DNA from: Pelagicoccus sp. SDUM812003
GTDB lineage: Bacteria > Verrucomicrobiota > Verrucomicrobiia > Opitutales > Opitutaceae
Direction: 5' to 3'
Assembly: GCF_031127815.1 (NCBI RefSeq)
Contig: NZ_JARXHY010000004.1
Location: forward strand, 62,001-126,000
DNA length: 64,000 bases
Each line of letters opens with the position of its first letter. Position 1 is the first letter of the stretch. The notes beneath the pieces were generated by a model. The model was given only the letters and a program-made list of their open reading frames with translations, searched no databases and was not told where the DNA came from. A program made the position numbers and the translations under genes. Of this stretch, positions 1-64,000 are shown in pieces.

Positions 1-835
1 GTGTGCTGGGCTGCTCGAAATCGCCGGTTGCTCCGATGAGCTCGCCGTTGAGGTAGACTTGATCCATGTCGTCGATCTTTCCCAGCAGCATCACCATCTG
101 GCCCTGCAGCTCTCCGGGATCGACGGAAAACGTTTTGCGATACCAGCCGATGCCGTCGTAGTCCTTGTATCCAAAATCATCCCACAGGCTAGGGACGGTG
201 ACGATCTGAAAGTCGGTGGTGTCGGTTTCAGGCTGGGCCCATTCGAGATTGTCTCCGGCTCGGAAGAGCCACTTGCCTTCGAGATTGGCTGTGATCGCAG
301 GCATGCGCGATTCGTAGATGCCGACGCGGCCGGAGCGGATGCCGCCTTCCTGCTCTCCATCGTAGACGCGTACCGCGAGAACGTTTTCGCCATCAGGGTT
401 CAGCAGGTCCTTGGAGATCGGGTAGGCGCGACCCTGTCCCCAGGCGGTTTTGTAGTGAGGCGGAAACATTCCTAGACCTCCGACGAGCGTGCCGTTGAGG
501 TAAGCTTCGTCCGCATCATCGATTTCGCCGAGCGCCACGAAGAGCTGGCCGGTCGTGTTTTTTGGGGTCTTGAAGGAGACGCGGTACCAGGCGAAACCAT
601 CGTAGTGTCGGTAGCCTTCGCGCTCCCAGGCGTTTGGCACGCTAATCTTTCCCCAGTCGCGATCATCGAAGGCCGGGTCTGCCCATGCGGGGTCGTCGCC
701 GACGGAAAACTTCCATTCGCGGGGAAAGCGCAGCACGCGATCGCTGTGGCGCGTGTCGCACATGACGTTTTCGTTGGCCAGCGAGCTGGAGGTGAAGGCG
801 ATGGAGATGAAAGCGAGAGAGAGGAAGCGTTTCAT
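1..835 (-). CDS. Secreted protein with tandem GH2-type sugar-binding modules (partial)
   Basis: The reading frame is open from the ATG at 833-835 to the window edge, so the C-terminus is missing. The first ~20 residues (MKRFLSLAFISIAFTSSSLA) form a signal peptide, implying export. Two homologous modules of about 120 residues follow. Each has a W-x-F segment, a (S/T)VPxxW(D/E) motif, a (Y/H)YDGxxWYR motif, an LG(E/K)IDD(A/M)D segment and a YLNGxLxG strand. This is the galactose-binding-like jelly-roll fold of the N-terminal domain of family 2 glycoside hydrolases and related beta-galactosidases and sialate O-acetylesterases. The catalytic part would lie off the left edge, so the enzyme class is open; carbohydrate binding is likely. 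The direct repeat of the module inside one protein is visible in the translation. Confidence 0.8.
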   Translation of the reverse strand, partial: MKRFLSLAFISIAFTSSSLANENVMCDTRHSDRVLRFPREWKFSVGDDPAWADPAFDDRDWGKISVPNAWEREGYRHYDGFAWYRVSFKTPKNTTGQLFVALGEIDDADEAYLNGTLVGGLGMFPPHYKTAWGQGRAYPISKDLLNPDGENVLAVRVYDGEQEGGIRSGRVGIYESRMPAITANLEGKWLFRAGDNLEWAQPETDTTDFQIVTVPSLWDDFGYKDYDGIGWYRKTFSVDPGELQGQMVMLLGKIDDMDQVYLNGELIGATGDFEQPST

Positions 836-965
836 GATTGTTTGCTTATACCGCGGCGATGCGGCAACGGTTACAGAATTTACTGATTGCGGCTTGGAGG
901 ACTGGGGGAAACGCGCAAGGGCGATGCCGTCGCGCCCTGCGTGAGCGAGCAGGGCTGGGGTGGGT

Positions 966-2321
966 CTAGGCTCGCTTGAGGGTGATGCTCGCGATGCAGC
1001 CTTGGCGATCGGTTCGGTTTTTTAGGGAAAGGGAGCCCCCGACCGCCTCCACGATTTGCTTGCTGATTGCCAGACCGATGCCGCTGCCGTTTTCCTTCGT
1101 GGTATAGAAAGGCACGAACAGGTTGTCGGGATTGGAGATGCCCGGGCCTTCGTCCTCGATGGAGATGGCGACGCTTTCCTCGCTGGACCGAGTGGAGACG
1201 CGAACGGATTTCGCTCGATGGCTGGTGGCTTCGCAGGCGTTTTTCACCAGATTGATCATAGCCTGCTCGATTTGGGAAGGATCCGCCAAGGCGTAGGGAG
1301 AGGTCGATGGCAGATCGAGCTGAACCTCTTCGGAGTAGAGCTGGCAGACTTTTCTCAGCACGTGAGAGATGCTGACTGCTCGAACGTTCGGCTCGGGCAG
1401 ACGGGCCAGCTGGGTGTAGTCCTTCATGAAGCGCACGATGTCCTCCGAACGCGTGGCGATGGTTTCCATGCCGTCGAGCAGGTCGGTCTTCGTCTCCGAA
1501 TCCATCTCGGTGGCTCGGGTGATTTTGTGCAAGGTGTTGGCCAGCGAGCTGATGGGTGCCAGCGAGTTGTTGAGCTCATGTCCCAGCACGCGGAGCAAGC
1601 GTTTCCATGACTCGCGTTCCTGCTCGCTCGAAGCCTGGGTGATGTCGGTCAGCAGGATGAGGCTATAGCGCTGGCCTTCCATGCGGAATATGCCGCGACG
1701 TCCTTCGAAGCGCCGAGAAGCGTCGCGGTAGGAGAAGCGGCTGAAATCGCTGGGTGAGTCGTCCAGGCAGAAGGCGATGCGCAGCTCGTCGACGCTGCAA
1801 TCGATGGGCGAGGCCTCCCAGTTGGTGATCGATGCGATGAGGCGGCGCGCCGCGTCGTTGGCTTGCTTGACGACGCGGTTCTGGTCGACGACGAGTATGG
1901 CCACGTCGATGTGCTCCATTATCTTGACGATGGCGGACTGGGTTTCGATGCCTGCGGTTCGGGAATGCTCCAGCAGCTCGGAGATGTAGTTGATTTCCTT
2001 GTACAGCTCGACGATGGTGCCGTCCTTTTCTCCGATGCGCTTGGTACGCATAGTGTAGTCGCCCTCGCGGATGGAGCCGAGAATGTTGGTGGCGATTTTG
2101 ATGGGGTTCGAGATGCGGCTTTGCAAGCGCCAGGCCAGAAGTGGCCAAGGGAGTATCAAGAAAATCATGACCGTCACCCAGACCTCCCATTCGGAATCGT
2201 AGGCCAGCATGAGCAAGGCGCAGAGAACGAAGCCGGGTAGGGCGCAGAGAGCCGCGTTGAGCACGATCTTGGCTTCGTAGGAGAAGCGGTGCTGGCGAAA
2301 CGGTGGGCGCGGGGCGGTCAC
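966..2321 (-). CDS. Membrane sensor histidine kinase, NtrY-like
   Basis: Two adjacent hydrophobic helices at roughly residues 24-62 anchor the protein in the inner membrane. A HAMP-like linker follows (RISNPIKIATNILGSIREGD), then a PAS-like segment (DVAILVVDQNRVVKQANDAA), an H-box with H248 in LGHELNNSLAPI, and a HATPase domain with N (NLVKNACEA), G1 (DEGPGI) and G2 (GSGIGLAISKQIVEA) boxes. The HELNNSLAPI form of the H-box is typical of NtrY-type kinases that pair with sigma-54 activators, and such an activator lies 29 bases upstream on the same strand. The kinase should autophosphorylate and pass phosphate to that regulator. There is no large periplasmic domain, so the signal is probably cytoplasmic or membrane-borne; it cannot be named from the sequence. 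Confidence 0.9.
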   Translation of the reverse strand: MTAPRPPFRQHRFSYEAKIVLNAALCALPGFVLCALLMLAYDSEWEVWVTVMIFLILPWPLLAWRLQSRISNPIKIATNILGSIREGDYTMRTKRIGEKDGTIVELYKEINYISELLEHSRTAGIETQSAIVKIMEHIDVAILVVDQNRVVKQANDAARRLIASITNWEASPIDCSVDELRIAFCLDDSPSDFSRFSYRDASRRFEGRRGIFRMEGQRYSLILLTDITQASSEQERESWKRLLRVLGHELNNSLAPISSLANTLHKITRATEMDSETKTDLLDGMETIATRSEDIVRFMKDYTQLARLPEPNVRAVSISHVLRKVCQLYSEEVQLDLPSTSPYALADPSQIEQAMINLVKNACEATSHRAKSVRVSTRSSEESVAISIEDEGPGISNPDNLFVPFYTTKENGSGIGLAISKQIVEAVGGSLSLKNRTDRQGCIASITLKRA

Positions 2322-2350
2322 AGGTTGGAGAGATGGGGGGGCGCTCCTGG

Positions 2351-3715
2351 CTACAGCCCGTAGCGTTGCATGCGGCGGTAGAAGGCGCTGCGGCTGAGGC
2401 CGAGCTCCTTGGCTGCTTCGTTCGCTTTCCCGTCGCAGCGGGCCAGCGTGCGGCGCATGAGGTAGGCTTCGACCTCTTCCAGGCTCATGTCGTCGAGATT
2501 GGCTCGGGAGGGGCTTTCGCGCGACGGGTTTAGTCCGAGCTCTGCTTCGCCGATCTCATCCTGGCGGCAGGTGAGGGCGGCCCGTTCGATAGCGTGGTCC
2601 AGCTCGCGAATGTTTCCCGGCCACTCGTAAGCTTTCATCGCTTCGAGGGCGTTCTGGGAAAAGCCTAGGTCCGCCTTGCGGTACTTGCTGGTGTATTTGG
2701 AAAGGAATGACGTGGCTAGCGGCTCGATGTCTTCCACGCGCTCGCGCAAGGGGGGAAGGTGGATGGTGATGGTGTTGAGTCGGTACAGCAAATCCATGCG
2801 GAAGCGCGACTGGTCGACCTCAGCTTGCAAGTCGGCGTTGGTTGCGGTGATCAGCCGGGCGTCGAGCCGCAGCGTCTTGGAGGACCCGACGCGTTCGAAC
2901 TCGCGCGTTTCCAAGGCGCGGAGGAGCTTTTGCTGTTGGGCCATCGGCATGTTGGCCACTTCGTCCATGAAAAGCGTCCCGCCGGAGGCCATTTCGAAGC
3001 GGCCGATGCGGTTTTCCTTGGCGTCGGTGAACGCCCCTTTGACGTGACCGAAGAGTTCGCTTTCGAAAACGCCTTCCGGAATTCCTCCCATGTTGACCGA
3101 TATGAAGGAGGCGTCGGATCGGCTGGAATTCTGGTGTATCAGGTTTGCAATGACGCCTTTGCCGGTTCCGTTTTCCCCGGTGATCAGTATGCTTGCGTCC
3201 GAATCGGCCACGCTTTCCACCAGCTCGAGCACGGGTTTCATCACGCGCGATTGAGCCACGAAGCCCGACACGCCCTTCTTGCGCAAGCTGCGGGTTTCCG
3301 CCTTGAGTCGAGTGGTGTGGATACGCGTTTCGTGCAGCAGACATTGAGTGCGCACGATGGCGATAAGCCGTTCGTCCTCCCATGGCTTCTGCAGAAAGTC
3401 GCTGGCGCCGCGCCGCATGCATTCGACCGCTACGTCGATGCTCGCCCAAGCGGTCATCACTACTACGGGCAAATCCGGCTCGCGCTCCTTGATCCGCTCC
3501 AAAAGCTCCATGCCCTCTTTGCCGGAGGTGGTATCGAGATGGTAGTTCAGATCGATCAGGACGGTCGCGTAGTCGTTTTGTTCGACGCGCTTCAGAGCGT
3601 CTGCCGGGGTGCTGACGCAATCGGGTAGAAAGCCTTCGGCCTTCAGGGCCAGCCGGATCGCCTGCAGGACGTCCCGGTTGTCATCCGCGATAAGCACGCG
3701 ATTGTTCGTAGGCAT
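2351..3715 (-). CDS. Sigma-54-dependent response regulator, NtrC family
   Basis: The start is placed at MPTNNRVLIADDN, where receiver homology begins; the frame stays open upstream, but that part is low-complexity and unlike the family. Domains in order: receiver with phospho-acceptor D55 (TVLIDLNYH); AAA+ sigma-54 interaction domain with Walker A GENGTGKG, an L1 loop reading GAFTDA rather than GAFTGA, and Walker B GGTLFMDEV; and a C-terminal Fis-type helix-turn-helix (ANEAAKELGLSRSAFYRRMQ). When phosphorylated it should oligomerise and use ATP to open sigma-54 promoters. It is the upstream gene of an operon with the kinase that ends the pair at 966. GAFTDA is a known natural variant and does not by itself mean loss of sigma-54 contact. 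Targets are unknown. Confidence 0.92.
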   Translation of the reverse strand: MPTNNRVLIADDNRDVLQAIRLALKAEGFLPDCVSTPADALKRVEQNDYATVLIDLNYHLDTTSGKEGMELLERIKEREPDLPVVVMTAWASIDVAVECMRRGASDFLQKPWEDERLIAIVRTQCLLHETRIHTTRLKAETRSLRKKGVSGFVAQSRVMKPVLELVESVADSDASILITGENGTGKGVIANLIHQNSSRSDASFISVNMGGIPEGVFESELFGHVKGAFTDAKENRIGRFEMASGGTLFMDEVANMPMAQQQKLLRALETREFERVGSSKTLRLDARLITATNADLQAEVDQSRFRMDLLYRLNTITIHLPPLRERVEDIEPLATSFLSKYTSKYRKADLGFSQNALEAMKAYEWPGNIRELDHAIERAALTCRQDEIGEAELGLNPSRESPSRANLDDMSLEEVEAYLMRRTLARCDGKANEAAKELGLSRSAFYRRMQRYGL

Positions 3716-4148
3716 ATTTGGAGTAGTAGGGTGGCGGGTGGACGGTTTGGAGGTGCGAGGCAAAGGGTGGTGGACGGTACGAATGGATGGCAAGTTTGGC
3801 ATGGTGGCAAGATTTTGATGAGGGCCTAGCGGTACCAGACTTCGCGCCATGGGTTCTGGCGTTTTGCGTAACCTGCACGACATCAAACGATAAAGGATCT
3901 CAATTTCGCCACGGATCCGCTCCGACGCTTGCCGCGTCCCGCTTGCGAGCTGCATCGCGTCCCGATTTCGGGACGGCGACATTCCCTGCTGGCGGCTTGG
4001 ACGACCAAGGATCCACCGCTGGCTAGACGCTGACAAACGAGACCCGTCGCCAAGAAAAGAGTTGCATCAAAGTGCACTTAATAGGATTAAGGAAGCCAAC
4101 CCCTACGATTGTGGGCGTCCGTTGATCGAGACGTCCTAGAAAAAGAGA
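3716..4148. other. Divergent intergenic region, regulator / GH30
   Basis: These 433 bases separate the two-component operon (leftward) from the GH30 gene (rightward) and must hold both promoters. No RNA gene, clear terminator or strong dyad was recognised. The run at 3797-3812 resembles a -24/-12 element, but the spacing of its GG and GC dinucleotides is too short for sigma-54. The GH30 ATG follows the purine-rich AAAAGAGA, a weak ribosome site. Confidence 0.4.
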
Positions 4149-5672
4149 ATGAAACGTATACCCAGCAATATGACGAAGTGTGTGGTCTGCGGCGCGGCTT
4201 TGGCGGCGACATTGACCGCCGAAGGCGCGAGCTCCGCACAGGCGGCGGAGGTCGAAGTTTACCAAAGCTCTCGGGCGGGCGATCAGCTTGCGAGAGTGGA
4301 GGTCCCGCAGGCGGGCATCGATGCGAGTCGCGAAATTCGGCTGTATCCGGATCGCGGCTACCAAACTATCGTAGGCATCGGAGGCGCCTTCACCGAGAGC
4401 GCGGCCGACGCCTTGTCGGCGCTTTCGGAGGAGAAACGCCGCGAGGTCATCGAGGCCTATTTCAGTCCGCGACAGGGCGGCTACAGTCTGACGCGTACTC
4501 ACGTGGGGAGTTGCGACTTCTCGCTTGGGAGCTACACCTACGCCGAGGTGGAGGGCGATGAGGCGCTGGAGCATTTCACGATCGACCCGGACCGCAAGCT
4601 GCTGCTGCCGTTGATAAAGGACAGCATGGCGGTGCCGGGAGCGGACTTCAAGATCCTCGCCTCGCCCTGGACCGCTCCGCCTTGGATGAAGGACAATGGC
4701 GCCTATTTTGGCGGCAGCCTTTTACCGGAATATCGCGAGGTCTACGTGAACTATCTTTCCAAGTACCTCGATGCCTACGCGGCGGAAGGCGTGCCTATCT
4801 GGGGGCTCACTCCGGTCAACGAGCCGGAAGGCAACAACGCGAACTGGGAGAGCATGCATTTCAGCCCCGAGCAGATGCGCGATTTCATCGCGAACCACCT
4901 AGGGCCCGTTTTTCGTAGTGAGAATCGCGATACGAAGATTTTCGTTTTCGACCAGAATCGCGACCACATGGAGGAATGGGCCAAGGTGGTCTACGCGGAC
5001 GATGCGGTCCGCTCCTTCGTGGATGGAATGGCGGTGCATTGGTACAGCAGCACGGTGGACGTGTGCGCGGAGGCCTTGGACGCGGTGCACCATGCCTATC
5101 CGGATATGCAGATCATGCACACCGAAGGCTGCATCGACGCTCTCGGCGATGACGAGCCGATGTGGAGCTGGCTGGAGGCGGATTGGTACTGGCGCGAGGA
5201 AGCGACCGATTGGGGCGTTTTTTGGGCCCCAGAAGAGCAGAAGGTTGACCATCCTCCCTATTCGCCCGTGTATCGATATGCTGGTGACATCATCGGCGGA
5301 CTGAATCATTGGATGACTGGATGGATCGACTGGAACATGGTTTTGGATACGCGAGGCGGGCCGAATCACGTGAAGAACTTTTGCGGGGCCCCGGTGTTGA
5401 TCGATCGCGAAAAGGGCGAGGCCTTCTACACGCCGCTCTATTATGTCATGTGCCACTTCAGCCGTTTCATCCGTCCTGATGCGGTGCGCATCGGCATTGA
5501 GGGAGCGGAGGGCGACATCGAAGGAACGGCGGTTCGCAACGTCGATGGCTCCATCGTGGCGGTGCTTCTGAATCGCGGGCTTGAGGAACAAGCCTATCGA
5601 TTGGTGTGCGGCGATCGGGAGGTGACTTTGCTCATGCCGCCTCAGTCGCTGCAGACGGTGGCGCTGCGCTAG
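4149..5672 (+). CDS. Secreted GH30 family glycosidase (glucosylceramidase-like)
   Basis: A signal peptide with an Ala-rich core covers about the first 33 residues, so the enzyme is exported. The remainder matches the GH30 (beta/alpha)8 plus beta-domain layout: the N-terminal GIGGAFTESAADAL motif, the acid/base E225 in LTPVNEPEG, and the nucleophile E326 in MHTEGCID. A W-rich segment around DWNMVLD lines the active site, and a C-terminal beta domain with VAVLLNRG completes it. GH30 members retain configuration and cleave beta-glucosylceramide, beta-1,6-glucan or beta-1,6-galactan; the subtype cannot be fixed here, though the sequence looks most like the glucosylceramidase branch. At 507 residues it is full length. 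It stands alone, facing away from the two-component pair, and could be one of its targets (inference only). Confidence 0.9.
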   Translation: MKRIPSNMTKCVVCGAALAATLTAEGASSAQAAEVEVYQSSRAGDQLARVEVPQAGIDASREIRLYPDRGYQTIVGIGGAFTESAADALSALSEEKRREVIEAYFSPRQGGYSLTRTHVGSCDFSLGSYTYAEVEGDEALEHFTIDPDRKLLLPLIKDSMAVPGADFKILASPWTAPPWMKDNGAYFGGSLLPEYREVYVNYLSKYLDAYAAEGVPIWGLTPVNEPEGNNANWESMHFSPEQMRDFIANHLGPVFRSENRDTKIFVFDQNRDHMEEWAKVVYADDAVRSFVDGMAVHWYSSTVDVCAEALDAVHHAYPDMQIMHTEGCIDALGDDEPMWSWLEADWYWREEATDWGVFWAPEEQKVDHPPYSPVYRYAGDIIGGLNHWMTGWIDWNMVLDTRGGPNHVKNFCGAPVLIDREKGEAFYTPLYYVMCHFSRFIRPDAVRIGIEGAEGDIEGTAVRNVDGSIVAVLLNRGLEEQAYRLVCGDREVTLLMPPQSLQTVALR

Positions 5673-5843
5673 AGCGTTTCTCGTCCATGTAGGCGCGTTT
5701 GTAGTTGGGTTTCCTGAGCGGCGTGTCCGGACGGGCACGCCCTGCCTCTGCGTCTAGCCAAGCGAAAAGCGCGTTGGCTTCGAACCTTGGGCCGACGTCT
5801 TTGAAGGTGAGCTTGCAATCGCCTTCGGAGAAATCGGCCCACT

Positions 5844-6998
5844 TTATTTCAACGCGTCGACGCCAGCTTTGAGACGTCGCAGGCCTTCTTCCAATGTGGA
5901 GCGTGGACAGCCGAAGTTGAGGCGCACGTGTTTCTTGCTGTCGAAGAAGGCTCCGTCGCTCAGGCCGATGCCGTGGCTTTCGAAGTGTCCTACCGGGTCG
6001 CTCAGCTCGAGTCTGGAGACGTCCATCCAGCTCAGGTAGGTGGCTTCGTGCTGGTAGAGCCCGATGTCTGGTATCTCCCGTTTGACGAAGTCGTGTATGA
6101 AGTCGCGATTTCCCGCCAGGTAGCGCTGCAGCTGGTCTCTCCAGTCGCCCGCGTAGCGATAGGCCGCCTCGCAAGCGGTGTAGCCGAGATTGTTGACTTC
6201 CGCCACGATGCCGCGGGCGGCCATGGTGAAGCGCTGGCGTAGCTCCTTGTCGGGGATGATGGCGATGGAGCAGCCGAGCCCCGCCAGATTGTAGGTCTTG
6301 CTGGGAGCGATGAACGTGAAAATCCGCTCGGCGGCCTTCTCCGAAACGGTGGCCAAGGGGATGTGTTTCCGTCCGTCAAGCAGGAGCTCGCAGTGGATTT
6401 CGTCGGAGCAGCACAGCAGGTCGTGCCGCTCGCAGAATTCGACCACCTTCTCCAGCTCCTGGCGCTCGAACACCCGGGCGCAGGGATTGTGCGGATTGCA
6501 GAAGAAAAAGACCTTGGTATCCGGCGTGATGGCCGCTTCGAGGGCGTCCCAGTCGATGACGTAGCGGTCGCCATCCAGACCCATGGGAGCCTTGACCACA
6601 GCGCGTTTCTGGAACTTGGGAGCGAAGATGAAGGGCGGGTAGATCGGCGTGGTGGTGAGCACGCTTTCATTGGGCTGGCAAAAGGCTCGGCTGGCCACGT
6701 TGAGTCCAACCACCAGGCCCGGCAGCCAGACCAGCCATTCGGCTTCGACCTTCCAACCATACTCGCGCTCCAGCATCTCGATCACGGCCTCGGTGCAGCT
6801 GGGTTCCGGGCGGGCGTAGCCAAAGATGCCGTGGTCGATGCGCTCGTGCAGGGCGTCGAGCACGACCTCGGGAGCATGGAAGTCCATGTCGGCCACCCAC
6901 ATCGGGAGGATGTCCTTGCCCTCGTATTTCTGCCACTTCTGGCTGTCGGTCTCGGTACGGTCGTAGACGGTGTCGAAGATGGAAGCTTGTTCGCTCAT
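5844..6998 (-). CDS. patB: MalY/PatB-type C-S lyase (PLP aminotransferase fold I)
   Basis: The 384 residues match the family length. Features of fold-type I PLP enzymes are present: the N-terminal WVADMDF segment typical of MalY/PatB, NPHNPCARVF, SDEIHCELLL with the ring-stacking Asp, and the PLP lysine K234 in FIAPSKTYNLAGLG. The C-terminal RLNFGCPRSTLEEGL carries the carboxylate-binding Arg. Members cleave cystathionine and other beta-C-S substrates to homocysteine or thiols, pyruvate and ammonia, a cytosolic step in sulfur amino-acid metabolism. The gene is monocistronic and transcribed toward the GH30 gene. A coding-looking stretch in another frame follows its stop (see findings). Confidence 0.88.
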   Translation of the reverse strand: MSEQASIFDTVYDRTETDSQKWQKYEGKDILPMWVADMDFHAPEVVLDALHERIDHGIFGYARPEPSCTEAVIEMLEREYGWKVEAEWLVWLPGLVVGLNVASRAFCQPNESVLTTTPIYPPFIFAPKFQKRAVVKAPMGLDGDRYVIDWDALEAAITPDTKVFFFCNPHNPCARVFERQELEKVVEFCERHDLLCCSDEIHCELLLDGRKHIPLATVSEKAAERIFTFIAPSKTYNLAGLGCSIAIIPDKELRQRFTMAARGIVAEVNNLGYTACEAAYRYAGDWRDQLQRYLAGNRDFIHDFVKREIPDIGLYQHEATYLSWMDVSRLELSDPVGHFESHGIGLSDGAFFDSKKHVRLNFGCPRSTLEEGLRRLKAGVDALK

Positions 6999-7109
6999 GC
7001 TGACGGGCAGGGAGGCTTATGCGCTCTTTTTTGTAAATCTGAAAATGGCTTCGCCGCGTCCCGACCGCGACTGTGACGAAAAGCGGGAAAGCGAACGGGT
7101 CGAATGGGG

Positions 7110-7136
7110 GTTGAAGTGTGACACATTGACCCTCCT
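7110..7136 (+). promoter_or_regulatory. Possible heat-shock (sigma-32-like) promoter
   Basis: GTTGAAG at 7110-7116, a 13-base gap, then CCCTCCT at 7130-7136. This loosely follows the sigma-32 pattern CTTGAAA-N13-CCCCAT. It sits 150 bases before two small heat-shock genes, which gives it weight, but the -10 half is a poor match. The rest of the gap from 6999 to 7279 shows no other signal I can support. Confidence 0.25.
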
Positions 7137-7279
7137 GGCGCGTTGTTTATTTCTCAAGTCGTTGGTTATGAGGAGGAAAGAAGGTTATGGAGAACTGGTA
7201 TTCTTCGTGCACAAGAGTCGGCATCCAAAACCGGAAAAACGTAAACCCAATCATTTCGACCTAAAGGAGGAAAATACGA

Positions 7280-7738
7280 ATGAACTATCTCAGCCCTTAT
7301 GCTCACCGACTGAACAACGCCAGCCTGGCAAATGGTTTCGCTTCGTTCGACAAGCAGTTCGAAACGCTCTTCGCGGATCTGCCCAAGCTGTTCGACTTCA
7401 GCAAGGAGGAGTTGCTCGGAGCTACCAACCCCACCATCGCCACTCGCTGGTATGAAAACGACGACGCCTACATCGTGCGTCTCGACTTGCCGGGGGTGAA
7501 GCGGGGAGACATCGATCTCACCGTCGAGGACGGCCAGGTCGGAGTAGCGGCGAAACGCAAGTTTGCCGGAGCGGGCGAAGAAAACGAAAACGCCTTCGAG
7601 TACCGCAAGCAGCTCGATCTGCCTGAGCAGGTGAATGCCGAGAAGATCAGGGCGAGTTATGAGAACGGCGTGCTCAGCCTGACCTTGCCGAAAGCGGAAA
7701 AGGCCAAGCCTCGTCGCATCGACGTTTCGTTCAGCTGA
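7280..7738 (+). CDS. Small heat-shock protein, Hsp20/alpha-crystallin family
   Basis: The 152 residues carry a central alpha-crystallin domain: NDDAYIVRLDLPGVKRGDID, the typical P-G-V turn, a beta strand ending in KRKF, and the A-x-x-x-N-G-V-L motif (ASYENGVLSLTLPK) near the C-terminus. Such proteins form oligomers that hold unfolding proteins in the cytosol without using ATP. The start is set by a strong ribosome site, AAAGGAGG at 7263-7270. It is first in a two-gene operon with a second Hsp20; the pair ends at the terminator at 8254. The N-terminal arm (1-60) is Ala- and Phe-rich, as expected for the oligomerising arm. A heat-responsive promoter is plausible but only weakly visible. Confidence 0.93.
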   Translation: MNYLSPYAHRLNNASLANGFASFDKQFETLFADLPKLFDFSKEELLGATNPTIATRWYENDDAYIVRLDLPGVKRGDIDLTVEDGQVGVAAKRKFAGAGEENENAFEYRKQLDLPEQVNAEKIRASYENGVLSLTLPKAEKAKPRRIDVSFS

Positions 7739-7779
7739 TCGAAGCGGGAGTTAATCTTAAACCAGGGAGGAAAGCAGCA

Positions 7780-8178
7780 ATGACATTTCTAAATATCGTG
7801 AAGAAGAACAAGGCATCGAACGCTTCGCAGCGCGGAGCAGCTACGGCGGTTCGCTACGTCCGACCGCGTTATCGAATCCATGAAACGGATACGGGCTACC
7901 AAGCCCAGGTGGATCTGCCGGGAGTTTCCCGAAAGGGACTCGAGGTGAACGTGCAGGATGGGGCGCTGGAGATCGTGGCCAGTCGAGACTGGACGGCGCC
8001 CGAAACGTGGCGACAGCTCGGAGGTTCGAGCGAGCAGGGCCTTAGCTATCGGCTTCGGCTCGCGATCGGCGAAGAGATCGACAGCGAAGGCATCAAGGCC
8101 GAAGTCGCCAACGGGGTTCTGCATTTGGCGTTGCCTAAGTCGGAAGCTCAGCAGCCGCGAAGGATCGCCATCAACTAG
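7780..8178 (+). CDS. Second small heat-shock protein, Hsp20 family
   Basis: This 132-residue paralogue has a short basic N-terminal arm and an alpha-crystallin domain with YQAQVDLPGVSRKGLEVNVQ and EVANGVLHLALPKSEA. It starts 41 bases after the first Hsp20 and has its own ribosome site, GGGAGGAAAG, before the ATG. The two proteins differ strongly outside the core, so they may form mixed oligomers or serve different clients (inference). The C-terminal QPRRIAIN looks like the I-x-I tail that docks neighbouring dimers. Confidence 0.9.
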   Translation: MTFLNIVKKNKASNASQRGAATAVRYVRPRYRIHETDTGYQAQVDLPGVSRKGLEVNVQDGALEIVASRDWTAPETWRQLGGSSEQGLSYRLRLAIGEEIDSEGIKAEVANGVLHLALPKSEAQQPRRIAIN

Positions 8179-8253
8179 GCGGACGGACCGTCGTCTTAGC
8201 CTCGGCAGGGGCTGTCTCCTGCGGCGATACCCATTTAGATGATAGGAGGAGGG

Positions 8254-8283
8254 CCGGCCCTGCGGAAGCGGGGCCGGTTTTTT
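8254..8283 (+). terminator. Rho-independent terminator of the hsp20 operon
   Basis: A perfect 7-bp GC stem, CCGGCCC (8254-8260) with GGGCCGG (8271-8277), a 10-base loop and six T. It lies between the second Hsp20 and the MscS gene, so the MscS start must lie downstream of it. Confidence 0.9.
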
Positions 8284-8394
8284 CGACGCGTGCTTCTCAG
8301 ATGTCATGGCGAGCGTCGCCCCGAGAGGAGGGGAGGGAATGGCGGCGTGTTTATGCGCTTGAGTTCGCAAAAAGAGGCAGTTGTCGTACGGGCA

Positions 8395-9696
8395 ATGAAC
8401 GCCACGCTCCTCCGGGTATTCCTTGCCCTCACCATGTTCGTTTGCCCCGCATTTTTTCTGCAGGCTCAAGTCCCGTCTGCGGAGGAAGCGACGCCAAGCG
8501 CCGAGGAGTCCGCGACCGCTGCAGAGGCAAGCGGCGAGCAGGGAGATTCGCCCCGAGCGAGCGAGAATGCGGCGTACGGTTTCTCCGAGCTGAGAAAGGA
8601 ATCCCTCGACAAGCTCAGCGAGCTGACGGACCTCGATTTCGGCGGAAACTCCGGGCTGCGCCTGGCGATGTTCTTCGTACTGCTGCTCGCGACTTTCGTC
8701 ATCCGAAAGATCGTGGTGGCGATCTACGTGAGCTGGTTTCACCGCGTTGCGGAACGCACGAGCTGGTCTTTCGACGACAAGCTTATCCCGGCGCTGACGG
8801 GACCGATTGGCTGGATGGTCTACGTGGTGGGCTTTTTCCTATCGATCTCGTCTCTGAGCCTTTCCACGGAGGTGGACCTGGTGATCCTGAGAATTTTCCA
8901 GGCGTCGACCATGACGGTGCTCTTCTGGGGCTTGCTGCGCGTGGTGGACGTCATGGCGGAGGTCATGGTGGACGTGGCGCGTGAGAGGGACATGGGAGTG
9001 TACCATTTCATCCCGCTGATCAAGAAGACGGCGCGCGTCTTCCTGATCGTGATCGCGGTGGTGCTGGTAGTGCAAAATCTCGGCTATTCGGTGGGCTCGT
9101 TGCTCGCGGGCATGGGTATCGGCGGCTTGGCCTTGGCCCTGGCGGCCCAGCAGTCGTTGGCCAACTTCTTCGGCTCGGTCTCCATCGTGGCGGATCGACC
9201 CTTCAAAGTGGGCGACTGGATTCAGGTCGGCTCGCGCGTCGATGGCGATGTGGAAGAGATCGGCTTGCGCTCCACCAAGGTCAGGACCTGGGCCAAGTCT
9301 CAGCTCACCATCCCCAACAAGGTCTTAGCCGACGAGATCATCGAAAACTGGAGCCGCATGCCGAAGCGTCGGGTGAAGCAGACCATCGGCGTCACCTACA
9401 GCACCTCGCCCGAGAACATGGAAGGTCTGGTGGAGGACATTCGCAAGCTGCTGCGCGAGGATGATGGCGTGAATCAGGATTTCATTCTGGTCAATTTCAC
9501 CGACTTCGGAGACAGCGCCCTACAGATCCTGGTCTACTACTTCACCTCCACAACCGCGTGGCTGGAGCACATGGACATTCGCCAGCGCATCAATCTTAAG
9601 ATCATGAAAGCGGTCCAAGGGCGCGGCTCCTCCATCGCGTTTCCCACCCGCACGGTTCATTTGGAAGGCGTGGGGCTGCAGAAGGAGGAGTCATGA
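8395..9696 (+). CDS. MscS-family mechanosensitive ion channel
   Basis: The start is placed at MNATLLRVFLALTMFV, which opens a signal peptide ending near FFLQAQ; an in-frame ATG at 8353 is the alternative. After an acidic, Ala/Glu-rich periplasmic stretch come at least four hydrophobic helices, then the pore helix with the Gly/Ala pattern GSLLAGMGIGGLALALAAQ. The beta domain signature VADRPFKVGDWIQVG and the cytoplasmic alpha-beta cage follow. The channel opens under membrane tension to release solutes during osmotic downshock. The extra N-terminal signal and periplasmic segment make it larger than E. coli MscS (286 aa), as in many multi-helix relatives. It stands alone between two terminator-bearing gaps. 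Confidence 0.88.
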   Translation: MNATLLRVFLALTMFVCPAFFLQAQVPSAEEATPSAEESATAAEASGEQGDSPRASENAAYGFSELRKESLDKLSELTDLDFGGNSGLRLAMFFVLLLATFVIRKIVVAIYVSWFHRVAERTSWSFDDKLIPALTGPIGWMVYVVGFFLSISSLSLSTEVDLVILRIFQASTMTVLFWGLLRVVDVMAEVMVDVARERDMGVYHFIPLIKKTARVFLIVIAVVLVVQNLGYSVGSLLAGMGIGGLALALAAQQSLANFFGSVSIVADRPFKVGDWIQVGSRVDGDVEEIGLRSTKVRTWAKSQLTIPNKVLADEIIENWSRMPKRRVKQTIGVTYSTSPENMEGLVEDIRKLLREDDGVNQDFILVNFTDFGDSALQILVYYFTSTTAWLEHMDIRQRINLKIMKAVQGRGSSIAFPTRTVHLEGVGLQKEES

Positions 9697-9839
9697 TGGC
9701 CATTATGGCGGCTGATGGCTGTCGGAATCCCGAATTGCGGGATGTTGGATAAGGGAAAACGCTAAATACTGAAGAATGCTTAACTTAGGCGCTGAGTAAA
9801 AATCTTAAAAAAAGCGCTAATTCCCATATTTTTTACACG

Positions 9840-9998
9840 TGAAGCGTGATATGGTTTGCGAAGATCCCTTATGCTGCTTTTGGTGGTAAGTATGCAGCGG
9901 GGATTGCCTATAGATCCTCGATAGCCCTGCGCTAAAATCCACTTTCTTTATGTTGTTTGGGAGAAGTCCGGCCTCTTCGGAGGCCGGGCTTTTATTTT
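9840..9998 (+). ncRNA. Candidate intergenic structured RNA
   Basis: The 421-base gap between mscS (ends 9696) and a leftward gene (ends 10118) holds a structured segment closed by a perfect terminator on the plus strand. Visible pairings include CACG/CGTG around 9837-9848 and a longer stem in which GATCCC and GCTGC pair with GCAGC and GGGGAT (about 9862-9905). No open frame of note lies in it and no gene follows on that strand, so the terminator would end a stand-alone transcript. It does not look like SRP RNA or tmRNA; 6S RNA is possible but unproven. An alternative is a long 3' UTR of mscS. The AT-rich 9740-9840 upstream could hold the promoter. Confidence 0.35.
9968..9998 (+). terminator. 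Strong rho-independent terminator
   Basis: CCGGCCTC (9968-9975), TTCG tetraloop, GAGGCCGG (9980-9987), then TTTTATTTT. The UUCG loop closed by a C-G pair is extra stable. It ends a plus-strand transcript in a gene-free gap. It may also help stop leftward transcripts. Confidence 0.88.
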
Positions 9999-10117
9999 GT
10001 CCTCCTGCTGCTTGGGCTTAGGATATGACGGTCGGGAGGATTGGGTCGCCCATGGCGGACGCCTCCTTGGAACGGCTAGCCAGGACGCAGTTAGCCCTGT
10101 CGGCGAATCGGCGCTTT

Positions 10118-10831
10118 CTACACGGCGGTGGCGACGAGCAAGCGATTGAGCTGCAAGCCGGTTTCGGCCCAGAGGCAGCGGAATCCAGCGTTGGCGAACG
10201 CGGTTTCGATTTCCATGGAGGTGAATAGGCCCAATCGGTGGGTTTCGTGCAGGTTCACGGTTCGCTCGGCAAGCTCCACCTCGTAGTCGATTTGCAGGAC
10301 GGAGACTCGGCCGTCGGTTTCGCCCTGGCGCGAGCGAACGATCTGAGCTCCGCTGTCGGGATCGCGGGCGGCGGTCACGTCGATCTGCCCTTCGCGCCAT
10401 TCCTCGGGGCTGATCCACGGCTCGCACACGACCCAGCCGCCAGCGTTCAAGTGCTTGCGGAAGCAATGGGCGGTGGCTTGCAGCCCCTCCAGCGTTTCCA
10501 CGTACCCGATGGAGCTGAAAAGGCAGAGCAGGGCGTCGTAGCAGCGGTTGAGCTGGAAGTCGCGCATGTCCGCGAGCTCGAAGCGGGATCGCGGGAGCTT
10601 GGTTCTGGCGAGTCGGATGAACTCGGCTTCGATATCGATGCCATCGACATCGTAGGGCCTCAGCTTGACCAGCTGCAACGCGTGCTCCCCGGTGCCGCAG
10701 CCGACGTCGAGCAGGCGGGTGGGGCGAGGGACGCGTTTTCCCAGAAGGTAGTCGAGGCGCCGCGCCTCCGCCGCGTAGTCCTTTCGGTCGCGGTAGATGG
10801 CATCGTAGAAAGCGGCGCTTTTGTGAAACAT
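10118..10831 (-). CDS. Class I SAM-dependent methyltransferase
   Basis: The 237 residues show motif I LLDVGCGTGEHALQL, an acidic residue closing strand beta-2 (VDGIDIEAEF), motif II/III in the DALLCLFSSIGYV segment, and a C-terminal beta region with two Glu/His-rich strands (LNLHETHRLGLF-like). It resembles small cytosolic methyltransferases of the Methyltransf_11/25 type, whose substrates cannot be read from sequence. The start MFHKSAAFYDAIY, with a Y-D-x-I-Y motif before the Rossmann core, is typical of this group. Monocistronic; it faces away from the yej operon across 186 bases that must contain both promoters. Confidence 0.85.
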   Translation of the reverse strand: MFHKSAAFYDAIYRDRKDYAAEARRLDYLLGKRVPRPTRLLDVGCGTGEHALQLVKLRPYDVDGIDIEAEFIRLARTKLPRSRFELADMRDFQLNRCYDALLCLFSSIGYVETLEGLQATAHCFRKHLNAGGWVVCEPWISPEEWREGQIDVTAARDPDSGAQIVRSRQGETDGRVSVLQIDYEVELAERTVNLHETHRLGLFTSMEIETAFANAGFRCLWAETGLQLNRLLVATAV

Positions 10832-11017
10832 TTGGGCAAGTCTATCCGTATGCGTTTTAAGCTCAATAGGTAAGGAAGCTTTCCTTGCTTAAGCGTCTGG
10901 ACTTCGAAGGGGTCATGACCATAGTTGTGCCTCCGATTGCGGAGGGCTCTAGTCGTCCAAAGCGGAACCTTCTGAACTCCTCGCCGATCCAACCGATACA
11001 ACATCAACCCAAGCTTT

Positions 11018-12817
11018 ATGTTCAGGTCCCAATTTTTTCGTAACCGTCTGACCATCCATTTTTTAACCTTGTTCTTAACCGCTGTCTTCGCTGCCAATGC
11101 CACTAGAGGCGGGACGGTCGTCCCTTCCGAAGACTGGGAGGACGACTATGATCCCATCGCCAGCCCTGACGCCGTGGTGGGCGGAGAGGTTAAAATAGCT
11201 CTTGGACCCTATCCCAGTAGTTTCAACGCGATAACGAACTACACCTATCAGAGCATCACGGTGTTCAATCTCTTGTTCGATACCTTGATGGACAATGACC
11301 CCATTTCCTTGGAGTGGCGTCCGAAGATAGCCGACAAGATTGAAGTTTCGGACGACAAGTTAGAATTCACCGTGTATTTGAATCCCAATGCCCGCTGGAG
11401 TGACGGCGAGCCTATCACCTCAGCTGACTTCAAGTTTACCTTGGATACGATTATGGACCCAAACAATATCGTGGGACCGTGGAGAAATGCGTATCAGGAA
11501 TTTGAAGACCCGGTGATCATTGACGATCATACATTCAGTATTCGAGCGACTGAATTGCACTGGAGAAATCTTAACGCGATCGCTGGGTTCGTTCTGTTGC
11601 CGAAGCATTACTTCCAAGGCAAAGACTTCAACAAGCAGAACTTTGAATTTCCGGTGGTTTCCGGTCGCTACGAGCTGGTTGAGATCAAGGAGGGGATTTC
11701 GATTCGGTTCGACCGCCGCGATGACTGGTGGCTTGAGGATCAAAAGCGCTATCAAGGAGTAAGCAATTTCCAATCGATCGAATATCGATTTTACCCAGAT
11801 CGTGAACTTGTGTTCGAATCCTTCATGAAGGGCGAGGTTGACCTATTTACGCAGTTGACCGCTACCATCTGGTCAGAGAGAGCCAAGGGCGAACCGTTCG
11901 AGAAAAACTGGATTGTCAAGCAAGCGGTCTACAACAAGGAGCCCGTTCCTTACCAGGGGTTTGCTATCAATATGCGCCGCGCCCCATACGACGATAAGCG
12001 TGTGCGCCAGGCCCTATGCCATCTGCTTGATCGAGAGCGTATCAATGAAACCATGATGCATGGTCACTACTTCCTCTTGCAGTCTTACGCGACCGAGCTC
12101 TACGGGGAGGATAACCCGAATCCGAATCCCGCGTACGACTTCAACCCCGAAAAGGCTCGCAAGTTGCTCGCTGAAGCCGGCTGGAAAGTAGATCCATCAG
12201 ATGGAAAGCTGAAAAAAGATGGCAAACCGTTTGTCATCAATTTTCTACTACGTGCGCCAGAATGGTCCAAGTATCTAGTCGTATACCAGGAAGCCCTGAA
12301 GGATGTCGGCATCGATATGGAGATAAAGATGACTGACTGGGCAGGATGGACAAAGGAGATGGATGAATTCAATTTCGAGATGACGCTCGAGGCGTGGGGC
12401 GTGCCTGTCTTTAGAGATCCCGAAGGGGCTTGGCATTCCAAGCAAGCTAACGAAAAGGGCGGCAACAACCATAGCGGTCTACAAAGTCCTGAGGTTGACG
12501 CCTTGATCGAAAAGCAAAAGAGCGTTTTTGATGTCAGCGAGCGAAATGACATCCTAAGGCAAATCGATGCCATCGTTTATGACGAGGTGCCTATGGTCCT
12601 TGCGTGGATGGTCGATTACAAACGGCTCTTTTACTGGAATAAGTTTGGAATGCCTGACACTGTTCTGGACAAGTATAACGATGAAGAAGCAGCTTATCAC
12701 TATTGGTGGATCGATCCTGATCAGGAAGCGGATCTTGAAAATGCGATGGCGACTGGCGAAGCTTTGCCTCCGAGACCGAGTAAAGTCTACTTCGAAGAAA
12801 TGTATCACGGCGAGTAG
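11018..12817 (+). CDS. yejA: Periplasmic peptide-binding protein, YejA-like (SBP family 5)
   Basis: A basic N-terminus and hydrophobic core (residues 1-28) form a signal peptide. The body of the 599 residues is a family 5 extracellular solute-binding protein, with an entry motif ATRGG, the LNPNARWSDGEPITSADFKFT segment typical of oligopeptide binders, YQGFAINMRRAPYDDKRVRQAL, and the YNPEKARKLL-like helix. YejA-type proteins bind peptides and microcin C and hand them to the YejBEF membrane complex; the gene order here matches E. coli yejABEF. It starts the operon; the next gene begins 16 bases after its stop. Base composition is noticeably more AT-rich than in flanking genes. Confidence 0.9.
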   Translation: MFRSQFFRNRLTIHFLTLFLTAVFAANATRGGTVVPSEDWEDDYDPIASPDAVVGGEVKIALGPYPSSFNAITNYTYQSITVFNLLFDTLMDNDPISLEWRPKIADKIEVSDDKLEFTVYLNPNARWSDGEPITSADFKFTLDTIMDPNNIVGPWRNAYQEFEDPVIIDDHTFSIRATELHWRNLNAIAGFVLLPKHYFQGKDFNKQNFEFPVVSGRYELVEIKEGISIRFDRRDDWWLEDQKRYQGVSNFQSIEYRFYPDRELVFESFMKGEVDLFTQLTATIWSERAKGEPFEKNWIVKQAVYNKEPVPYQGFAINMRRAPYDDKRVRQALCHLLDRERINETMMHGHYFLLQSYATELYGEDNPNPNPAYDFNPEKARKLLAEAGWKVDPSDGKLKKDGKPFVINFLLRAPEWSKYLVVYQEALKDVGIDMEIKMTDWAGWTKEMDEFNFEMTLEAWGVPVFRDPEGAWHSKQANEKGGNNHSGLQSPEVDALIEKQKSVFDVSERNDILRQIDAIVYDEVPMVLAWMVDYKRLFYWNKFGMPDTVLDKYNDEEAAYHYWWIDPDQEADLENAMATGEALPPRPSKVYFEEMYHGE

Positions 12818-12832
12818 TCGTTTCGCGTACGC

Positions 12833-13870
12833 ATGAGTGAGAGACTCGCCTACCTTGTTCGTCGCCTTCTATTGGTCATTCCGACCTTTATAGGGATAAC
12901 GCTCGCATCCTTTCTTCTTTGTCAGTTCGTCCCTGGAGGACCTGTTGAGCAGGCTATGCTTAAGATGCGTGGTGATGGTTCAGCTTCAGGGGCTTTGGGC
13001 ACGGAGCAGGTCACCGAAGCTCAGCGACAAGCGATCGTTGAGCACTTCGGTTTCGATAAGCCGATCTTAGTGCGCTACTGGGATTGGCTTGTGATAAACA
13101 AGATGGGTATGACGGTCGATTCGTATGTTTACAACAACAAGACTGTTGGCCAGTTGATCGTGGATCGGTTCCCTGTTTCGCTTACCTTTGGGATTGTCGG
13201 ATTCCTGCTTACCTACGTTGTCTGCATACCATTGGGGATCGCGAAGGCATTGCGAAATGGGAGTGGATTCGACTTTGCTTCCAGTGTGTTGGTGTTTATT
13301 GGATACGCGATTCCCGCCTTTGCCTTTGGCATGTTGCTTAAGCTTTTCTTTTCTGGAATGTCTCCACATTTTTGGGACATATTCCCAGCAGGGGGATTTC
13401 GATCTGCGGATTGGGATAAGTTGACTTTGGTGCAAAAGATATGGGACCAAGCTCGGCACATGTTCCTCCCGGTACTTTGCTACATTATCGGGAACTTCGC
13501 TGTTTTGACCTTGCTGATGAAAAACTCGCTACTTGATCAAATTGGTCACGACTACGTCCGTACTGTTGTAGCTCGTGGTGGAAACATGCAGATGGCGGTT
13601 TGGAAGCATGCGTTGCGAAATTCGCTCATTCCCATTGCGACCGGTTTTGGCAGTGTTTTTTCCATCATGTTCGCGGGATCGGTGTTGATCGAACGTGTTT
13701 TCAATATTCCGGGAATTGGACTGTTGAGCTTGGATGCGATCGTTTCACGCGACTACATGGTGTTCATGGGGATCCTTGCTTTGACTTCGATCGTCGGTCT
13801 GGTTGGCCGGATTTTTTCAGACTTTTGCTACATGCTGATCGATCCGAGAATCTCATTCTCTAAAGACTAG
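12833..13870 (+). CDS. yejB: Peptide ABC transporter permease, YejB-like
   Basis: The 345 residues have the layout of the OppB/DppB permease family. The first helix is RRLLLVIPTFIGITLASFLL. A long periplasmic loop carries the YejB-type stretch GGPVEQAMLKM, and five further helices and the EAA loop (ARGGNMQMAVWKHALRNSLIP) follow. The EAA loop contacts the ATPase. The ending GRIFSDFCYMLIDPRISF is characteristic of YejB. It forms a heterodimeric channel with the next gene product, six bases downstream. Its composition is AT-rich, like yejA. Confidence 0.9.
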   Translation: MSERLAYLVRRLLLVIPTFIGITLASFLLCQFVPGGPVEQAMLKMRGDGSASGALGTEQVTEAQRQAIVEHFGFDKPILVRYWDWLVINKMGMTVDSYVYNNKTVGQLIVDRFPVSLTFGIVGFLLTYVVCIPLGIAKALRNGSGFDFASSVLVFIGYAIPAFAFGMLLKLFFSGMSPHFWDIFPAGGFRSADWDKLTLVQKIWDQARHMFLPVLCYIIGNFAVLTLLMKNSLLDQIGHDYVRTVVARGGNMQMAVWKHALRNSLIPIATGFGSVFSIMFAGSVLIERVFNIPGIGLLSLDAIVSRDYMVFMGILALTSIVGLVGRIFSDFCYMLIDPRISFSKD

Positions 13871-13876
13871 CGGCGT

Positions 13877-15469
13877 ATGTGGAAGCCCAAGCTTAACCCA
13901 ATCACTCGGAAGCGCCTTCATCGCTTTCGCTCCCTAAAGAGAGCGTATCGATCATTCTGGATCTTGGTCGCTCTCTACGTTTGCAGCATGTTGGCGGACG
14001 TTCTATGCAACGATAGGCCGCTCTACGTAAAGTTCGAAGGTGAATCTTATTTCCCCATTTTCGCTTATTATCCCGATGACCTTTTCACAGGGAGCGGTTT
14101 GCAGACTCGACCGGATTACAAGCGAATCTCCGAATCGGAGGCTTTTGCCGCAGAGACCGGAAACTACATGGTCTTTCCTCCTGTTCCGTATGGACCGTTC
14201 GAAACCTTGGAGGCCTCTAGTATTGAAGCGGATGATACGGTTTGGATAGAGATTCGTCGAGATCAACGCGTTGCATCTGTGAACATTGATAGCGATTGGA
14301 CGGTTGCGAGAGCTCAAGGCTTGGAGGTTCTGTTTGATGGAATTGATCGTAGGTCAGTCCGCTCTTCTCCGGTGGATGATTACTGGAAACTGTCATCGGG
14401 AATGAAGGAGGCCATTCTTGCTCGTCTAGCGAATGATAGGGATCTGGATACGTACTCCGAAAATGTGATGCTGAGCAATGGAATGGAAGCGGAAGCAAGC
14501 CTCTCGCCTTACAGCGTTCGTAGCCGAGAGCCTGATTCCATTCGTGTCACCATTCGTGAAAGTGTGAAGCGTTCAAAGCCTATCAGGTTGGCCTATCTTC
14601 AAGGTGACGTTTTACAACCGCCTCCATTCTGGACTGAATTGAGTTCGCAGGTTCGTGAGTTGATAGTCGACAAGGCGGATGAGCGAATGGAAAGAAGCGT
14701 ATCTGAGTCTAGCTTCGAAATCGACGGACTTACTTACGTAGCAAAATTCGAAAAAGAGGACGTTCATTTTCCGTTTCGACCGACGAGCAATCACTGGTTT
14801 GGTTTGGATAGTTCGGGGCGCGACGTGCTCGTTCGTATTCTTTACGGATTACGCATCTCCTTGAATTTCGGTATCGCTCTCGTGATAACGACGATGGTGG
14901 TTGGTGTATTGGTCGGCGGACTACAGGGCTACTATGGGGGCAAGTTTGATCTGGTTGGCCAGCGCTTTATCGAGATATGGGAGGCGTTGCCTTTTCTCTA
15001 CATTATGATTTTCATGGGGTCGATCTTCGGTCAAAGCTTCCTATTGTTGCTGGTCATCTACGGGGTATTCAACTGGATCGGGATTTCCTATTACATGCGT
15101 GGCGAGTTCCTGAAGTTGCGCAAACAACCCTTTGTAGAGGCGGCGCGTTGCCTGGGCTTGCCAGACGGGAAGATAATGTTGCGCCACATTCTGCCGAACG
15201 GACTTGTGCCGGTCATCACCTTTTTCCCTTTTTCATTGGTGGGGGCGATTTTCGCTTTGTCGGCCTTGGATTTTCTTGGGTTTGGCATGCCTCCGCCAAC
15301 ACCCAGCTGGGGCGAAATGCTTTCCCAAGCCCAGGAATTCAAGTATGCTTGGTGGCTGGTGCTGTATCCATCGCTCGCTCTATTCGTGGTGATTTTGTTG
15401 GGGGTTTTCGTTGGCGAAGGTATCAGAGCCGCGTTCGATCCGAGAGTGAATAGCAGATTTGAATCATGA
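13877..15469 (+). CDS. yejE: Peptide ABC transporter permease, YejE-like, with periplasmic insertion
   Basis: The N-terminus matches YejE (RFRSLKRAYRSFWIL, then CNDRPLYVKFEGESYFPIF). The C-terminal 230 residues are a standard permease core: SNHWFGLDSSGRDVLVRILYG, EAA loop CLGLPDGKIMLRHILPNG, and LDFLGFGMPPPTPSWGEML. Between them, at roughly residues 100-300, lies an extra segment of about 190 residues with mixed charge and no membrane helix, predicted to face the periplasm. E. coli YejE is 341 residues; this one is 530. The insertion may alter docking of the binding protein (inference). The stop overlaps the next ATG by four bases (ATGA), so translation is coupled to yejF. Confidence 0.9.
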   Translation: MWKPKLNPITRKRLHRFRSLKRAYRSFWILVALYVCSMLADVLCNDRPLYVKFEGESYFPIFAYYPDDLFTGSGLQTRPDYKRISESEAFAAETGNYMVFPPVPYGPFETLEASSIEADDTVWIEIRRDQRVASVNIDSDWTVARAQGLEVLFDGIDRRSVRSSPVDDYWKLSSGMKEAILARLANDRDLDTYSENVMLSNGMEAEASLSPYSVRSREPDSIRVTIRESVKRSKPIRLAYLQGDVLQPPPFWTELSSQVRELIVDKADERMERSVSESSFEIDGLTYVAKFEKEDVHFPFRPTSNHWFGLDSSGRDVLVRILYGLRISLNFGIALVITTMVVGVLVGGLQGYYGGKFDLVGQRFIEIWEALPFLYIMIFMGSIFGQSFLLLLVIYGVFNWIGISYYMRGEFLKLRKQPFVEAARCLGLPDGKIMLRHILPNGLVPVITFFPFSLVGAIFALSALDFLGFGMPPPTPSWGEMLSQAQEFKYAWWLVLYPSLALFVVILLGVFVGEGIRAAFDPRVNSRFES

Positions 15470-17109
15470 GTGAATCGAAGGAAAAGCTGCTAGTCGTCGA
15501 AGACTTGAACATCGAATTTCGAACAGAGGATCAAATCGTTCGAGCGGTTGATGGTCTTTCGTTTCACGTGAACGAAGGAGAGATTCTCGGTATTGTTGGA
15601 GAATCAGGTAGTGGAAAATCGGTTACAGGAATGAGCTTGCTACGCTTGATCCCTGTTCCCATTGGGAGGATTGTATCTGGCAGAGCATTGTTTCGTGGAC
15701 GTGATCTTCTAAGCCTGCCGATCAAGGAACTCAAATCGATCAGAGGCAAAGAGATCGGCATCATCTTCCAGGAGCCGATGACCGCGCTCTCTCCGCTCAT
15801 GACCGTGGGCAAGCAGTTTGTCGAAACCTTGCAGCTTCATTTCGACTTGAGTCCGGAGGAGGCTTGGAAACGCTCGGTAGGCTGGCTTGAGAAGGTGGGC
15901 ATTCCCGAGCCGGAGGAGCGCATGAACAGCTATCCGTTCCAGTTCTCCGGCGGCATGCGCCAGCGTGTGATGATCGCCATGACGTTGATGTTGGAGCCCT
16001 CGCTGATCATCGCCGACGAACCGACTACCGCTTTGGACGTGACTACGCAGCGGCAGATTTTCGAACTGATCCTGCGCGTGCGAAGCGAGAAGAGCGCCAT
16101 CATCTTCATAACCCATGACATGGGCGTGATCTGGCAGCTTTGCGATCGAGTGATGGTGATGGAGAAGTCCCGCAAGGTGGAGGAGGGCGAGCTGCGCCAG
16201 ATATTCGGCGCTCCTGTCGAACCATACACGAAAACCTTGCTACGAGCGGTGCCGCGTCTGAACGACGAACCGAGAAAGCGGCCCGTGGCGGTGCAAGACG
16301 AGCCGCTGCTTCAGGTGAGGGATCTGCGGACCTGGTTTCCGATCAAGAAAGGCATTTTCTCGCGAACCGTGGGTCATGTGAAGGCGGTCGACGAAGTGAG
16401 CTTCACGGTGAGACAGGGAGAGACCTTGGCGTTGGTAGGCGAAAGCGGCAGCGGCAAGAGCACCATCGGGCGTACCATCCTTGGCCTCGAAAAGGCTCAA
16501 GGCGGCTCAATCCTCTATCGCGGTCAGGAGCTGTTGGGGTTGAACCGAAAGGCGTTTCTTCCTCATCGGCGAAACCTTCAGGTCGTCTTCCAGGATCCGT
16601 TTAGCTCGCTCAATCCGCGTTTGACGGTGCTGGACATTTTGACCGAAGGACTCGAGCACCACGGATTGCTTCAAGGCGAGGCGAAGACTGACATCGCGGC
16701 TCGCCTGATGGAGGAGGTAGGTCTCAAGGCGGACCAGATCTTCCGTTACCCGCACGAGTTCAGCGGCGGACAGCGCCAGCGCATTTGCATTGCTCGGGCG
16801 ATCTCGCTCAAGCCGGAGTTCGTCATTCTCGACGAAGCGGTCAGCGCTTTGGACGTCACCATCCAGGCCCAGGTGATCGATTTGCTGATGGAGTTGCAGG
16901 ACCGTCTGAATCTGTCCTACCTTTTCATTTCTCATGACTTGAGTGTAGTGAAACGCATTTCCGATCGGACCATCGTGCTGCGAAAAGGAAAAATCGTCGA
17001 ACAAGGCGAGACGCAGCAGGTCATCGGAGATCCGCAGCATGACTACACCCAACGCCTGCTTCAGGCAGTGCCCATACCCGGCGACGAGAGTTGCCGTCTG
17101 GTGATCTAA
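15466..17109 (+). CDS. yejF: Peptide ABC transporter ATPase with two nucleotide-binding domains, YejF-like
   Basis: Two complete ABC cassettes are fused in 547 residues, as in YejF. The first has Walker A GESGSGKSVTG, signature FSGGMRQRVMIA and Walker B LIIADEPTTALD; the second has GESGSGKSTIG, FSGGQRQRICIA and FVILDEAVSALD. Each is followed by the oligopeptide-transport extension that ends near P-x-H-x-Y-T (EPYTKTLL and QHDYTQRLL). The protein sits on the cytoplasmic face of YejB/YejE and powers import. GC content rises inside the gene: the row 15541-15600 has 29 G/C of 60, the row 16741-16800 has 39 of 60, so the 5' third looks like yejABE and the rest like the chromosome. Confidence 0.92.
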   Translation: MSESKEKLLVVEDLNIEFRTEDQIVRAVDGLSFHVNEGEILGIVGESGSGKSVTGMSLLRLIPVPIGRIVSGRALFRGRDLLSLPIKELKSIRGKEIGIIFQEPMTALSPLMTVGKQFVETLQLHFDLSPEEAWKRSVGWLEKVGIPEPEERMNSYPFQFSGGMRQRVMIAMTLMLEPSLIIADEPTTALDVTTQRQIFELILRVRSEKSAIIFITHDMGVIWQLCDRVMVMEKSRKVEEGELRQIFGAPVEPYTKTLLRAVPRLNDEPRKRPVAVQDEPLLQVRDLRTWFPIKKGIFSRTVGHVKAVDEVSFTVRQGETLALVGESGSGKSTIGRTILGLEKAQGGSILYRGQELLGLNRKAFLPHRRNLQVVFQDPFSSLNPRLTVLDILTEGLEHHGLLQGEAKTDIAARLMEEVGLKADQIFRYPHEFSGGQRQRICIARAISLKPEFVILDEAVSALDVTIQAQVIDLLMELQDRLNLSYLFISHDLSVVKRISDRTIVLRKGKIVEQGETQQVIGDPQHDYTQRLLQAVPIPGDESCRLVI

Positions 17110-17155
17110 ACATGCCTAAACCGCGACTTTTCGAATCCAAAAACCGTATCCGCCC

Positions 17156-20050
17156 ATGAAATCACTTCTCGTCCTCGCCCTTTCTCTTTCGCTGAGCGTC
17201 TCGGCTTTCGCTGGCTACAAGCTGGTGCAGCCGCCGCTGCCGGACGATCCCATGCAGGTCCACATCTACCAGCTCGACAACGGGTTGACAGTGTACCTCA
17301 CGGAGAATCACGAGACGCCGACCTTCCGTTCCGAGATCACGGTTCGCGCGGGATCCAAGGATGATCCCGCTGACGCCACTGGTTTGGCCCACTATCTGGA
17401 GCACCTGCTTTTCAAGGGGAACCACAAGCTCGGCACTTCCGACTGGGAGGCTGAGAAGGCCCACATCGACCGCATCGCTGAGCTCTACGAGCAGCATTTC
17501 AACGAAGAGGATCCGGAGAAGCGGGCGGAAATCTATCAGAAGATCAACGAGGAGTCCCAGCTCGCGTCTCAGTACGCCATACCCAGCGAGTTCGATACCT
17601 TGATCTCTTCCATGGGTGGCAGCGGCATAAACGCCTACACCGCTCCGGACCGTACCGTCTATCTGGAGGAGCTTCCCTCCAATCGGCTCGAGCAGTGGGC
17701 CATGCTGGAGTCGAACCGATTCCAGAACCCGGTCTTTCGACTGTTTCAGCCCGAGCTGGAAATCGTCTACGAGGAAAAGAACCGGGCCATGGACAACAAG
17801 GACGTGCTGTTGCGCGAAGCCTTGTTCGAGCAGCTCTACGGCGAGCACCCCTACGGATCGCAGACCGCCTTGGGCTCGATCGAGCATCTGAAGAAGCCGT
17901 CGCTTAAGAAGATCCACGAATTCTTCGACGCCTATTACGTGGCCAACAACATGGCGATCGGCCTATCAGGAGACTTCGAAATCGAAGAGGCCATCGAGAT
18001 CGTGGACAAGTATTTCTCGTCGTGGAAATCTGGAGACGTTCCGGAGTTCGATCGTCCCATGCCGGCTCCTATCACGGAGAAGAAAAGCGTCTCCATCACC
18101 TACCCAGGAGAGGAGAACGTGATCATCGGATTCGATACCGCGCCCGTGAAAAGCGAAGACGAGGCGGCCCTGAAACTGGTCGACATGATTCTCGACAACG
18201 CCAGCGCCGGCTTGATCAACCTGAATCTGAACCAGCAGCAGCGCGTTGCGAGGGCAGGCTCGTTCCCGTACTTTAGAAACGATGCAGGGAGCCAGTTCCT
18301 CTATGGAGCGCCTAAGGAGGGTCAGACGCTCGAAGAGGTGGAAGCCTTGCTTCTCGAGCAGCTCGAGATCCTGAAGAAGGGCGAATTCGAAGATTGGATA
18401 CTGCCCGCGATCGTGACCGATTTCAAGAAGAACGAGAAGCTGGCTATGGAGACCAACGCAGGGCGTTTGCGCATGATCAGCACGTCGTTTGGCGAGAAGC
18501 GTCCTTGGGAGGATGTGGTGAACTCCATCGATGAGATGGACGCGCTGACCAAGCAGGACATCGTGAAGGTGGCCAATACGTATTTCTCGAATCCCTACGT
18601 TGTAGCGTATCGAAAAAATGGCGACTACACGCCGCCAACTGTTCCCAAGCCTCAGTTTGATCCGATCAACATCGACCGTAGCAAGCGCTCTGAATTCGCC
18701 CAGTCGGTGTTGTCCATGGAGGTGGAGCCGATCGAGCCGGAGTTCCTGGAGAAAGGGGAGGATTTCAAGGTGATGCCGCTGACCGCAGGCGTCCATCTGT
18801 ACTACGTGGAGAATCCGGTGAACGATCTGTTCGCCCTGACCAAGGTGTTCGAGCTTGGTAGCCGGGAGATTCGCGAGCTGCCGCTGGCGTCGGCTCTGTT
18901 CGACAAGTCGGGCACCTCGACGCGCGAACCGGCGGAACTGAAGAAGGCGTGGTATGCCTTGGGCGCGGAGTTTTCGTTCTCTGTGGGGGAGCACAACACC
19001 TCGATGAGCGTCAATGGTCTGGAGGAGAACTTTGACGATACCTTGGCTCTGTATCAGGAAGTCCTGACCGATACCCAAGGAAACGCGGAAACGCTGCAGG
19101 AGTTGATCGCTATCCAGCTCAAGCAGAAGGAGGACGCGAAGAAGGAGCCTCAGGTCATTTTCACTGCCCTGCGAAACTACACGCGCTACGGCGAAGAGTC
19201 GCCGTTTTTGAAGGAGCTATCTACGGAAGAGATTCAAAGCCTGACGGTACAGGATCTGATCGGATCGGTGAATCGGCTTTCTGGATACGAACACGACTAT
19301 CTTTATGTTGGTAAGATGCCTATCGAGGAGGTCGCCCGCAAGCTTCTCGCTCTGGAAAAGTCGAAGAAGGCCCTAAGACCGGCCCCAGCCCCTGAACTGC
19401 CGGAACTCAAGAAGCCATCGGCGAACGAAATCGTGTATGTCGACTACGAGACCGCTCAGTCGCAGATCCGGATCGAGTTTCCTGGCGGGTCCTACGATGA
19501 GGAGATGGTGCCCGACGTACAGACCTTCAACGAGTATTTCTACGGCGGCATGGGAGGAATCGTTTTCCAGGAAATGCGGGAAGCGAGAGCCTTGGCTTAT
19601 TCCGTGTGGGCCCACTACCTGCTGGCCAACTACGAAGGCGAGGAAAACCTGGTGATGAGTTTCATCGGCACGCAAGCGGACAAGACGGTCGATTCGATCG
19701 CGGCGTATTTGGATCTTTGGAACGGCATGCCCCGTTCCGAAGATCGGTTTTCCGTTGTGATGAACTCGCTGGACAATCAGTACCGCGTTTCGCAGATCGG
19801 CTTTCGAAACATCCTCGATGCGGTGAAGTCTTGGGAGCGCTTGGGCTTGGAAGGGGATCCTCGAGACGAACGCTACCAGGAGGTTCTGCAAGGTTCGCTG
19901 GATGAGCTTTTCGAGTTTTATCAAAGCAGAATCAAGGACCAGCCGAAGCTGATTTCGATTCTCGGTCCATCCTCTGCGATCGACATGGAAAAGCTGTCCC
20001 AGTTTGGAGCGATCGAAAAGGTGGAGATCTCCGACATCTTCGTAGACTAG
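17156..20050 (+). CDS. M16 family zinc metallopeptidase, pitrilysin size
   Basis: A signal peptide (MKSLLVLALSLSLSVSAFA) sends this 964-residue protein to the periplasm. The inverted zinc motif HYLEH is at residues 79-83, and the third ligand lies in the EEKNR segment near residue 206. Four homologous domains in two halves are expected. The second half lacks HxxEH but has the substrate-binding R/Y pair region (MREARALAYSVWAHY), as in active single-chain M16 enzymes. Length matches E. coli pitrilysin (962). M16A/M16B enzymes degrade short peptides inside a closed chamber. It follows the peptide importer by 46 bases, which suggests joint use of peptides (inference). Confidence 0.92.
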   Translation: MKSLLVLALSLSLSVSAFAGYKLVQPPLPDDPMQVHIYQLDNGLTVYLTENHETPTFRSEITVRAGSKDDPADATGLAHYLEHLLFKGNHKLGTSDWEAEKAHIDRIAELYEQHFNEEDPEKRAEIYQKINEESQLASQYAIPSEFDTLISSMGGSGINAYTAPDRTVYLEELPSNRLEQWAMLESNRFQNPVFRLFQPELEIVYEEKNRAMDNKDVLLREALFEQLYGEHPYGSQTALGSIEHLKKPSLKKIHEFFDAYYVANNMAIGLSGDFEIEEAIEIVDKYFSSWKSGDVPEFDRPMPAPITEKKSVSITYPGEENVIIGFDTAPVKSEDEAALKLVDMILDNASAGLINLNLNQQQRVARAGSFPYFRNDAGSQFLYGAPKEGQTLEEVEALLLEQLEILKKGEFEDWILPAIVTDFKKNEKLAMETNAGRLRMISTSFGEKRPWEDVVNSIDEMDALTKQDIVKVANTYFSNPYVVAYRKNGDYTPPTVPKPQFDPINIDRSKRSEFAQSVLSMEVEPIEPEFLEKGEDFKVMPLTAGVHLYYVENPVNDLFALTKVFELGSREIRELPLASALFDKSGTSTREPAELKKAWYALGAEFSFSVGEHNTSMSVNGLEENFDDTLALYQEVLTDTQGNAETLQELIAIQLKQKEDAKKEPQVIFTALRNYTRYGEESPFLKELSTEEIQSLTVQDLIGSVNRLSGYEHDYLYVGKMPIEEVARKLLALEKSKKALRPAPAPELPELKKPSANEIVYVDYETAQSQIRIEFPGGSYDEEMVPDVQTFNEYFYGGMGGIVFQEMREARALAYSVWAHYLLANYEGEENLVMSFIGTQADKTVDSIAAYLDLWNGMPRSEDRFSVVMNSLDNQYRVSQIGFRNILDAVKSWERLGLEGDPRDERYQEVLQGSLDELFEFYQSRIKDQPKLISILGPSSAIDMEKLSQFGAIEKVEISDIFVD

Positions 20051-20053
20051 GCG

Positions 20054-20425
20054 ATGCGGCTTCCTCGCTTTGATTGGCCGACGCTGGAGCGGATTGCCGA
20101 ATCCGTCGTGGAGCAGTGCATTTCCGAGCTTCCCGATGAGCTTCGGGAAGGGGCGGATCGCGTTCCGTGCCTGTACCGCCACTACCATCCGAACGCTCCG
20201 CACATCGATCCGGAGGCGATGTATATGCTGGGCGAATACATTAGCAACGACGGGGGAGGGGGCGTGGACGAAAGCGGAGTCATCGTCCTGTACTTGGGCG
20301 CCCTGAAGTGGTACTGCGAGGACGAGGATTTGGATTTCGAGGACGAAGTGCGAACGACCTACCTGCACGAGCTCGGTCATCACTTCGGCTGGGACGAGGA
20401 AGAGGTCGAGCAACGGGGATTGTGA
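20054..20425 (+). CDS. Small metallopeptidase-family protein (zincin, DUF1025 type)
   Basis: The 123 residues contain the zinc-binding motif HELGHHFGWDEEEVEQRGL, whose downstream Asp/Glu supplies the third ligand in the minimal-gluzincin (DUF1025/MMP1-like) family. An internal acidic stretch and the IVLYLGAL segment also match the family. Substrates are unknown; members are cytosolic and often lack activity data. It starts three bases after the M16 stop, so it is co-transcribed with it. The gene converges on the metallophosphoesterase, whose stop is nine bases away. Confidence 0.85.
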   Translation: MRLPRFDWPTLERIAESVVEQCISELPDELREGADRVPCLYRHYHPNAPHIDPEAMYMLGEYISNDGGGGVDESGVIVLYLGALKWYCEDEDLDFEDEVRTTYLHELGHHFGWDEEEVEQRGL

Positions 20426-20433
20426 GCGCTTCG

Positions 20434-21273
20434 CTAGCTGAAGCGCAGCAGGCTGATCTCCGGGCGACAGTTGAAGCGAAGCCCATGGAGATTGCCGACC
20501 CCTCGGGTGATGTGGATATGTCGATCTCTATAGACGTGCAGACCCTCCGCGAACGCCTTGTCTCGAACGGGAAGAAACGGGCGGTATCCAAAAAAAGGAA
20601 CAACGAGCTGGCCTCCGTGCGTATGCCCGCAGCACATGAGATCCCAGTCGTAGGGCGCGAGCAGTTCCTTGCTGTCGGGATTGTGGCTGAGGACGATGAC
20701 GGGGCCTGGGGTCGATCGGTGTCGCTCAAGGGCCAGTTCCGGTTTTGTGTCGCGCGACCAAAGATCGCCAAGGCCGGCTATCTGTAGTTGTTGGCCGCCT
20801 ACAGAGCACGTTGTTGTCTCGTTGAAAAGCAGGCGGATATGGCAAGCGTCCAGCAAGGAGGCGACCTTTTCGAAGGTGGAGTATCCGTAGGTCGATCCGG
20901 CCCAAAGCCCGCCATCATGGTTTCCGATGCAGGCGAAGGTCGGAGCCGCCGCTGCGAGCGGGCTAAGAACGGACCGGTATCTGCCCTCGTCCATCAAGCG
21001 GTCAGTTATGAAGTCGCCCGTTAGCAGTATGATGTCCGGCCTAAGTCCCAGTCCGGTTTTCACCGACGTCTCGAGATAGTCGTAGGGAACGACGTTGGAG
21101 GCGTGAAAGTCGGATAGATGGAGAATGCGAATCGGTGTTTTCAGTCGATCGGTCTTCACCGACTTTTCAGTGGTTTCCGCCCATTTCGATTCGAAGAATC
21201 GCAGGTACCAGGCCGTCAGGACACTCGTGGCGCTAAGGGCGAGGGCGGCTTTTAGAAAGTTCCGTCGCTTCAT
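20434..21273 (-). CDS. Membrane-anchored or exported metallophosphoesterase, YkuE-like
   Basis: The N-terminus MKRRNFLKAALALSATSV has a basic start and hydrophobic helix like a Tat signal or anchor. The calcineurin-type core follows with its five blocks in order: LHLSDFHAS, LLTGDFITD, CIGNHDGG, VLSHNPDS and CCGHTHGGQ. These bind two metal ions. YkuE-type relatives act outside the cytoplasmic membrane on lipid or nucleotide phosphates; the substrate is not readable here. The small membrane protein gene ends three bases before this start, so the two form an operon. Length 279 is normal. Confidence 0.9.
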   Translation of the reverse strand: MKRRNFLKAALALSATSVLTAWYLRFFESKWAETTEKSVKTDRLKTPIRILHLSDFHASNVVPYDYLETSVKTGLGLRPDIILLTGDFITDRLMDEGRYRSVLSPLAAAAPTFACIGNHDGGLWAGSTYGYSTFEKVASLLDACHIRLLFNETTTCSVGGQQLQIAGLGDLWSRDTKPELALERHRSTPGPVIVLSHNPDSKELLAPYDWDLMCCGHTHGGQLVVPFFGYRPFLPVRDKAFAEGLHVYRDRHIHITRGVGNLHGLRFNCRPEISLLRFS

Positions 21274-21276
21274 TTT

Positions 21277-21525
21277 TCAACGCGTGATGCGCAGAGCGAT
21301 GCGGATCAGGGCGGAGGTTAGCAAGGTGACCGCTAGGGTGATGTAAACACTTATGCCCAGATAGAATGCCGCTTCGGGACTGGTGGTTTCGCTGGGTCCC
21401 CAAGGATAGTAAAGCGTGCCCGAAAAGTAGGATAGCGTGGACAGCAGACCGGCGAAAACCGAGAGCAGCGTCATCGCGATTGTGATGTATAAATGGATAC
21501 GGTTCTTGGGATTGGAGCTCATCAT
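21277..21525 (-). CDS. Small predicted membrane protein, unknown function
   Basis: The 82 residues contain two clear hydrophobic segments, LYITIAMTLLSVFAGLLSTL and ISVYITLAVTLLTSALIRIA, joined by a polar loop with YYPWGPSETTSPEA. Two ATG codons stand in tandem at the start; either may be used. It precedes the metallophosphoesterase on the same strand with a three-base gap, which argues that it is real and co-expressed. I do not recognise a family. It could help anchor or regulate its partner (inference). Confidence 0.6.
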   Translation of the reverse strand: MMSSNPKNRIHLYITIAMTLLSVFAGLLSTLSYFSGTLYYPWGPSETTSPEAAFYLGISVYITLAVTLLTSALIRIALRITR

Positions 21526-21644
21526 GGCGACGCAGTCGATCGGAGTAGGGGGAAGAGAGTACGCGAGGAGCGAACCGGCTGCAAGTCCTACTCCTGTTTG
21601 GTCGTGGGATGGAATAGATCGCTCCCCTGAGGGCTCTATGCAGC

Positions 21645-22385
21645 ATGGGCAAGTTAGACCGATTGCTAGCGTTCATCCTCATCGCTCTGGTTCTCTGGGC
21701 GCGTGGCGTTGAAGCGACTGAAGAAGTGTTTTCAAGTGGTCGCTCGCAGGCGCGACTGGTGGAGTTGTTTACCTCTCAAGGCTGCAGCAGCTGTCCGCCT
21801 GCCGAGAGCAGACTGAACGAGCTGATGGATTCGCCGGGACTGTGGACGGACGTCGTGCCGGTGGCGTTTCACGTCAGCTACTGGGACCGATTGGGATGGA
21901 AGGACCCTTTTGCGAACAAGCGTTTCACGCAACGGCAGTACGCGTATCGAAGCGCCGGTCGAGTTGGTTCGGTCTATACGCCTTGCTTCGTGGTGGATGG
22001 CGCGGAATGGCGCGGCTACTTCTCGGGGGAGGCTTTGCCGCGAAGCTCTGAAGACTCCTCCGGCACGCTTGTGGCCCGCGTGGCCGATGAACGGGTGACC
22101 GTGGAGTACGATGGCTCTGACCGCGCGACAGACGTCAAAGCGGCAGTGGCGATTCTTGGCGTGGGTTTGGAGACGGAGGTGCGTCGAGGAGAAAACCGAA
22201 ACCGGACGCTGCGCCAGGAATTCGTCGCCTTGTCCCTTGCGCAAGGTCCGCTCCGGAGATCGATGTCCTTGCCCAAACGGAATGCCATCCATCCCGCGGA
22301 TCGTTACGCCATCGCGGTATGGGTGTACGAAGAGGGTAGCTTGCGGGTCCTGCAAGCTACCGGCGGTTGGCTTTCTGATTGGTAG
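21645..22385 (+). CDS. DUF1223 family secreted thioredoxin-like protein
   Basis: A signal peptide covers about residues 1-25 (LLAFILIALVLWARGVEA). The core ARLVELFTSQGCSSCPPAES has the CSSCPPA motif of DUF1223, which looks like a thioredoxin active site with CxxC, and VAFHVSYWDRLGWKDPF and YTPCFVVDG also match the family. The C-terminal ~90 residues are a beta-rich extension typical of the family. Function is undetermined; an envelope redox role is a reasonable guess. Monocistronic, ending at the bidirectional terminator at 22415. Confidence 0.87.
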   Translation: MGKLDRLLAFILIALVLWARGVEATEEVFSSGRSQARLVELFTSQGCSSCPPAESRLNELMDSPGLWTDVVPVAFHVSYWDRLGWKDPFANKRFTQRQYAYRSAGRVGSVYTPCFVVDGAEWRGYFSGEALPRSSEDSSGTLVARVADERVTVEYDGSDRATDVKAAVAILGVGLETEVRRGENRNRTLRQEFVALSLAQGPLRRSMSLPKRNAIHPADRYAIAVWVYEEGSLRVLQATGGWLSDW

Positions 22386-22414
22386 TGGTGTTTGTATGAA
22401 ACCGCGGATACAAA

Positions 22415-22439
22415 GAAGACCCGCTCTCGGCGGGTCTTC
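22415..22439. terminator. Bidirectional terminator between convergent genes
   Basis: Perfect 10-bp stem GAAGACCCGC (22415-22424) / GCGGGTCTTC (22430-22439) with a five-base loop, lying between the DUF1223 stop and the carboxyltransferase stop. A-rich sequence on one side and T-rich on the other let it serve both strands. Confidence 0.85.
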
Positions 22440-22460
22440 GTTTCGAATTGATCTGCTGTT

Positions 22461-23963
22461 TCAGGAAACCTCTTCCACGTCCGCGGTGAACACCTTGATG
22501 GTGTAGCGGCTGGCTCCGTCCGGCTTGGGTCCAGCGGGCTTCGCTTCGCTGGCCGCGGCAGGAGCTGCAGCGGCGGGAGCGGCTGCGGGTTTCTTCTTGG
22601 TCTCCGGGATCAGCATCGGCTTGAGGTTGTTCTTGTAGATCTTCTCCAACTCTGCCGGGAACATGGCGTGAATGACGCAGTGCTCGTCGTTGTCCGGCAT
22701 TTCCTTGGCCTTGAGCTCCTGGCGAAGCTTGGCCATGCCGGGATCCTTGAGGTCGGCCGGGCGGCAGGTGATGGGATCCTTGCCCGATTTTTCCGCAGCG
22801 ATCTTCTGCACTTCGGGATTAACGGGAGCGGGAGTGCGGCCGTAGTAGCCGAGGGCGATGTCGATCGCTTGTGGGGTGAAATTCTTCCAGCGGCCGAACT
22901 TGACGTTGAGCATGGCTTGCACGCCCACGATCTGAGACGTCGGGGTGACGAGAGGAATCCAGCCAAGGGCTTCGCGCACCACTGGGATTTCCTTAAACAC
23001 GTCCTCGAACTTGTCCTCCATGTTCTGCTCTTTGAGCTGGTTGCGGAAGTTGGAAAGCATGCCGCCGGGGACTTGGTACTTGAGGGCGTCCGAGTCGACG
23101 CGCTCGTTGGCGAAGCTGGTGTAGTCGGAAAGCTCCGCGTAGATCTTGGTGAAGTGCTCGCGCAGGAACTGCAAGGCGTCCAGGTCGTACTTCGGGCAGC
23201 GTGGATGTCCCTCCAGCAGGGCCAGCATGCGACCGGTATCCGGTTGTCCCGTACCGTTGGCGAAAGGAATGATGGACGTATCCACGGCGTCCACGCCGGC
23301 TTCGATGGCCGCGTAATAGGTCGAGGCGCCGAGTCCCGCGGTTTCGTGCGTGTGGATGACCACCGGAATTTTCACGCTGTCCTTCAGTCCCTTGATGATC
23401 TGATAGGCTTGATAGGGAGGCACCAGTCCGGCCATGTCCTTCAAGCAAAGGGAGCCGCAGCCCATGTCTTCCAGCTCCTGTCCCAGCTTCACGAAAGCCT
23501 CGGTGGTGTGCACCGGAGAGGTGGTGTAGCACATCACCCCCTGCGCCTCCTTGCCCGCCTCCTTGGCCGCCTTGATGGCGGTCTCCATGTTTCGAGGGTC
23601 GTTCAGGGCGTCGAAAATGCGGAAGATGTCCATGCCATGCTTGGCGGAGGTCTTGATGAAGGTTTCCACCACATCGTCCGGGAAGTGGGCGTACTGCACG
23701 ATGTTTTGCCCGCGCAGCAGCATCATGTGCTTGGTCTTGGTCTTGGCCCGAATGGCGTCCAGACGATCGAACGGAAACTCGTGCAGGAAACGAAGACCGG
23801 CATCGATGGTAGCTCCCCCCCAGGTTTCAAGGCAGCCGAAGCCGAGTCCATCCAGCGCCTCAAGAGCGGGCAGCATCTGGTGGGTCGTCATGCGGGTGGC
23901 GGCGAGCGATTGGTGGCCGTCGCGAAGGACGTTGTTGTTAAAGATGACAGGAGCTGTGGCCAT
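22461..23963 (-). CDS. Carboxyltransferase subunit (OadA / PycB type) without biotin domain
   Basis: Residues 1-300 form the HMGL-like TIM barrel of biotin-dependent carboxyltransferases: NNNVLRDGHQSLAATRM, CLETWGGATIDAGLRFL, the carboxybiotin-site lysine in LCLKDMAGL, and the metal-binding HTHETAG. A conserved carboxylase domain follows to about residue 455, then a Pro/Ala linker (AAAPAAAAPAAASEA). The protein ends 18 residues later in GASRYTIKVFTADVEEVS, where OadA would continue into a biotinyl domain with MKM. That domain is absent, and the terminator 22 bases beyond the stop leaves no room for a frameshifted one. The biotin carrier must come from another gene. Substrate (oxaloacetate or pyruvate) is not decided by the sequence. 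Confidence 0.87.
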   Translation of the reverse strand: MATAPVIFNNNVLRDGHQSLAATRMTTHQMLPALEALDGLGFGCLETWGGATIDAGLRFLHEFPFDRLDAIRAKTKTKHMMLLRGQNIVQYAHFPDDVVETFIKTSAKHGMDIFRIFDALNDPRNMETAIKAAKEAGKEAQGVMCYTTSPVHTTEAFVKLGQELEDMGCGSLCLKDMAGLVPPYQAYQIIKGLKDSVKIPVVIHTHETAGLGASTYYAAIEAGVDAVDTSIIPFANGTGQPDTGRMLALLEGHPRCPKYDLDALQFLREHFTKIYAELSDYTSFANERVDSDALKYQVPGGMLSNFRNQLKEQNMEDKFEDVFKEIPVVREALGWIPLVTPTSQIVGVQAMLNVKFGRWKNFTPQAIDIALGYYGRTPAPVNPEVQKIAAEKSGKDPITCRPADLKDPGMAKLRQELKAKEMPDNDEHCVIHAMFPAELEKIYKNNLKPMLIPETKKKPAAAPAAAAPAAASEAKPAGPKPDGASRYTIKVFTADVEEVS

Positions 23964-24034
23964 GTTTCTTCGTTTTGTAGGTTATCTAAATTGGTGTAGA
24001 ATGCCTCGAGAAATCCTCTCTCAAGAAGCGTCGG

Positions 24035-24124
24035 TTAAGCTAAGCGCTAATATGACTCATGCAATGCATTAGGAAAAAGAATCGCTTAATAAGATAAATT
24101 TAAGCTGAGCGTAATGCTTTGCAT
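24035..24124. repeat. Direct and inverted repeats upstream of the carboxyltransferase gene
   Basis: TTAAGCTAAGCGCTAAT (24035-24051) recurs as TTAAGCTGAGCGTAAT (24100-24115). A separate 13-base inverted pair, ATGCAATGCATTA (24059-24071) and TAATGCTTTGCAT (24112-24124), matches at 12 of 13 positions across a 40-base spacer. The 264-base gap lies in front of the gene starting at 23963, so these may be operator sites. The 10-mer AAGCGCTAAT also occurs at 9812-9821 in another gap. Confidence 0.5.
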
Positions 24125-24227
24125 AAGGCGGGCTAATGAAAAATAAACGATAAATCTCGAATTCTTATAGCTGGAGGTGGATTTTCCCCGTACCGCGGCC
24201 GAGCCGAGGCTTGGCTTTGAGATCGAT

Positions 24228-25424
24228 TTAGGACCTGAAGAGGATGGATTCCTTTTGGAAAAGAGCCGTGACGATTCTCATGCTGACGTAGGCGTAGGCG
24301 ATGGAGCTACCGAGGGCGAGGCAGAAGTAGCTGAGGTCGAAGACGTTGCCGAGGAGCTGCTTCATGGACATGGCGATGTTCAGCACTGGAATCAATGCGG
24401 TGTAGAGCGGGCTTTCGGCCCCGAGGATGGAGGAGAGCACTGCGGGAAAGATGAAGAGGGCCACGAAGGGGAAGATGTACGCTTGGGCTTCCTTGGGATT
24501 GCGGGCGAAGCTGGAAACGAGAAACAAGGCGGCGGAGCTCAGCAGGCTGAGCGGCACCACGATGAGGACCAAGGCGATCAGATTGAGGTAGGAGATCGAG
24601 AAGCCTTCGCCGAAAAGGGTTTCGATGATGTTCTGGCCGAAAGCGATGGCGATGAGGATGCCGAGGATGGAGCAGATGGAGGAGACCAGGCTGATGACGA
24701 AGATGGTGTAGAGCTTGCCTTGCACGATCTCGTAGCGGGAGGCGGGAGAGACCAGCAGCGTTTCCATGGTGCCGCGCTCCTTTTCGCCGGCGCAAAGATC
24801 GAAGGCGGTATTGATGCCTCCGAAAGCGGCGCTCATGACCACCAGGTAGGGAAGGAACATGGAAAGGGCGAAGCCGACCACGGCTTCGTTTTCCGCGATG
24901 CTGGTATCGGTGAGCTTGGTGGGCGCGATGAAGGACTCGTCCAGATCCGCCGCGGCCAGCCGGCTTTTGGTCTGTTCGCGATTGAAGGCGCCGATGATGC
25001 CGTGCAGGCGATTTCGCGCATTGCCGGAGTTCTCGTTGGCCTGAGTGAAGATAAGCTCCAGCTGAGCGGTCTCGTTCTTCCGGAAGGCTTCGGGGGCGTC
25101 GCGCGGGATGATCAAGGCGGCTCGAGCTTCGAGGGATTCGATGGCGGAGACGGCTTCCTCTCGCGATCCCAGTTCGCGCAGCTTGATGCTCTCGTCGGCC
25201 TCCAGATGCTCGAGGAGGGCGGGGAACTCGGCTTCCTGGTAGACGCCGATGTCCAGGACGGAGGACTGCATCTCCATGGCCTTCTGGCTGGCGAAGAAAA
25301 GCACTGCTCCCATCAGGCAAGGCGTCAGAAGCAGCGGGGAAACGATGACGCCGAGGATGACGCGTTTGTCGCGAAAGGTTTCAATCAGCTCTTTGCGGAA
25401 GATGGCGCGGGTGAGTCGGGTCAT
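24228..25424 (-). CDS. ABC-2 type exporter permease, NatB-like
   Basis: The start is placed at MTRLTRAIFRKELIETFRDKR, the usual NatB-like opening (a KEL(I/R)...RD(K/R)R motif before the first helix); the open frame upstream is basic and unlike the family. One N-terminal helix is followed by a ~150-residue extracytoplasmic domain, then five or six helices (FALSMFLPYLVVMSAAFGGI and onward) with the ERG-x-METLLVSPASRYEI loop that marks ABC-2 exporters. It partners the ATPase gene 56 bases upstream on the same strand. The pair probably exports sodium or small molecules; the substrate is inferred from family only. Length 398 is normal. Confidence 0.87.
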   Translation of the reverse strand: MTRLTRAIFRKELIETFRDKRVILGVIVSPLLLTPCLMGAVLFFASQKAMEMQSSVLDIGVYQEAEFPALLEHLEADESIKLRELGSREEAVSAIESLEARAALIIPRDAPEAFRKNETAQLELIFTQANENSGNARNRLHGIIGAFNREQTKSRLAAADLDESFIAPTKLTDTSIAENEAVVGFALSMFLPYLVVMSAAFGGINTAFDLCAGEKERGTMETLLVSPASRYEIVQGKLYTIFVISLVSSICSILGILIAIAFGQNIIETLFGEGFSISYLNLIALVLIVVPLSLLSSAALFLVSSFARNPKEAQAYIFPFVALFIFPAVLSSILGAESPLYTALIPVLNIAMSMKQLLGNVFDLSYFCLALGSSIAYAYVSMRIVTALFQKESILFRS

Positions 25425-25480
25425 GGGGTGGAAAAAAGGAGATGGAAAATCTAGTAAGGAGTGATGAGCGGCTCGTTCGC

Positions 25481-26236
25481 CTATTCGGCGGCCGCTTCGG
25501 CCTCGATGCGGTTGACGACTTTCAGGAAGGCGTTCTCGAGCACCGGCTCGCCAGTTTGCGTTCTTATTTCCGCGACGCTGCCTTCGGTGACGATTTTCCC
25601 GCGGTGCACGATGGCGACTTCGTCGCAGAGGCGTTCCACTTCGCTCATGATGTGGGTGGAAAAAACCACTGTCAGCCCCTCGTCGCGGCACTGTTCGATG
25701 AAGCTCATGATCGTTTGAGAAGTCATCACGTCGAGTCCGGTGGTCGGCTCGTCGAAGATCATCACCGGTGGCTGGTGGATGATGGAGCGGGCGATGGATA
25801 CGCGCTGCTTTTGTCCGGTGGAGAGCTTGTCGCAGCGGCCTTTCTGGAACTCTCCGATTTCGAGGCGCTCGATGAGCTCGTCCACTCGGGTTCGCAACGC
25901 TTTGCCTTCGATGCCATTGAGCCGCCCGAAGTACTCCAGCATTTCGCGAGCGGTCAAGCGCCCGTAGAGGGCGGTGCCGTTGGAGAGAAAGCCGATGCTT
26001 CGCCGCACTTGCTCGGGCTGCTTCGCCACGTCGAATCCCGCGACTTCCGCCGAGCCTCGGGTGGGCTCGAGCAAGGTGCCCAGCATGCGCAGCGTGGTCG
26101 TCTTGCCAGCGCCGTTGGCTCCGAGCAGTCCGAAGATCTGTCCTGGGTGACAGGTGAAGCTGACCCGATCTACGGCCCGAACGAGGCCGCGTTTTTTGTC
26201 GCGAAAGGTTTTGCTGAGGTTTTGGGCTTTGATCAC
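25481..26236 (-). CDS. ABC transporter ATPase, NatA-like
   Basis: Walker [12 protein letters not shown]-loop, signature [15 protein letters not shown], Walker [13 protein letters not shown] and the switch His (STHIMSEV) are all present. The signature reads LSTGQ, the form common in NatA/CcmA-like exporters. The start is set at the GTG giving [17 protein letters not shown], where family homology begins; an in-frame ATG at 26299 would add 21 unlike residues. Neither has a good ribosome site. It drives the permease that follows. The C-terminal tail after the switch region ([21 protein letters not shown]) is typical of the group. Confidence 0.88.
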
Positions 26237-26535
26237 GAGCGGCGAAGGGCGAATTGGGAGAGGGCGGTTGAAATGATCCGGCAGGCAGAAAAGCCTCATG
26301 AACAATCGCTTTCCAGCAAAATAAGAGCCTGGAGCGAATTGCCAGCTGCGTCCGATGCCTTGCTGCGATACGCTGGCATAGATGGATGCCGCTAGGCGGC
26401 GATGAGCGCTTTTCTCCAATTATACCGCGAATTACCTAAAGGTATCGCGGCCGAGACCGTTAACACGCAGAACAAACGAACGCATTCCAATTTCGTAACG
26501 ATTGATATTGTTCCTAATAGAGATGGATTACTCGA

Positions 26536-26643
26536 GAGCGGGGCTCCGTAGGAAGAGCCTCGCTCCTCTTGTATCTGAGGGGGGCGATAGGGCGAAATCC
26601 GCTCGGAGCGTGGCAGGCGCGATCTGGCAGATCGAGCGCTTTT
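26536..26643 (+). promoter_or_regulatory. Structured leader upstream of ribB-like gene
   Basis: The 457-base gap between the ABC ATPase and the ribB-like gene holds two hairpins on the plus strand. GAGCGGGGCTC (26536-26546) pairs with GAGCCTCGCTC (26555-26565, one G-U). GCGCGATCT (26617-26625) pairs with AGATCGAGCGC (26629-26639, two bases bulged) and is followed by TTTT, which resembles a weak terminator 51 bases before the start codon. This order could be an attenuator. I do not see the conserved blocks of the FMN riboswitch. The remainder of the gap, 26237-26535, shows nothing I can name. Confidence 0.35.
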
Positions 26644-26693
26644 CGCTTATCGAGTTGTCAGTGGCGAATCCGCGTGTTTAGTCGGTCCGCATC

Positions 26694-27791
26694 ATGGCTG
26701 ACCAAGCGCAGATAGAGCTTTTTGATTCGGTTGAAGAGGCGATCGCGGAAATCGCGGCTGGGCGTCCGGTGATCGTCACCGACGACGAGGATCGCGAAAA
26801 CGAGGGCGACCTGGTGTTCGCCGCCAGCAAGGCTTCGGTGGAGAATGTGAATCTGATGATCCAGCATGCCCGCGGCCTGATCTGCGTGCCCTGCGCTCCG
26901 CATCATTTGCAGCGCTTGGGTATCAGCCCGATGGTGCAGGAGAATCGCGAGTCGCATCGCACCGATTTCACCATTTCGGTGGACGCGGCCGAAGGCATCA
27001 CCACCGGCATCAGCGCCTATGACCGTTTCAAGACCATCGAGCTGCTGGCGGATCCCGAGACGCGCCCGGACCAGCTGGTGCAGCCGGGACACATTTTCCC
27101 CCTCAAGGCCAAGAGCGGCGGGGTGCTGGAGCGGGCTGGCCACACCGAAGCGGCGGTCGATCTCGCTTCGCTGGCGGGACAGTTCCCGTGCGGGGTGATC
27201 TGCGAGATTCTCAACGACGACGGCACCATGGCCCGCACCCCGGAGCTCTTCGAATTCAAGAAGCGCTTCGGGCTGAAGATGATCTCCATCGCGTCGCTGA
27301 TCGAATACCGTCACCAAAGGGAAAACCTGGTGGAGCTGGTGCACGAGCGTCCCTTTGAGAGCGCGCATGGGGCCTTCACGCTCAAGGTGTTTCGCAGCGT
27401 GCTGGATGGCAGGGAGCACTTCGCGTTCGTGGCTGGCGAACTGGGAGAGGAGCCGACCCTCGTGCGGGTGCACGCGGAAAACGTCTTGAACGATCTCTTC
27501 CAGCCCGCGGACGCGGAAAACAGCGACGCCATCGGGACGGCTCTCCAGCGCATCAATGCCGAAGGCTGCGGGGCCTTGGTCTATATCCGTCGTCCCAGCG
27601 GCGGCCTGGTGCTGAAAAAGGGCGACGGCAACGAAGCGGCCCATCGCATGAGCCTTCGCGAGTACGGGATCGGCGCCCAGATCCTCTCCGCGCTCGGGTT
27701 GAGCAAGATCCGCCTGCTCTCCCAAACCAGTCGAAATGTCATCGCGCTCGACGGCTACGGCCTGGAGATCGTGGAGACGGTGCGGCTGTAG
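26694..27791 (+). CDS. ribB: 3,4-dihydroxy-2-butanone 4-phosphate synthase with degenerate GTP cyclohydrolase II-like domain
   Basis: Residues 1-200 are a complete RibB domain: the acidic DDEDRENEGDLVFAA loop that binds magnesium and ribulose 5-phosphate, HRTDFTISVDAAEGITTGISAYDR, HIFPLKAKSGGVLERAGHTEA with the catalytic His, and CEILNDDGTMAR. The C-terminal half has the size and position of GTP cyclohydrolase II. It lacks the zinc motif C-x2-G-D-x7-C-x-C: where this should be it reads VRVHAENVLNDLFQPAD, with no cysteine. The domain is probably not a cyclohydrolase and resembles the RibBX type, so another RibA should exist elsewhere. It heads a cluster with ribH, nusB and ftsY. Confidence 0.92.
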   Translation: MADQAQIELFDSVEEAIAEIAAGRPVIVTDDEDRENEGDLVFAASKASVENVNLMIQHARGLICVPCAPHHLQRLGISPMVQENRESHRTDFTISVDAAEGITTGISAYDRFKTIELLADPETRPDQLVQPGHIFPLKAKSGGVLERAGHTEAAVDLASLAGQFPCGVICEILNDDGTMARTPELFEFKKRFGLKMISIASLIEYRHQRENLVELVHERPFESAHGAFTLKVFRSVLDGREHFAFVAGELGEEPTLVRVHAENVLNDLFQPADAENSDAIGTALQRINAEGCGALVYIRRPSGGLVLKKGDGNEAAHRMSLREYGIGAQILSALGLSKIRLLSQTSRNVIALDGYGLEIVETVRL

Positions 27792-27906
27792 GCGTCTGGG
27801 GGCGTTTCTCGGGAAGGCGAAGAGGCCTTGGTTCGGCGCCTTTTGCCTTTACATGCCGGGAGGCGGCGGGCATTTCCCTGACTCCTCTCACGAACCCGTT
27901 CTTACT

Positions 27907-28377
27907 ATGAGCAATCTGTCGCCCACCTCTCTCGCTGTCGATGGGTCCGATTTCCGGATCGGCATCGTCGCGGCGCGTTTCAACGACGTCTACGTTTCCG
28001 GCTTGCTGGATGGGGCGCTCAAGACGCTCAAGGACGCTGGAGTGGCCGAAGGGAGCATCGTGATCGAGCGGGTGCCGGGCTCGAACGAGCTGCCGCTCAT
28101 CGCTCGCTACCTTGCGGAAGAAGGCAGCTTCGATGCGGTGATCGCGCTCGGGGTGGTGATCGCCGGCGGGACCCGGCATTACGAAATGGTTTCCGATTCC
28201 GCCAACTACGGTTTGCAGGAAGTGGCAATCAAGACGAAGGTGCCGGTAGTCGCTGGACTGATCGTCGGGGACAACGAGGAACAAGTGAAGGAACGCTGCG
28301 TCGGATCGATCCCCAAGGGGGCGGAGTTCGGCCAGTGCGCCTTGGAAATGGCGCAGCTGCGCCGCAAATATTGCTAG
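27907..28377 (+). CDS. ribH: 6,7-dimethyl-8-ribityllumazine synthase
   Basis: The 156 residues match lumazine synthase: FRIGIVAARFNDVYVSGLL, the phosphate/substrate stretch VPGSNELPLIARYL, ALGVVIAGGTRHYEMVSDS with the catalytic His after G-G-T-R, and the C-terminal GVLT-like region replaced by VPVVAGLIVGDNEEQ. It condenses the RibB product with the ribityl-uracil intermediate in the penultimate step of riboflavin synthesis and forms capsids of 5 or 60 subunits. The ATG at 27907 opens the homologous part. The nusB start lies two bases past the stop, so the genes are coupled. Confidence 0.95.
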   Translation: MSNLSPTSLAVDGSDFRIGIVAARFNDVYVSGLLDGALKTLKDAGVAEGSIVIERVPGSNELPLIARYLAEEGSFDAVIALGVVIAGGTRHYEMVSDSANYGLQEVAIKTKVPVVAGLIVGDNEEQVKERCVGSIPKGAEFGQCALEMAQLRRKYC

Positions 28378-28379
28378 CT

Positions 28380-28829
28380 ATGTCAGAGGGAAAGAAGTCT
28401 CAACGCCGGGAGAATCGCGTCGCCGCGATGCAGTACATCTACGCTTGGTCGATCAATCGGCCGCGGGACCTGGTCGACGATCTGCGGGTGTTTTTCGACA
28501 ATCTGGAGCAGGAGCGCGACTACTATTCCTTCGCCGAGGAGCTGATCCACGGGGTGATCGAGTTTTCGGAGGACGTGGACGAAAAGATCATGCAGCTCGC
28601 GAGCAACTGGGATTTCGGCCGCATCGCCAAGATCGACTTGGCCATCCTGCGCCTCGCTGTCTACGAGCTGCTCTACCGCAAGGACATTCCGCCGGTGGTC
28701 AGCATAAACGAGGCCATCGACTTAAGTAAGGAATTTTCCTCCGCCGAGTCGCGCCGCTTCGTCAACGGCATCCTAGACAAGGTCAAGGGCGAGCTCGACC
28801 GCCCCTCGCGCACCGCGAGCTTGGATTAG
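28380..28829 (+). CDS. nusB: Transcription antitermination factor NusB
   Basis: The 149 residues form the all-helical NusB fold: RRENRVAAMQYIYAW at the start, the helix with FAEELIHGVIEF, and the signature KIDLAILRLAVYELLYRKDIPPVVSINEAIDL split over helices, ending with FVNGILDKV. NusB with S10 binds the boxA of rRNA leaders and supports antitermination. The ribH-nusB arrangement is a common bacterial pairing. The start MSEGKKSQRREN begins two bases after ribH; an earlier in-frame start inside ribH is less likely. Confidence 0.95.
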   Translation: MSEGKKSQRRENRVAAMQYIYAWSINRPRDLVDDLRVFFDNLEQERDYYSFAEELIHGVIEFSEDVDEKIMQLASNWDFGRIAKIDLAILRLAVYELLYRKDIPPVVSINEAIDLSKEFSSAESRRFVNGILDKVKGELDRPSRTASLD

Positions 28830-28889
28830 CCACCGCGCGTCGCAAAGCGAGGTTGAAGCCTGCCGCCTTAGTTCTCACAGTCTGCCGCG

Positions 28890-29822
28890 ATGTTTTCCAT
28901 TTTTAAGAAATTCAAGGACGGGCTCGCGAAATCCGCGAAGAGCATCGCGGAGAAGACCGGCGGCATCTTCGGGCGCAAGGCGCTCGACGCGTCGTCCATC
29001 GAGGAGCTGGAGGAGGCGTTGTTCGCATCGGATTTTGGATACGAGACCACAGAGGAAATCGTGGAGGAAACGCGAGCCGCGTACCGAAAGGACAAGTCGC
29101 TGCGAGGCCAGGATGTGGCCAGCATCGGCTCCTCTGTCTTGAAGCGCGTGCTCGCAGGCTCCGAGGGGCGGGTCGCGTTTCAGGAGGGCAAGCCGACCGT
29201 GATCTGCATGATCGGGGTGAACGGCTCCGGCAAGACCACCACTACCGCGAAGTTGGGATTTCAATACAAGCAGGAAGGGCGAAACCCTATGGTGGCGGCG
29301 TGCGATACCTTCCGAGCAGCGGCCATCGAGCAGCTGAGGGAATGGTCGAACCGGCTCGATCTGGAAATCGTGGCTGGCCAGCATGGCTCCGACTCCGCCT
29401 CGGTGGCTTTCGACGCCTATCAGGCCGCTAAGGCCCGCGGGCACGATACGCTGATCATCGATACCGCGGGGAGATTGCACACCAAAAGCAATCTGATGGA
29501 CGAGCTGGCCAAGATCAGACGCGTGCTGCAGAAGCACGACGAATCCGCCCCGCACTACAGTTTGCTGGTGGTCGATGGCAGCCTTGGCTCCAACTCCATC
29601 GAGCAGGCCCGCGTCTTCCACGAGAAATTCGGTCTCGACGGCTTGGTGGTGACCAAGCTCGACGGCACCAGCCGCGGCGGCGCATTGGTCGGCATCTACC
29701 GCGAGCTCAAGCTGCCTATCTTTTTCCTCGGTTTCGGCGAACGTCCGGAGGATCTGCAGGAGTATCGAATCGACAACTACGTGGACGCCATCTTCGGAAC
29801 GCCGGAAGAGGCGGAAGCGTAG
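28890..29822 (+). CDS. ftsY: Signal recognition particle receptor FtsY
   Basis: After a short amphipathic start (MFSIFKKFKDGLAK) come the N helical bundle (SSIEELEEALFASDFGYETTEEIVEE) and the G domain. The G domain has the P-loop GVNGSGKTTTTAKLG, DTFRAAAIEQLREW, DTAGRLHTKSNLMDELAKI and the TKLDGTSRGG specificity motif. The long acidic A domain of E. coli FtsY is absent, as in many phyla (310 residues). It docks SRP-ribosome complexes at the membrane. Where most FtsY proteins read D-A-x-x-G-Q-N, this one reads DGSLGSN, a mild variation. It sits 60 bases after nusB, probably in the same transcript. Confidence 0.96.
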   Translation: MFSIFKKFKDGLAKSAKSIAEKTGGIFGRKALDASSIEELEEALFASDFGYETTEEIVEETRAAYRKDKSLRGQDVASIGSSVLKRVLAGSEGRVAFQEGKPTVICMIGVNGSGKTTTTAKLGFQYKQEGRNPMVAACDTFRAAAIEQLREWSNRLDLEIVAGQHGSDSASVAFDAYQAAKARGHDTLIIDTAGRLHTKSNLMDELAKIRRVLQKHDESAPHYSLLVVDGSLGSNSIEQARVFHEKFGLDGLVVTKLDGTSRGGALVGIYRELKLPIFFLGFGERPEDLQEYRIDNYVDAIFGTPEEAEA

Positions 29823-29879
29823 CGTCCGGTCGGCCGTTTTGCGCGGCCCTTTGGCTCGGAGCGTTTCTACATTTCGTGA

Positions 29880-29942
29880 GGCGCCAAGGTGGAACGTGAC
29901 CTCCGGGCGCGTTCAGCGCGAGCCCGGAGGTCTCGCGCCACC
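29880..29942. repeat. REP-like palindromic element
   Basis: Core stem ACCTCCGGGC (29899-29908) / GCCCGGAGGT (29922-29931), perfect over 10 bp, with GCGC self-pairing in the loop. Flanking GGCGC (29880-29884) / GCGCC (29935-29939) and GGTGG (29888-29892) / CCACC (29938-29942) can extend it as alternatives. It lies between the convergent ftsY and sulP genes and has no T run, which fits a repetitive extragenic palindrome better than a terminator. No second copy was noticed in the window. Confidence 0.5.
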
Positions 29943-29969
29943 ATAGTGAAAGTTGCTCACCGCTAACGG

Positions 29970-31778
29970 CTAGCGTTTTTCCTTGGCGTAGATGGATACC
30001 TTGGGGGTGAGGCCGCCGAGGATCTGATGGGCCCGTTTGAGGGCTTTGGCGGTGGAGAGGGTGGGGTTGCTTTCCTCGTCCGAGAAGAGGTTCACCTCCT
30101 TGATGATCTTGTCCAAGCCGGAGTTGCGGAAGATGCGCATGGTGTCGGGGCGCACCTCGCTTACCAGCAGGATGCGGTCGCGCTCGTTCATGTATTTTAT
30201 CAGCTCCTCCAGAGCCATGCAGCTGGTGGCGTCCAGATTGTAGGCGTTTCGTAGTTTCATCACCACTACCTTGAGGTTGGGGTCGTCGCTGACGCGGCGC
30301 ATCTGGTCGCGGAAGAGTTCGGCCGCCCCGAAAAACAGCTCTCCCTCCACGTGCACGATGGAGACTTCCGGATCGGCCCGCTTGTCCTTTTCGCTGAGCT
30401 GGCCGAGCTGGCCGGATTCGTCGAAGGCGTACTCCACGATTTCCGGACTGGCCACCTTTTTGAGAAACAGGGCGATGGAGCAGACGGTGCCGATGTAGAT
30501 GGCGAAGTCCAAGGCGAGGAAGAGGCCGGTGACGAAGGTGACGTAGAAGGTGATGGTATCGCTTCGCGTGGTCTTGGTGACGAGGCGGATCTGATGCTTG
30601 TTTATCAAGGAAAAGCCGATGGCCACCACCACCACCGCGAGAGCTGAGGTGGGAATGTATTCGATCAGATCGGCGATGAGCAGGGCGATCAGGGCGACGA
30701 TGGCCCCGCAGTAGATGCCAGAGAGGGGAGTCACCGCGCCGCTGTCGACGTTCACCTTCGATCGGGTGAGCGAGCCCGAGGAGGTCATGCCGGAGAGCAG
30801 AGAGCAGCCGAGATTCGCCATGCCGGCGGCGAACATTTCCTGGTTTCCGTTCACGCGCGCCCCGTCGCGGGCGGCCAGGGACTTGCCGATGGAATTGCTC
30901 TCCAAGGTGCAGATCAAGGCGATGGCGATGGCGGGTGAGAGCAGCGAGCTGATGCCGCTGTGGGTGAAGTTGGGCCAGGTGATGGCCCACATGCTGATGT
31001 CCAGGCTGGGCAGGTAGGAGACGCTGAAGCCTTCGATGTATTGGTCTGCGAAATACGCTATGATGGAGGAGAGGGCGAGCGTGATCGCCACGTTGGGGAG
31101 TTTTCGCCAATAGTTTCGAATGAACAGATAGATCGCTAAGGTCGCGATGCTGAGGCTGAGGGTGGGCCATTGCGTTTCGCCCAAATGCTTGAAGGTGGTG
31201 TGGGCCACCTCGAAGAAGGTGGACGATTCCGCCTTCTCCTCCGGAGTGAACTCGAAGCCTAGGGTCTTGCGAAACTGGTTTATGATGATCAGCGATGCGG
31301 CCGCTGTGATGTAGCCGGTGATGACGCTGCGGGAAACGTACTGGATGAGAGAGGCCACCCGAAGGACGGAGCCGATGAGCAGGGCGATGCCTACGAGAAA
31401 TAGGAGTAACGATATGTTGGATACGATCGCGTCCTCGGAAACGATCCCCAGAGCCGCGAAGGAGCTCAGCACCATGACTGAAGTCGCATTGGTCGGACCG
31501 GGCGAAATGTATTTCGAGGTGGAAAAGAAGGCCCCGAGGATGGCTGCCACCACGGTTCCGAAGATGCCGTAGCGCAGAGGCAGCCCAGCGATCGCGGCGT
31601 AGGCCATGCCTTGGGGGAAGGCGAGCAGAGCGACATTGAGGGCGGCTCGAGCGTCGCCGGCGAGATCCTCTTTCCCGTAGCCCTTGAGGAATGCTCGAGC
31701 GGGCGCGATGTCGATCGCGAAGCGGTCTCTGGGGAGTTTTAGCTGGGAACTTGTAGAGGTGGGCGGAGAGTCTGACAT
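29970..31778 (-). CDS. SulP-family inorganic anion transporter with STAS domain
   Basis: The N-terminal half holds about 12-14 membrane helices with the SulP signature DARAALNVALLAFPQGMAYAAIAGLPLRYGIFG. The ARDGARVNGNQEMFAAGMANL segment corresponds to the conserved NQE-x-x-A-x-G-x-x-N block. The last ~130 residues form a cytoplasmic STAS domain (VSIVHVEGELFFGAAELF, then LKVVVMKLRNAYNLDATSCMALEEL). SulP proteins carry sulfate, bicarbonate, chloride or dicarboxylates; the substrate is not fixed by sequence. Length 602 is usual. It stands alone and converges on ftsY across a REP-like element. Confidence 0.92.
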   Translation of the reverse strand: MSDSPPTSTSSQLKLPRDRFAIDIAPARAFLKGYGKEDLAGDARAALNVALLAFPQGMAYAAIAGLPLRYGIFGTVVAAILGAFFSTSKYISPGPTNATSVMVLSSFAALGIVSEDAIVSNISLLLFLVGIALLIGSVLRVASLIQYVSRSVITGYITAAASLIIINQFRKTLGFEFTPEEKAESSTFFEVAHTTFKHLGETQWPTLSLSIATLAIYLFIRNYWRKLPNVAITLALSSIIAYFADQYIEGFSVSYLPSLDISMWAITWPNFTHSGISSLLSPAIAIALICTLESNSIGKSLAARDGARVNGNQEMFAAGMANLGCSLLSGMTSSGSLTRSKVNVDSGAVTPLSGIYCGAIVALIALLIADLIEYIPTSALAVVVVAIGFSLINKHQIRLVTKTTRSDTITFYVTFVTGLFLALDFAIYIGTVCSIALFLKKVASPEIVEYAFDESGQLGQLSEKDKRADPEVSIVHVEGELFFGAAELFRDQMRRVSDDPNLKVVVMKLRNAYNLDATSCMALEELIKYMNERDRILLVSEVRPDTMRIFRNSGLDKIIKEVNLFSDEESNPTLSTAKALKRAHQILGGLTPKVSIYAKEKR

Positions 31779-31931
31779 TTGCGCTGAGCGACGTTCTCGC
31801 GTGGATACACGAGCGGTTCGAGATAAAGTTTTCCTGTCTTTCGCCGTGGTTGCAAGCGTGGCGCACGCTTTTGCTCCGGCTGTTTTCTGTCGTTGCGGTA
31901 CGCAAGCGAATGCCTTGAATGGGTCGACTCA

Positions 31932-33665
31932 ATGAACAACGACGCCAAAACGCATTCTCGCCCGAACGCACAGGTTGCGCCAGTCGCGCAACGCTACGTC
32001 TTCCTTTTTCTCGGCAACTGTCGCATCGTGGTTCGACGCGGTTTGGAGCGCTTGTGGCAGCCGTTTGGCCTCGGGCGAAACGGAGTCGAGAATGCCGCCG
32101 CCCATCTGGAGCGCCTGGGCTTCGCGGAGCAGCCGGTGAAGGTGGCGGAGGTCGAGGACGCCGAGCTTTATTTCGTGGTCCTGGACGGGATGGAGATTCC
32201 GAGGGCCTTGATGAAGGAGGGCTATTCGAGCATCCCTCTCTGGCGTTTCTATGAGAACACCGATCTCCTGCGACCGGTGCTGGAGGCCTTGAAGGCGAAC
32301 GCCATCCGCATCCCGTATCTTTACCTCAACGCCAACGACTACATCTACCGCTTTCGGGCCGAAAGCGAACGCAACCGCCAGGTGTACCAGAGCGACGATA
32401 CCTCGGTCGCTCTTTACCACAGCGCCTTGTGCGACGCCATCAAGGCGGTGAAGCGGGCCAAGGAGCGATCCGCCACCAGCCCGGCCCGGCTCGATTTCGG
32501 AGCCACCGAGTTCCTTCTTCCGAGCCATTTCGGCTTCTGTCTCGGAGTGCAGAACGCCATCGAGCGGGCCTACGAGACCTTGGCCGCCAATCCCGACAAG
32601 CGCGTCTTCATGCTCAGCGAGCTGATCCACAACCCGTTCGTGAACGAGGATCTCAAGGCGCGCGGCTTGCGCTACCTGCAGAGCGATAAGGGAGTGCCGC
32701 TGCTGGACGAGCGTTCGGGATCGCCCTATTGGGATAGCTTAGGCGAGGACGACATCGTGATCATCCCGGCGTTCGGCGCTCGGGACGAGGACAAGCTGCG
32801 GCTCATCGAGCGCGGGTTGCCGATCCGCCAATACGATGCGACCTGCATGCTGGTGGAAAAGGTCTGGAAGGCGGCTCGACGCTACGGTCAGCAAGGCTAT
32901 ACCATCATCATCCATGGCAAGGCGGAGCACGAGGAGACCAAGGCTACCTTCTCCAACAGCGCCAAGCACGCCCCTTCGCTGGTGATTCGGGACATGAAGG
33001 AAGCGGCGGCCTTGGGCGACGTCATCTACGCCGACGATCCAGAGGAGAAGCGACGCCTGTTCGAACCCTTCCGTGAAAAGGCCACCGCTGGCTTCGATCC
33101 GCAAACGGATCTGCAACGGCTGGCCTTGGTCAACCAAACCACCTTGCTGCGCAACGAAACGCTGAAGATCATCGCCTTCCTCGAGCAGGTCCTCTGCAAG
33201 AAGTACGGCGAGGCGCACGTCACCGAGCACTTGGCCATGAGCAGCAAGGGAGATACGCTCTGCTACGCGACGCAGGTCAACCAGGACGCCTTGGCTCGGG
33301 CCCTCGACGAGGAGATCGACGCGGCGATCGTGGTCGGCGGCAAGAACAGCTCCAACACCTACCAGCTCTTCCGGCTCTGTCAGGACCGCTTCGGCGATCG
33401 GGCCTTCTACATCCAATCTGAATCCAACATCCTGTCCAAGGAGGAGATCGAGCACTTCATCTTCCCCTACGATCCAAACGATCCCAAGCAAGGGATAATG
33501 GAAACCCGACGCTTCCTGCCGGACCAGGAGTCGGTGCGCATCCTCGTCACAGGCGGGGCGTCGTGCCCGGACGGCATCCTGCAGCAGATCATCTGCCGCA
33601 TCAACGGGTTCTTCCCGCAGGAGCGCATTCGTTCCGTGGAAAGCGTGCTCGCGGAGCTCGAATAA
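31932..33665 (+). CDS. ispH: 4-hydroxy-3-methylbut-2-enyl diphosphate reductase with long N-terminal extension
   Basis: The C-terminal ~385 residues are IspH: iron-sulfur ligands C203 (GFCLGVQNAI), C305 (DATCMLVEKVW) and C545 (GASCPDGIL), plus the substrate motif HGKAEHEET and ANQTT-like VNQTTLL. The stretch before it (YIYRFRAESERNRQVYQSD) resembles the plant/cyanobacterial IspH branch. The enzyme makes IPP and DMAPP in the last step of the MEP pathway, using a 4Fe-4S cluster. Residues 1 to ~130 are an additional region with no family I recognise; it has no signal peptide and looks coding throughout (base use constant). The start at MNNDAKTHSR is chosen over an ATG 13 codons upstream; neither has a strong ribosome site. 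Confidence 0.9.
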   Translation: MNNDAKTHSRPNAQVAPVAQRYVFLFLGNCRIVVRRGLERLWQPFGLGRNGVENAAAHLERLGFAEQPVKVAEVEDAELYFVVLDGMEIPRALMKEGYSSIPLWRFYENTDLLRPVLEALKANAIRIPYLYLNANDYIYRFRAESERNRQVYQSDDTSVALYHSALCDAIKAVKRAKERSATSPARLDFGATEFLLPSHFGFCLGVQNAIERAYETLAANPDKRVFMLSELIHNPFVNEDLKARGLRYLQSDKGVPLLDERSGSPYWDSLGEDDIVIIPAFGARDEDKLRLIERGLPIRQYDATCMLVEKVWKAARRYGQQGYTIIIHGKAEHEETKATFSNSAKHAPSLVIRDMKEAAALGDVIYADDPEEKRRLFEPFREKATAGFDPQTDLQRLALVNQTTLLRNETLKIIAFLEQVLCKKYGEAHVTEHLAMSSKGDTLCYATQVNQDALARALDEEIDAAIVVGGKNSSNTYQLFRLCQDRFGDRAFYIQSESNILSKEEIEHFIFPYDPNDPKQGIMETRRFLPDQESVRILVTGGASCPDGILQQIICRINGFFPQERIRSVESVLAELE

Positions 33666-33714
33666 GGCGGCCCTGGCTACCGTCCGTTCGGCGAGGGTGA
33701 GTATTCGTATTAGG

Positions 33715-33732
33715 AAATCTTAATGAAGATTT
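33715..33732. promoter_or_regulatory. Small inverted repeat, possible operator
   Basis: AAATCTT (33715-33721), AATG, AAGATTT (33726-33732): a perfect 7-bp dyad about 105 bases before the transporter start, inside an AT-rich promoter-like gap. Either an operator or a weak terminator of ispH without a T run. Confidence 0.3.
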
Positions 33733-33837
33733 GCGCACCTTAAGTTTGATTTTTCTGGGGAAATCGGATTGCGTGGCTTCGATCTTATCGGAAAATATTA
33801 ATAATCAGTCATATAACGATTTCTCAGGGAGAAGACG

Positions 33838-35466
33838 TTGTCAGCTGGGGTATTAGCTATGAACATTTTAGAAAGCGTATTCGGGAATTCACTTATCGTG
33901 CTTTTCCTCGTGGTGGGGATCGGTCTCCTATTTGGCAGCCTGACGGTGAAAGGCATCGGGCTGGGGAGTTCGGGCGTCCTGTTCGTAGCCTTGCTGGCTG
34001 GACATTTGGGGCTGGAGGTGCCGGCTGGGGTGGGCAGCTTCGGTCTGGCTCTGTTCGTCTACTGCGTCGGCATCGGAGCCGGCCCACGCTTTTTCCCGGC
34101 CCTGGCCCGCGAGGGCGGCGGCTTGGCCAAGCTGAGTCTGCTGATCGTGATCGTCGGGGCCTTGGTGGCCTGGGGGCTTTCCGACCTGTTCGAGCTGCCG
34201 GCGGATTTGACGGCGGGTCTGTTCGCTGGCGCGCTCACTAGCACGCCGGCCTTGGCGGCCGCCACCGAAGGAGCGAAGGAGGCAGCCCAGGGCGTGGCTA
34301 TCGGCTACGGCATCGCGTATCCGTTTGGGGTGATCGGCGTGGTGCTTTTCGTGCAGCTGCTGCCCAAGCTGCTCAAGCCGAAGCCGGACGAGGAGCAGGT
34401 CGAGGAGGCCGACGCCACGGAGGCGGAGGTGCGCAACGCCTTGGTGGAGGTTTCCAATCCCAACCTGATCGGCATGAAGATCTCTGATGGAAACGTGTCC
34501 GGCTTTGGCTGTCAGGTTTCCCGCGTCCTGCGCGACGGCCGGCTGGCGCCGATTCGCAACGACGACACTTTCGAAGCGGGGCAGAACCTGCTGCTCGTCG
34601 GCAGCGGAAAGGGCATCAAGCTGGCCATCGACTACATCGGCAAGCAAAGCGACAAGACCTTTGTGATGGATACCGAGCACGAGCGTCAGCGCTTGGTGGT
34701 GACCGCCAAGTCCATTGGCGGAAAGGTGCTGGAGGAAATCGGCACCCTGAGCAATTTCGGCGTGGTGGTGACGCGCGTCAGTCGCTTGGGTCAGACCTTC
34801 GTGCCTACCCACAACACCCGCTTGGAGCTTTACGACGTGCTCACGGTGGTTGGCGAGTCGGACGCTCTGGAGCGCTTTGGCAAACACATCGGGCACCGGC
34901 CCCAAGCCTTCGATCAGACCGACATGATTTCGCTGGCCATCGGCCTGAGCGCCGGGATCTTTTGCGGCATGGTGCCGATCGCCCTGCCCGGCGGAGAGCC
35001 CATGACGCTCGGTCTGGCCGGAGGGCCCCTGTTCGTGGCATTGGTTCTTGGATACTTCGGCCGAGTCGGACGAATCGTTGGCCATATCCCGCGTCCCACG
35101 AGATTGCTGCTGCAGGAGCTTGGATTGGTCTTGTTTCTCGCCAACGCGGGCATCGTAGGCGGATCGAGCCTAGGCGAAACCGTATCCAAATATGGGATCA
35201 CCGTTTTCATCGCCGGAGCGTTGATCACGCTCGCGCCCCTTCTCACCTCGTACGTTTTCGCACGCAAGGCGCTTGGATTGACTCAGGCCCAGACGCTTGG
35301 CGGTATTTGCGGGGGCATGACAAGCACGCCTGCGTTGGGGGCGCTCACCGCTTCCAGCAATTCCCAGCAGCCCATCGTCTCCTACGCGACCGCCTATCCG
35401 GTGGCCCTGATCATGATGACGGTGCTCGCGAAGCTGCTGCTTCAGGTGTTGGGCATCGGGGGGTAG
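33838..35466 (+). CDS. YidE/YbjL (AspT-like) family transporter with two RCK-C domains
   Basis: Two homologous membrane blocks flank a cytoplasmic part. Block one runs to about residue 185 and includes GAGPRFFPALAREGG and LTSTPALAAATEGA. The middle has two TrkA-C/RCK-C modules (NPNLIGMKISDGNVSGF and the region with RLVVTAKSIGGKVLEEI). Block two has GGICGGMTSTPALGALTASS. This is the layout of the aspartate:alanine exchanger family. The duplicated STPAL motifs mark the two halves of the transport path. A TTG start at 33838 is preceded by AGGGAG at good spacing; the ATG at 33859 is the alternative. The substrate is unknown, but an amino or organic acid anion is likely by family. Confidence 0.88.
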   Translation: MSAGVLAMNILESVFGNSLIVLFLVVGIGLLFGSLTVKGIGLGSSGVLFVALLAGHLGLEVPAGVGSFGLALFVYCVGIGAGPRFFPALAREGGGLAKLSLLIVIVGALVAWGLSDLFELPADLTAGLFAGALTSTPALAAATEGAKEAAQGVAIGYGIAYPFGVIGVVLFVQLLPKLLKPKPDEEQVEEADATEAEVRNALVEVSNPNLIGMKISDGNVSGFGCQVSRVLRDGRLAPIRNDDTFEAGQNLLLVGSGKGIKLAIDYIGKQSDKTFVMDTEHERQRLVVTAKSIGGKVLEEIGTLSNFGVVVTRVSRLGQTFVPTHNTRLELYDVLTVVGESDALERFGKHIGHRPQAFDQTDMISLAIGLSAGIFCGMVPIALPGGEPMTLGLAGGPLFVALVLGYFGRVGRIVGHIPRPTRLLLQELGLVLFLANAGIVGGSSLGETVSKYGITVFIAGALITLAPLLTSYVFARKALGLTQAQTLGGICGGMTSTPALGALTASSNSQQPIVSYATAYPVALIMMTVLAKLLLQVLGIGG

Positions 35467-35528
35467 AGGGCGGACTGGGGCTCCATTTTTCGGTTGCTAA
35501 AAACCGCCGTTTTGATTCCTGAAATGGC

Positions 35529-36080
35529 ATGCCGATTTACGAGTTCTATTGCCCAGAAAACAACACGGTTTACTCCTTCCTAGCCAAGTCGCTTTCCTAC
35601 GGAGAGAAGACGCCGCGCTGCCCAGCTGATCCGTCGTTCTCCATGCAAAAACGCGTTTCCGGATTCGCGTTTATCGGCAAGGCCAAGGATCCCGCCGATG
35701 CGGATCCGATGGACGACATGGACGATGCCAAGATGGAGCGCGTCATGGCGGAGCTGGAGAAGGACATGGCTGGCTTCGACGAGGACAATCCGGACCCGAA
35801 GCAGATGGCCCACCTGATGCGCAAGATGACCGATCTCACCGGAGAAAAGCTTCCTGGGGAAATGGAGGAGATGGTGCGACGTCTCGAAGCTGGCGAGGAT
35901 CCGGAAGCATTGGAGGAGGAATACGGCGACGCCCTCGATGGCATGGACGAAGAGGGAGGATTCGGAGGCGAAGGTGAAGAAAAGGAAAGCGCCGCGGCCA
36001 AGATCCGCCGCTTGCGTCGCCGTCTGCTTGGCAACAAGCGCGATCCGAATCTGTATGACATGTCTGAATACTGCGACTGA
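35529..36080 (+). CDS. FmdB-like small regulatory protein with acidic tail
   Basis: The opening MPIYEFYCPENNTVYSFLAKSL matches the FmdB/putative regulatory domain, but the zinc ribbon is degenerate: only two Cys (YCPE and RCPAD) stand where four are usual. Residues 60-150 are strongly acidic with many Met and Glu, probably helical. The C-terminus turns basic (KIRRLRRRLLGNKRDPNLYDMSEYCD). Function in this group is unknown. It is monocistronic, 62 bases past the transporter stop, and converges on the outer-membrane protein gene. Confidence 0.75.
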   Translation: MPIYEFYCPENNTVYSFLAKSLSYGEKTPRCPADPSFSMQKRVSGFAFIGKAKDPADADPMDDMDDAKMERVMAELEKDMAGFDEDNPDPKQMAHLMRKMTDLTGEKLPGEMEEMVRRLEAGEDPEALEEEYGDALDGMDEEGGFGGEGEEKESAAAKIRRLRRRLLGNKRDPNLYDMSEYCD

Positions 36081-36088
36081 AGCGGACG

Positions 36089-36122
36089 CAAAAAAAAAGC
36101 GACCGCCTCGAAGGGCGATCGC
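36089..36122 (-). terminator. Rho-independent terminator of the outer-membrane protein gene
   Basis: Read leftward, a 9-bp stem (36114-36122 with 36099-36107, one mismatch) is followed by a run of nine T (the plus-strand A run at 36090-36098). It lies 27 bases past the stop at 36150. Confidence 0.85.
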
Positions 36123-36149
36123 GTCTTGAGAGAGACGGTTGAGCGACGC

Positions 36150-37109
36150 CTAGAAACGGAAACCGAGGGTGGCTTGGACAGCGGTTTCGTCGGGATCCAA
36201 GACGCTGCCGTCGGGGAGCATGCTCGAGCTATAGCCGTATTCGGTCTGCTCAAGGCCGAGCTCGAGGTAGAGCTGATCGTTGAAGAAGTGCTTGCCGCTC
36301 AGAGTGTAGGTTTCGGGTTGGTTCCCTTCGTGGAACGATGCTCCGATGGAAACGCTGCTACGCTTGCTGAAGTAGTAGCTCATAGCCAGGTCTGCTGCGA
36401 ATGTTTCGTCGTCTGAGTAGGGGTTCTTGGAGCCAATGTAGTTTATAGATGCACTCGCGCTCAGCCAGCGGTCGTTGCCGAGGTCCCAAAGTCGCTTGGA
36501 ACCGATCGACGCCGTGTAGGTGTCGCTGAAGGAGGATTCGTTTAGACTGAGGGCGGTGCCAACCGTCCATGAGTCGGAAAGGTAGTACTCGTAGCCAATG
36601 CCGTAGGAGTAGACCGCTCGTTCGTCGGTGATGAGGTTGTAGTCGACAAGCTCGTACTCCCCTGTCCCGAAGCGCCTCCACCAGCTGAACTGGGGGAGTT
36701 GAACCTCGATGTCGACGTAGTTGAAGGCGGCGCTGAAGCTATGCGGGCTCGATGCATTGGCGTGCCTGTATCCGATGCCGAAAGACTTCCATTTGTTTTC
36801 GATCTCGATGGACGTGCTGGTGTTAATGCGGAAGGGGGATAATTGCAGCGTGCGCGAATCCTTTTGGTAGGAGAAGTCGAGCTCCAGCTCCGCTAGGCGA
36901 TCGATGAACGGAATTTCCGCCAGCGGCGCGTTGGTGGCGCTATCCAGTGGAGCGAAGTAGCGCTTGGCGGACAGGTTGTAGCTGGGATCGCTGGCGTTTT
37001 CTTTGTCTTCGATACTCAAACTGGTCTCCCAGTCGTAGGCGAGCGACGATTGAGCCGCTAGCAGACAGGCGCCGCTTAGGGTGGCGAGTAACAAGGCTTT
37101 TGATGTCAT
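36150..37109 (-). CDS. Predicted outer-membrane beta-barrel protein
   Basis: A signal peptide (MTSKALLLATLSGACLLAAQ, cleaved near SSLA) is followed by alternating amphipathic strands rich in Tyr, Ser and aromatic residues, such as SSVSIGASFHEG and WLSASASINYIG. The last residue is Phe in QATLGFRF, the recognition signal of the BAM insertion machinery. By strand count a barrel of about 14-16 strands is likely; I do not recognise a named porin family. The gene is alone on its strand and carries its own terminator. Confidence 0.75.
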   Translation of the reverse strand: MTSKALLLATLSGACLLAAQSSLAYDWETSLSIEDKENASDPSYNLSAKRYFAPLDSATNAPLAEIPFIDRLAELELDFSYQKDSRTLQLSPFRINTSTSIEIENKWKSFGIGYRHANASSPHSFSAAFNYVDIEVQLPQFSWWRRFGTGEYELVDYNLITDERAVYSYGIGYEYYLSDSWTVGTALSLNESSFSDTYTASIGSKRLWDLGNDRWLSASASINYIGSKNPYSDDETFAADLAMSYYFSKRSSVSIGASFHEGNQPETYTLSGKHFFNDQLYLELGLEQTEYGYSSSMLPDGSVLDPDETAVQATLGFRF

Positions 37110-37229
37110 TGAGCTGTATTTCCGTAGATATTGTGGTTTTGAACGAAAACCCCTTAAGAGTCAGTACGGATTCGACCCCCGTGTTTCGACTTTGTTCTTG
37201 ATAGTTTTACGAATCTTGCCTTTAGCTGC

Positions 37230-37392
37230 TCGCATCATGGAAACCACGCCTATCAGTGTACCGTTCGCTGTAGCCCGCATCGCTTTGGGCGCGTGGTGGC
37301 GTGTCGTGCAGGTTCGACGATGGCGAAGCTGACCGCTTCTCCGCTTGTCTCTCGTTGAGCCTGATCTCCCGTTCCGGGGATCAGGTTTTTTT
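37230..37392 (+). promoter_or_regulatory. Possible structured leader or small RNA before the methyltransferase gene
   Basis: The 316-base gap 37110-37425 contains on the plus strand a stretch able to pair CCACGCC (near 37239) with GGCGTG (near 37309), then a strong terminator at 37360-37392 only 34 bases in front of the methyltransferase ATG. A terminator just before a start codon suggests an attenuated leader; otherwise this is a stand-alone small RNA. No known riboswitch core was recognised by eye. Confidence 0.35.
37360..37392 (+). terminator. Terminator hairpin upstream of the methyltransferase gene
   Basis: CCTGATCTCC (37360-37369) pairs with GGGGATCAGG (37376-37385, one G-U), six-base loop, then seven T. 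No plus-strand gene precedes it for over 1.2 kb. Confidence 0.88.
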
Positions 37393-37425
37393 GTATCCAA
37401 ACCTTCATACGCACGCTTCAAAGCC

Positions 37426-38127
37426 ATGACACACTTTCTTTCTACGCTATCTTCCGTTTCCTTCTTCGGGCGCCCTTACGGGGAGCTCTTGAAATGCTTC
37501 GGGCTCGACGAGTCCGAACTCATAGGCAAATCCGTCCTGGAATGCCCGGCTGGACCGTCTTCGTTTGTCGCGGAGGCCAATCAGCGCGGCATTCGAGCCA
37601 TCGGGATCGATCCGCTGTTCTATCGAAATCCCGAAGCGATCGCCACCTTGGCGTATTCAGATTTTCGATCGATGTTCGAGCGGGTGCGTCGGGCCAAGCA
37701 GCGCTTTTCGACCCGAACCTACGCCAGCGTCGAAGAGGCGGAAGCCACGCGGCTGGAGGGACTGCAGCGCTTCGTGAGAGACTACCGGCGCAACTATGGG
37801 ACGGGATGCTACCGAGTGGGCTCTCTGCCAAAACTCGATTTTGATGACCGCAGCTTCGATGCAGTGCTGTGCGCTCACTTTCTGTTCATCTATTCTGATC
37901 AGTTCGACCGGGGATTCCACCTCGATGCGATGCGGGAACTTTGTCGTGTGGCCCGCGAGCAAGTTAGGATTCATCCCATCGTCGATGCGACGAACGGTCC
38001 GTATCCGCATCTCGATGACCTGTTGGAGCTCGTGGATCAACTTGGCTTCGACTCTTGTATCCACGAAGTGGATCACGAATTCTTCAAGGGCACGAATCGA
38101 ACCCTCACCTTGCGACGACGCGCTTGA
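37426..38127 (+). CDS. SAM-dependent methyltransferase-like protein
   Basis: The start at MTHFLSTLSSVSF lies past the upstream terminator. The motif SVLECPAGPSSFVAEANQRG followed by AIGIDPLFY corresponds to motif I and II of a Rossmann methyltransferase in a CPAGPSSF variant seen in small cytosolic members. FDAVLCAHFLFIYSDQF is motif IV. The stretch between (RTYASVEEAEATRLEGLQ) is helical. The substrate is unknown. The hairpin 34 bases upstream suggests control by attenuation. Confidence 0.75.
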   Translation: MTHFLSTLSSVSFFGRPYGELLKCFGLDESELIGKSVLECPAGPSSFVAEANQRGIRAIGIDPLFYRNPEAIATLAYSDFRSMFERVRRAKQRFSTRTYASVEEAEATRLEGLQRFVRDYRRNYGTGCYRVGSLPKLDFDDRSFDAVLCAHFLFIYSDQFDRGFHLDAMRELCRVAREQVRIHPIVDATNGPYPHLDDLLELVDQLGFDSCIHEVDHEFFKGTNRTLTLRRRA

Positions 38128-38156
38128 TTCCCCGCAAGGGGCGTTTTATGGGGAGC

Positions 38157-39218
38157 TCATTCCAGAGCGTCTCCAAATTTGCGTCCGCGAATCTTTCCGT
38201 CGCTGGAAAGCAGGATCGCCACTGGCTGCGTTTGAGGAAAGTGCGAGCAGACGATCATGGCCACAACGGTGATCGGCACGCACAGGAACATGCCGGTCAC
38301 TCCCCACAGGGCTCCCCACAAGCTGAGCGAGAACAGGATGACCAGGGGGCTCAAGTTGAGCGAGCTGCCCATGAGGCGCGGCTCGAGCATGTTGCCCACG
38401 AGAACCTGTGTGGCGGTGACGCCGCCGATGATTCCAATGATCGGTAGTGGGGAATCAAATACAAGAAGCGAGAGCAGAGAAGGGAAGATGGTGGCGAGGA
38501 TGGATCCGATGGTGGGAATGAAGTTGAGGAAGAAGATCATCGTCCCGAAAAAGGCGGCGAAATCCAATCCGATGGCGGCCATGATGCCGTAGCTGACGAC
38601 TCCGGTGATGGCGCTGGTGAGGGTCTTTATACCGATGTAGGTACGGATGTCGGACGCGATCTCGTCGATGATTTCGAAAACGTCTTCCGAGCTTAGGCTT
38701 CCGGTGGACATGCCGCGTATCTTCGGCCCGAAGCTTCGCTGTTCCAGAAAAAGGAAGATCACGTAGATGCTGATGATGCTGGCGTTGCCCGCTATGGAGG
38801 CGAGCGAGGTGGCCACGCGGGACAGCAGGTTGCTGAAGTTGAACTGGGAAACGAACTCCCGCAGGCTGGGCGGCTCCTCGATGGGCAGCCAGTCGATGAT
38901 CTTGTCGATCATGGGCTGCAGCCGTTCCTGGTAGGTCGGAGCCACGGCGATGACTTCGCTGACGTTTTGCGTGATGAAGTTGAAAAGAGCTCCGAGGGCG
39001 GCGATGATGATGAGCGTCGAGGCGATGTAGCGAAGCGAGATAGGCAGGGTTTTCCCTTTGATGCGGACGCGGGTGATGGCCGTCGAGAGCACGTTGATCA
39101 GGTACCAGATGAAGACCGCGAGCACGAAGGGGATGATCAGTTCCTTGCCGATGTGAAGGATGTAGAAAATGATTACGGTGGTGGAGAGCGCGAGGAAGGC
39201 TCGGAGGAGAGGATTCAT
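38157..39218 (-). CDS. AI-2E family transporter (TqsA/PerM-like permease)
   Basis: The 353 residues have the eight-helix pattern of the AI-2E family: two N-terminal helices, a soluble amphipathic segment (VIAVAPTYQERLQPMIDKI), then six helices including FFGTMIFFLNFIPTIGSILATIFP, the conserved loop with F-I-P-x-x-G. The final helix ends with MFLCVPITVVAMIVC. Members export autoinducer-2 or act as sodium/proton antiporters; specificity cannot be read. It converges on the methyltransferase gene with a 29-base gap. Confidence 0.9.
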   Translation of the reverse strand: MNPLLRAFLALSTTVIIFYILHIGKELIIPFVLAVFIWYLINVLSTAITRVRIKGKTLPISLRYIASTLIIIAALGALFNFITQNVSEVIAVAPTYQERLQPMIDKIIDWLPIEEPPSLREFVSQFNFSNLLSRVATSLASIAGNASIISIYVIFLFLEQRSFGPKIRGMSTGSLSSEDVFEIIDEIASDIRTYIGIKTLTSAITGVVSYGIMAAIGLDFAAFFGTMIFFLNFIPTIGSILATIFPSLLSLLVFDSPLPIIGIIGGVTATQVLVGNMLEPRLMGSSLNLSPLVILFSLSLWGALWGVTGMFLCVPITVVAMIVCSHFPQTQPVAILLSSDGKIRGRKFGDALE

Positions 39219-39392
39219 TTTTGAAGGGATGTTCGTGGCTGCGGGTTAGCATGAAAACCGCCTTCGCGAAGGCCAGAATTTCCCGCAAAGGGAGGGCATA
39301 GAAATTTGAAACCAGCTGGAGGACCCATTCGTAGTAGTTGGTGAGGACAGGAGGAAACGGGGAAGAAAATTTCGGAAACGAGAAACACTCTT

Positions 39393-39421
39393 TTTCACAA
39401 CGGGTCACATTCGAGTATAGC
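39393..39421 (+). promoter_or_regulatory. Sigma-70-like promoter in the hisC upstream gap
   Basis: TTTCAC (39393-39398), 17-base spacer, TATAGC (39416-39421). Spacing is ideal and both boxes are moderate matches. A transcript would start near 39428 and meet the terminator at 39507. Confidence 0.45.
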
Positions 39422-39427
39422 AGTTGT

Positions 39428-39541
39428 TCGTTCTACCATGTGATCCAAGTGGTCAGAACACTTTTTCTGGTGTGGATTTGAGGAACCCAGAAAAACTAGA
39501 GGAGGGCCCGGGCGGATGGGGATTCGCCCGGGTTTCCTTTT
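39428..39541 (+). ncRNA. Candidate small RNA with three hairpins
   Basis: In the 430-base gap between the AI-2E gene and hisC, a promoter-like pair is followed by three stems. TTCTACCA pairs with TGGTCAGAA (about 39432-39459, one bulged C). TTTTTCTGG pairs with CCAGAAAAA (about 39464-39496). A terminator with CCCGGGCG / CGCCCGGG closes the segment. It has no ORF of note; the only ATG reads ATG-TGA. A transcript of about 114 bases would be released 108 bases before hisC, so it may be an independent small RNA or an attenuated leader. The family is unknown. Confidence 0.45.
39507..39541 (+). terminator. Rho-independent terminator of the candidate small RNA
   Basis: Perfect 8-bp stem CCCGGGCG (39507-39514) / CGCCCGGG (39525-39532), ten-base loop, then TTTCCTTTT. 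Confidence 0.88.
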
Positions 39542-39648
39542 GCACCGTTTTCCCGAGCTCGTCCGGCGGATCGCTCGCTCGCCAAGCGTTGGCGGCTGAT
39601 CATCTGAACTTGATCTTAGGACCTTTGCTTGGCTGAATCTGCCTCCTT

Positions 39649-40749
39649 ATGCCGACCGCGTATTCCGATCTCGTTAAGCCAGAACTGCTTTCCCAGCCAA
39701 TCTATCAGCCGGGCAAGCCCATCGAAGACGTGGCCCGCGAGCTCGGACTCGATCCGAACAGCATCATCAAGCTCGCGTCCAACGAAAATCCCCTCGGCGC
39801 TTCGCCAAAGGCCATCGAAGCGGCGAAGTCTGCTCTGGACGATGTGGAGCTGTATCCAGACGGTGGATGCTTCGAGCTGAAGCGCTCCTTGTCGGAAACC
39901 CTTGGCCTGGAGCCGGAGCAGTTCATCGTGGGCAATGGCTCCAACGAGGTGCTGGAGCTGCTTGGCCATGCCTTTATCGGACCCGGGGACGAAGCGGTCA
40001 TGGGCAAAGGGGCGTTCATCGTCTACAAGCTGGTCACGCTGCTATTTGGAGGCACGCCGGTTGAAGTGCCGATGTCGGATTTCACCCATGACTTGAATGC
40101 CATGGCCTCAGCGGTGACGGAACGCACCAAGATCGTTTTCCTGCCCAGTCCCGACAATCCCAGCGGAACCGCGAACACGGCCGAGGACATTCGCGCCTTC
40201 GCCCTCGGCCTTCCGGAACACGTTCTTTTCGTGCTCGACGAGGCGTATGCGGAGTACTTGGAAAACGGACCGGATTTGCGGGACCTCATCGCGGCTGGGC
40301 GAAAGATCTTTTGCACGCGAACCTTTTCAAAAATCTACGGATTGGCTGGCCTGCGCATCGGCTACGGGTATGGCTCCGCGGAGCTGGTCTCATTGCTCAA
40401 CCGGGCCAGAGAGCCCTTCAATGTGAACGCCATCGCCCAGGCGGCAGCCATCGCGGCCTTGCAGGATCGCGAGTTCGTGGGCGACTGTCGAGCCGCCAAC
40501 GAGATTGGGCGCCTGCAGTTGGAAGCCGGTTTCGCTAAGCTCGGCTGCTCCTTCATTCGCAGCTTCGCGAACTTCGTCACGGTCAAGGTGGGGGACGGCA
40601 TGGGCTGCTTTCAGCGTCTGCAGGAGATGGGGGTGATCGTGCGACCGCTCGCCCCTTATGGAATGCCGGAGTGGGTGCGCATCACGATCGGCCTGCCGGA
40701 GCAGAACGAGCGGGCCTTGAGCGCTTTGAATTCGTTCTTGAACTCCTAG
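39649..40749 (+). CDS. hisC: Histidinol-phosphate aminotransferase
   Basis: The 366 residues follow HisC: the Ile-x-Lys-Leu-x-Ser-Asn-Glu-Asn-Pro opening (IIKLASNENPLGASPKA), DGGCFELKRSLSE, NGSNEVLELLGHAF, PDNPSGTANTAEDI, VLDEAYAEYLE and the PLP-lysine block TRTFSKIYGLAGLRIGYGY. It transfers the amino group of glutamate to imidazole-acetol phosphate in histidine synthesis; HisC enzymes may also serve phenylalanine or tyrosine. It stands apart from other his genes. The start follows a terminator by 108 bases. Confidence 0.93.
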   Translation: MPTAYSDLVKPELLSQPIYQPGKPIEDVARELGLDPNSIIKLASNENPLGASPKAIEAAKSALDDVELYPDGGCFELKRSLSETLGLEPEQFIVGNGSNEVLELLGHAFIGPGDEAVMGKGAFIVYKLVTLLFGGTPVEVPMSDFTHDLNAMASAVTERTKIVFLPSPDNPSGTANTAEDIRAFALGLPEHVLFVLDEAYAEYLENGPDLRDLIAAGRKIFCTRTFSKIYGLAGLRIGYGYGSAELVSLLNRAREPFNVNAIAQAAAIAALQDREFVGDCRAANEIGRLQLEAGFAKLGCSFIRSFANFVTVKVGDGMGCFQRLQEMGVIVRPLAPYGMPEWVRITIGLPEQNERALSALNSFLNS

Positions 40750-40838
40750 GCCGGTAGCCAGCATGTTAGCGCTTCGCGAATGACGATCTAGCCCGCTCGG
40801 CGCGGTTTAGGCTCGGTTCGCAGCGGTCAATTCCAACA

Positions 40839-42164
40839 GTGTACGAATACTCAGCTTTCGAACTCACGGCTTTCGGCATCGGAGCCGCCGTGCTTCTGCT
40901 CCTCAACGCGGCATTCGTTGCCGCGGAATTTAGCTTGGTGAAACTGCGTTTCACCCGCTTCAGCACCAGCAAGATGAAGCGGGCCGCCCAAAGCGAGCGC
41001 ATCGCCGCTTTGCTCGAGGACATGAGCTCCAGCATCAAGCTGCTGCGCCTGGGCATATCCTTGTGCTCGATTGGCTGCGCCTTGCTGCTGCTGCCGCTCG
41101 CCTACACGCTGACCACTCATTTCGGTTGGGCCATTGGCTGGGAGCTTCGTTTCTCCATCATGATTGGCCTGGTGGTCTCCGTCGGAGCCCACTTCGTTCT
41201 CGGCGAACTCGTGCCGCGAGCCTTGGCTCTGCAGTATCCGGTACAGTCCATTCGCGTGGCCCTGCCTCTGGTGATCATCTTTCGCTTCGTGGTGCGTCCC
41301 GTTTCGGCCGTTTTGAATGGCGTGTCCAGTCTGATTCTGAGGGCGCTGAGGCTCGATCCCAGCATGGACTTCAATTTGCTCTACGTGCAGGCCCAGATCC
41401 GATCCATCGTGGATGAGGGCATCGAGCTGCCGGCTTTCGCGGAAAGCATCGTCAGCAACGCTCTGGAGCTGGGGAAACGCGTGGCTCACGATATAATGAT
41501 CCCGCGCAACCAGCTGCAGTACATCGACTTGGAAGATACCATCGACGAAAATCTGGAGCTGGCCCGCAAGACCGGCCATACGCGTTTCCCCCTTTGCGAA
41601 GGAGATCTGGATCACTGCGTCGGCATCATTCACGTGAAGGACGTCTTCCGCAGCGGGAAAAATGGCGGCCAGATCGACTGGCGTCGGTTGATGCGGCCTA
41701 TGCTGCGCTTTTCCATGGACGAACCGCTCGAACGCGTGCTGCAGCGTTTTCTGAAAACCCGCAAGCATTTCGGCCTCTTGACCGACGAGTTCGGAGGCAC
41801 CGTGGGGGCGGTCACCTTGGAGGATGTGCTGGAGGAGCTGGTCGGAGAGATCCAGGACGAGTTCGACCGCGAGGAGGCTCTCGTCAGCGAGATCGAAGGC
41901 GGGGTCTACCTCGTCGACGGACTGACGCCGCTGCACGACCTGTCCGAGGAAATCGGAGTGGACCTGCAGGCGGACGAGGTGTCGACCTTTGGCGGCTACC
42001 TGACCTACGAGCTTGGCCGCATGCCCGCTATGGGCGAGGAGCTGCGCATCAAGGGGCTGGAAATCGTGATCACGGCGGTCGATGAACGCCGGGTATTGAG
42101 CGCCCAGTTGCGCGTGGTGAAGGACAAGGAAGAGGAGGAGACGGAGTCTCCGGCGGAAAGCTGA
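40839..42164 (+). CDS. CNNM/CorC-type membrane protein with CBS pair
   Basis: A GTG start gives MYEYSAFELTAFGIG (the GTG is read as Met). Residues 1-190 are the DUF21 membrane domain with four helices, including AAFVAAEFSLVKLRF. A CBS pair follows (VAHDIMIPRNQLQYIDLEDT and TRKHFGLLTDEFGGTVGAVTLEDVLEELVGEIQDEFD), and a CorC_HlyC domain closes the protein (TPLHDLSEEIGVDLQADEVSTFGGYL). Such proteins move magnesium or cobalt, with CBS domains sensing adenine nucleotides; older names call them hemolysin-like. Length 441 is standard. It converges on tsaC with a 12-base gap. Confidence 0.92.
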   Translation: MYEYSAFELTAFGIGAAVLLLLNAAFVAAEFSLVKLRFTRFSTSKMKRAAQSERIAALLEDMSSSIKLLRLGISLCSIGCALLLLPLAYTLTTHFGWAIGWELRFSIMIGLVVSVGAHFVLGELVPRALALQYPVQSIRVALPLVIIFRFVVRPVSAVLNGVSSLILRALRLDPSMDFNLLYVQAQIRSIVDEGIELPAFAESIVSNALELGKRVAHDIMIPRNQLQYIDLEDTIDENLELARKTGHTRFPLCEGDLDHCVGIIHVKDVFRSGKNGGQIDWRRLMRPMLRFSMDEPLERVLQRFLKTRKHFGLLTDEFGGTVGAVTLEDVLEELVGEIQDEFDREEALVSEIEGGVYLVDGLTPLHDLSEEIGVDLQADEVSTFGGYLTYELGRMPAMGEELRIKGLEIVITAVDERRVLSAQLRVVKDKEEEETESPAES

Positions 42165-42176
42165 GCCGCTGCCGCC

Positions 42177-43163
42177 TCAGCGAAACGACGCCCGGCGCAG
42201 GCGATCGTTTATGGCAAGTCCGAGCCCGAGCTCCGGGGCCTCTTCGGCGACGATTTGGCGAAAACCGAGCTCGTCTAGCTCACGCAGCTTGGCGTAGAGA
42301 TGGGCCGCGATGTCGGATAGTTTTCCGCTTTCACTCAGCCAGAAGACGTTCGCTCCCACTGCTTGGGATGGCTTGGAGATGAGCAAAGCCGCCTGATCAT
42401 CGGCCAGGGCGTCGAGGTCCTGCGGAGAAAGCCCGCCGCGTAGCTCGAGAGGAGTACGGGGGCTGTAGTGCTTGGGCAGGGCCCCGGGGGCGAGGTGCTG
42501 CACGCTCTCGTCCGCATCGTCGCTCGGCTCGGGCTTGTCGATGGAGCGCCCCAGTTCGATTTCAATGTCTTCCACCGGCAAGGCTCCGTAGCGAAGCACT
42601 CGGGGCAGCGATTCGTCGCGCAGATCCACAATGGTCGACTCGACGCCGAAGGCGCACGGACCGCCGTCGAGGATGAAGCTGATGCGCGAGCCCAAGCTGG
42701 CCTCCACGTGCTGGGCGGTGGTGGGGCTGATGTAGGCGAACGGGTTGGCGCTCGGAGCGGCGATGGGAAAGTCGCATTGCTCCACCAGGCGATGGAAGTC
42801 AGGGTGCGCGGAGCAGCGAACGGCCACCGAGCCGAGTCCGGCGGTGACGATGTCGGGCACCTTGGCCTTTTTGGGGAGGACATAGGTCAGCGGGCCGGGC
42901 CAAAACCGTTTCGCCAGGCGACGAGCGAGGGGATTGACCTCGCAGATGTCATCGAGGGCGTCGATGCCTGATACGTGGCAGATCAACGGATCGTTGGTCG
43001 GGCGCTGCTTGACCTCGAAGATCTTGGCGCAAGCCTCTGGATCGAGGGCGTTGGCCGCCAGACCGTAGACCGTTTCGGTGGGGACGCCAACAAGGCCGCC
43101 AAAAAGCAAAAACTTGCGCAGTTCACGCAAGTTTTCCTCGTTAGGTTGGAGAATTTTAGCCAT
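42177..43163 (-). CDS. tsaC: Threonylcarbamoyl-AMP synthase, Sua5 type
   Basis: Residues 1-200 are the YrdC domain: GGLVGVPTETVYGLAANA with the nucleotide-binding KRPTNDPL-like VKQRPTNDPLICHV, SVAVRCSAHPDF, IAAPSANPFAYISPT and DGGPCAFGVESTIVDL. The C-terminal ~120 residues, with LAPGALPKHYSPRTPL, form the Sua5 domain. The enzyme makes threonylcarbamoyl-AMP for t6A at position 37 of ANN-decoding tRNAs. The ATG at 43163 is preferred; a TTG seven codons upstream is less likely. rpsR lies 58 bases upstream on the same strand and may share the transcript. Confidence 0.93.
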   Translation of the reverse strand: MAKILQPNEENLRELRKFLLFGGLVGVPTETVYGLAANALDPEACAKIFEVKQRPTNDPLICHVSGIDALDDICEVNPLARRLAKRFWPGPLTYVLPKKAKVPDIVTAGLGSVAVRCSAHPDFHRLVEQCDFPIAAPSANPFAYISPTTAQHVEASLGSRISFILDGGPCAFGVESTIVDLRDESLPRVLRYGALPVEDIEIELGRSIDKPEPSDDADESVQHLAPGALPKHYSPRTPLELRGGLSPQDLDALADDQAALLISKPSQAVGANVFWLSESGKLSDIAAHLYAKLRELDELGFRQIVAEEAPELGLGLAINDRLRRASFR

Positions 43164-43221
43164 GGCCGAAGGGAAGCGGGCCAACCTGGTCCCGCGGGGA
43201 GTTGCCGTGATGAACGGGCAA

Positions 43222-43413
43222 CTACATCATCAGACGCAGATTGCGGGCGCGCTTGATGGCCTTCTTGATCTTGCGTTGCTGCTTGGCGTTGATGCGGTTG
43301 ACCTTGGAAGGAAGGATTTTACCGGTTTCAGTCACGTAGCGTGCAAGGATATGAGCGTGGTGAAAGTCCAGCTCTTGTGGCGTGAGGCTCTGTGATTTTG
43401 CTTCTGTGCTCAT
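43222..43413 (-). CDS. rpsR: 30S ribosomal protein S18
   Basis: The 63 residues carry the S18 core: LARYVTETGKILPSKVNRIN and KQQRKIKKAIKRARNLRLM. S18 binds 16S rRNA next to S6 on the platform. The protein is short but complete; bacterial S18 is usually 70-85 residues. It is separated from rpsF, ssb and rplI, with which it often clusters, and precedes tsaC instead. Confidence 0.95.
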   Translation of the reverse strand: MSTEAKSQSLTPQELDFHHAHILARYVTETGKILPSKVNRINAKQQRKIKKAIKRARNLRLMM

Positions 43414-43572
43414 AATGGAACGGCGAAACCTAGAGTCGGAAGGTCCCGTGTCAATAGCGGAAAGAGGTAAAATCCAACGGATTCGATTTTGGGCGAAGCA
43501 AATCCTTTACACTCCGGATCGCATTAGCCAGAAAACAGGCACGCTGCCGGTTCCGCCGGCCAGTCCAACGCT

Positions 43573-43647
43573 GGGGTCATAGTTCAACGGATAGAACAAG
43601 GGTTTCCTAAACCTTAGATCTGGGTTCGATTCCCGGTGGCCCTACCA
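43573..43647 (+). tRNA. tRNA-Arg (anticodon CCU)
   Basis: A full cloverleaf folds: acceptor GGGGTCA / TGGCCCT, D arm GTTC-AACGGATA-GAAC, anticodon arm AGGGT-TTCCTAA-ACCTT with anticodon CCT, a four-base variable loop and T arm CTGGG-TTCGATT-CCCGG. A discriminator A at 43644 and an encoded CCA (43645-43647) follow. It reads AGG. Its 3' end is the likely attachment site of the element to the right; the gene is intact after integration. An integrase starts 95 bases downstream. Confidence 0.97.
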
Positions 43648-43742
43648 TGATAATCAACGACTTAAGTTTGGTTGAGGGCTTTTCTCGCCAGCTATTTGCC
43701 AAACGGGATTGCCTTCTATAATAGAGCGGTATCAAATCGCAT

Positions 43743-45047
43743 ATGGCTGAATCAGGTACCGGCTTTCTAGAAAAATGGGAGTATCCGAAGAAGTCGGGCA
43801 TCTTCATTAGGCCCGTCATCTATTCGAAGGTCTACAAGGGTAAGGATACCCTCTACACGAGTTATCAGGTAGAGGTGCCAGCTGACGTCACGGGAACCGT
43901 TCGAAAGAGAAAACGCTGCAAGGACAAGGCCAAGGCAGAGGACTACGCCGCGAAGGAGCATCGAGGTTCTCGGAAGAATGGAGAGGTCTATTTCAATGCT
44001 ACGGAGAGCGAGAGGCTAGAGTTTGGAATCTGCCTGCCGAAGCTTCGCAAGAAAGGGATCAGCCTGAAGGAGGCCGTTGATTTCGCCCTCGTTCACCTGA
44101 GGCCTGAGGGTGGCGATAAAACCCTCAAGGAGGTTGTTGATGAATTGAACGCCTCAAGGAAGAAGCGTTTCGAGAGAGGGAATCTGCGAAAGACCTCCTA
44201 TGACGATTTCGCATGGAAGTCTAACCGACTTGCCGATTCTTTCCCAGACCTGCCTATCAATAGGCTTACCAAGGAGAATATCGTTGATTGGATCGAAGAC
44301 GTTGGAGGTTCTCCTCGGACCAACAAGAACTTTCTTACCGCCGTCGCGCAACTCCTCAAGTACGCTGTTCAGAGTCGGTACATCGTAGTTTCGCCGGTTG
44401 ATTACATGACTGACGAAGAGAGAAAAGCCCTTTGCGCCGACAACGATGACGATAAGGAACCCTCTATCCTCAGCATCTCTGAAGCTGAGAGGCTATTGAA
44501 CGCCGCGGTAGAACATCCGGAACTCAACATGCTGGGATCCGTTGTGTTGGGGCTGTTCTGCGGTATCCGAACTTCCGAGCTGAAACTTCTGACTTGGACA
44601 AGCGTTCGTGATGACGAACCGAACCCTTATGTCACGATCGCCTCCTCAATCGCGAAGAAGCGCCGAATCCGAAACGTTGATATCCCTAAGAACGCCCTCG
44701 AGTGGCTTAGCCTTTGTGACCGGCAGCACGATAGGGTCGCATACTCTCCGATAAATGACGACTTTCACAGGCGTTTCCGTACCCTGCGGATACACGCGGG
44801 ATTCGGAAAAAGCGTCGAAGGTAGATGGAAGTCGACCTGGGGAAACAACGCGATGCGACATAGCTTTGGAACGTACCATTTCGCTAAGCATGGTGACTCA
44901 ATGGAGACGTCTCGCCTGATGGGCCACAAGGGTAACGATGAGGTTCTGTTCTCCAATTATCGAGCGCTTGCGAAGAGAGAAGACGGCGTAAGGTTCTTCC
45001 AAATTAAACCCTCTCCCACTCAAGCCAAGGTAGTGAGCTTCGCCTGA
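43743..45047 (+). CDS. int: Tyrosine recombinase / integrase
   Basis: The 434 residues show the catalytic set of tyrosine recombinases: R276 (CGIRTSELKLLTW), R372 (MRHSFGTYHFA), H395 (LMGHKGNDEV) and nucleophile Y406 (SNYRAL). Residues 130-230 form the core-binding SAM-like domain (TSYDDFAWKSNRLADSF). The first ~90 residues, basic with a strand-rich pattern, may bind arm sites. Its position right beside the tRNA 3' end fits integration there. The stop overlaps the next ATG by one base (TGATG), so the downstream gene is translationally coupled. Confidence 0.93.
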   Translation: MAESGTGFLEKWEYPKKSGIFIRPVIYSKVYKGKDTLYTSYQVEVPADVTGTVRKRKRCKDKAKAEDYAAKEHRGSRKNGEVYFNATESERLEFGICLPKLRKKGISLKEAVDFALVHLRPEGGDKTLKEVVDELNASRKKRFERGNLRKTSYDDFAWKSNRLADSFPDLPINRLTKENIVDWIEDVGGSPRTNKNFLTAVAQLLKYAVQSRYIVVSPVDYMTDEERKALCADNDDDKEPSILSISEAERLLNAAVEHPELNMLGSVVLGLFCGIRTSELKLLTWTSVRDDEPNPYVTIASSIAKKRRIRNVDIPKNALEWLSLCDRQHDRVAYSPINDDFHRRFRTLRIHAGFGKSVEGRWKSTWGNNAMRHSFGTYHFAKHGDSMETSRLMGHKGNDEVLFSNYRALAKREDGVRFFQIKPSPTQAKVVSFA

Positions 45048-45607
45048 TGGATAACGAAGACAAAGAGCTCTTGCGGTCGATCTCGATCAGCATGTTGAGA
45101 ATTGAGAACGCATTGGATGCGATCCTTATGATGATGGCTTCAAAGTCCCAAGAAGACTCTTACGTGAAGATTTCTCAAAAGGGTTACTCTTCGTTTTGCG
45201 GGCATCTGAAAGCCGCGTCTTTCGCTAGAGGTTTTCAAATGGCTGAAGAGCAGGAGCTCTTGCTTCAAGAGTACGAAAGGCTCCCGGAAAAAGTGGATAT
45301 GACCGGTGACTTTTGGGATGGTGCTGACAGGGAGCCCAATGAGGAACGCACGTTCGGCGATTTTGTGAAACAGCTATCCGTCAAATATGGGTTTCCGAAG
45401 GGTAATCGAAACCTGAATACAAAGGTTCGCAAAATCATATTGGAAGCAAGTCTAAGTGGAGAACTGAAGACGACTGGTCAAATAGTGAAGTATCTGAAAA
45501 CTGAAGGATTTCGAGAGGCTAACCGAGTGATTCTAGACCGGTATTCCGCGAATCTTATTTATATGCATTTTTATAAGTCCGGAGCCCTTGACAAAGGAAT
45601 TTCATGA
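45047..45607 (+). CDS. Unknown protein coupled to the integrase
   Basis: The 186 residues are mostly helical in character, beginning with a heptad-like stretch (LLRSISISMLRIENALDAILMMMA) that could form a coiled coil. A charged middle (EEQELLLQEYERLPEKV) follows, and a basic C-terminal half (TKVRKIILEASLSGELKTTGQIVKYL). No signal peptide or membrane helix. It overlaps the integrase stop by one base and the next start by four (ATGA). I do not recognise the family; the linkage suggests a role in integration control or excision (inference). Confidence 0.6.
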   Translation: MDNEDKELLRSISISMLRIENALDAILMMMASKSQEDSYVKISQKGYSSFCGHLKAASFARGFQMAEEQELLLQEYERLPEKVDMTGDFWDGADREPNEERTFGDFVKQLSVKYGFPKGNRNLNTKVRKIILEASLSGELKTTGQIVKYLKTEGFREANRVILDRYSANLIYMHFYKSGALDKGIS

Positions 45608-46089
45608 CCGCTTTCGAATACACCGGCTTGGGGGATCCGCAGCTTTCGATCTGGCCAAGAAATGAACTTGGAAGTTTCGGTTTGAGGGGCTGGTTGATCG
45701 AGTTTCTTTCGGTTTGGTGGAGTCCGGAGACCAGCTGGTTACGAAAATTGGCTACTAGCGAATCATTATATTGTCTGCCTATGAAAAAACCAAAGGCAGA
45801 TGTGAAAAATGGTTCCTGTTGTGATTCCAAGTGCGGGGGGATTTGTAGCTTCCTCAAAGGTATCCTTGGTCGACTGGACAGGCTAATCTACACCCTCGAG
45901 TGCCTTCTACAGTTTAAGGACTATATGACGCATTCCGCCGCCGCAAAATATGTCTGCCTTAGTGAGCGCCAGCTTCACGAGTACAAGGATGCTGAGAAGA
46001 TTTCTTTTGCGCGGCTTGGTCGGAAGATTGTCTACCGTAAGAAGGATTTGGATACATTTATAAATGAAAGACTCAACCGATCTGAATAG
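45604..46089 (+). CDS. Excisionase-type helix-turn-helix protein
   Basis: The C-terminal ~60 residues are a MerR/Xis-like winged helix: THSAAAKYVCLSERQLHEYKDAEKI, then FARLGRKIVYRKKDLDTFI, the usual helix, turn and beta-hairpin wing of recombination directionality factors. A Cys-rich patch (SCCDSKCGGIC) and a helix come before it. The start at 45604 is supported by AAAGGAA at good spacing and the ATGA overlap with the previous gene; an internal ATG at 45781 would give a shorter, more typical form. It likely bends attachment DNA to direct excision. Confidence 0.7.
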   Translation: MTAFEYTGLGDPQLSIWPRNELGSFGLRGWLIEFLSVWWSPETSWLRKLATSESLYCLPMKKPKADVKNGSCCDSKCGGICSFLKGILGRLDRLIYTLECLLQFKDYMTHSAAAKYVCLSERQLHEYKDAEKISFARLGRKIVYRKKDLDTFINERLNRSE

Positions 46090-46996
46090 CGTTAGGGAGA
46101 CAGTTGCGAAAGACGAAGCTGGTAGTGAAACGGTTTTGAAGTCGCGCAAACTGAGAAAAAGCCCAGCTGCTAGGAAAGCTGAGACATGGAGGTCAAAGGC
46201 TCGACTCGATCAACTGACTGAAGAGATGTCTCGTTTCGTAGGAGATAGTCCTGGGGCAAAGGGGCATGCTTACAGTGAGGAGTATATTAAAACCGTTCTT
46301 GATGTTGCCAAAGCATCGACTGACTTTCTCAACAAGCTTGAACTCAGTGACCCTGAAGCTCTAAACGCAGCTATTGAGCTGGAGTCTGAATGGCCGGTTG
46401 TATTATCTGTCTTTGATCCGCCTAAGAGCCCTATCAAGTTGGAGTCAGGCAAGGAGGCATCTTTCCCGGACGGATTGCTTTCTAGGCTCAAGAGGAACGA
46501 TATTGGAGGAAAAAAAAAGGATCATCCCTTAACCAAGTTCATCAACAATTTGGACTTGAGCAAAATACTATCTAAGAGCGATTCCCCCGATGTCGGAGGT
46601 AAAAAATGGAGAAGCATATCGGATGGGCTTTGGGCGGAGATTCAGGCCTTGCCAGAGCTTCCGAAGAGCAAAGACGCCAAGGATTATGCGAGGGTGTTCA
46701 CTCGATATGTTTTTGAGGTGATGCCGAATTTTCATGAGTCTGATCATCCGTTGAAGAAGGCTGCTGAGAATAAAGCTAAAAAGGCACTCGCTGATGATCT
46801 TAAAAAAAAGAGCGATCGCTTGGATGAGCGAGAGAGGCAGGCTGAATTTTCCGATAACCCAGAGAAGGAGAGATTTCGAGTCGCCAATAAAAGGACAGAG
46901 ATCGAATCAAGTTCGACAGTCCCTGGAAAGAATCACTGGAGGAGAGGCTTGGAAGCCCTAATCTATGGTCACATCAAACCCAAATTGAAGCCGTAG
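46064..46996 (+). CDS. Unknown charged protein of the element
   Basis: The 310 residues are Lys-, Asp- and Ser-rich, with no membrane helix or signal peptide. The N-terminal 60 residues are basic (KSRKLRKSPAARKAETWRSKARLDQL), and residues 250-290 form a charged helix (NKAKKALADDLKKKSDRLDE). It overlaps the preceding gene by 26 bases, so it belongs to the same transcript. I do not recognise a domain. DNA or RNA binding is possible from charge alone. It is followed by the inverted repeat at 47035. Confidence 0.55.
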   Translation: MKDSTDLNSVRETVAKDEAGSETVLKSRKLRKSPAARKAETWRSKARLDQLTEEMSRFVGDSPGAKGHAYSEEYIKTVLDVAKASTDFLNKLELSDPEALNAAIELESEWPVVLSVFDPPKSPIKLESGKEASFPDGLLSRLKRNDIGGKKKDHPLTKFINNLDLSKILSKSDSPDVGGKKWRSISDGLWAEIQALPELPKSKDAKDYARVFTRYVFEVMPNFHESDHPLKKAAENKAKKALADDLKKKSDRLDERERQAEFSDNPEKERFRVANKRTEIESSSTVPGKNHWRRGLEALIYGHIKPKLKP

Positions 46997-47034
46997 CACT
47001 GTTATTTTCTTGGATTCTTGCCGAGCTGGCTAAG

Positions 47035-47066
47035 TTTTTTGGGGAGTGAATCCACTCCTCCAAAAA
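47035..47066. repeat. Long inverted repeat between element operons
   Basis: TTTTTTGGGGAGTG (47035-47048), AATC loop, CACTCCTCCAAAAA (47053-47066): the arms pair over 13 positions with one offset. T and A runs flank the GC stem, so it can act as a terminator (best on the minus strand) or as an operator in front of the excisionase-like gene at 47137. Confidence 0.55.
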
Positions 47067-47136
47067 CGATTGGTCCGTTTCTAGGGAGCGGAATGCACCT
47101 AGTTTGTTCACCTCATTTCGTGCTATTTAGTGGTGT

Positions 47137-47379
47137 ATGGCACGAAACACCGACACAAACAAACAATTGCCCAAAGGGCCTCTATTCGAACAGGACATTA
47201 GATCCAATCCACCTGCGAACCTATCTGTTGTAGAGTTCGCCCGCTACATCGGAATATGCGAGAAATCTGCTCGTGAAGCAATCGCTCGGCACGATGTAAG
47301 ACATGCCCGCATTGGTCGCCGCATCATCATCCGCAAAATCGATGCAGATGCCTACCTTGAATCTCTCGTTTGTGTTTAG
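47137..47379 (+). CDS. Excisionase/HTH_17-type DNA-binding protein
   Basis: The 80 residues contain one winged-helix DNA-binding motif: LSVVEFARYIGICEKSAREAIARHDV followed by ARIGRRIIIRKIDADAYLESL. This matches the Xis/HTH_17 group. A short polar N-terminal tail precedes it. It opens the second block of the element, after the inverted repeat. With the protein ending at 46089 there are two such factors; one may control excision and one replication (inference). Confidence 0.75.
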   Translation: MARNTDTNKQLPKGPLFEQDIRSNPPANLSVVEFARYIGICEKSAREAIARHDVRHARIGRRIIIRKIDADAYLESLVCV

Positions 47380-47381
47380 TC

Positions 47382-47546
47382 ATGAACTACGAGATCAAAT
47401 TGCTGCCGGCCTTCTTAGGTTTGAGTGGCTCAAGAGTCGGATCGACTGGAATGCGCCGCCTCAGGCGTTTTGCGTTCTCGATCGATGGAAGTCACTACCT
47501 CGGACTCGAAGTGGACCTAGGCTTCGCTGTCCGCTTGAAAAAGTAA
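47382..47546 (+). CDS. Small unknown protein (54 residues)
   Basis: An ATG two bases past the previous stop opens a 55-codon frame: MNYEIKLLPAFLGLSGS, then a basic stretch RVGSTGMRRLRRFAFSIDGS, and HYLGLEVDLGFAVRLKK at the end. Codon use is similar to neighbours, and the tight spacing argues for co-translation. No family recognised. It ends two bases before the tandem hairpins at 47548. Confidence 0.5.
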   Translation: MNYEIKLLPAFLGLSGSRVGSTGMRRLRRFAFSIDGSHYLGLEVDLGFAVRLKK

Positions 47547-47547
47547 A

Positions 47548-47601
47548 GAGCCCGCAGCTAGACGCCTAGCGTGCGGACTCGGAAAGTTTGTGCGACTTTC
47601 C
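47548..47601. repeat. Two back-to-back hairpins
   Basis: Hairpin one (47548-47580): GAG-CCGCA-GCTAG pairs with CTAGC-TGCGG-CTC around an ACGC loop, with a single extra base on each side at two places. Hairpin two (47581-47601): GGAAAGT / ACTTTCC with a seven-base loop. They touch without a gap. They lie between an excisionase-like block and the replication genes. No T run follows. A replication origin or protein-binding site is possible; an mRNA processing site is the alternative. Confidence 0.6.
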
Positions 47602-47642
47602 GTATGCAAAGCGTTTGGCGTTTGGTGTCAAGGAGTACCCAA

Positions 47643-47966
47643 ATGAACGTATTTAAAAGGTGGTTACGAAATTGCCGCTCTTTCATCACTGAGCGGAAAC
47701 CTGCAAAGCCAAGGAGCGATGCAAGAAAGCCAGAGAGTACCAGCGATTCTGATTGGCAGATGCTGCTTGAAGCTAACGAGCGTCTTCTGAAGCGAAGAGC
47801 GGAGATCCAGGCGAAGCGAGAGAGGGAGGTGAAAGCTCATGCTGAGTGGCTGAAGCGACCGAACTCAAATTGCTACCCTATCCAAGAGCGAAAGGTAAAC
47901 CCGATCAAGCAACGCGCCGGAGTTGGCCCGAAGCGCATGGGAAGGATGTCGGAAGATGGCTGGTGA
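47643..47966 (+). CDS. Small basic protein, unknown
   Basis: The start MNVFKRWLRNCRSFITERK is set by AAGGAG seven bases upstream. The 107 residues are strongly basic with a long charged helix (LLEANERLLKRRAEIQAKRE) in the middle. No recognised domain. Its end overlaps the next gene by 11 bases, linking it to the replication block. Nucleic-acid binding is plausible by charge only. Confidence 0.6.
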   Translation: MNVFKRWLRNCRSFITERKPAKPRSDARKPESTSDSDWQMLLEANERLLKRRAEIQAKREREVKAHAEWLKRPNSNCYPIQERKVNPIKQRAGVGPKRMGRMSEDGW

Positions 47967-48741
47967 TTGGATAAAGATTGAGCATGCGACTTCGGACAAG
48001 CCCGAGGTATTCGAGATGGCAGGTATTCTGAACATCGATCCGGATGCCGTAGTTGGGAAGCTGTTACGGGTGTGGGTCTGGTTCGATCAACACACTGAAG
48101 AAGGTAACGCTCCGGTAACGGTCTCGGCGTTACTAGATCGTTTGTCTGGCGTGAACGGTTTCGTTAGCGCGATGGCCAAGGTCGGATGGATCGAAACTGA
48201 CAGCGAAAGAGTCCGTTTGCCTCACTTCGATCGTCACAATGGGCAAACTGCTAAGCGACGGGCACTTAACGCAAGAAGAGTGGCCAAGCATAAGCAAAAA
48301 GGTAACGCGAACGGTAACGTTGCCAGCGTTACTTCTGCGTTACCTAGAGAAGAGAAGAGAAGAGAAGATAAAGAGAGAGGTGCGAAAACGAACAATCGGA
48401 CCTCAAGTAGATCGAATGATAGCCCACAAAAGGCGAACAAGGCGCGTCCTAATTCGCAGGATGAAGTAGAGTCGTTCTGCGAAGACAATGGTCTCAAGCG
48501 GTCAGATGGTGAGTACATGTTCAATCATTGGGAGGGGAACGGGTATCGGAACAATGGCGTTCCCATCAAGTGCTGGAAATCTGTAATCCGCAGTTGGAGG
48601 ACGGGAGGCTTTTTCCCAAGCCAGAAGGCCAACGGAGCTGCTCCGCGACTGACTTTCAATGAGGAGGCCGAGCAGCGAAAGCGAGAACGTGAGAAACTAG
48701 AACTCACTAGCGAATTCGAGAAAGCGGGGCCTAGACGATGA
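47956..48741 (+). CDS. Phage-type replication initiator / helicase-loader-like protein
   Basis: The first ~105 residues (MAGDWIKIEHATSDKPEVF, then VVGKLLRVWVWFDQHT and the W-I-E-x-D stretch near GWIETDSERVRLPHFDRHN) look like the winged-helix N-terminal domain of phage replication proteins that precede DnaB genes. A disordered, basic linker follows (HKQKGNANGNVASV and onward). The C-terminal segment SQDEVESFCEDNGLKRSDGEYMFNHWEGNGY resembles the DnaD/replisome-organiser helical end, with a conserved final KCWKSVIRSWR. The stop overlaps the helicase start by four bases (ATGA). Role inferred: origin binding and helicase loading. Confidence 0.7.
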   Translation: MAGDWIKIEHATSDKPEVFEMAGILNIDPDAVVGKLLRVWVWFDQHTEEGNAPVTVSALLDRLSGVNGFVSAMAKVGWIETDSERVRLPHFDRHNGQTAKRRALNARRVAKHKQKGNANGNVASVTSALPREEKRREDKERGAKTNNRTSSRSNDSPQKANKARPNSQDEVESFCEDNGLKRSDGEYMFNHWEGNGYRNNGVPIKCWKSVIRSWRTGGFFPSQKANGAAPRLTFNEEAEQRKREREKLELTSEFEKAGPRR

Positions 48742-50129
48742 GCGAGAGTGGAAACAAGGTGCTTCGCTGGCTTGGCGCTGAGCAGTCCGATGTCGCTGAA
48801 ACTCAAGTGCTGCGAATGGTCGTCTCACACCCTGACGGTCATGCCAATTTCGAGACTCTACATACGCTCGGGATCAGGCGCGAACATTTCGCCAACCCAC
48901 ACGCGAGGGTCGTATTTGAAGCCGCTCGCAGGGTTCATGAGGAAAAGAGAGTCGTATCTCTGGAAACGGTTTTCGCCGCGGCTGGAGCAATGGACAGCAA
49001 GGAGCTATGCGATTGGATGCTGGATTTGATGGATGGCGATTCCCCTTCTTCAGAGTACCTTGATTCAGTCGCAGCTCATCTGATCGACCTGAGAAGCCAA
49101 AGACGCGTCAAGGAGATCCAGTCGAAGATTGACGAAGCGAACGAGTCAGAGGCGACCTGGGAGGAAAAGAAGTGCAAGCTCGCGGAGTTGAACCATGAAC
49201 TCTCGGTTTTGACGAAACCCGCGGTAGAAAGGAAGCAGGACCCTTTCGAGATGATCGGTGAGGAATTCGAGGCCCGGGATAAAGGCGAGAAGCCCAAAGA
49301 TTCCAAGCCGATCTACACTGGAATGTCCGAGTTCGACAAATGGCTGAGGCCGATCGATCTAAGCACAGCGGATTACTACACGATCATTTTCGGCGTAAGC
49401 GGAAATGGTAAGAGCTCGATTGGACATCAGATGTTTGGCGAGTCATTGAGGCGTGGATACAGGTGCGCCGCTTTCCTTGGAGAGGTCACGGCTGATCAGA
49501 TGATCAAGGCCATGGCTTCGCAAGTCGCCCGGCTGGATTTGCTTAACTATGAAATGGAGCTGAAACCGAGGCAGGATCGATTCAAGCGTAACCTGAAGGG
49601 GTTGAAGGATCTTTGGCAGGAAAGGATGTTCATCTATGACGACAATTTCGTCATCGAAGAGATTGTCAGAAGGTGCCGCTCTATCGCGAAGAACGTTGGT
49701 AAGCTGGATATGGTGCTGGTCGACCATTTGCACCAATTAAAGACCCTTCAGAAATTCCCGGACGAGCGCGTTCGCTACAACTACATGTCCAGCCTCTTCA
49801 AGCCTCTAGCCATGGAGCTGAGATGTCCTGTTATCGTCATAGCGCAGCCAAGTCGCGGACTGAAAAGCGAGAACAGGAAACCGAGAGTCAGTGATTTGAA
49901 GGAGACGGGCAATCTGGAGGACGATGCTGATCGCATATGGGGAATCTACATTCCCGAAAAGGACAGCAACGGGGTTGAGCAATTCGAATCGCTGGATCCG
50001 GAAGGGATTATCTACCAGCTCAAATTCAAGAAGGGCCACCAAGGATCGGCTCGCGTCAAGTTTCATAAGCGATTCACGCTTTTCGAAGACTGGAAACAGG
50101 AGCGGCAAGAGGAAGGGAGGCTATTGTGA
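48738..50129 (+). CDS. DnaB-type replicative helicase of the element
   Basis: Residues 1-130 form a DnaB N-terminal-like helical domain (ETQVLRMVVSHPDGHANFETL, FANPHARVVFEAARRVHEEK). The RecA-like motor follows, with Walker A FGVSGNGKSSIG and Walker B MVLVDHLHQL, then SRGLKSENRKPRVSDLKETG and LEDDADRIWGIY, the H3/H4-like DnaB blocks. It should unwind element DNA during replication after excision. At 463 residues it is typical in size. It overlaps both neighbours by a few bases. Confidence 0.85.
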   Translation: MSESGNKVLRWLGAEQSDVAETQVLRMVVSHPDGHANFETLHTLGIRREHFANPHARVVFEAARRVHEEKRVVSLETVFAAAGAMDSKELCDWMLDLMDGDSPSSEYLDSVAAHLIDLRSQRRVKEIQSKIDEANESEATWEEKKCKLAELNHELSVLTKPAVERKQDPFEMIGEEFEARDKGEKPKDSKPIYTGMSEFDKWLRPIDLSTADYYTIIFGVSGNGKSSIGHQMFGESLRRGYRCAAFLGEVTADQMIKAMASQVARLDLLNYEMELKPRQDRFKRNLKGLKDLWQERMFIYDDNFVIEEIVRRCRSIAKNVGKLDMVLVDHLHQLKTLQKFPDERVRYNYMSSLFKPLAMELRCPVIVIAQPSRGLKSENRKPRVSDLKETGNLEDDADRIWGIYIPEKDSNGVEQFESLDPEGIIYQLKFKKGHQGSARVKFHKRFTLFEDWKQERQEEGRLL

Positions 50130-50563
50130 TGTATTGGGAAAATGGATTCGATGAATCTCCGTTGAGCTCTCTTTGGAAGCCCATAGACGTGAACGATTCA
50201 GAGATTTCGATTGTATCGACCTGCCTGGTCGATCCCCGCTTCGCGAAGCAGGTCCTGATCGATGAGAATATTAACGAATCCTGTTTTGAGAGCCGTGATG
50301 CTAGAATAGCCGCCACAGCAATTCGCAGTCTTCACGCCTCTGGTTTGGAGGTTTGCTATCAGTCATTCTTCGACCAGATGGAACGACAGGGTGTGAAAAT
50401 TGAAGAAGCTTCCGAAATTCTGACGGAATTGATGGCGGTCGGAGATGAGTACACTGAAGAGGGATGCTTCGAGATATCGCTTGTGCGAGGGTTGAAGCAT
50501 TTGAGACTGCGTAAGAGCATTGTGGATACGAATAAGCCTGATGTGACGGGTGAGAAGAAATAA
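50129..50563 (+). CDS. Stand-alone DnaB N-domain-like protein
   Basis: The 144 residues lack an ATPase core but resemble the helical N domain of DnaB: SEISIVSTCLVDPRFAKQVLIDENINESCFES, then ARIAATAIRSLHASGLEVCYQSFFDQMERQ and LTELM, the helix order of the dimer-forming collar. The ATG at 50129 follows GGGAGG; a GTG three bases earlier is also in frame. It starts at the helicase stop. It may modulate the helicase ring or compete with the host DnaB collar (inference). Confidence 0.65.
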   Translation: MYWENGFDESPLSSLWKPIDVNDSEISIVSTCLVDPRFAKQVLIDENINESCFESRDARIAATAIRSLHASGLEVCYQSFFDQMERQGVKIEEASEILTELMAVGDEYTEEGCFEISLVRGLKHLRLRKSIVDTNKPDVTGEKK

Positions 50564-50582
50564 CTAAAAAAGGATTTATACC

Positions 50583-53500
50583 ATGTCAAAAACGAGAGAG
50601 CAGAATGGTCAGCCCGCCGAATCCGAGAGCGAGGATTCTTTGGTCGGGTATCTTGAAAAACGTAATAAGAACCGGTTTGGAGGTATCCCGGTAGAGAAAG
50701 GGCAGTTGTATCCCCTCAAGAAATACATCGATCGAAAAGAAGAAGAGAAGTTCGATCCAGATACTTACCTCGCAAAGAAGTCGGGATTCGATCCCTCACA
50801 GCCATTCACGATCGAAAAAGAATCTCAACCCTTCGACCCCTTCGCCCAGGGATTGGCGATAGAGGACCGCTCATCGAATACCGGATTCGATCCCGACGCC
50901 TACCTTTCCAGCAAGAAGCCTGAGACCGGCACCTTCGAAGGGCTAGCCGGTTCGCTCAACCGCGGAGCCCTGCAGGCCGAGGAGGGCTTGAGAGCCGCCG
51001 CCATCGAGTCTGACCTAGGCAGCTTCAGAGGCGACGACATCCCCCGACTGACCGCCGAACGCGAGCAGCTAGAGGCGATCGATCAGGCCCCGCTATCATG
51101 GGAGGACCGCTTCCGCCAGAAGGTGGAGCTCGCTAGAGCTAAGACCCTCGAGAACGCCGCCATCCGAGGGCAGGAGCGAGCGGGCCGGAACATCGACACC
51201 CAGGCCAGCCGCATCGCCGAGATACAGGACCTCAAGGCCAAGACCGCCATGACGCAGGCCTATCGCGACTACGTCGAGGGAGAGGACTGGTTCGCCGCCT
51301 TCAAGCGGAACCCGATCGAGGTTTCCGCCAACCTGATGCTAGAGAGTCTTGTGGGCTCTTCGCCGACCCTTGCCGCCACCATCCCCGCCTCGCTGGCCGG
51401 TCCTGTAGGCACCGCGGCCGCAGCCGGCATAGGAGGAGGCATGCAGGAACGCTCCGCTCTGATGCTGGAGCTCCTGCAGAAGGACTATCAGGTCGATCTT
51501 TCAGACCCGCAGCAGCTCAAGGACGCCTTCACCAACCCCGAGATCATGGCCGACGTGACCAGCCGAGCCAGCCAGGGCGGGGCCATCGTGGGAGCCGCCG
51601 AAGGCCTCAGCGGAGGCGTAGCGGGCAAACTGGTGCCGGGAGCCGGTTCGGGAGTGAAACGACTCGTGGGAGGCGTCGCAGCCGATCAGGCCGCCCAAGC
51701 CGCCATCGAGGGCGGAGGAGAGGCCACCAAGCAGCTTGTCGTCAACGACGAGATCGACGGCAGGGAGGTCTTTTCCGAAGTGGTAGGAGGCAGAGCCGCC
51801 GATTCGGTCGAAACCGCCCTCAACGTGTCGCAGAGAGTGCCAGACGAGCGCAGACGCGCCAAGATCGAACAGCTCAGGCAGGAGAACGACCAGCGGATCG
51901 GAGAGAAGCCGAGCGCCGTTCGCGACAACGCGCCGCGAGAGCTGGAATTCGTCGACGGCAGCAAAGGAACCTTCACGCCAGCCGATCCCGACGCGGACCC
52001 CTTCGAATCCAGTCTATCGCCCGAGGCCAGGCAGCGCGTCGACGAGGACAGGAAGCTCAGAAACGAGAAGCGACTCGTTCAGGAGTACGGACTTTCCCCG
52101 GAGGAGCTGGAACGCACGACCGAGGACGCGAAGGCCCGCTACCTCTCGATGACGCCCGAGGAGGTGAAGATAGAGCGCGACCTGCAGGCGAAGCGCGTCG
52201 AGGAGAACCGCCAGGCGGAACAGGCCAGACTAGAGGCCCAGATCGAGCAGGACCGACGCCGCAAGCTCGAGCAGAAGGAACGGATCCGACAGGAAAGAGC
52301 GGAGATCAAACGACTCGAATCCGAGGGCGTGAACGCCGACGGGCAGCTCGACTACGAGCTTCTCGACGACGACCGGCTTTCCACCCTGGCCAATCAGGAC
52401 GACGAGCAGGCCCAGCGCGAGATCATGCGACGCGAGGACGAACGCGCCTACAACCGCGAGCCCGGAGACGAGATCCAAAGACGAGTCGCCAAGGCGGGCA
52501 AGCTGCTATCCCCTCGCAAGGCTCAGGAGCTTTTCAACGATCCGCTGGTAGGCGAGCTGCAGCGACTGCAGAAGGCCCGCCCCGGACTCTTCAGCGACTC
52601 AGGCCGACCGCTCGGAACGATGCTCGACATCCTCAAGAACGACGACGGATTCACCCAGCTATCGGACGAGATCGGACTCATCGACGCCCTGGAGGAAAGC
52701 ATCGGAGGCCGCGAGATGTTCCCAGACGCCAGCGACGACGTTCCGTTCTCCGCAAGCCCGCAAGGCGACCCGATGCCCGACCTTCAGCGAGCCGCCCGTC
52801 AGTTCGCCAGCGAGGGAGGCAGCCAGATCCAGTTTCAAGAAGCTCAAGCCCAGGGGAATGATCAAGCAGCAGTCGCCAACGAAGCGAGGAGATTAGGGCT
52901 TGAGCTTCGCTTCTTCCGAAGGACCGACGGACAGAGAAGCCCAGTAAACGGCTTCTACGACCCGCAGTCGGGCCGCGTTTGGATAGAGCAGGGAGCCAAC
53001 CGCGAGACCGCCTATCAGGCCATCCTCGACCACGAATGGACCCACGCCCTGGAGCGAACCGATCCGGAATCGTATCGCCGCCTCGTCGACTACTTCCAGC
53101 AGTCCGCCCCGAAGGCCTCCGAAGCCGCCTGGCTGCAGTATCGGGAGGACGCCCGCCGCGGAGGAGCCCCGGCCAGCAAAAGCCTGAGAGAGAGCGAGGG
53201 AACGGCCAAGCTCGCGGAGTTGGTGAGCTCGTCGGCCAGAGGCTTCAAGGACGACGCCTATTGGACCGATTTGGCGATTTCTCAACCGACCCTAATAGAT
53301 CGCATCATCGACGCCGTGAATCGCGTTCTGAAGCGCGTAAGCAATCGCGTTCAGGACAAGCGGATCAACTCCGAGCTAGCGAAGGCGACACTGGCTTTCC
53401 GCAGGACGCTTGAGAGGGCGAAGGCCAATGCCGCAGAACGTAGCCAGAATGCGAATACGGGTGATGTTCAGTTCGCCGCAGCCTACCACGGAAGCCCGCA

Positions 53501-56500
53501 CCGCTTCGACAGATTCACGACGGCGAAGATCGGTACCGGAGAAGGTATGCAGTCTTATGGATGGGGGATGTATTTCGCAGGGAATAAAGAAGTTGCCGAG
53601 TACTACAAAAAAGCTCTCACCGAAGGCAGGGGACTAAGAGCTAGAGACGTCGCCGCCAGATTGCTCGAATCGCTTCCTGATACCATGAGCCTTCAAGAAA
53701 AGGAGCAGTCTGTTATCGAAGAGCTTGAGAGACGCCGCGACAGATCGACCAACCCAGAGTTTATCGAACGAATGAACTCCGCTATCGAGGCTACCCGTAA
53801 CGGACTTACGGGAGCGTTCTACACAGTCGATCTCAAGCCATCAGAAGACGAGTATTTGCTTTGGGATAAGCAAATGACCGAACAGAGTGACAAGGTTAGA
53901 GAAGCCCTTTCAATAGACACTGATACGTTTTCCGTCGAGCCGGATGGAAGGCAATGGAAGGTTGTCAACGACCGTACTGGGGAAATTGTATCCAAAGGTT
54001 GGAACAATAAGAACACAGCGAACCGCATGGCTTCGATGGGAGTATCTCAAAAAGGCGAAGCCTATTATGCGACACTAGCTGCTAAGCTTGGCAACGAGCA
54101 GAGATTAGGAATAAACCGAGCCAAAGAAGCTGCATCCAAGTATCTCAGGTCTTTAGGAATTCGCGGCATCAAATTTCTCGATCAGGGAAGCCGCCAAGAT
54201 GGCGAAGGCTCCTACAACTACGTCATCTTCGACGATGCGGACGTAGAGATAACCGACATCCGCTTTTCCCGTTCCTCCGACCGTATTCAAGAACTGAGGA
54301 CACGGCTAGACGACCTGACCCGCCAGATAGAGGAGCTCGAGGCCAAGGGCGACGCGATGACCTACCGCGACACCGCCAAGCTCCGAAATCTGCTAGGCCA
54401 ACGCTCCGAGGCGCGAGTCGAGCTGATAGACGCCGAACGCTTCAACGACACCGACGAGACGACCGACGCGCCTACCAACGAGCAGGAGACGATCGACCTC
54501 ATCACCGACCCGGCGATCATCCGCACCGGAACCGCCACGCTCGAGAAGGAGCCAAGCGGCAAGTCGATCCTGAAGGACATCTACAAGGTCGCCTGGAAGG
54601 GATGGAGACGCTTCACCGAGCTGAACGAGGATCCGAAATGGCAGCGCTTCAAGGAGCAGATCGCCGATCTGGAACGTTCGGGCGAGATCATCCGCGAGGA
54701 GGTGAATCGAAATATCGAATACATCCTCGATCCGGTCAACCGAGGCCGCGAGGACGTGGGAGCGGATCTGCAGAAGGACTACCAGATCATCAGCAAACGG
54801 CTTCAGCAGGCCATGAACGCGGGCAAGTCCACCGCCGACCTTCAGAAGAAGGTTACGGACGCCTACAACCGCATGATCGAGGCCCCGTATCGGCTCTTCC
54901 GCCAGCTTGTGATCTTCCAGGACCTCAAGGTCCGCGCCGCCATGGTCAACCCCACCACCGGCAAGCCGCTCGCCCTGCCTAACAAGCTCACCCCGGAGCA
55001 GGTGGAGAAGCAGCTCGCGGCATTGGTGAAGAAGCTCAGAAACCACAAGGACCGGGCCAACGTTCAGGAGGCCATGCGACGCCACTACGACGCCATGGAG
55101 AAGGACCGCCAGCTTCTCGAGTCGTTCGGCTACGAGATCCCGCCTGACCAGAACAATCCCTACTACTATCCGCACAAGGTCATCGAGTACGAGATGAGCC
55201 GACTTCCCCAGCCGAAGTTTCTCAGCGACAAGCCGTTTCGCGGCTACCTGCAGGAGCTCACCGGCAGCGATAAGGACATCGACAGCGACTACCTTCAGGC
55301 GGTCTACTCCCACATGTACGAGGTGCGCCTGCACAATCAGCAGCAGCGGACCTTCGAGGAGGGCGTGAAGCCCTACGACATCGCCGACAAGGTGCTCAAG
55401 CAGGCGCAGGAGCGGGAGGACCGCGAGGCCGCGATGCAGAAGCGGAAGGCGCGCAAGTTCAACCGCAACATGATCCGCGAGGAGAACCTGCCCGAGGGCT
55501 ACGTGAAGCACGCCCTGGACATCAACACGCCCATGCGGCTCGCCGACGTGATCGACCGCGAGGCTTTAGCCAAGGAGCTAGGGGTTCAGATCAGCAGCGA
55601 GCAGCCTCTGATGCGACAGCTCTTCCAGATGGGCGTAGACGCGAAGCTCACCCCGGAAATGCTCAGCCGCGCTCTTGTGGCCAGTCCGAAGCGTATCGTC
55701 GTGATCCCCAAGGAGCTCAGCCAGCAGATCAGGACCATGATCAGACAGCAGGACGCCCCGGAAAGCTTCGTCGGAAGGACCGCCAAGTCCTTCAACAGGT
55801 TCTGGAAGTTCACCAAGCTCTTTCTCCCCTGGAACTATATCCGCTACGAGTACGGCAACACTCTGACCGACCTCGAGAAGCTGCTCAGCGGAGACCCGCG
55901 CGTCTATCAGTTGCTAGGCCAAGCCCATCGCGAGGTTGTCGAATTCATGAAGACCGGAAAGGGAGGCGTCAACGTGCGTCAGGCCTTCAGGAACGGAGTC
56001 TTCGATACCGTCACCCAGCAGGAGATCGAGGCTCTGCCCAAGCTGAAGGCCTTCGAGAACTTCACCCCGTCGGGCGAACAATGGAAGGGGCAGCTCGAGG
56101 ACCTCTGGAAGGGGACGGCCAAGATCAGCCGATATCGCGAGGCCCTCTTCCGCTACGCCAAGTTCCTGAGCGCCGTCGAGGCCTACGAGAACGGAGCCTA
56201 TCCGAAGTACCAAGGCGCCTACTCGAAGGAGGTTGAGGCCATGACCGACACCTATCAGGGAGCCGGGGACGCCATGTATCGCAAGGCCGGAAAGATCAGC
56301 CGCGAGACCTTCGGCGACTACGGGGCGATAGGCTACAACGGAAACCAGCTACGCCAGCACATGATCCCGTTCTACTCGTGGATCGAGATCAACTTCCGCT
56401 ACCATCGGAACATCCTCAGAAACTACCGCGATCTGATGCAGAACGGGCGTTTCGAGGACGCCAAGGGGGTAAGATACCATGGGGCCGCGATGGCCGCAGG

Positions 56501-57557
56501 ATTCGCCGCTCGGCTTCTTCTGCCCTATCTGGCAATCCAGATGTGGAACAACTCCGACGAGCGCGAGGAGCTGGAGAAGACGCTCAGCGAGCACGACCGC
56601 CGACGCCTTCATATCGTTCTCGGAAAGGACGACGAGGGGAAGACCATCGTGGTCTACGCCCCGACCGCTCTCGGCGACATCGCCGAATGGTTCGGAGGCA
56701 ACGACATGGCCCGCATCGCCGGCGAGATGTACCGCGGCGAGATCGATTTCGCCCAGGGGCTTGAAAGCTGGATGAAGGGCAGACCGGGAGATCTCGGAAA
56801 CAAGGTGCTCCAATCAGTCGGTCCTGTATTGAAAATCCCATACACGTACCTGTCCAAGCAGTACTCGTTTCCGGATGCGTTTGATCAGCGATCGATTCCC
56901 GAGTATGAGATTCTTCCGGTCATCATCGGTCAGGCTTCTGATCAGTTCGCCGTGGACTTGATTCGCCGCATTGTTGATGAGGACTATTACCCGATCAAGG
57001 ATCTGGGAGACTGGGCTCAGCAGCTCATTCTTCAGCGTCGCAAGCGCGATCCTGAGCAATGGGCCTACTACTCGATTAGGGACAAAGCCAACGACTTCAT
57101 GTCGAAGCATGGGAAGTCGTTCGACCCCGGAGTCAACAACAGCGAAGACGCCCAGCTTCTGCGATCGTTTCGCAAGGCGATCTACGATGGGGACGTTCGC
57201 CTCGCTTCAAAGTTCTACCTGCAGCTTCTCGACCACGGCTACACCTACGAGAGGTTTCAAGCGAGTTTGAGATCGCAGAATCCTCTGTCTTTTGTGCCGA
57301 AGCGTGATGGGCTCAGACGCAAGTTCGTCGAAGACCTCACGCCATGGGAAAGGGAACAACTTGATTTGGCTTTTGCCTACTACGCGAAGATAGGCGACGC
57401 CCGCGGAAGCGAGAGGTTTCTTTTCCCTTCGAACAGAAAGCTCCAGAGCAGATCAGCGTTCGAACCAGAGCTGGATAGACTGCGGAAAGTAGTCGACCAG
57501 CAGCTAGAAAACGACCGAGAGGCGCTAGCGAAGCGGCTTCTGAAACAGTCTCTATAA
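50583..57557 (+). CDS. Giant polyvalent protein (zincin, ADP-ribosyltransferase-like, LPD38-like)
   Basis: One frame of 2324 residues. Residues 1-130 are disordered with repeated FDPDxYL motifs. Residues ~240-360 are Ala/Gly-rich and hydrophobic (LAATIPASLAGPVGTAAAAG), possibly membrane-active. Residues ~480-660 form charged coiled coils. A metallopeptidase motif HEWTH lies at 817-821 (ILDHEWTHALERTD). From ~966 to 1228 comes an ART-PolyVal-type ADP-ribosyltransferase-like domain (Y968-HGSPHRFDRF, Y995-GWGMYFAGNKEVAEYY, ending in YNYVIFDDADVEI). A long helical region follows, then an LPD38-like part (~1738-2110: KLFLPWNYIRYEYGN, YGAIGYNGNQLRQHMIPFYSW). Such proteins occur in phages and conjugative elements and may travel with the DNA into the recipient. 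GC content is mosaic across the gene. Confidence 0.85.
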   Translation: MSKTREQNGQPAESESEDSLVGYLEKRNKNRFGGIPVEKGQLYPLKKYIDRKEEEKFDPDTYLAKKSGFDPSQPFTIEKESQPFDPFAQGLAIEDRSSNTGFDPDAYLSSKKPETGTFEGLAGSLNRGALQAEEGLRAAAIESDLGSFRGDDIPRLTAEREQLEAIDQAPLSWEDRFRQKVELARAKTLENAAIRGQERAGRNIDTQASRIAEIQDLKAKTAMTQAYRDYVEGEDWFAAFKRNPIEVSANLMLESLVGSSPTLAATIPASLAGPVGTAAAAGIGGGMQERSALMLELLQKDYQVDLSDPQQLKDAFTNPEIMADVTSRASQGGAIVGAAEGLSGGVAGKLVPGAGSGVKRLVGGVAADQAAQAAIEGGGEATKQLVVNDEIDGREVFSEVVGGRAADSVETALNVSQRVPDERRRAKIEQLRQENDQRIGEKPSAVRDNAPRELEFVDGSKGTFTPADPDADPFESSLSPEARQRVDEDRKLRNEKRLVQEYGLSPEELERTTEDAKARYLSMTPEEVKIERDLQAKRVEENRQAEQARLEAQIEQDRRRKLEQKERIRQERAEIKRLESEGVNADGQLDYELLDDDRLSTLANQDDEQAQREIMRREDERAYNREPGDEIQRRVAKAGKLLSPRKAQELFNDPLVGELQRLQKARPGLFSDSGRPLGTMLDILKNDDGFTQLSDEIGLIDALEESIGGREMFPDASDDVPFSASPQGDPMPDLQRAARQFASEGGSQIQFQEAQAQGNDQAAVANEARRLGLELRFFRRTDGQRSPVNGFYDPQSGRVWIEQGANRETAYQAILDHEWTHALERTDPESYRRLVDYFQQSAPKASEAAWLQYREDARRGGAPASKSLRESEGTAKLAELVSSSARGFKDDAYWTDLAISQPTLIDRIIDAVNRVLKRVSNRVQDKRINSELAKATLAFRRTLERAKANAAERSQNANTGDVQFAAAYHGSPHRFDRFTTAKIGTGEGMQSYGWGMYFAGNKEVAEYYKKALTEGRGLRARDVAARLLESLPDTMSLQEKEQSVIEELERRRDRSTNPEFIERMNSAIEATRNGLTGAFYTVDLKPSEDEYLLWDKQMTEQSDKVREALSIDTDTFSVEPDGRQWKVVNDRTGEIVSKGWNNKNTANRMASMGVSQKGEAYYATLAAKLGNEQRLGINRAKEAASKYLRSLGIRGIKFLDQGSRQDGEGSYNYVIFDDADVEITDIRFSRSSDRIQELRTRLDDLTRQIEELEAKGDAMTYRDTAKLRNLLGQRSEARVELIDAERFNDTDETTDAPTNEQETIDLITDPAIIRTGTATLEKEPSGKSILKDIYKVAWKGWRRFTELNEDPKWQRFKEQIADLERSGEIIREEVNRNIEYILDPVNRGREDVGADLQKDYQIISKRLQQAMNAGKSTADLQKKVTDAYNRMIEAPYRLFRQLVIFQDLKVRAAMVNPTTGKPLALPNKLTPEQVEKQLAALVKKLRNHKDRANVQEAMRRHYDAMEKDRQLLESFGYEIPPDQNNPYYYPHKVIEYEMSRLPQPKFLSDKPFRGYLQELTGSDKDIDSDYLQAVYSHMYEVRLHNQQQRTFEEGVKPYDIADKVLKQAQEREDREAAMQKRKARKFNRNMIREENLPEGYVKHALDINTPMRLADVIDREALAKELGVQISSEQPLMRQLFQMGVDAKLTPEMLSRALVASPKRIVVIPKELSQQIRTMIRQQDAPESFVGRTAKSFNRFWKFTKLFLPWNYIRYEYGNTLTDLEKLLSGDPRVYQLLGQAHREVVEFMKTGKGGVNVRQAFRNGVFDTVTQQEIEALPKLKAFENFTPSGEQWKGQLEDLWKGTAKISRYREALFRYAKFLSAVEAYENGAYPKYQGAYSKEVEAMTDTYQGAGDAMYRKAGKISRETFGDYGAIGYNGNQLRQHMIPFYSWIEINFRYHRNILRNYRDLMQNGRFEDAKGVRYHGAAMAAGFAARLLLPYLAIQMWNNSDEREELEKTLSEHDRRRLHIVLGKDDEGKTIVVYAPTALGDIAEWFGGNDMARIAGEMYRGEIDFAQGLESWMKGRPGDLGNKVLQSVGPVLKIPYTYLSKQYSFPDAFDQRSIPEYEILPVIIGQASDQFAVDLIRRIVDEDYYPIKDLGDWAQQLILQRRKRDPEQWAYYSIRDKANDFMSKHGKSFDPGVNNSEDAQLLRSFRKAIYDGDVRLASKFYLQLLDHGYTYERFQASLRSQNPLSFVPKRDGLRRKFVEDLTPWEREQLDLAFAYYAKIGDARGSERFLFPSNRKLQSRSAFEPELDRLRKVVDQQLENDREALAKRLLKQSL

Positions 57558-57560
57558 TTC

Positions 57561-58040
57561 ATGACCAACAGAACGAAGGATAACATCGGCCCCCTGTATT
57601 TTATGCCAGCACCTAAAGGAAACGAATATTTGAAGCTTCGGAAGAGCAACGGTACCAAGCCGAAGTTTGATGACCCCGAAGAATTTTGGGATAAATGCTG
57701 CGAGTATTTCGAATGGGTTGAGGCGAATCCGATCATCGAGAAGCGGTCCATCAAGGTTCGAGACGTGTCAACGGAAGTGGAAGTCAACCTCGTCCGCCCG
57801 ATGTCGCTTGCCGGCCTGCTTGAGCATATCGGATTGGATGAAGATGGTTTTGAACGGATAGGAAAGATCGACGGATATGCCTACTTCTTCGAGAGAGCAA
57901 AGTCCGTTATCTATGTTCAGACATTCGAGGCCGCTGCCGCGGGGCTGATTTCGCCAGAAGATGTGGCCTGGGAAATGTCAAAGGGCGACGAGTATGGCGC
58001 AGCGAAAAGCCCAAAGGAGGGAGAGCATGTCGGCTCCTAG
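57561..58040 (+). CDS. Small terminase / DNA-packaging protein (gp3-like), first copy
   Basis: The 159 residues match the phage DNA-packaging gp3-like group: APKGNEYLKLRKSNGTKPKF, PEEFWDKCCEYFEWVEANPI, MSLAGLLEHIGLDEDGFERI with a helix-turn-helix character, and AKSVIYVQTFEAAAAGLISP. These small terminase subunits recognise the packaging site and recruit the large subunit. It starts three bases after the giant gene. It aligns over its length with the next gene, sharing CE(Y/F)FEW, (S/T)L(A/S)GL and VIYxQxFE. Confidence 0.75.
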   Translation: MTNRTKDNIGPLYFMPAPKGNEYLKLRKSNGTKPKFDDPEEFWDKCCEYFEWVEANPIIEKRSIKVRDVSTEVEVNLVRPMSLAGLLEHIGLDEDGFERIGKIDGYAYFFERAKSVIYVQTFEAAAAGLISPEDVAWEMSKGDEYGAAKSPKEGEHVGS

Positions 58041-58527
58041 AGGAAACGAGTTCTGGAAGTCTCGCAGCAAACACGGGAGAAATTTTCTCTTCGCGACCCC
58101 CGAGAAGCTGTGGAATGCGGCTTGCGAGTTCTTCGAGTGGTGCGACGACAACCCGTGGCTGAAGAAGGATTTCAAGGGCAAGGACTGTAAGGAGGTAGAT
58201 CTGCCTACCCAAAGACCTTACACGCTCTCTGGGCTATGCTTCTATCTGCATTGTTCCGAATCCTATTTCAGGCAGTTCAAAAGCGAGCAGACAGGGAAGG
58301 ATCATTCTGAAGGTTTTCTGACGGTCATTGAGGATATCGAGGCAGTGATTTACACCCAGAAGTTCGAGGGAGCCGTGGTAGGCGCGTTCAATGCGAATAT
58401 CATCGCGAGAGAGCTAGGTCTAGCGGACAACCAGAACATCAAGCACGACGTCAGCGAGGAGCTCGCCACGCGACTAGCCAACGCCCGCAAGCGGCTTTCT
58501 AAACCAGAGGAGACCGACTCCCTATGA
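58027..58527 (+). CDS. Small terminase / DNA-packaging protein (gp3-like), second copy
   Basis: The start MSAPRGNEFWKSRSKHGRN is fixed by AAGGAGG six bases upstream. The 166 residues repeat the blocks of the previous protein: PEKLWNAACEFFEWCDDNPW, YTLSGLCFYLHCSESYFRQF, EAVIYTQKFEGAVVGAFNANIIARELGLADNQ. The C-terminal piece matches the family better than the first copy does. The genes overlap by 14 bases. Two diverged small terminases side by side with no large terminase nearby suggest the element redirects a helper's packaging motor, perhaps recognising different helpers (inference). Confidence 0.8.
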   Translation: MSAPRGNEFWKSRSKHGRNFLFATPEKLWNAACEFFEWCDDNPWLKKDFKGKDCKEVDLPTQRPYTLSGLCFYLHCSESYFRQFKSEQTGKDHSEGFLTVIEDIEAVIYTQKFEGAVVGAFNANIIARELGLADNQNIKHDVSEELATRLANARKRLSKPEETDSL

Positions 58528-58577
58528 AACCAAGTGTCGACGCTTGAACTTGGTTTCGTATCAATCCCGTCTTTGGA

Positions 58578-59705
58578 GTGCCCAAGAAGAGCAAAAAGGA
58601 CTTAATCAGGCTGATCGATTGGCCCAGTGACGAAAAGCTTCAAGCGATGCTCGAGGAGGAAGTCCCAAGCTCAATCGCTCGGAGAATTAGCGTAAAAACG
58701 AAAGACCTGCTAGCCTATTGCAGGAAATGCCGGATTCGAGTGCCTGAAGAGGAGTACTACTTCAAGCTCGATAGGCTGCTCGCTTCTTCTGCTGATAGGA
58801 GGATTGTCAGAAAGCCCAGAAAGACGCTTCAATGGCCTTTGCCTGCTCCATCTATTGCAGACTGGCAGGAGGATCTCATAGAGCTTTCAAGGTACTGTAA
58901 GGCAGGGGATGTCTACCGGGTCGAAGATTGGATATCCTTGGGATTGCCCATCCAGTACTTCAGGCGCGATGAGGAACTCGTCCGCGAGCTTCGTAAGTCT
59001 CCCCTTGTTTATGCGCTTGAGTCAGGCCACTATTCAGTCTGCGAGCTGCTCCTGTTGAACGGATTCGACCCGATGGCAGATGAGACATTTCACGCGAACA
59101 GACTGTTCGAATCCAGGCGACACGATCTGATCCACCTTCTATTGGATTTCGGTTGGTGGGACGACGATCTGGAGGCTGGCGAGGTTCTTTCGACGTACAA
59201 CAAGAAGCTGGCTCTCCGACTGTTCTCGATGGGGTGGAATCCTTGTCGAGAAAACCAGCTAGCAGAGTCTCTGAATTGGACGCGAAACTACGCTCCCATC
59301 GCTGGGATCGTGAAGGAGCTAGTGAAATTGGATCCCGAGCGAATCCGGCCGCAACTCGACATGGCGTTGGCTGGGGAGATCAGGGATCGGAACCTATCCA
59401 AAGCCAGGAGCTTGCTTCACATGGGAGCTCGCAAGAAGTGGAAGGCGGTCGAGATTGAACAGCAGGGTTTTCGTCGAGGCCATCCGCTTTGGGAAGCCAT
59501 CCACACAGGGAGGGCGAAGTTCTGGAATCTATTCGAGTTAGACTACTCGGATGTCGATCCGGTTTACTTGCTGAAGTTCGCTCTTTCGGAAGGGAATGAT
59601 GAGGTCTTCGATAGCATGGTAGCTGGTTTCCGGCGCTATGGACAGCTTGACGACATGACCGATCAAGCAGTCCGATTCGAAGTGGAACGAGCCCTGGCCG
59701 ACTAG
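58578..59705 (+). CDS. Ankyrin-like repeat protein, unknown
   Basis: A GTG start gives MPKKSKKDLIRLIDW. The middle of the 375 residues shows ankyrin-like helices, best in SPLVYALESGHYSVCELLLL followed by NGFDPMAD and in RHDLIHLLLDFGWWDDD. The N-terminal 80 residues are basic. No catalytic motif and no signal peptide. It is the first cargo gene past the packaging pair, 51 bases downstream. Ankyrin proteins mediate protein contacts; in mobile elements they are sometimes linked to defence or counter-defence, but nothing here proves that. Confidence 0.55.
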   Translation: MPKKSKKDLIRLIDWPSDEKLQAMLEEEVPSSIARRISVKTKDLLAYCRKCRIRVPEEEYYFKLDRLLASSADRRIVRKPRKTLQWPLPAPSIADWQEDLIELSRYCKAGDVYRVEDWISLGLPIQYFRRDEELVRELRKSPLVYALESGHYSVCELLLLNGFDPMADETFHANRLFESRRHDLIHLLLDFGWWDDDLEAGEVLSTYNKKLALRLFSMGWNPCRENQLAESLNWTRNYAPIAGIVKELVKLDPERIRPQLDMALAGEIRDRNLSKARSLLHMGARKKWKAVEIEQQGFRRGHPLWEAIHTGRAKFWNLFELDYSDVDPVYLLKFALSEGNDEVFDSMVAGFRRYGQLDDMTDQAVRFEVERALAD

Positions 59706-59726
59706 TTTATTCCGAACTTGGCGGAC

Positions 59727-59749
59727 GCGCTAGATTTAGGCTCTAGCGC
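59727..59749. terminator. Hairpin between convergent cargo genes
   Basis: Perfect 8-bp stem GCGCTAGA (59727-59734) / TCTAGCGC (59742-59749), loop TTTAGGC, then AGTTTCG. It lies between the ankyrin-like gene stop and the leftward RHH gene stop and can act on both strands. Confidence 0.6.
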
Positions 59750-59756
59750 AGTTTCG

Positions 59757-59960
59757 CTAGGCGACACTCTTCAACTCGTTCGACTGGCGGTTTCGGAGCA
59801 CCAACGTTATTTCCTTATCTCGGTCGTAAGCCGTTAGCATTTGCTTCAGAGCTATGTTTGCAGCTTCTTCGAAATGGAAACCGCATTCCTTGAGAAGTTG
59901 GTCCAGAATATGTTGGTCGTCGTCTGATAGGCTTAAGGTAACTTTGCGTTTTTGTGTCAT
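59757..59960 (-). CDS. Ribbon-helix-helix-like small regulator
   Basis: The 67 residues open with a strand KRKVTLSLSDDDQHIL followed by two helices (LDQLLKECGFHFEEAANIALKQML), the pattern of ribbon-helix-helix or related antitoxin-like repressors. It is transcribed away from an XRE-type gene across 93 bases that contain two operator copies and two promoters. It could repress both. No toxin lies directly behind it. Confidence 0.6.
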   Translation of the reverse strand: MTQKRKVTLSLSDDDQHILDQLLKECGFHFEEAANIALKQMLTAYDRDKEITLVLRNRQSNELKSVA

Positions 59961-59986
59961 ACAACAGTGGGTTTAATGGGTGGGTT

Positions 59987-60050
59987 TTGTAGACTATAAA
60001 CTACAAACATAGAGATTGAGTCAAGCGAGATTGTAGTTTTTAATCTACAA
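59987..60050. promoter_or_regulatory. Divergent promoters with twin operators TTGTAG-N8-CTACAA
   Basis: Two 20-base palindromes with identical arms lie at 59987-60006 and 60031-60050, 44 bases centre to centre. The rightward promoter is TTGAGT (60016-60021), 17 bases, TTTAAT (60039-60044). The leftward one is TTGACT (60024-60019 on the minus strand), 18 bases, TTTATA (60000-59995). Each operator covers one -10 box, and the two -35 boxes overlap. The rightward transcript would start about three bases before the XRE ATG and be nearly leaderless. Confidence 0.75.
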
Positions 60051-60053
60051 ATC

Positions 60054-60284
60054 ATGAGTCTGGACATCGAATCGGTGAAAAAGCGGCTTGGGGAAGTTGT
60101 GAAGGAAAAAAGGGAGCTCTGCGGACTCTCTCAAACCAAGCTAGCCGAACTCTCGGGGATTCACAGAACTCATGTGGCGGGCGTAGAAAGCGGAGGTAAA
60201 AACCTCACTGTTGAGAGTCTTCTGAGACTCTCTGAATCACTCGGAACACTCCCTTCTAAGCTGCTCAAGGAATCTGGTTGCTAG
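60054..60284 (+). CDS. XRE-family helix-turn-helix regulator
   Basis: The 76 residues form a lambda-Cro/C1-type helix-turn-helix: VKEKRELCGLSQTKLAELSGI, HRTHVAGVESGGKNLTVESL, LRLSESLGTLPSKLL. Small C-protein-like repressors of this type control mobile elements, restriction systems and toxin-antitoxin pairs. It is the likely user of the twin TTGTAG-N8-CTACAA sites and thus self-regulated (inference). Downstream lie the unknown gene and the Panacea gene on the same strand. Confidence 0.85.
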   Translation: MSLDIESVKKRLGEVVKEKRELCGLSQTKLAELSGIHRTHVAGVESGGKNLTVESLLRLSESLGTLPSKLLKESGC

Positions 60285-60377
60285 CTAATGCTCTCCATTC
60301 GTTGAGAATTGGATGGATTTAATCTCTTGCTCCCTTTCTTGGAATCTGTTGCCACTCTACCGACTCATTCGAAATCC

Positions 60378-60986
60378 ATGCAACTCCTAGTCCAAAATTG
60401 TAACCTAGTAATCGCGGGAGGCTGGAATCCTCACATAGTTTTGCAGCCAAACTGGTTAAGAGAGTTCCTATTTCCTGATGTCGAGGACTTCGAAATCGAA
60501 TCTTTTGGGATTGGACCCATCATCAATCCGACAGTCAAAGCGGGGAACTACGTTATTTCCTCAAATGGGTCGAGATTGACGATTGGTAATAGAAAAGACC
60601 ATGTTAATTGGGAAGATGGACTACAGGATGTCGCAACCAAGGTAGCTAACTTTTTGCCCCATACCCCAGTATCTGCGGTAGGATTCAATTACGATGTTGA
60701 ATTCACAAAAGAAGAAGTTGGGGATCTGAAGTACGAATCGCCATTTGGTCATGCGGTAGATTCTCCTAGTCTAGAGATGCAATTTCATGAATCATTTGAT
60801 TTAGGAACCGGACAGCTAAATGTTCGACTCATAGTGCACGAGAGTGGGCCTAACCCATTGCTAAAGGTGAACTATCACTACCCGATTAAGAAGATCGCAG
60901 GCGTAAAAGCGATTTTAGATGAAGCGTCGGTGTTGGAGCAAAGGAACAAAGCTGAGGAGTTGGCTAGTCGGATTTTAGAAAAATGA
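60378..60986 (+). CDS. Unknown protein next to the Panacea gene
   Basis: The ATG at 60378 gives MQLLVQNCNLVIAGGWNPHIV; an in-frame TTG at 60309 would add 23 residues. The 202 residues look like an alpha+beta cytosolic protein with no catalytic signature I can name. Its stop overlaps the Panacea gene start by four bases (ATGA), so the pair is coupled. By position it could be a third component of the toxin-antitoxin module, but this is guesswork. Confidence 0.6.
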   Translation: MQLLVQNCNLVIAGGWNPHIVLQPNWLREFLFPDVEDFEIESFGIGPIINPTVKAGNYVISSNGSRLTIGNRKDHVNWEDGLQDVATKVANFLPHTPVSAVGFNYDVEFTKEEVGDLKYESPFGHAVDSPSLEMQFHESFDLGTGQLNVRLIVHESGPNPLLKVNYHYPIKKIAGVKAILDEASVLEQRNKAEELASRILEK

Positions 60987-61576
60987 TGGAGTTTTCAACA
61001 AATTCTGAGCGAGACGAAGAGCCAGGAAGTCTCTTTTTCGATTGTCAGGACCCCACAACCTCGAGCGACCTGACCCCGGAGACTTGGGGCCATTTTGTGA
61101 CAAACAGTAGCGGGAAGTTTCAGAAGGTATCCCCAGAGAAAAACAGGATACCATCAGCCTTGGATGTGGCGGCGTACATCGTAGAACGTCTAGGAGAAAT
61201 TAGCACTATGAAGCTTCAGAAGCTGGTTTACTATAGCCAAGCATGGAGCCTTGTTTGGGATGAAAGGCCTTTGTTCAAAGAACCCATTGAAGCTTGGGCG
61301 AATGGACCAGTAGTTAGAGATTTATACGACTACCATAGGGGGGCGTTTTCGATTGGAAGCATTCAGACCGGAAATCCCAATCGGCTGGACAGCACTGCTC
61401 GAGAGACCATCAACGCGGTTTTGGACTTTTATGGAAACAAGTCAGCTCAGTACCTAATTCAACTCTCTCATTCAGAAGAACCCTGGCTGAACGCTCGGAA
61501 GGGGCTAAAGGATGGAGAGCGGGGTAGCAGATTGATACCGAACTCGTTCATTGCTGAGTATTATAGTAGCCTCTAG
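60983..61576 (+). CDS. Panacea (SocA/DUF4065-type) domain antitoxin
   Basis: After a ~55-residue variable N-terminus comes the Panacea domain: ALDVAAYIVERLGEISTMKLQKLVYYSQAWSL in pieces, the EPIEAWANGPVVRDLYDYHRG motif, and the C-terminal helix LIQLSHSEEPWLNARKGL. These proteins neutralise many unrelated toxins (PanA-PanT pairs), and the original SocA adapts a toxin to ClpXP. The product ends at a stop that precedes the next ATG by five bases, the usual spacing for a PanAT operon. Confidence 0.82.
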   Translation: MMEFSTNSERDEEPGSLFFDCQDPTTSSDLTPETWGHFVTNSSGKFQKVSPEKNRIPSALDVAAYIVERLGEISTMKLQKLVYYSQAWSLVWDERPLFKEPIEAWANGPVVRDLYDYHRGAFSIGSIQTGNPNRLDSTARETINAVLDFYGNKSAQYLIQLSHSEEPWLNARKGLKDGERGSRLIPNSFIAEYYSSL

Positions 61577-61581
61577 GGGCG

Positions 61582-62001
61582 ATGGCTAAAAAAAAGTCAC
61601 CCAAAATCAAAAGCGATCCTCTTCCTTCAAAGCAACCTAGAGTCGCTGTGAAAGTCGAAGCAGGCGGGAAGCCTTGCTGGAGTTTCAGTCGGTTGGATTG
61701 GGACGGGCCCTTTGGGTGGTCAAAAGCTCCGTTTGAAGAAGTCGTACGCAAACTAGGCAGTACCGAGCAGATGGAGTGGAATGACATCCTCAAAAAGTCG
61801 CATCCCATACACATCTCTAAACTGTCGAAAGCGGCTCAAGATAGGCTTCGAGAGCTAAGAAATGAGGATATAGAAGAACTGTTTTCTTTAAGGATAACGG
61901 GCCCAAAGAGGATTTTTGGAATTCGAATAGGAGACCTAATTCGAATTATGTGGTGGGATCCCAACCATTTAGTGTGCGTCTCCCACCTTAGACATACTTA
62001 G
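61582..62001 (+). CDS. Putative toxin partner of the Panacea antitoxin
   Basis: A basic N-terminal tail (AKKKSPKIKSDPLPSKQ) precedes a compact domain with CWSFSRLDWDGPFGW and ending IFGIRIGDLIRIMWWDPNHLVCVSHLRHT. The closing strand-His pattern recalls small RelE/HigB-like folds, though I cannot assign one. At 139 residues and five bases after a Panacea gene, it sits exactly where the toxin is expected. Its activity is unknown. Confidence 0.6.
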   Translation: MAKKKSPKIKSDPLPSKQPRVAVKVEAGGKPCWSFSRLDWDGPFGWSKAPFEEVVRKLGSTEQMEWNDILKKSHPIHISKLSKAAQDRLRELRNEDIEELFSLRITGPKRIFGIRIGDLIRIMWWDPNHLVCVSHLRHT

Positions 62002-62218
62002 TAAATCCTTCTGGCATAACATCAACCACTCTCGTCGCGTTTAATCGGTTGGCTCTATAAAGTTAGTCTGACTCAGGTCCTCATATATGTCGACCAATCC
62101 TCTAGTTCATTGGTGGTGAGATAAGGGATCCTAGGTCGTGTTTTGTGATCCGTTTGTGTGCCTGTAATGCCGGCTTTCGAGCTTGAGGTGTGGTTGGGGG
62201 CGTCGGTATGAGATAGTG

Positions 62219-62461
62219 ATGAAATCCAATTCCTCTAGTCTTGTTTGGAGTGCTGTGATCGTGGGGTTGTCAGCAATAGTTTGTACCGTATTATTTATCG
62301 AGTACCCGCCAGATGGGCGTTTCGAATTAGAGAAAATAGACAGCCTAAATGCTATGTGGGTTGTGGATAAACAAACGGGACGTGCTCGATTCTACAGAGT
62401 TAACCTACAAACCCGAAAAATCGAAATTGTTAGTGAGGTCGATTACCAGTTTAAACCATGA
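62219..62461 (+). CDS. Small membrane protein, unknown
   Basis: The ATG at 62219 opens MKSNSSSLVWSAVIVG with one helix (WSAVIVGLSAIVCTVLFI) and a ~50-residue soluble tail with GRFELEKIDSLNAMWVVDKQ. The stop overlaps the next start (ATGA). No family known. The 217 bases before it (62002-62218) hold no gene I can support. Confidence 0.5.
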   Translation: MKSNSSSLVWSAVIVGLSAIVCTVLFIEYPPDGRFELEKIDSLNAMWVVDKQTGRARFYRVNLQTRKIEIVSEVDYQFKP

Positions 62462-62958
62462 ACTCCACTGATATTCTTCAGTCGTTGGGCATTCTTACCG
62501 TGTTCTTGACATTTGTAGGAACTGTTTGGATACAGGAGCAACGTAGGAGGCACGACTTGTTGCGTGAGAAACTTGAAGCACTGATAGAACACTTGCACAC
62601 TATCGCTTGGGCGCCTTTTCAGGTCTCTGTCGAGCTTTCAGATGCCAAGTGGGATTCTGATCCTGATTCGGTGTTGAGCCGAATTCGGATTTTAAACGAG
62701 GCAGGGTTTTCGAATTATATCCATTCGGTTAGTCGGTCTATCTCGATCGCTGATGTCTACTTTCACCGATATTCGAGGGATTTGTATGAACTAGCAGATC
62801 GTGCTCACGCGCTGCAGAACTATGTGAAGAATGGAGACCTTGATTCTTTCCTCGATACGCTCAAACCCACTATGAACAAGGCGGGTTCTATGCTTGAGGC
62901 AATTCACAAGGATTTTGCTTCGATAACCAAATCAACGCACATTCCAAGCGAACTGTAG
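62458..62958 (+). CDS. Membrane-anchored protein, unknown
   Basis: One N-terminal helix (ILQSLGILTVFLTFVGTVWI) is followed by a 145-residue cytoplasmic helical part (QEQRRRHDLLREKLEALIEH). It is coupled to the preceding membrane protein by an ATGA overlap and lies nine bases before the DUF2806 gene. This trio may act together. I do not recognise the family. Confidence 0.55.
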   Translation: MNSTDILQSLGILTVFLTFVGTVWIQEQRRRHDLLREKLEALIEHLHTIAWAPFQVSVELSDAKWDSDPDSVLSRIRILNEAGFSNYIHSVSRSISIADVYFHRYSRDLYELADRAHALQNYVKNGDLDSFLDTLKPTMNKAGSMLEAIHKDFASITKSTHIPSEL

Positions 62959-62967
62959 TCGATCACT

Positions 62968-63984
62968 ATGGATGATAATAGAACAAGATCGATCAATAGC
63001 TTCCTGGACACAATCAGTGCTGATCTAGGGAGCCTTTACAAGCCCAAGGCTATTTCTGAAAAGCTAGTGAATGTCGAAAGTTTGGATAAAACCGTCAGCG
63101 AAATCCAAAGCTCAGAAACCCTTTCGAGAGCCCAGAAGAGGCTCGCAATGCAAGAGGCTAGACGGCAGGTCAATATCGATTCCGTGGTCGAGAAAAGCCT
63201 TGAGGAGATTTCTGAAGAAATTCCGAGTAAGCAGATGGATCCTGATTGGATCGCGAGATTCTTTCAAGAAGCTAAAGATACATCAGATGAGGATGTACAG
63301 AGTATTTGGGCAAAGGTTCTCGCTGGTGAATATGAGAACCCTGGGAGTTTCTCGAAGCGCGCTTTGAGTATGGTGAAAGACCTCTCCAAAGAGGAAGCCG
63401 AAGAGATCCAGACAGCAGCCTCTAGGGTATGGGAGGTTGAGCTTTCGGACGGCTCTAAAGTGAAGTACCTGAACGTTCTAATCGTAGACAAATGGTCTCT
63501 CGGCACAGGGTATGATGAAAGCACCCCATTTGTTGCTGATTACAAGGGCGTTTGTCAGCTCCTACAGGATTGCGGTTTTCTGCACTCGGACGATTTCCAG
63601 TTCCATTTCTCGGGAGAAGGCTATCTTGACCCCGAAAAATATCGGCTTGGTGATAGTTCGGCCAAGGCTTTAACCTTCTATGACAAAAGGTTGGTCGCGC
63701 GAACGAATCAACCAGGGTTTTTAAAGGACGAGGGACCGACCGTCACTGAAGATGGAAGGCCTAAAAGCAATACCTGGCAGCGGCAGATCTTTTTCGATGC
63801 TTGGAGGCTGACAAGAGAGGGTGAGGCTCTTTTGAGGGTTATTAAAGCGAAGCCAGACCTTGCTCTATTCCAGAAGATCTCAGAGGTGCTCGAAGAAAGA
63901 GGATTCTCTTATGACACGGTTATTCTGAATGAATCGGACCCTGAAGAAGGCTATGAGAGATCTGGTCATAATGCTTCCGCTTAG
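62968..63984 (+). CDS. DUF2806-type protein
   Basis: The block DPDWIARFFQEAKDTSDEDV, then QSIWAKVLAGEYENPGSFSKRAL and MVKDLSKEEAEEI, is the mark of DUF2806: an acidic W-x-x-x-F helix, a QxxWAxxLAGE motif and PGSFS. The N-terminal ~90 residues are charged and helical; the C-terminal part is alpha+beta with RRFxxxL-like ends. The function is unknown; such proteins turn up in mobile elements and defence-rich loci. It is last in a short operon with two membrane proteins and ends 16 bases before the window edge. Confidence 0.7.
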   Translation: MDDNRTRSINSFLDTISADLGSLYKPKAISEKLVNVESLDKTVSEIQSSETLSRAQKRLAMQEARRQVNIDSVVEKSLEEISEEIPSKQMDPDWIARFFQEAKDTSDEDVQSIWAKVLAGEYENPGSFSKRALSMVKDLSKEEAEEIQTAASRVWEVELSDGSKVKYLNVLIVDKWSLGTGYDESTPFVADYKGVCQLLQDCGFLHSDDFQFHFSGEGYLDPEKYRLGDSSAKALTFYDKRLVARTNQPGFLKDEGPTVTEDGRPKSNTWQRQIFFDAWRLTREGEALLRVIKAKPDLALFQKISEVLEERGFSYDTVILNESDPEEGYERSGHNASA

Positions 63985-64000
63985 GGTTTCTTGAATCCAA

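What the first reader, a model, noticed from the sequence alone, without database searches (positions are those of the whole stretch)
43573..64000. tRNA-Arg integrative element that looks like a packaged phage satellite
Integrase, excisionase factors, a helicase-centred replication block and packaging proteins are present, but no large terminase, portal, capsid or tail gene can be seen in 20 kb. That combination is the mark of satellites that borrow a helper's virion. If confirmed this would be a new satellite type for this bacterial group, with a giant polyvalent protein as its largest product.
Basis: partly seen in the sequence, partly recalled or inferred. Interest (0 to 1): 0.85.

Follow-up and report, generated by a model that had tools for sequence, protein, structure and literature searches.

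The report
Phage satellite carrying giant injected-type protein
A 20-kilobase DNA element sits in a transfer-RNA gene of a Verrucomicrobia-type bacterium; it looks like a parasite of bacterial viruses that lacks its own virus shell but carries a giant protein of the kind viruses inject into cells, and related shell-less elements with the same giant protein occur in two further genera.

Summary
A 20-bp repeat of the tRNA-Arg(CCT) 3' part lies at window 43625-43644 and again at the equivalent of 64108-64127, 108 bp past the window: 20.48 kb. Scans of 20 ORFs found no large terminase, portal, capsid, tail or conjugation gene. The element encodes an integrase, two AlpA-type HTH_17 proteins, a phage-type replication initiator plus DnaB, a 2,324-aa polyvalent protein (PVP) and two P22-gp3-type small terminases. 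A degenerate relative with integrase and TerS sits at the same tRNA in another genus. The PVP is homologous over about 930 aa to the last gene of phage virion operons (order read contiguously in five genomes, one a complete 39.8-kb prophage in the same bacterial family). Two other genera carry tRNA-bounded elements (18.8 and 8.9 kb) with an intact PVP and no virion gene found. Best reading: a TerS-encoding, PICI-like satellite that supplies its own virion-ejected protein. There are no packaging data, no helper was found, and its TerS type differs from that of the PVP phages. Internal deletion of prophages is the main rival.

The parts
43573..43647 (+). tRNA-Arg(CCT), integration target; the element supplies the 3' end with CCA
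   Evidence: ARAGORN; comparison with empty sites
43625..43644 (+). attL core; the matching attR core lies at C4:126108-126127 (L004:1108-1127), 108 bp beyond the window
   Evidence: exact 20-bp repeat, single in 100 kb
43743..45047 (+). tyrosine integrase, 434 aa
   Evidence: PF00589 5.4e-07; phrog_1 1.5e-27; 53% to G571 integrase at the same tRNA
45047..45607 (+). 186-aa ORF whose start overlaps the integrase stop by 1 nt; unknown
45604..46089 (+). HTH_17 (AlpA/excisionase-type) protein
   Evidence: PF12728 4e-06, 27.4 bits against cut-off 27
46064..46996 (+). 310-aa unknown
   Evidence: no Pfam hit, weak PHROG hits of unknown function
47137..47379 (+). second HTH_17 (AlpA-type) protein, with homologues beside related integrases
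   Evidence: PF12728 2.8e-07
47923..48741 (+). phage-type replication initiator (N-terminal part like 'primosomal protein I' of phages)
   Evidence: phrog_2509 8.5e-63; 63% over residues 12-141 to Xanthomonas phages
48738..50129 (+). DnaB-like replicative helicase
   Evidence: PF03796 4.2e-30; phrog_19 1.2e-45
50126..50563 (+). 145-aa unknown in the operon
   Evidence: no hit
50583..57557 (+). PVP, 2,324 aa: HEWTH motif at residue 817 (metallopeptidase-like by motif only), ART-like region about 960-1225, helical C-terminal region 1392-2324 conserved with phage virion-operon proteins
   Evidence: Pfam ART-PolyVal 7.3e-04, below its cut-off
57561..58040 (+). TerS1, diverged P22 gp3-type small terminase paralogue
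   Evidence: PF16677 1.7e-12; phrog_606 2.3e-29; 29% to TerS2
57961..58527 (+). TerS2, P22 gp3-type small terminase (a start at 58027 would fit the alignment better)
   Evidence: PF16677 3.4e-27; phrog_606 6e-47; PDB 3p9a P22 gp3 8e-28
58578..59705 (+). 375-aa protein, weak ankyrin signal, at the place where TerL usually follows TerS in phages
   Evidence: Ank_3 0.0027, below cut-off
60054..60284 (+). Cro/C1-type HTH regulator
   Evidence: PF01381 7.6e-13
60983..61576 (+). Panacea-domain (antitoxin-type) protein, cargo
   Evidence: PF13274 8.8e-18
61582..62001 (+). 139-aa possible partner of the Panacea protein, phrog_8366 9.9e-08
   Evidence: spacing 5 bp
62968..63984 (+). DUF2806 protein, last gene before attR
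   Evidence: PF10987 2.1e-33; TIGR03899 1.8e-30 but below its cut-off

Best explanation
The element is a helper-dependent, PICI-like phage satellite of Opitutaceae. Shown: it is integrated at tRNA-Arg(CCT) between 20-bp repeats, and it encodes integrase, AlpA-type regulators, its own replication module and TerS, with no capsid, portal, TerL or tail gene found. Inferred: on helper infection it excises, replicates with its initiator and DnaB, and TerS2 marks its DNA for the helper's large terminase and procapsid. Inferred and distinctive: the 2,324-aa PVP is the satellite's own version of a protein that related phages encode at the end of their virion operon. It would be loaded into the particle and ejected with the DNA, where its metallopeptidase-like and ART-like parts act on the recipient cell. 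The PVP was probably added to an older integrase-plus-TerS backbone.
For: attL/attR and empty sites. Integrase, HTH_17, replication and TerS hits with no virion gene among 20 ORFs. TerS2 matches P22 gp3 and aligns along its length with 15 viral relatives. An element at the same tRNA in another genus (G571) shares integrase (53%), HTH, left-end sequence and TerS, without PVP; no TerL was found in G571 with PF03237 or phrog_2. From rep to TerS2 neighbouring genes overlap by 4 nt or more or are 3-19 nt apart. PVP relatives lie at the end of virion operons, read contiguously in G615, G616, G619, G620 and prophage G502. An LPD38-bearing giant protein, gp69 of phage JC1, is in virions by mass spectrometry (PMC9144972, passages); LPD38 is reported only from phage-type polyvalent proteins (PMC5512222, passages); a fold comparison places the PVP C-terminal part with proteins so named. 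Elements with intact PVP and no virion gene found recur in G608 and G444. PVP third-position GC is 0.75 against 0.42-0.67 for the other element genes.
Against: No excision, packaging or transfer data. No helper in the host genome: TerL searches with PF03237, A6 and phrog_2 found none in G000. PVP phages use phrog_51/641-type TerS, not gp3-type, and no gp3-type TerS was found with a PVP in the loci compared, so PVP and TerS do not point to one known helper. The LPD38 assignment is not confirmed: no Pfam hit, hhalign E 0.08; the fold model is of moderate confidence (pLDDT 66.6) and its matches have low TM-scores (0.34 or less by query length), with 5 of the 22 best named large polyvalent protein. 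PVP is not always in a virion operon: in G621/G622 it lies divergent to rep-DnaB. The element exceeds the PICI size criterion.
Confidence: 0.55

Rival explanations
1. Internally deleted, defective prophage: a PVP phage integrated, lost its virion block by deletion, and the remnant is no longer packaged.
For: In prophage G502 the order is attL-int-...-virion operon-PVP-attR, so one internal deletion would give elements such as G444 (int, small membrane protein, PVP) and G608. PVP composition resembles PVP genes of viral contigs.
Against: The longest gene, the largest target for decay, is open in G000, G444 and G608 while no other virion gene is found. In G000 PVP is followed after 3 nt by TerS1 and then 6 kb of other genes, not by attR; TerS type and integrase differ from PVP phages; the int-TerS backbone exists without PVP in G571.
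Confidence: 0.23
2. Chromosomal anti-phage or host-interference island: integrative but not packaged; TerS paralogues and PVP act as decoys or regulators that poison phage packaging, together with the Panacea pair.
For: TerS1 is diverged; the right arm carries cargo of toxin-antitoxin type; a related integrase carries an island with genes that I read as restriction-modification in G002 at the same tRNA.
Against: The replication initiator and DnaB helicase argue for autonomous amplification; TerS2 is conserved along its length.
Confidence: 0.14
3. Mobilisable or conjugative element using a polyvalent protein of the conjugative kind.
For: Polyvalent proteins also occur in conjugative elements (PMC5512222, passages).
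Against: No relaxase, T4SS or coupling protein in Pfam scans of 20 ORFs; the PVP relatives with readable context are phage genes or shell-less elements; LPD38 is reported only from phage-type proteins.
Confidence: 0.03
4. Ordinary complete prophage whose virion genes lie beyond the window.
For: The window cuts the element.
Against: attR lies 108 bp beyond the window and no phage gene is visible after it.
Confidence: 0.01

Closest known systems
Gram-negative PICIs (PMC6092414, passages seen)
   Same: Integrase, AlpA-type regulator, replication module, att-bounded, some with terS, no structural or lytic genes.
   Different: 20.5 kb rather than the 12-15 kb criterion; DnaB plus initiator; two TerS; a 2,324-aa PVP; no helper known; a bacterial group in which my searches showed no satellite study (two listed papers not opened).
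PICMI satellites of Vibrionaceae (PMC10803314, passages seen)
   Same: Integrase with an overlapping downstream gene; AlpA defined there by PF05930 or PF12728, the latter met here; concatemer packaging as a possible mode (the element is 0.51 of the G502 prophage length).
   Different: PICMIs lie next to fis and carry a DUF3987/DUF5906 primase; the word terminase does not occur in that paper's main text; no PVP mentioned in the passages seen.
Phage polyvalent proteins (PMC5512222, passages seen) and DarB-like gp69 of podovirus JC1 (PMC9144972, passages seen)
   Same: Giant multidomain protein at the end of the virion module, metallopeptidase- and ART-type domains in the class, LPD38-type C-terminal region (by fold only).
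   Different: Here it is encoded without the virion genes, on an integrative element with its own TerS.
cf-PICIs and Streptomyces satellites MulchRoom/MiniFlayer (PMC10690885, passages seen)
   Same: Satellites that supply part of their particle.
   Different: Those supply capsid, portal and terminases; here only TerS and an ejection-type protein.

Membership tests
PICI (phage-inducible chromosomal island) | Integrase + replication module + master transcriptional regulator | tested here: met
   Integrase, HTH_17 proteins, replication initiator/DnaB on one strand; that an HTH_17 protein is the master regulator is inferred; gene order was not compared with PICI maps gene by gene
[quoted passage not shown]
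   exception: PVP is homologous to a virion-operon gene
PICI (phage-inducible chromosomal island) | att sites not occupied by prophages | tested here: inconclusive
   Of 8 genus genomes: own element, G002 another island, six without the integrase beside the tRNA; the one PVP prophage read uses tRNA-Arg(CCG)
PICI (phage-inducible chromosomal island) | Size about 12-15 kb | tested here: not met
   20,483 bp
PICI (phage-inducible chromosomal island) | Phage-dependent induction, packaging in infectious particles, interference with helper | not testable with these tools
   Needs culture and a helper phage
TerS of the P22 gp3 family | Full-length match to PF16677 / P22 gp3 | tested here: met
   TerS2 profile 1-105/105; 3p9a residues 1-142 of 162, 8e-28
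LPD38-type phage polyvalent proteins | LPD38 domain | tested here: inconclusive
   Fold matches to viral proteins, 5 of the 22 best named large polyvalent protein associated domain, one of these LPD38, TM-scores low; no Pfam hit; hhalign to BcepIL02 gp70 C-terminal part E 0.08 versus 0.69 for an N-terminal control
LPD38-type phage polyvalent proteins | Encoded beside virion genes | tested here: not met
   Not in this element; met by relatives in G615-G620 and G502
Complete prophage | TerL, portal, capsid between the att sites | tested here: not met
Conjugative or mobilisable element | Relaxase or T4SS genes | tested here: not met

The most novel reading that the evidence does not exclude
Opitutaceae carry a class of shell-less integrative elements (8.9, 18.8 and 20.5 kb in three genera) whose shared hallmark beside the integrase is a giant virion-ejection polyvalent protein. 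They hijack helper particles and replace or add to the helper's injected protein, so that each particle delivers the satellite's own effectors with its DNA.
Probability: 0.38. Interest if true: 0.85.

Novelty: new variant of a known kind. Interest (0 to 1): 0.66.

Why it matters
In the passages I saw, known satellites bring TerS, scaffolds, capsids or tail parts; my searches of the held library showed none that brings a giant injected protein (no paper; one paper, not opened; 8 of 1,238 listed, none of the 8 holding the term 'large polyvalent protein'). If true, satellites compete with helpers not only for heads but for what is injected first into the next cell, for example anti-restriction or host-modifying activity. 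That can be tested by proteomics of particles. It would also extend TerS-type satellites to Opitutaceae: one search found no paper, two papers with one mention each of the terms, not opened.

Tried and rejected
Full prophage: rejected because attR was found 108 bp past the window. Conjugative element: no genes. Helper prophage in the host genome: none found with PF03237 (0 of 9 bacterial genomes; a weak test, as it matched 1 of 11 virus records and missed G615 and G617-G620, where other comparisons found TerL), A6 built from PVP-phage TerL (4 of 252 family genomes, none in the genus), phrog_2 (own 0; weak hits in G002 and G005, E 2.8e-5 and 1.8e-4, not followed).

PVP by single sequence in GTDB contigs: no relative; by alignment: 3 loci. 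PVP in 57 relatives and in 387 phylum genomes, own genome included: only the own genome; a deeper alignment over 252 family genomes gave 7, so the earlier scarcity was partly sampling and sensitivity. The ankyrin-like protein and the integrase gave no relatives in viral contigs. Rep relatives: 80 viral loci kept of 96; 3 of the 80 also had a DnaB match at E<=1e-4, none TerS or PVP. Proteins beside related integrases: 60 of 73 listed ORFs were scanned (13 left out by me as probably host or spurious); the 25 families shown of 87 included no TerL, portal or capsid, but did include tail-fibre, tail and virion-structural-protein matches of 2 members each, at least partly collagen-like proteins; 62 families were not shown. 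Virion-gene comparison: 14 query proteins against 18 records or loci. TerL, portal or MCP matched in 7 (G615-G620, G502); four of these (G615, G618, G620, G502) supplied the queries, so the independent ones are G616, G617 and G619. No match in G000, G444, G621, in seven 20-22-kb loci of distant PVP relatives (L050, L052-L055, L057, L058), nor in G608 except the coiled-coil query taken from itself. The record of L055 does hold a Terminase_6N match, so absence in this comparison alone is weak; for G000, G608 and G444 it is backed by PHROGs scans. ART region fold: pLDDT 53.8, too low to use. PDB fold search of the PVP C-terminal part: none at E<=0.001. PVP in G501, G587 and G593 lies at contig ends, so context is unknown. 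LPD14 in a phage PVP was below cut-off.
Full report
Where it is. The window is bases 62001-126000 of contig C4 of a 5.75-Mb draft genome. The host is in the same family group as genome G587, whose 4,282-bp contig is identical to one titled 'Opitutaceae bacterium isolate Ct408_bin80', so the host is taken to be in Opitutaceae. A tRNA-Arg(CCT) is at 43573-43647. Twenty bases of its 3' part (43625-43644) recur exactly once in the 100 kb examined, at the window equivalent of 64108-64127 (about 4e-5 expected by chance). This bounds a 20,483-bp element; genes that read as host metabolism follow. In four congeners (G004-G007) the core is followed by G and other sequence; in G001 and G003 the core has one changed base; no integrase homologue was found in the 20 kb fetched from these six. 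The element supplies CCATGATAATCAACGACTTA after the core.

What it encodes. On the + strand in order: integrase, an overlapping 186-aa gene, HTH_17, a 310-aa gene, a second HTH_17, a 131-aa ORF, a phage-type replication initiator (phrog_2509 8.5e-63), DnaB (PF03796 4.2e-30), a 145-aa gene, the 2,324-aa PVP, TerS1, TerS2 and an ankyrin-like protein; then a right arm with a small minus-strand gene, a Cro/C1-type regulator, a 225-aa gene, a Panacea-domain protein and neighbour, two small genes and DUF2806. From rep to TerS2 neighbouring genes overlap by 4 nt or more, or are 3-19 nt apart, which argues for a selected operon rather than a deletion scar. No TerL, portal, capsid, tail, lysis, relaxase or T4SS family appears at E<=1 in Pfam or PHROGs for the 20 ORFs scanned.

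TerS. TerS2 matches P22 gp3 along its length (3p9a, 8e-28; PF16677 profile 1-105 of 105). It aligns throughout with 15 viral relatives (31-57% identity), while TerS1 (29%) departs from them near its C-terminus. In 7 of 8 viral loci whose ORFs I listed, a terminase-like ATPase ORF follows TerS directly, and 1.5 kb later in the eighth (my reading of sequence starts, output partly cut); here a 375-aa protein without such a match follows. PF16677 is rare here: 4 of 252 family genomes at E<=1e-3, 2 of them over the cut-off, G000 and G571; 6 of 387 phylum genomes, 4 over the cut-off.

A relative at the same site. G571, another genus, carries at tRNA-Arg(CCT), beside the same rpsR- and Sua5-like genes (my reading), an integrase (53%), HTH_17 and TerS, and nearly the same left-end bases (CCATGATAATCAATGACTTA), without PVP. 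It is degenerate: a stop in the integrase, a frame break in TerS, transposase-like remnants, no attR found. So an integrase-TerS backbone exists independently of the PVP. The integrase family is wider (28 of 252 family genomes at E<=1e-30), lies beside various tRNAs, and in two of the loci read has a DnaB homologue.

The giant protein. Relatives found: 5 IMG/VR contigs by sequence, 18 by alignment including those 5, 3 GTDB loci. The C-terminal 930 aa align at 38-40% identity with three viral proteins. In G615, G616, G619 and G620 the PVP follows the virion operon on contiguous sequence; in G617 and G618 the linear contig breaks inside the operon and the order fits only if the record is circularly permuted. 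Profiles name TerS (phrog_51, E 0.001 in G615, 1.2e-06 in G618), TerL (phrog_2, G615) and major head protein (phrog_1357 2e-36, G615); portals were read from sequence and homology, not from a profile. G502:C100 carries a complete prophage of this kind between repeats of tRNA-Arg(CCG), 39.8 kb, with PVP as the last gene before attR. Thus PVP phages infect the same bacterial family. Two records differ: in G621 and G622 the PVP lies divergent from rep-DnaB in genomes whose terminase genes I read as P27-type (recalled label, no profile search). The PVP has a HEWTH motif at residue 817 and an ART-like region with homologues in four viral records (three aligned); Pfam ART-PolyVal is below cut-off here and just above it in G620. 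In phage BK063671 (host given as Methanomicrobiales) the protein with this ART region lies two genes after one annotated internal virion protein. The fold model of the C-terminal part (pLDDT 66.6) matches viral proteins at E 1.3e-20 to 3.9e-04 (22 matches, 5 of them named large polyvalent protein associated domain, one of these LPD38), but with TM-scores of 0.34 or less by query length, and nothing significant in the PDB. A sequence test against BcepIL02 gp70, a DarB-like protein chosen because its kin JC1 gp69 carries LPD38, was inconclusive (E 0.08, N-terminal control 0.69). JC1 gp69, which ends the virion module, was found in purified virions with 51 unique peptides (PMC9144972). [quoted passage not shown]

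Other shell-less PVP elements. A profile of 20 PVP sequences finds PVP in 7 of 252 family genomes. Context could be read in four. G000 is this element. G608 carries an 18.8-kb element between 39-bp repeats of part of a tRNA-Ser gene, with integrase, primase- and helicase-like genes, a coiled-coil-like ORF placed as in phages, and a PVP with a 2,961-aa open frame. G444 carries an 8.9-kb element between 47-bp repeats of tRNA-Gly with an integrase, a small membrane protein (phrog_3996) and PVP. G502 is the full prophage. In G608, 8 of the 10 ORFs of at least 110 aa other than PVP, and in G444 both other ORFs, were scanned with PHROGs: no TerL, portal, head or tail family; tblastn with PVP-phage virion proteins also found none (caveats in Tried and rejected). 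In G501, G587 and G593 the PVP sits at a contig end. The C-terminal part is shared; the ART-like region was not found in G608, G444 or G502, as expected for a conserved core with changing effector parts.

Mechanism. The best-supported model is a satellite that replicates itself, marks its DNA with TerS2 and is packaged by a helper, and that loads its own PVP for ejection into the recipient. The PVP differs in composition from its neighbours (third-position GC 0.75 against 0.42-0.67) and resembles PVP genes of three viral contigs (0.67-0.77) and three host genes (0.76-0.79), consistent with later acquisition. The element is 0.51 of the length of the G502 prophage, so a headful dimer would fit such a head; this is arithmetic, not evidence of packaging. 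Weak points: no helper in the genome; gp3-type TerS and PVP were not found together in any other locus compared; G444 and G608 could be internally deleted prophages. The intactness of the longest gene in all three elements argues for selection on the PVP, but copies for a dN/dS test were not found.

Literature. I saw passages, not whole texts, of PMC6092414, PMC5512222, PMC10803314, PMC10690885 and PMC9144972. Searches: polyvalent protein with phage satellite, 0 papers; phage-inducible chromosomal islands with Verrucomicrobi and satellite, 0; ejection protein with phage satellite, 1, listing seen only; Verrucomicrob with phage satellite, 2, listing seen only; large polyvalent protein with related terms, 8 of 1,238 listed; LPD38, 8 papers, of which two were looked into. 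None of the listings announces such an element; the library holds only open-licence papers.

Noticed in passing
window 60054-62001: HTH regulator, 225-aa gene, Panacea-domain protein and a 139-aa phrog_8366 protein form a tight cluster that looks like a toxin-antitoxin cargo.
   Followed up: partly
L087 (G002:C6:373300-393299), from 792: A congener carries a different island, with genes that read as type I restriction-modification, at the same tRNA-Arg(CCT); a matching 28-bp core lies on another contig (G002:C7:39523-39550).
   Followed up: partly
L093 (G571:C1:252001-272000) 9197-9699: Second broken gp3-type TerS in G571, beside a transposase-like gene and large ATPase- and methylase-like genes, with no TerL visible nearby by my reading.
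   Followed up: no
G621/G622 (L158, L159, L012): Contigs with terminase genes that read as P27-type carry the PVP divergent from rep-DnaB, a different placement from the virion operon.
   Followed up: partly
G615 (L147-L149): One 51.8-kb viral contig holds two different late gene blocks, each with a giant protein; a chimera, or a phage beside a second element.
   Followed up: no
L083 (G006:C6:5218000-5237999) 901 and 1135: A second copy of the tRNA 3' core 234 bp downstream, with similar flanking sequence, looks like a scar of an earlier insertion.
   Followed up: no
L135 (G464:C4:74001-94000) 7645-9625: Several collagen-like genes downstream of a related integrase at tRNA-Gly.
   Followed up: no
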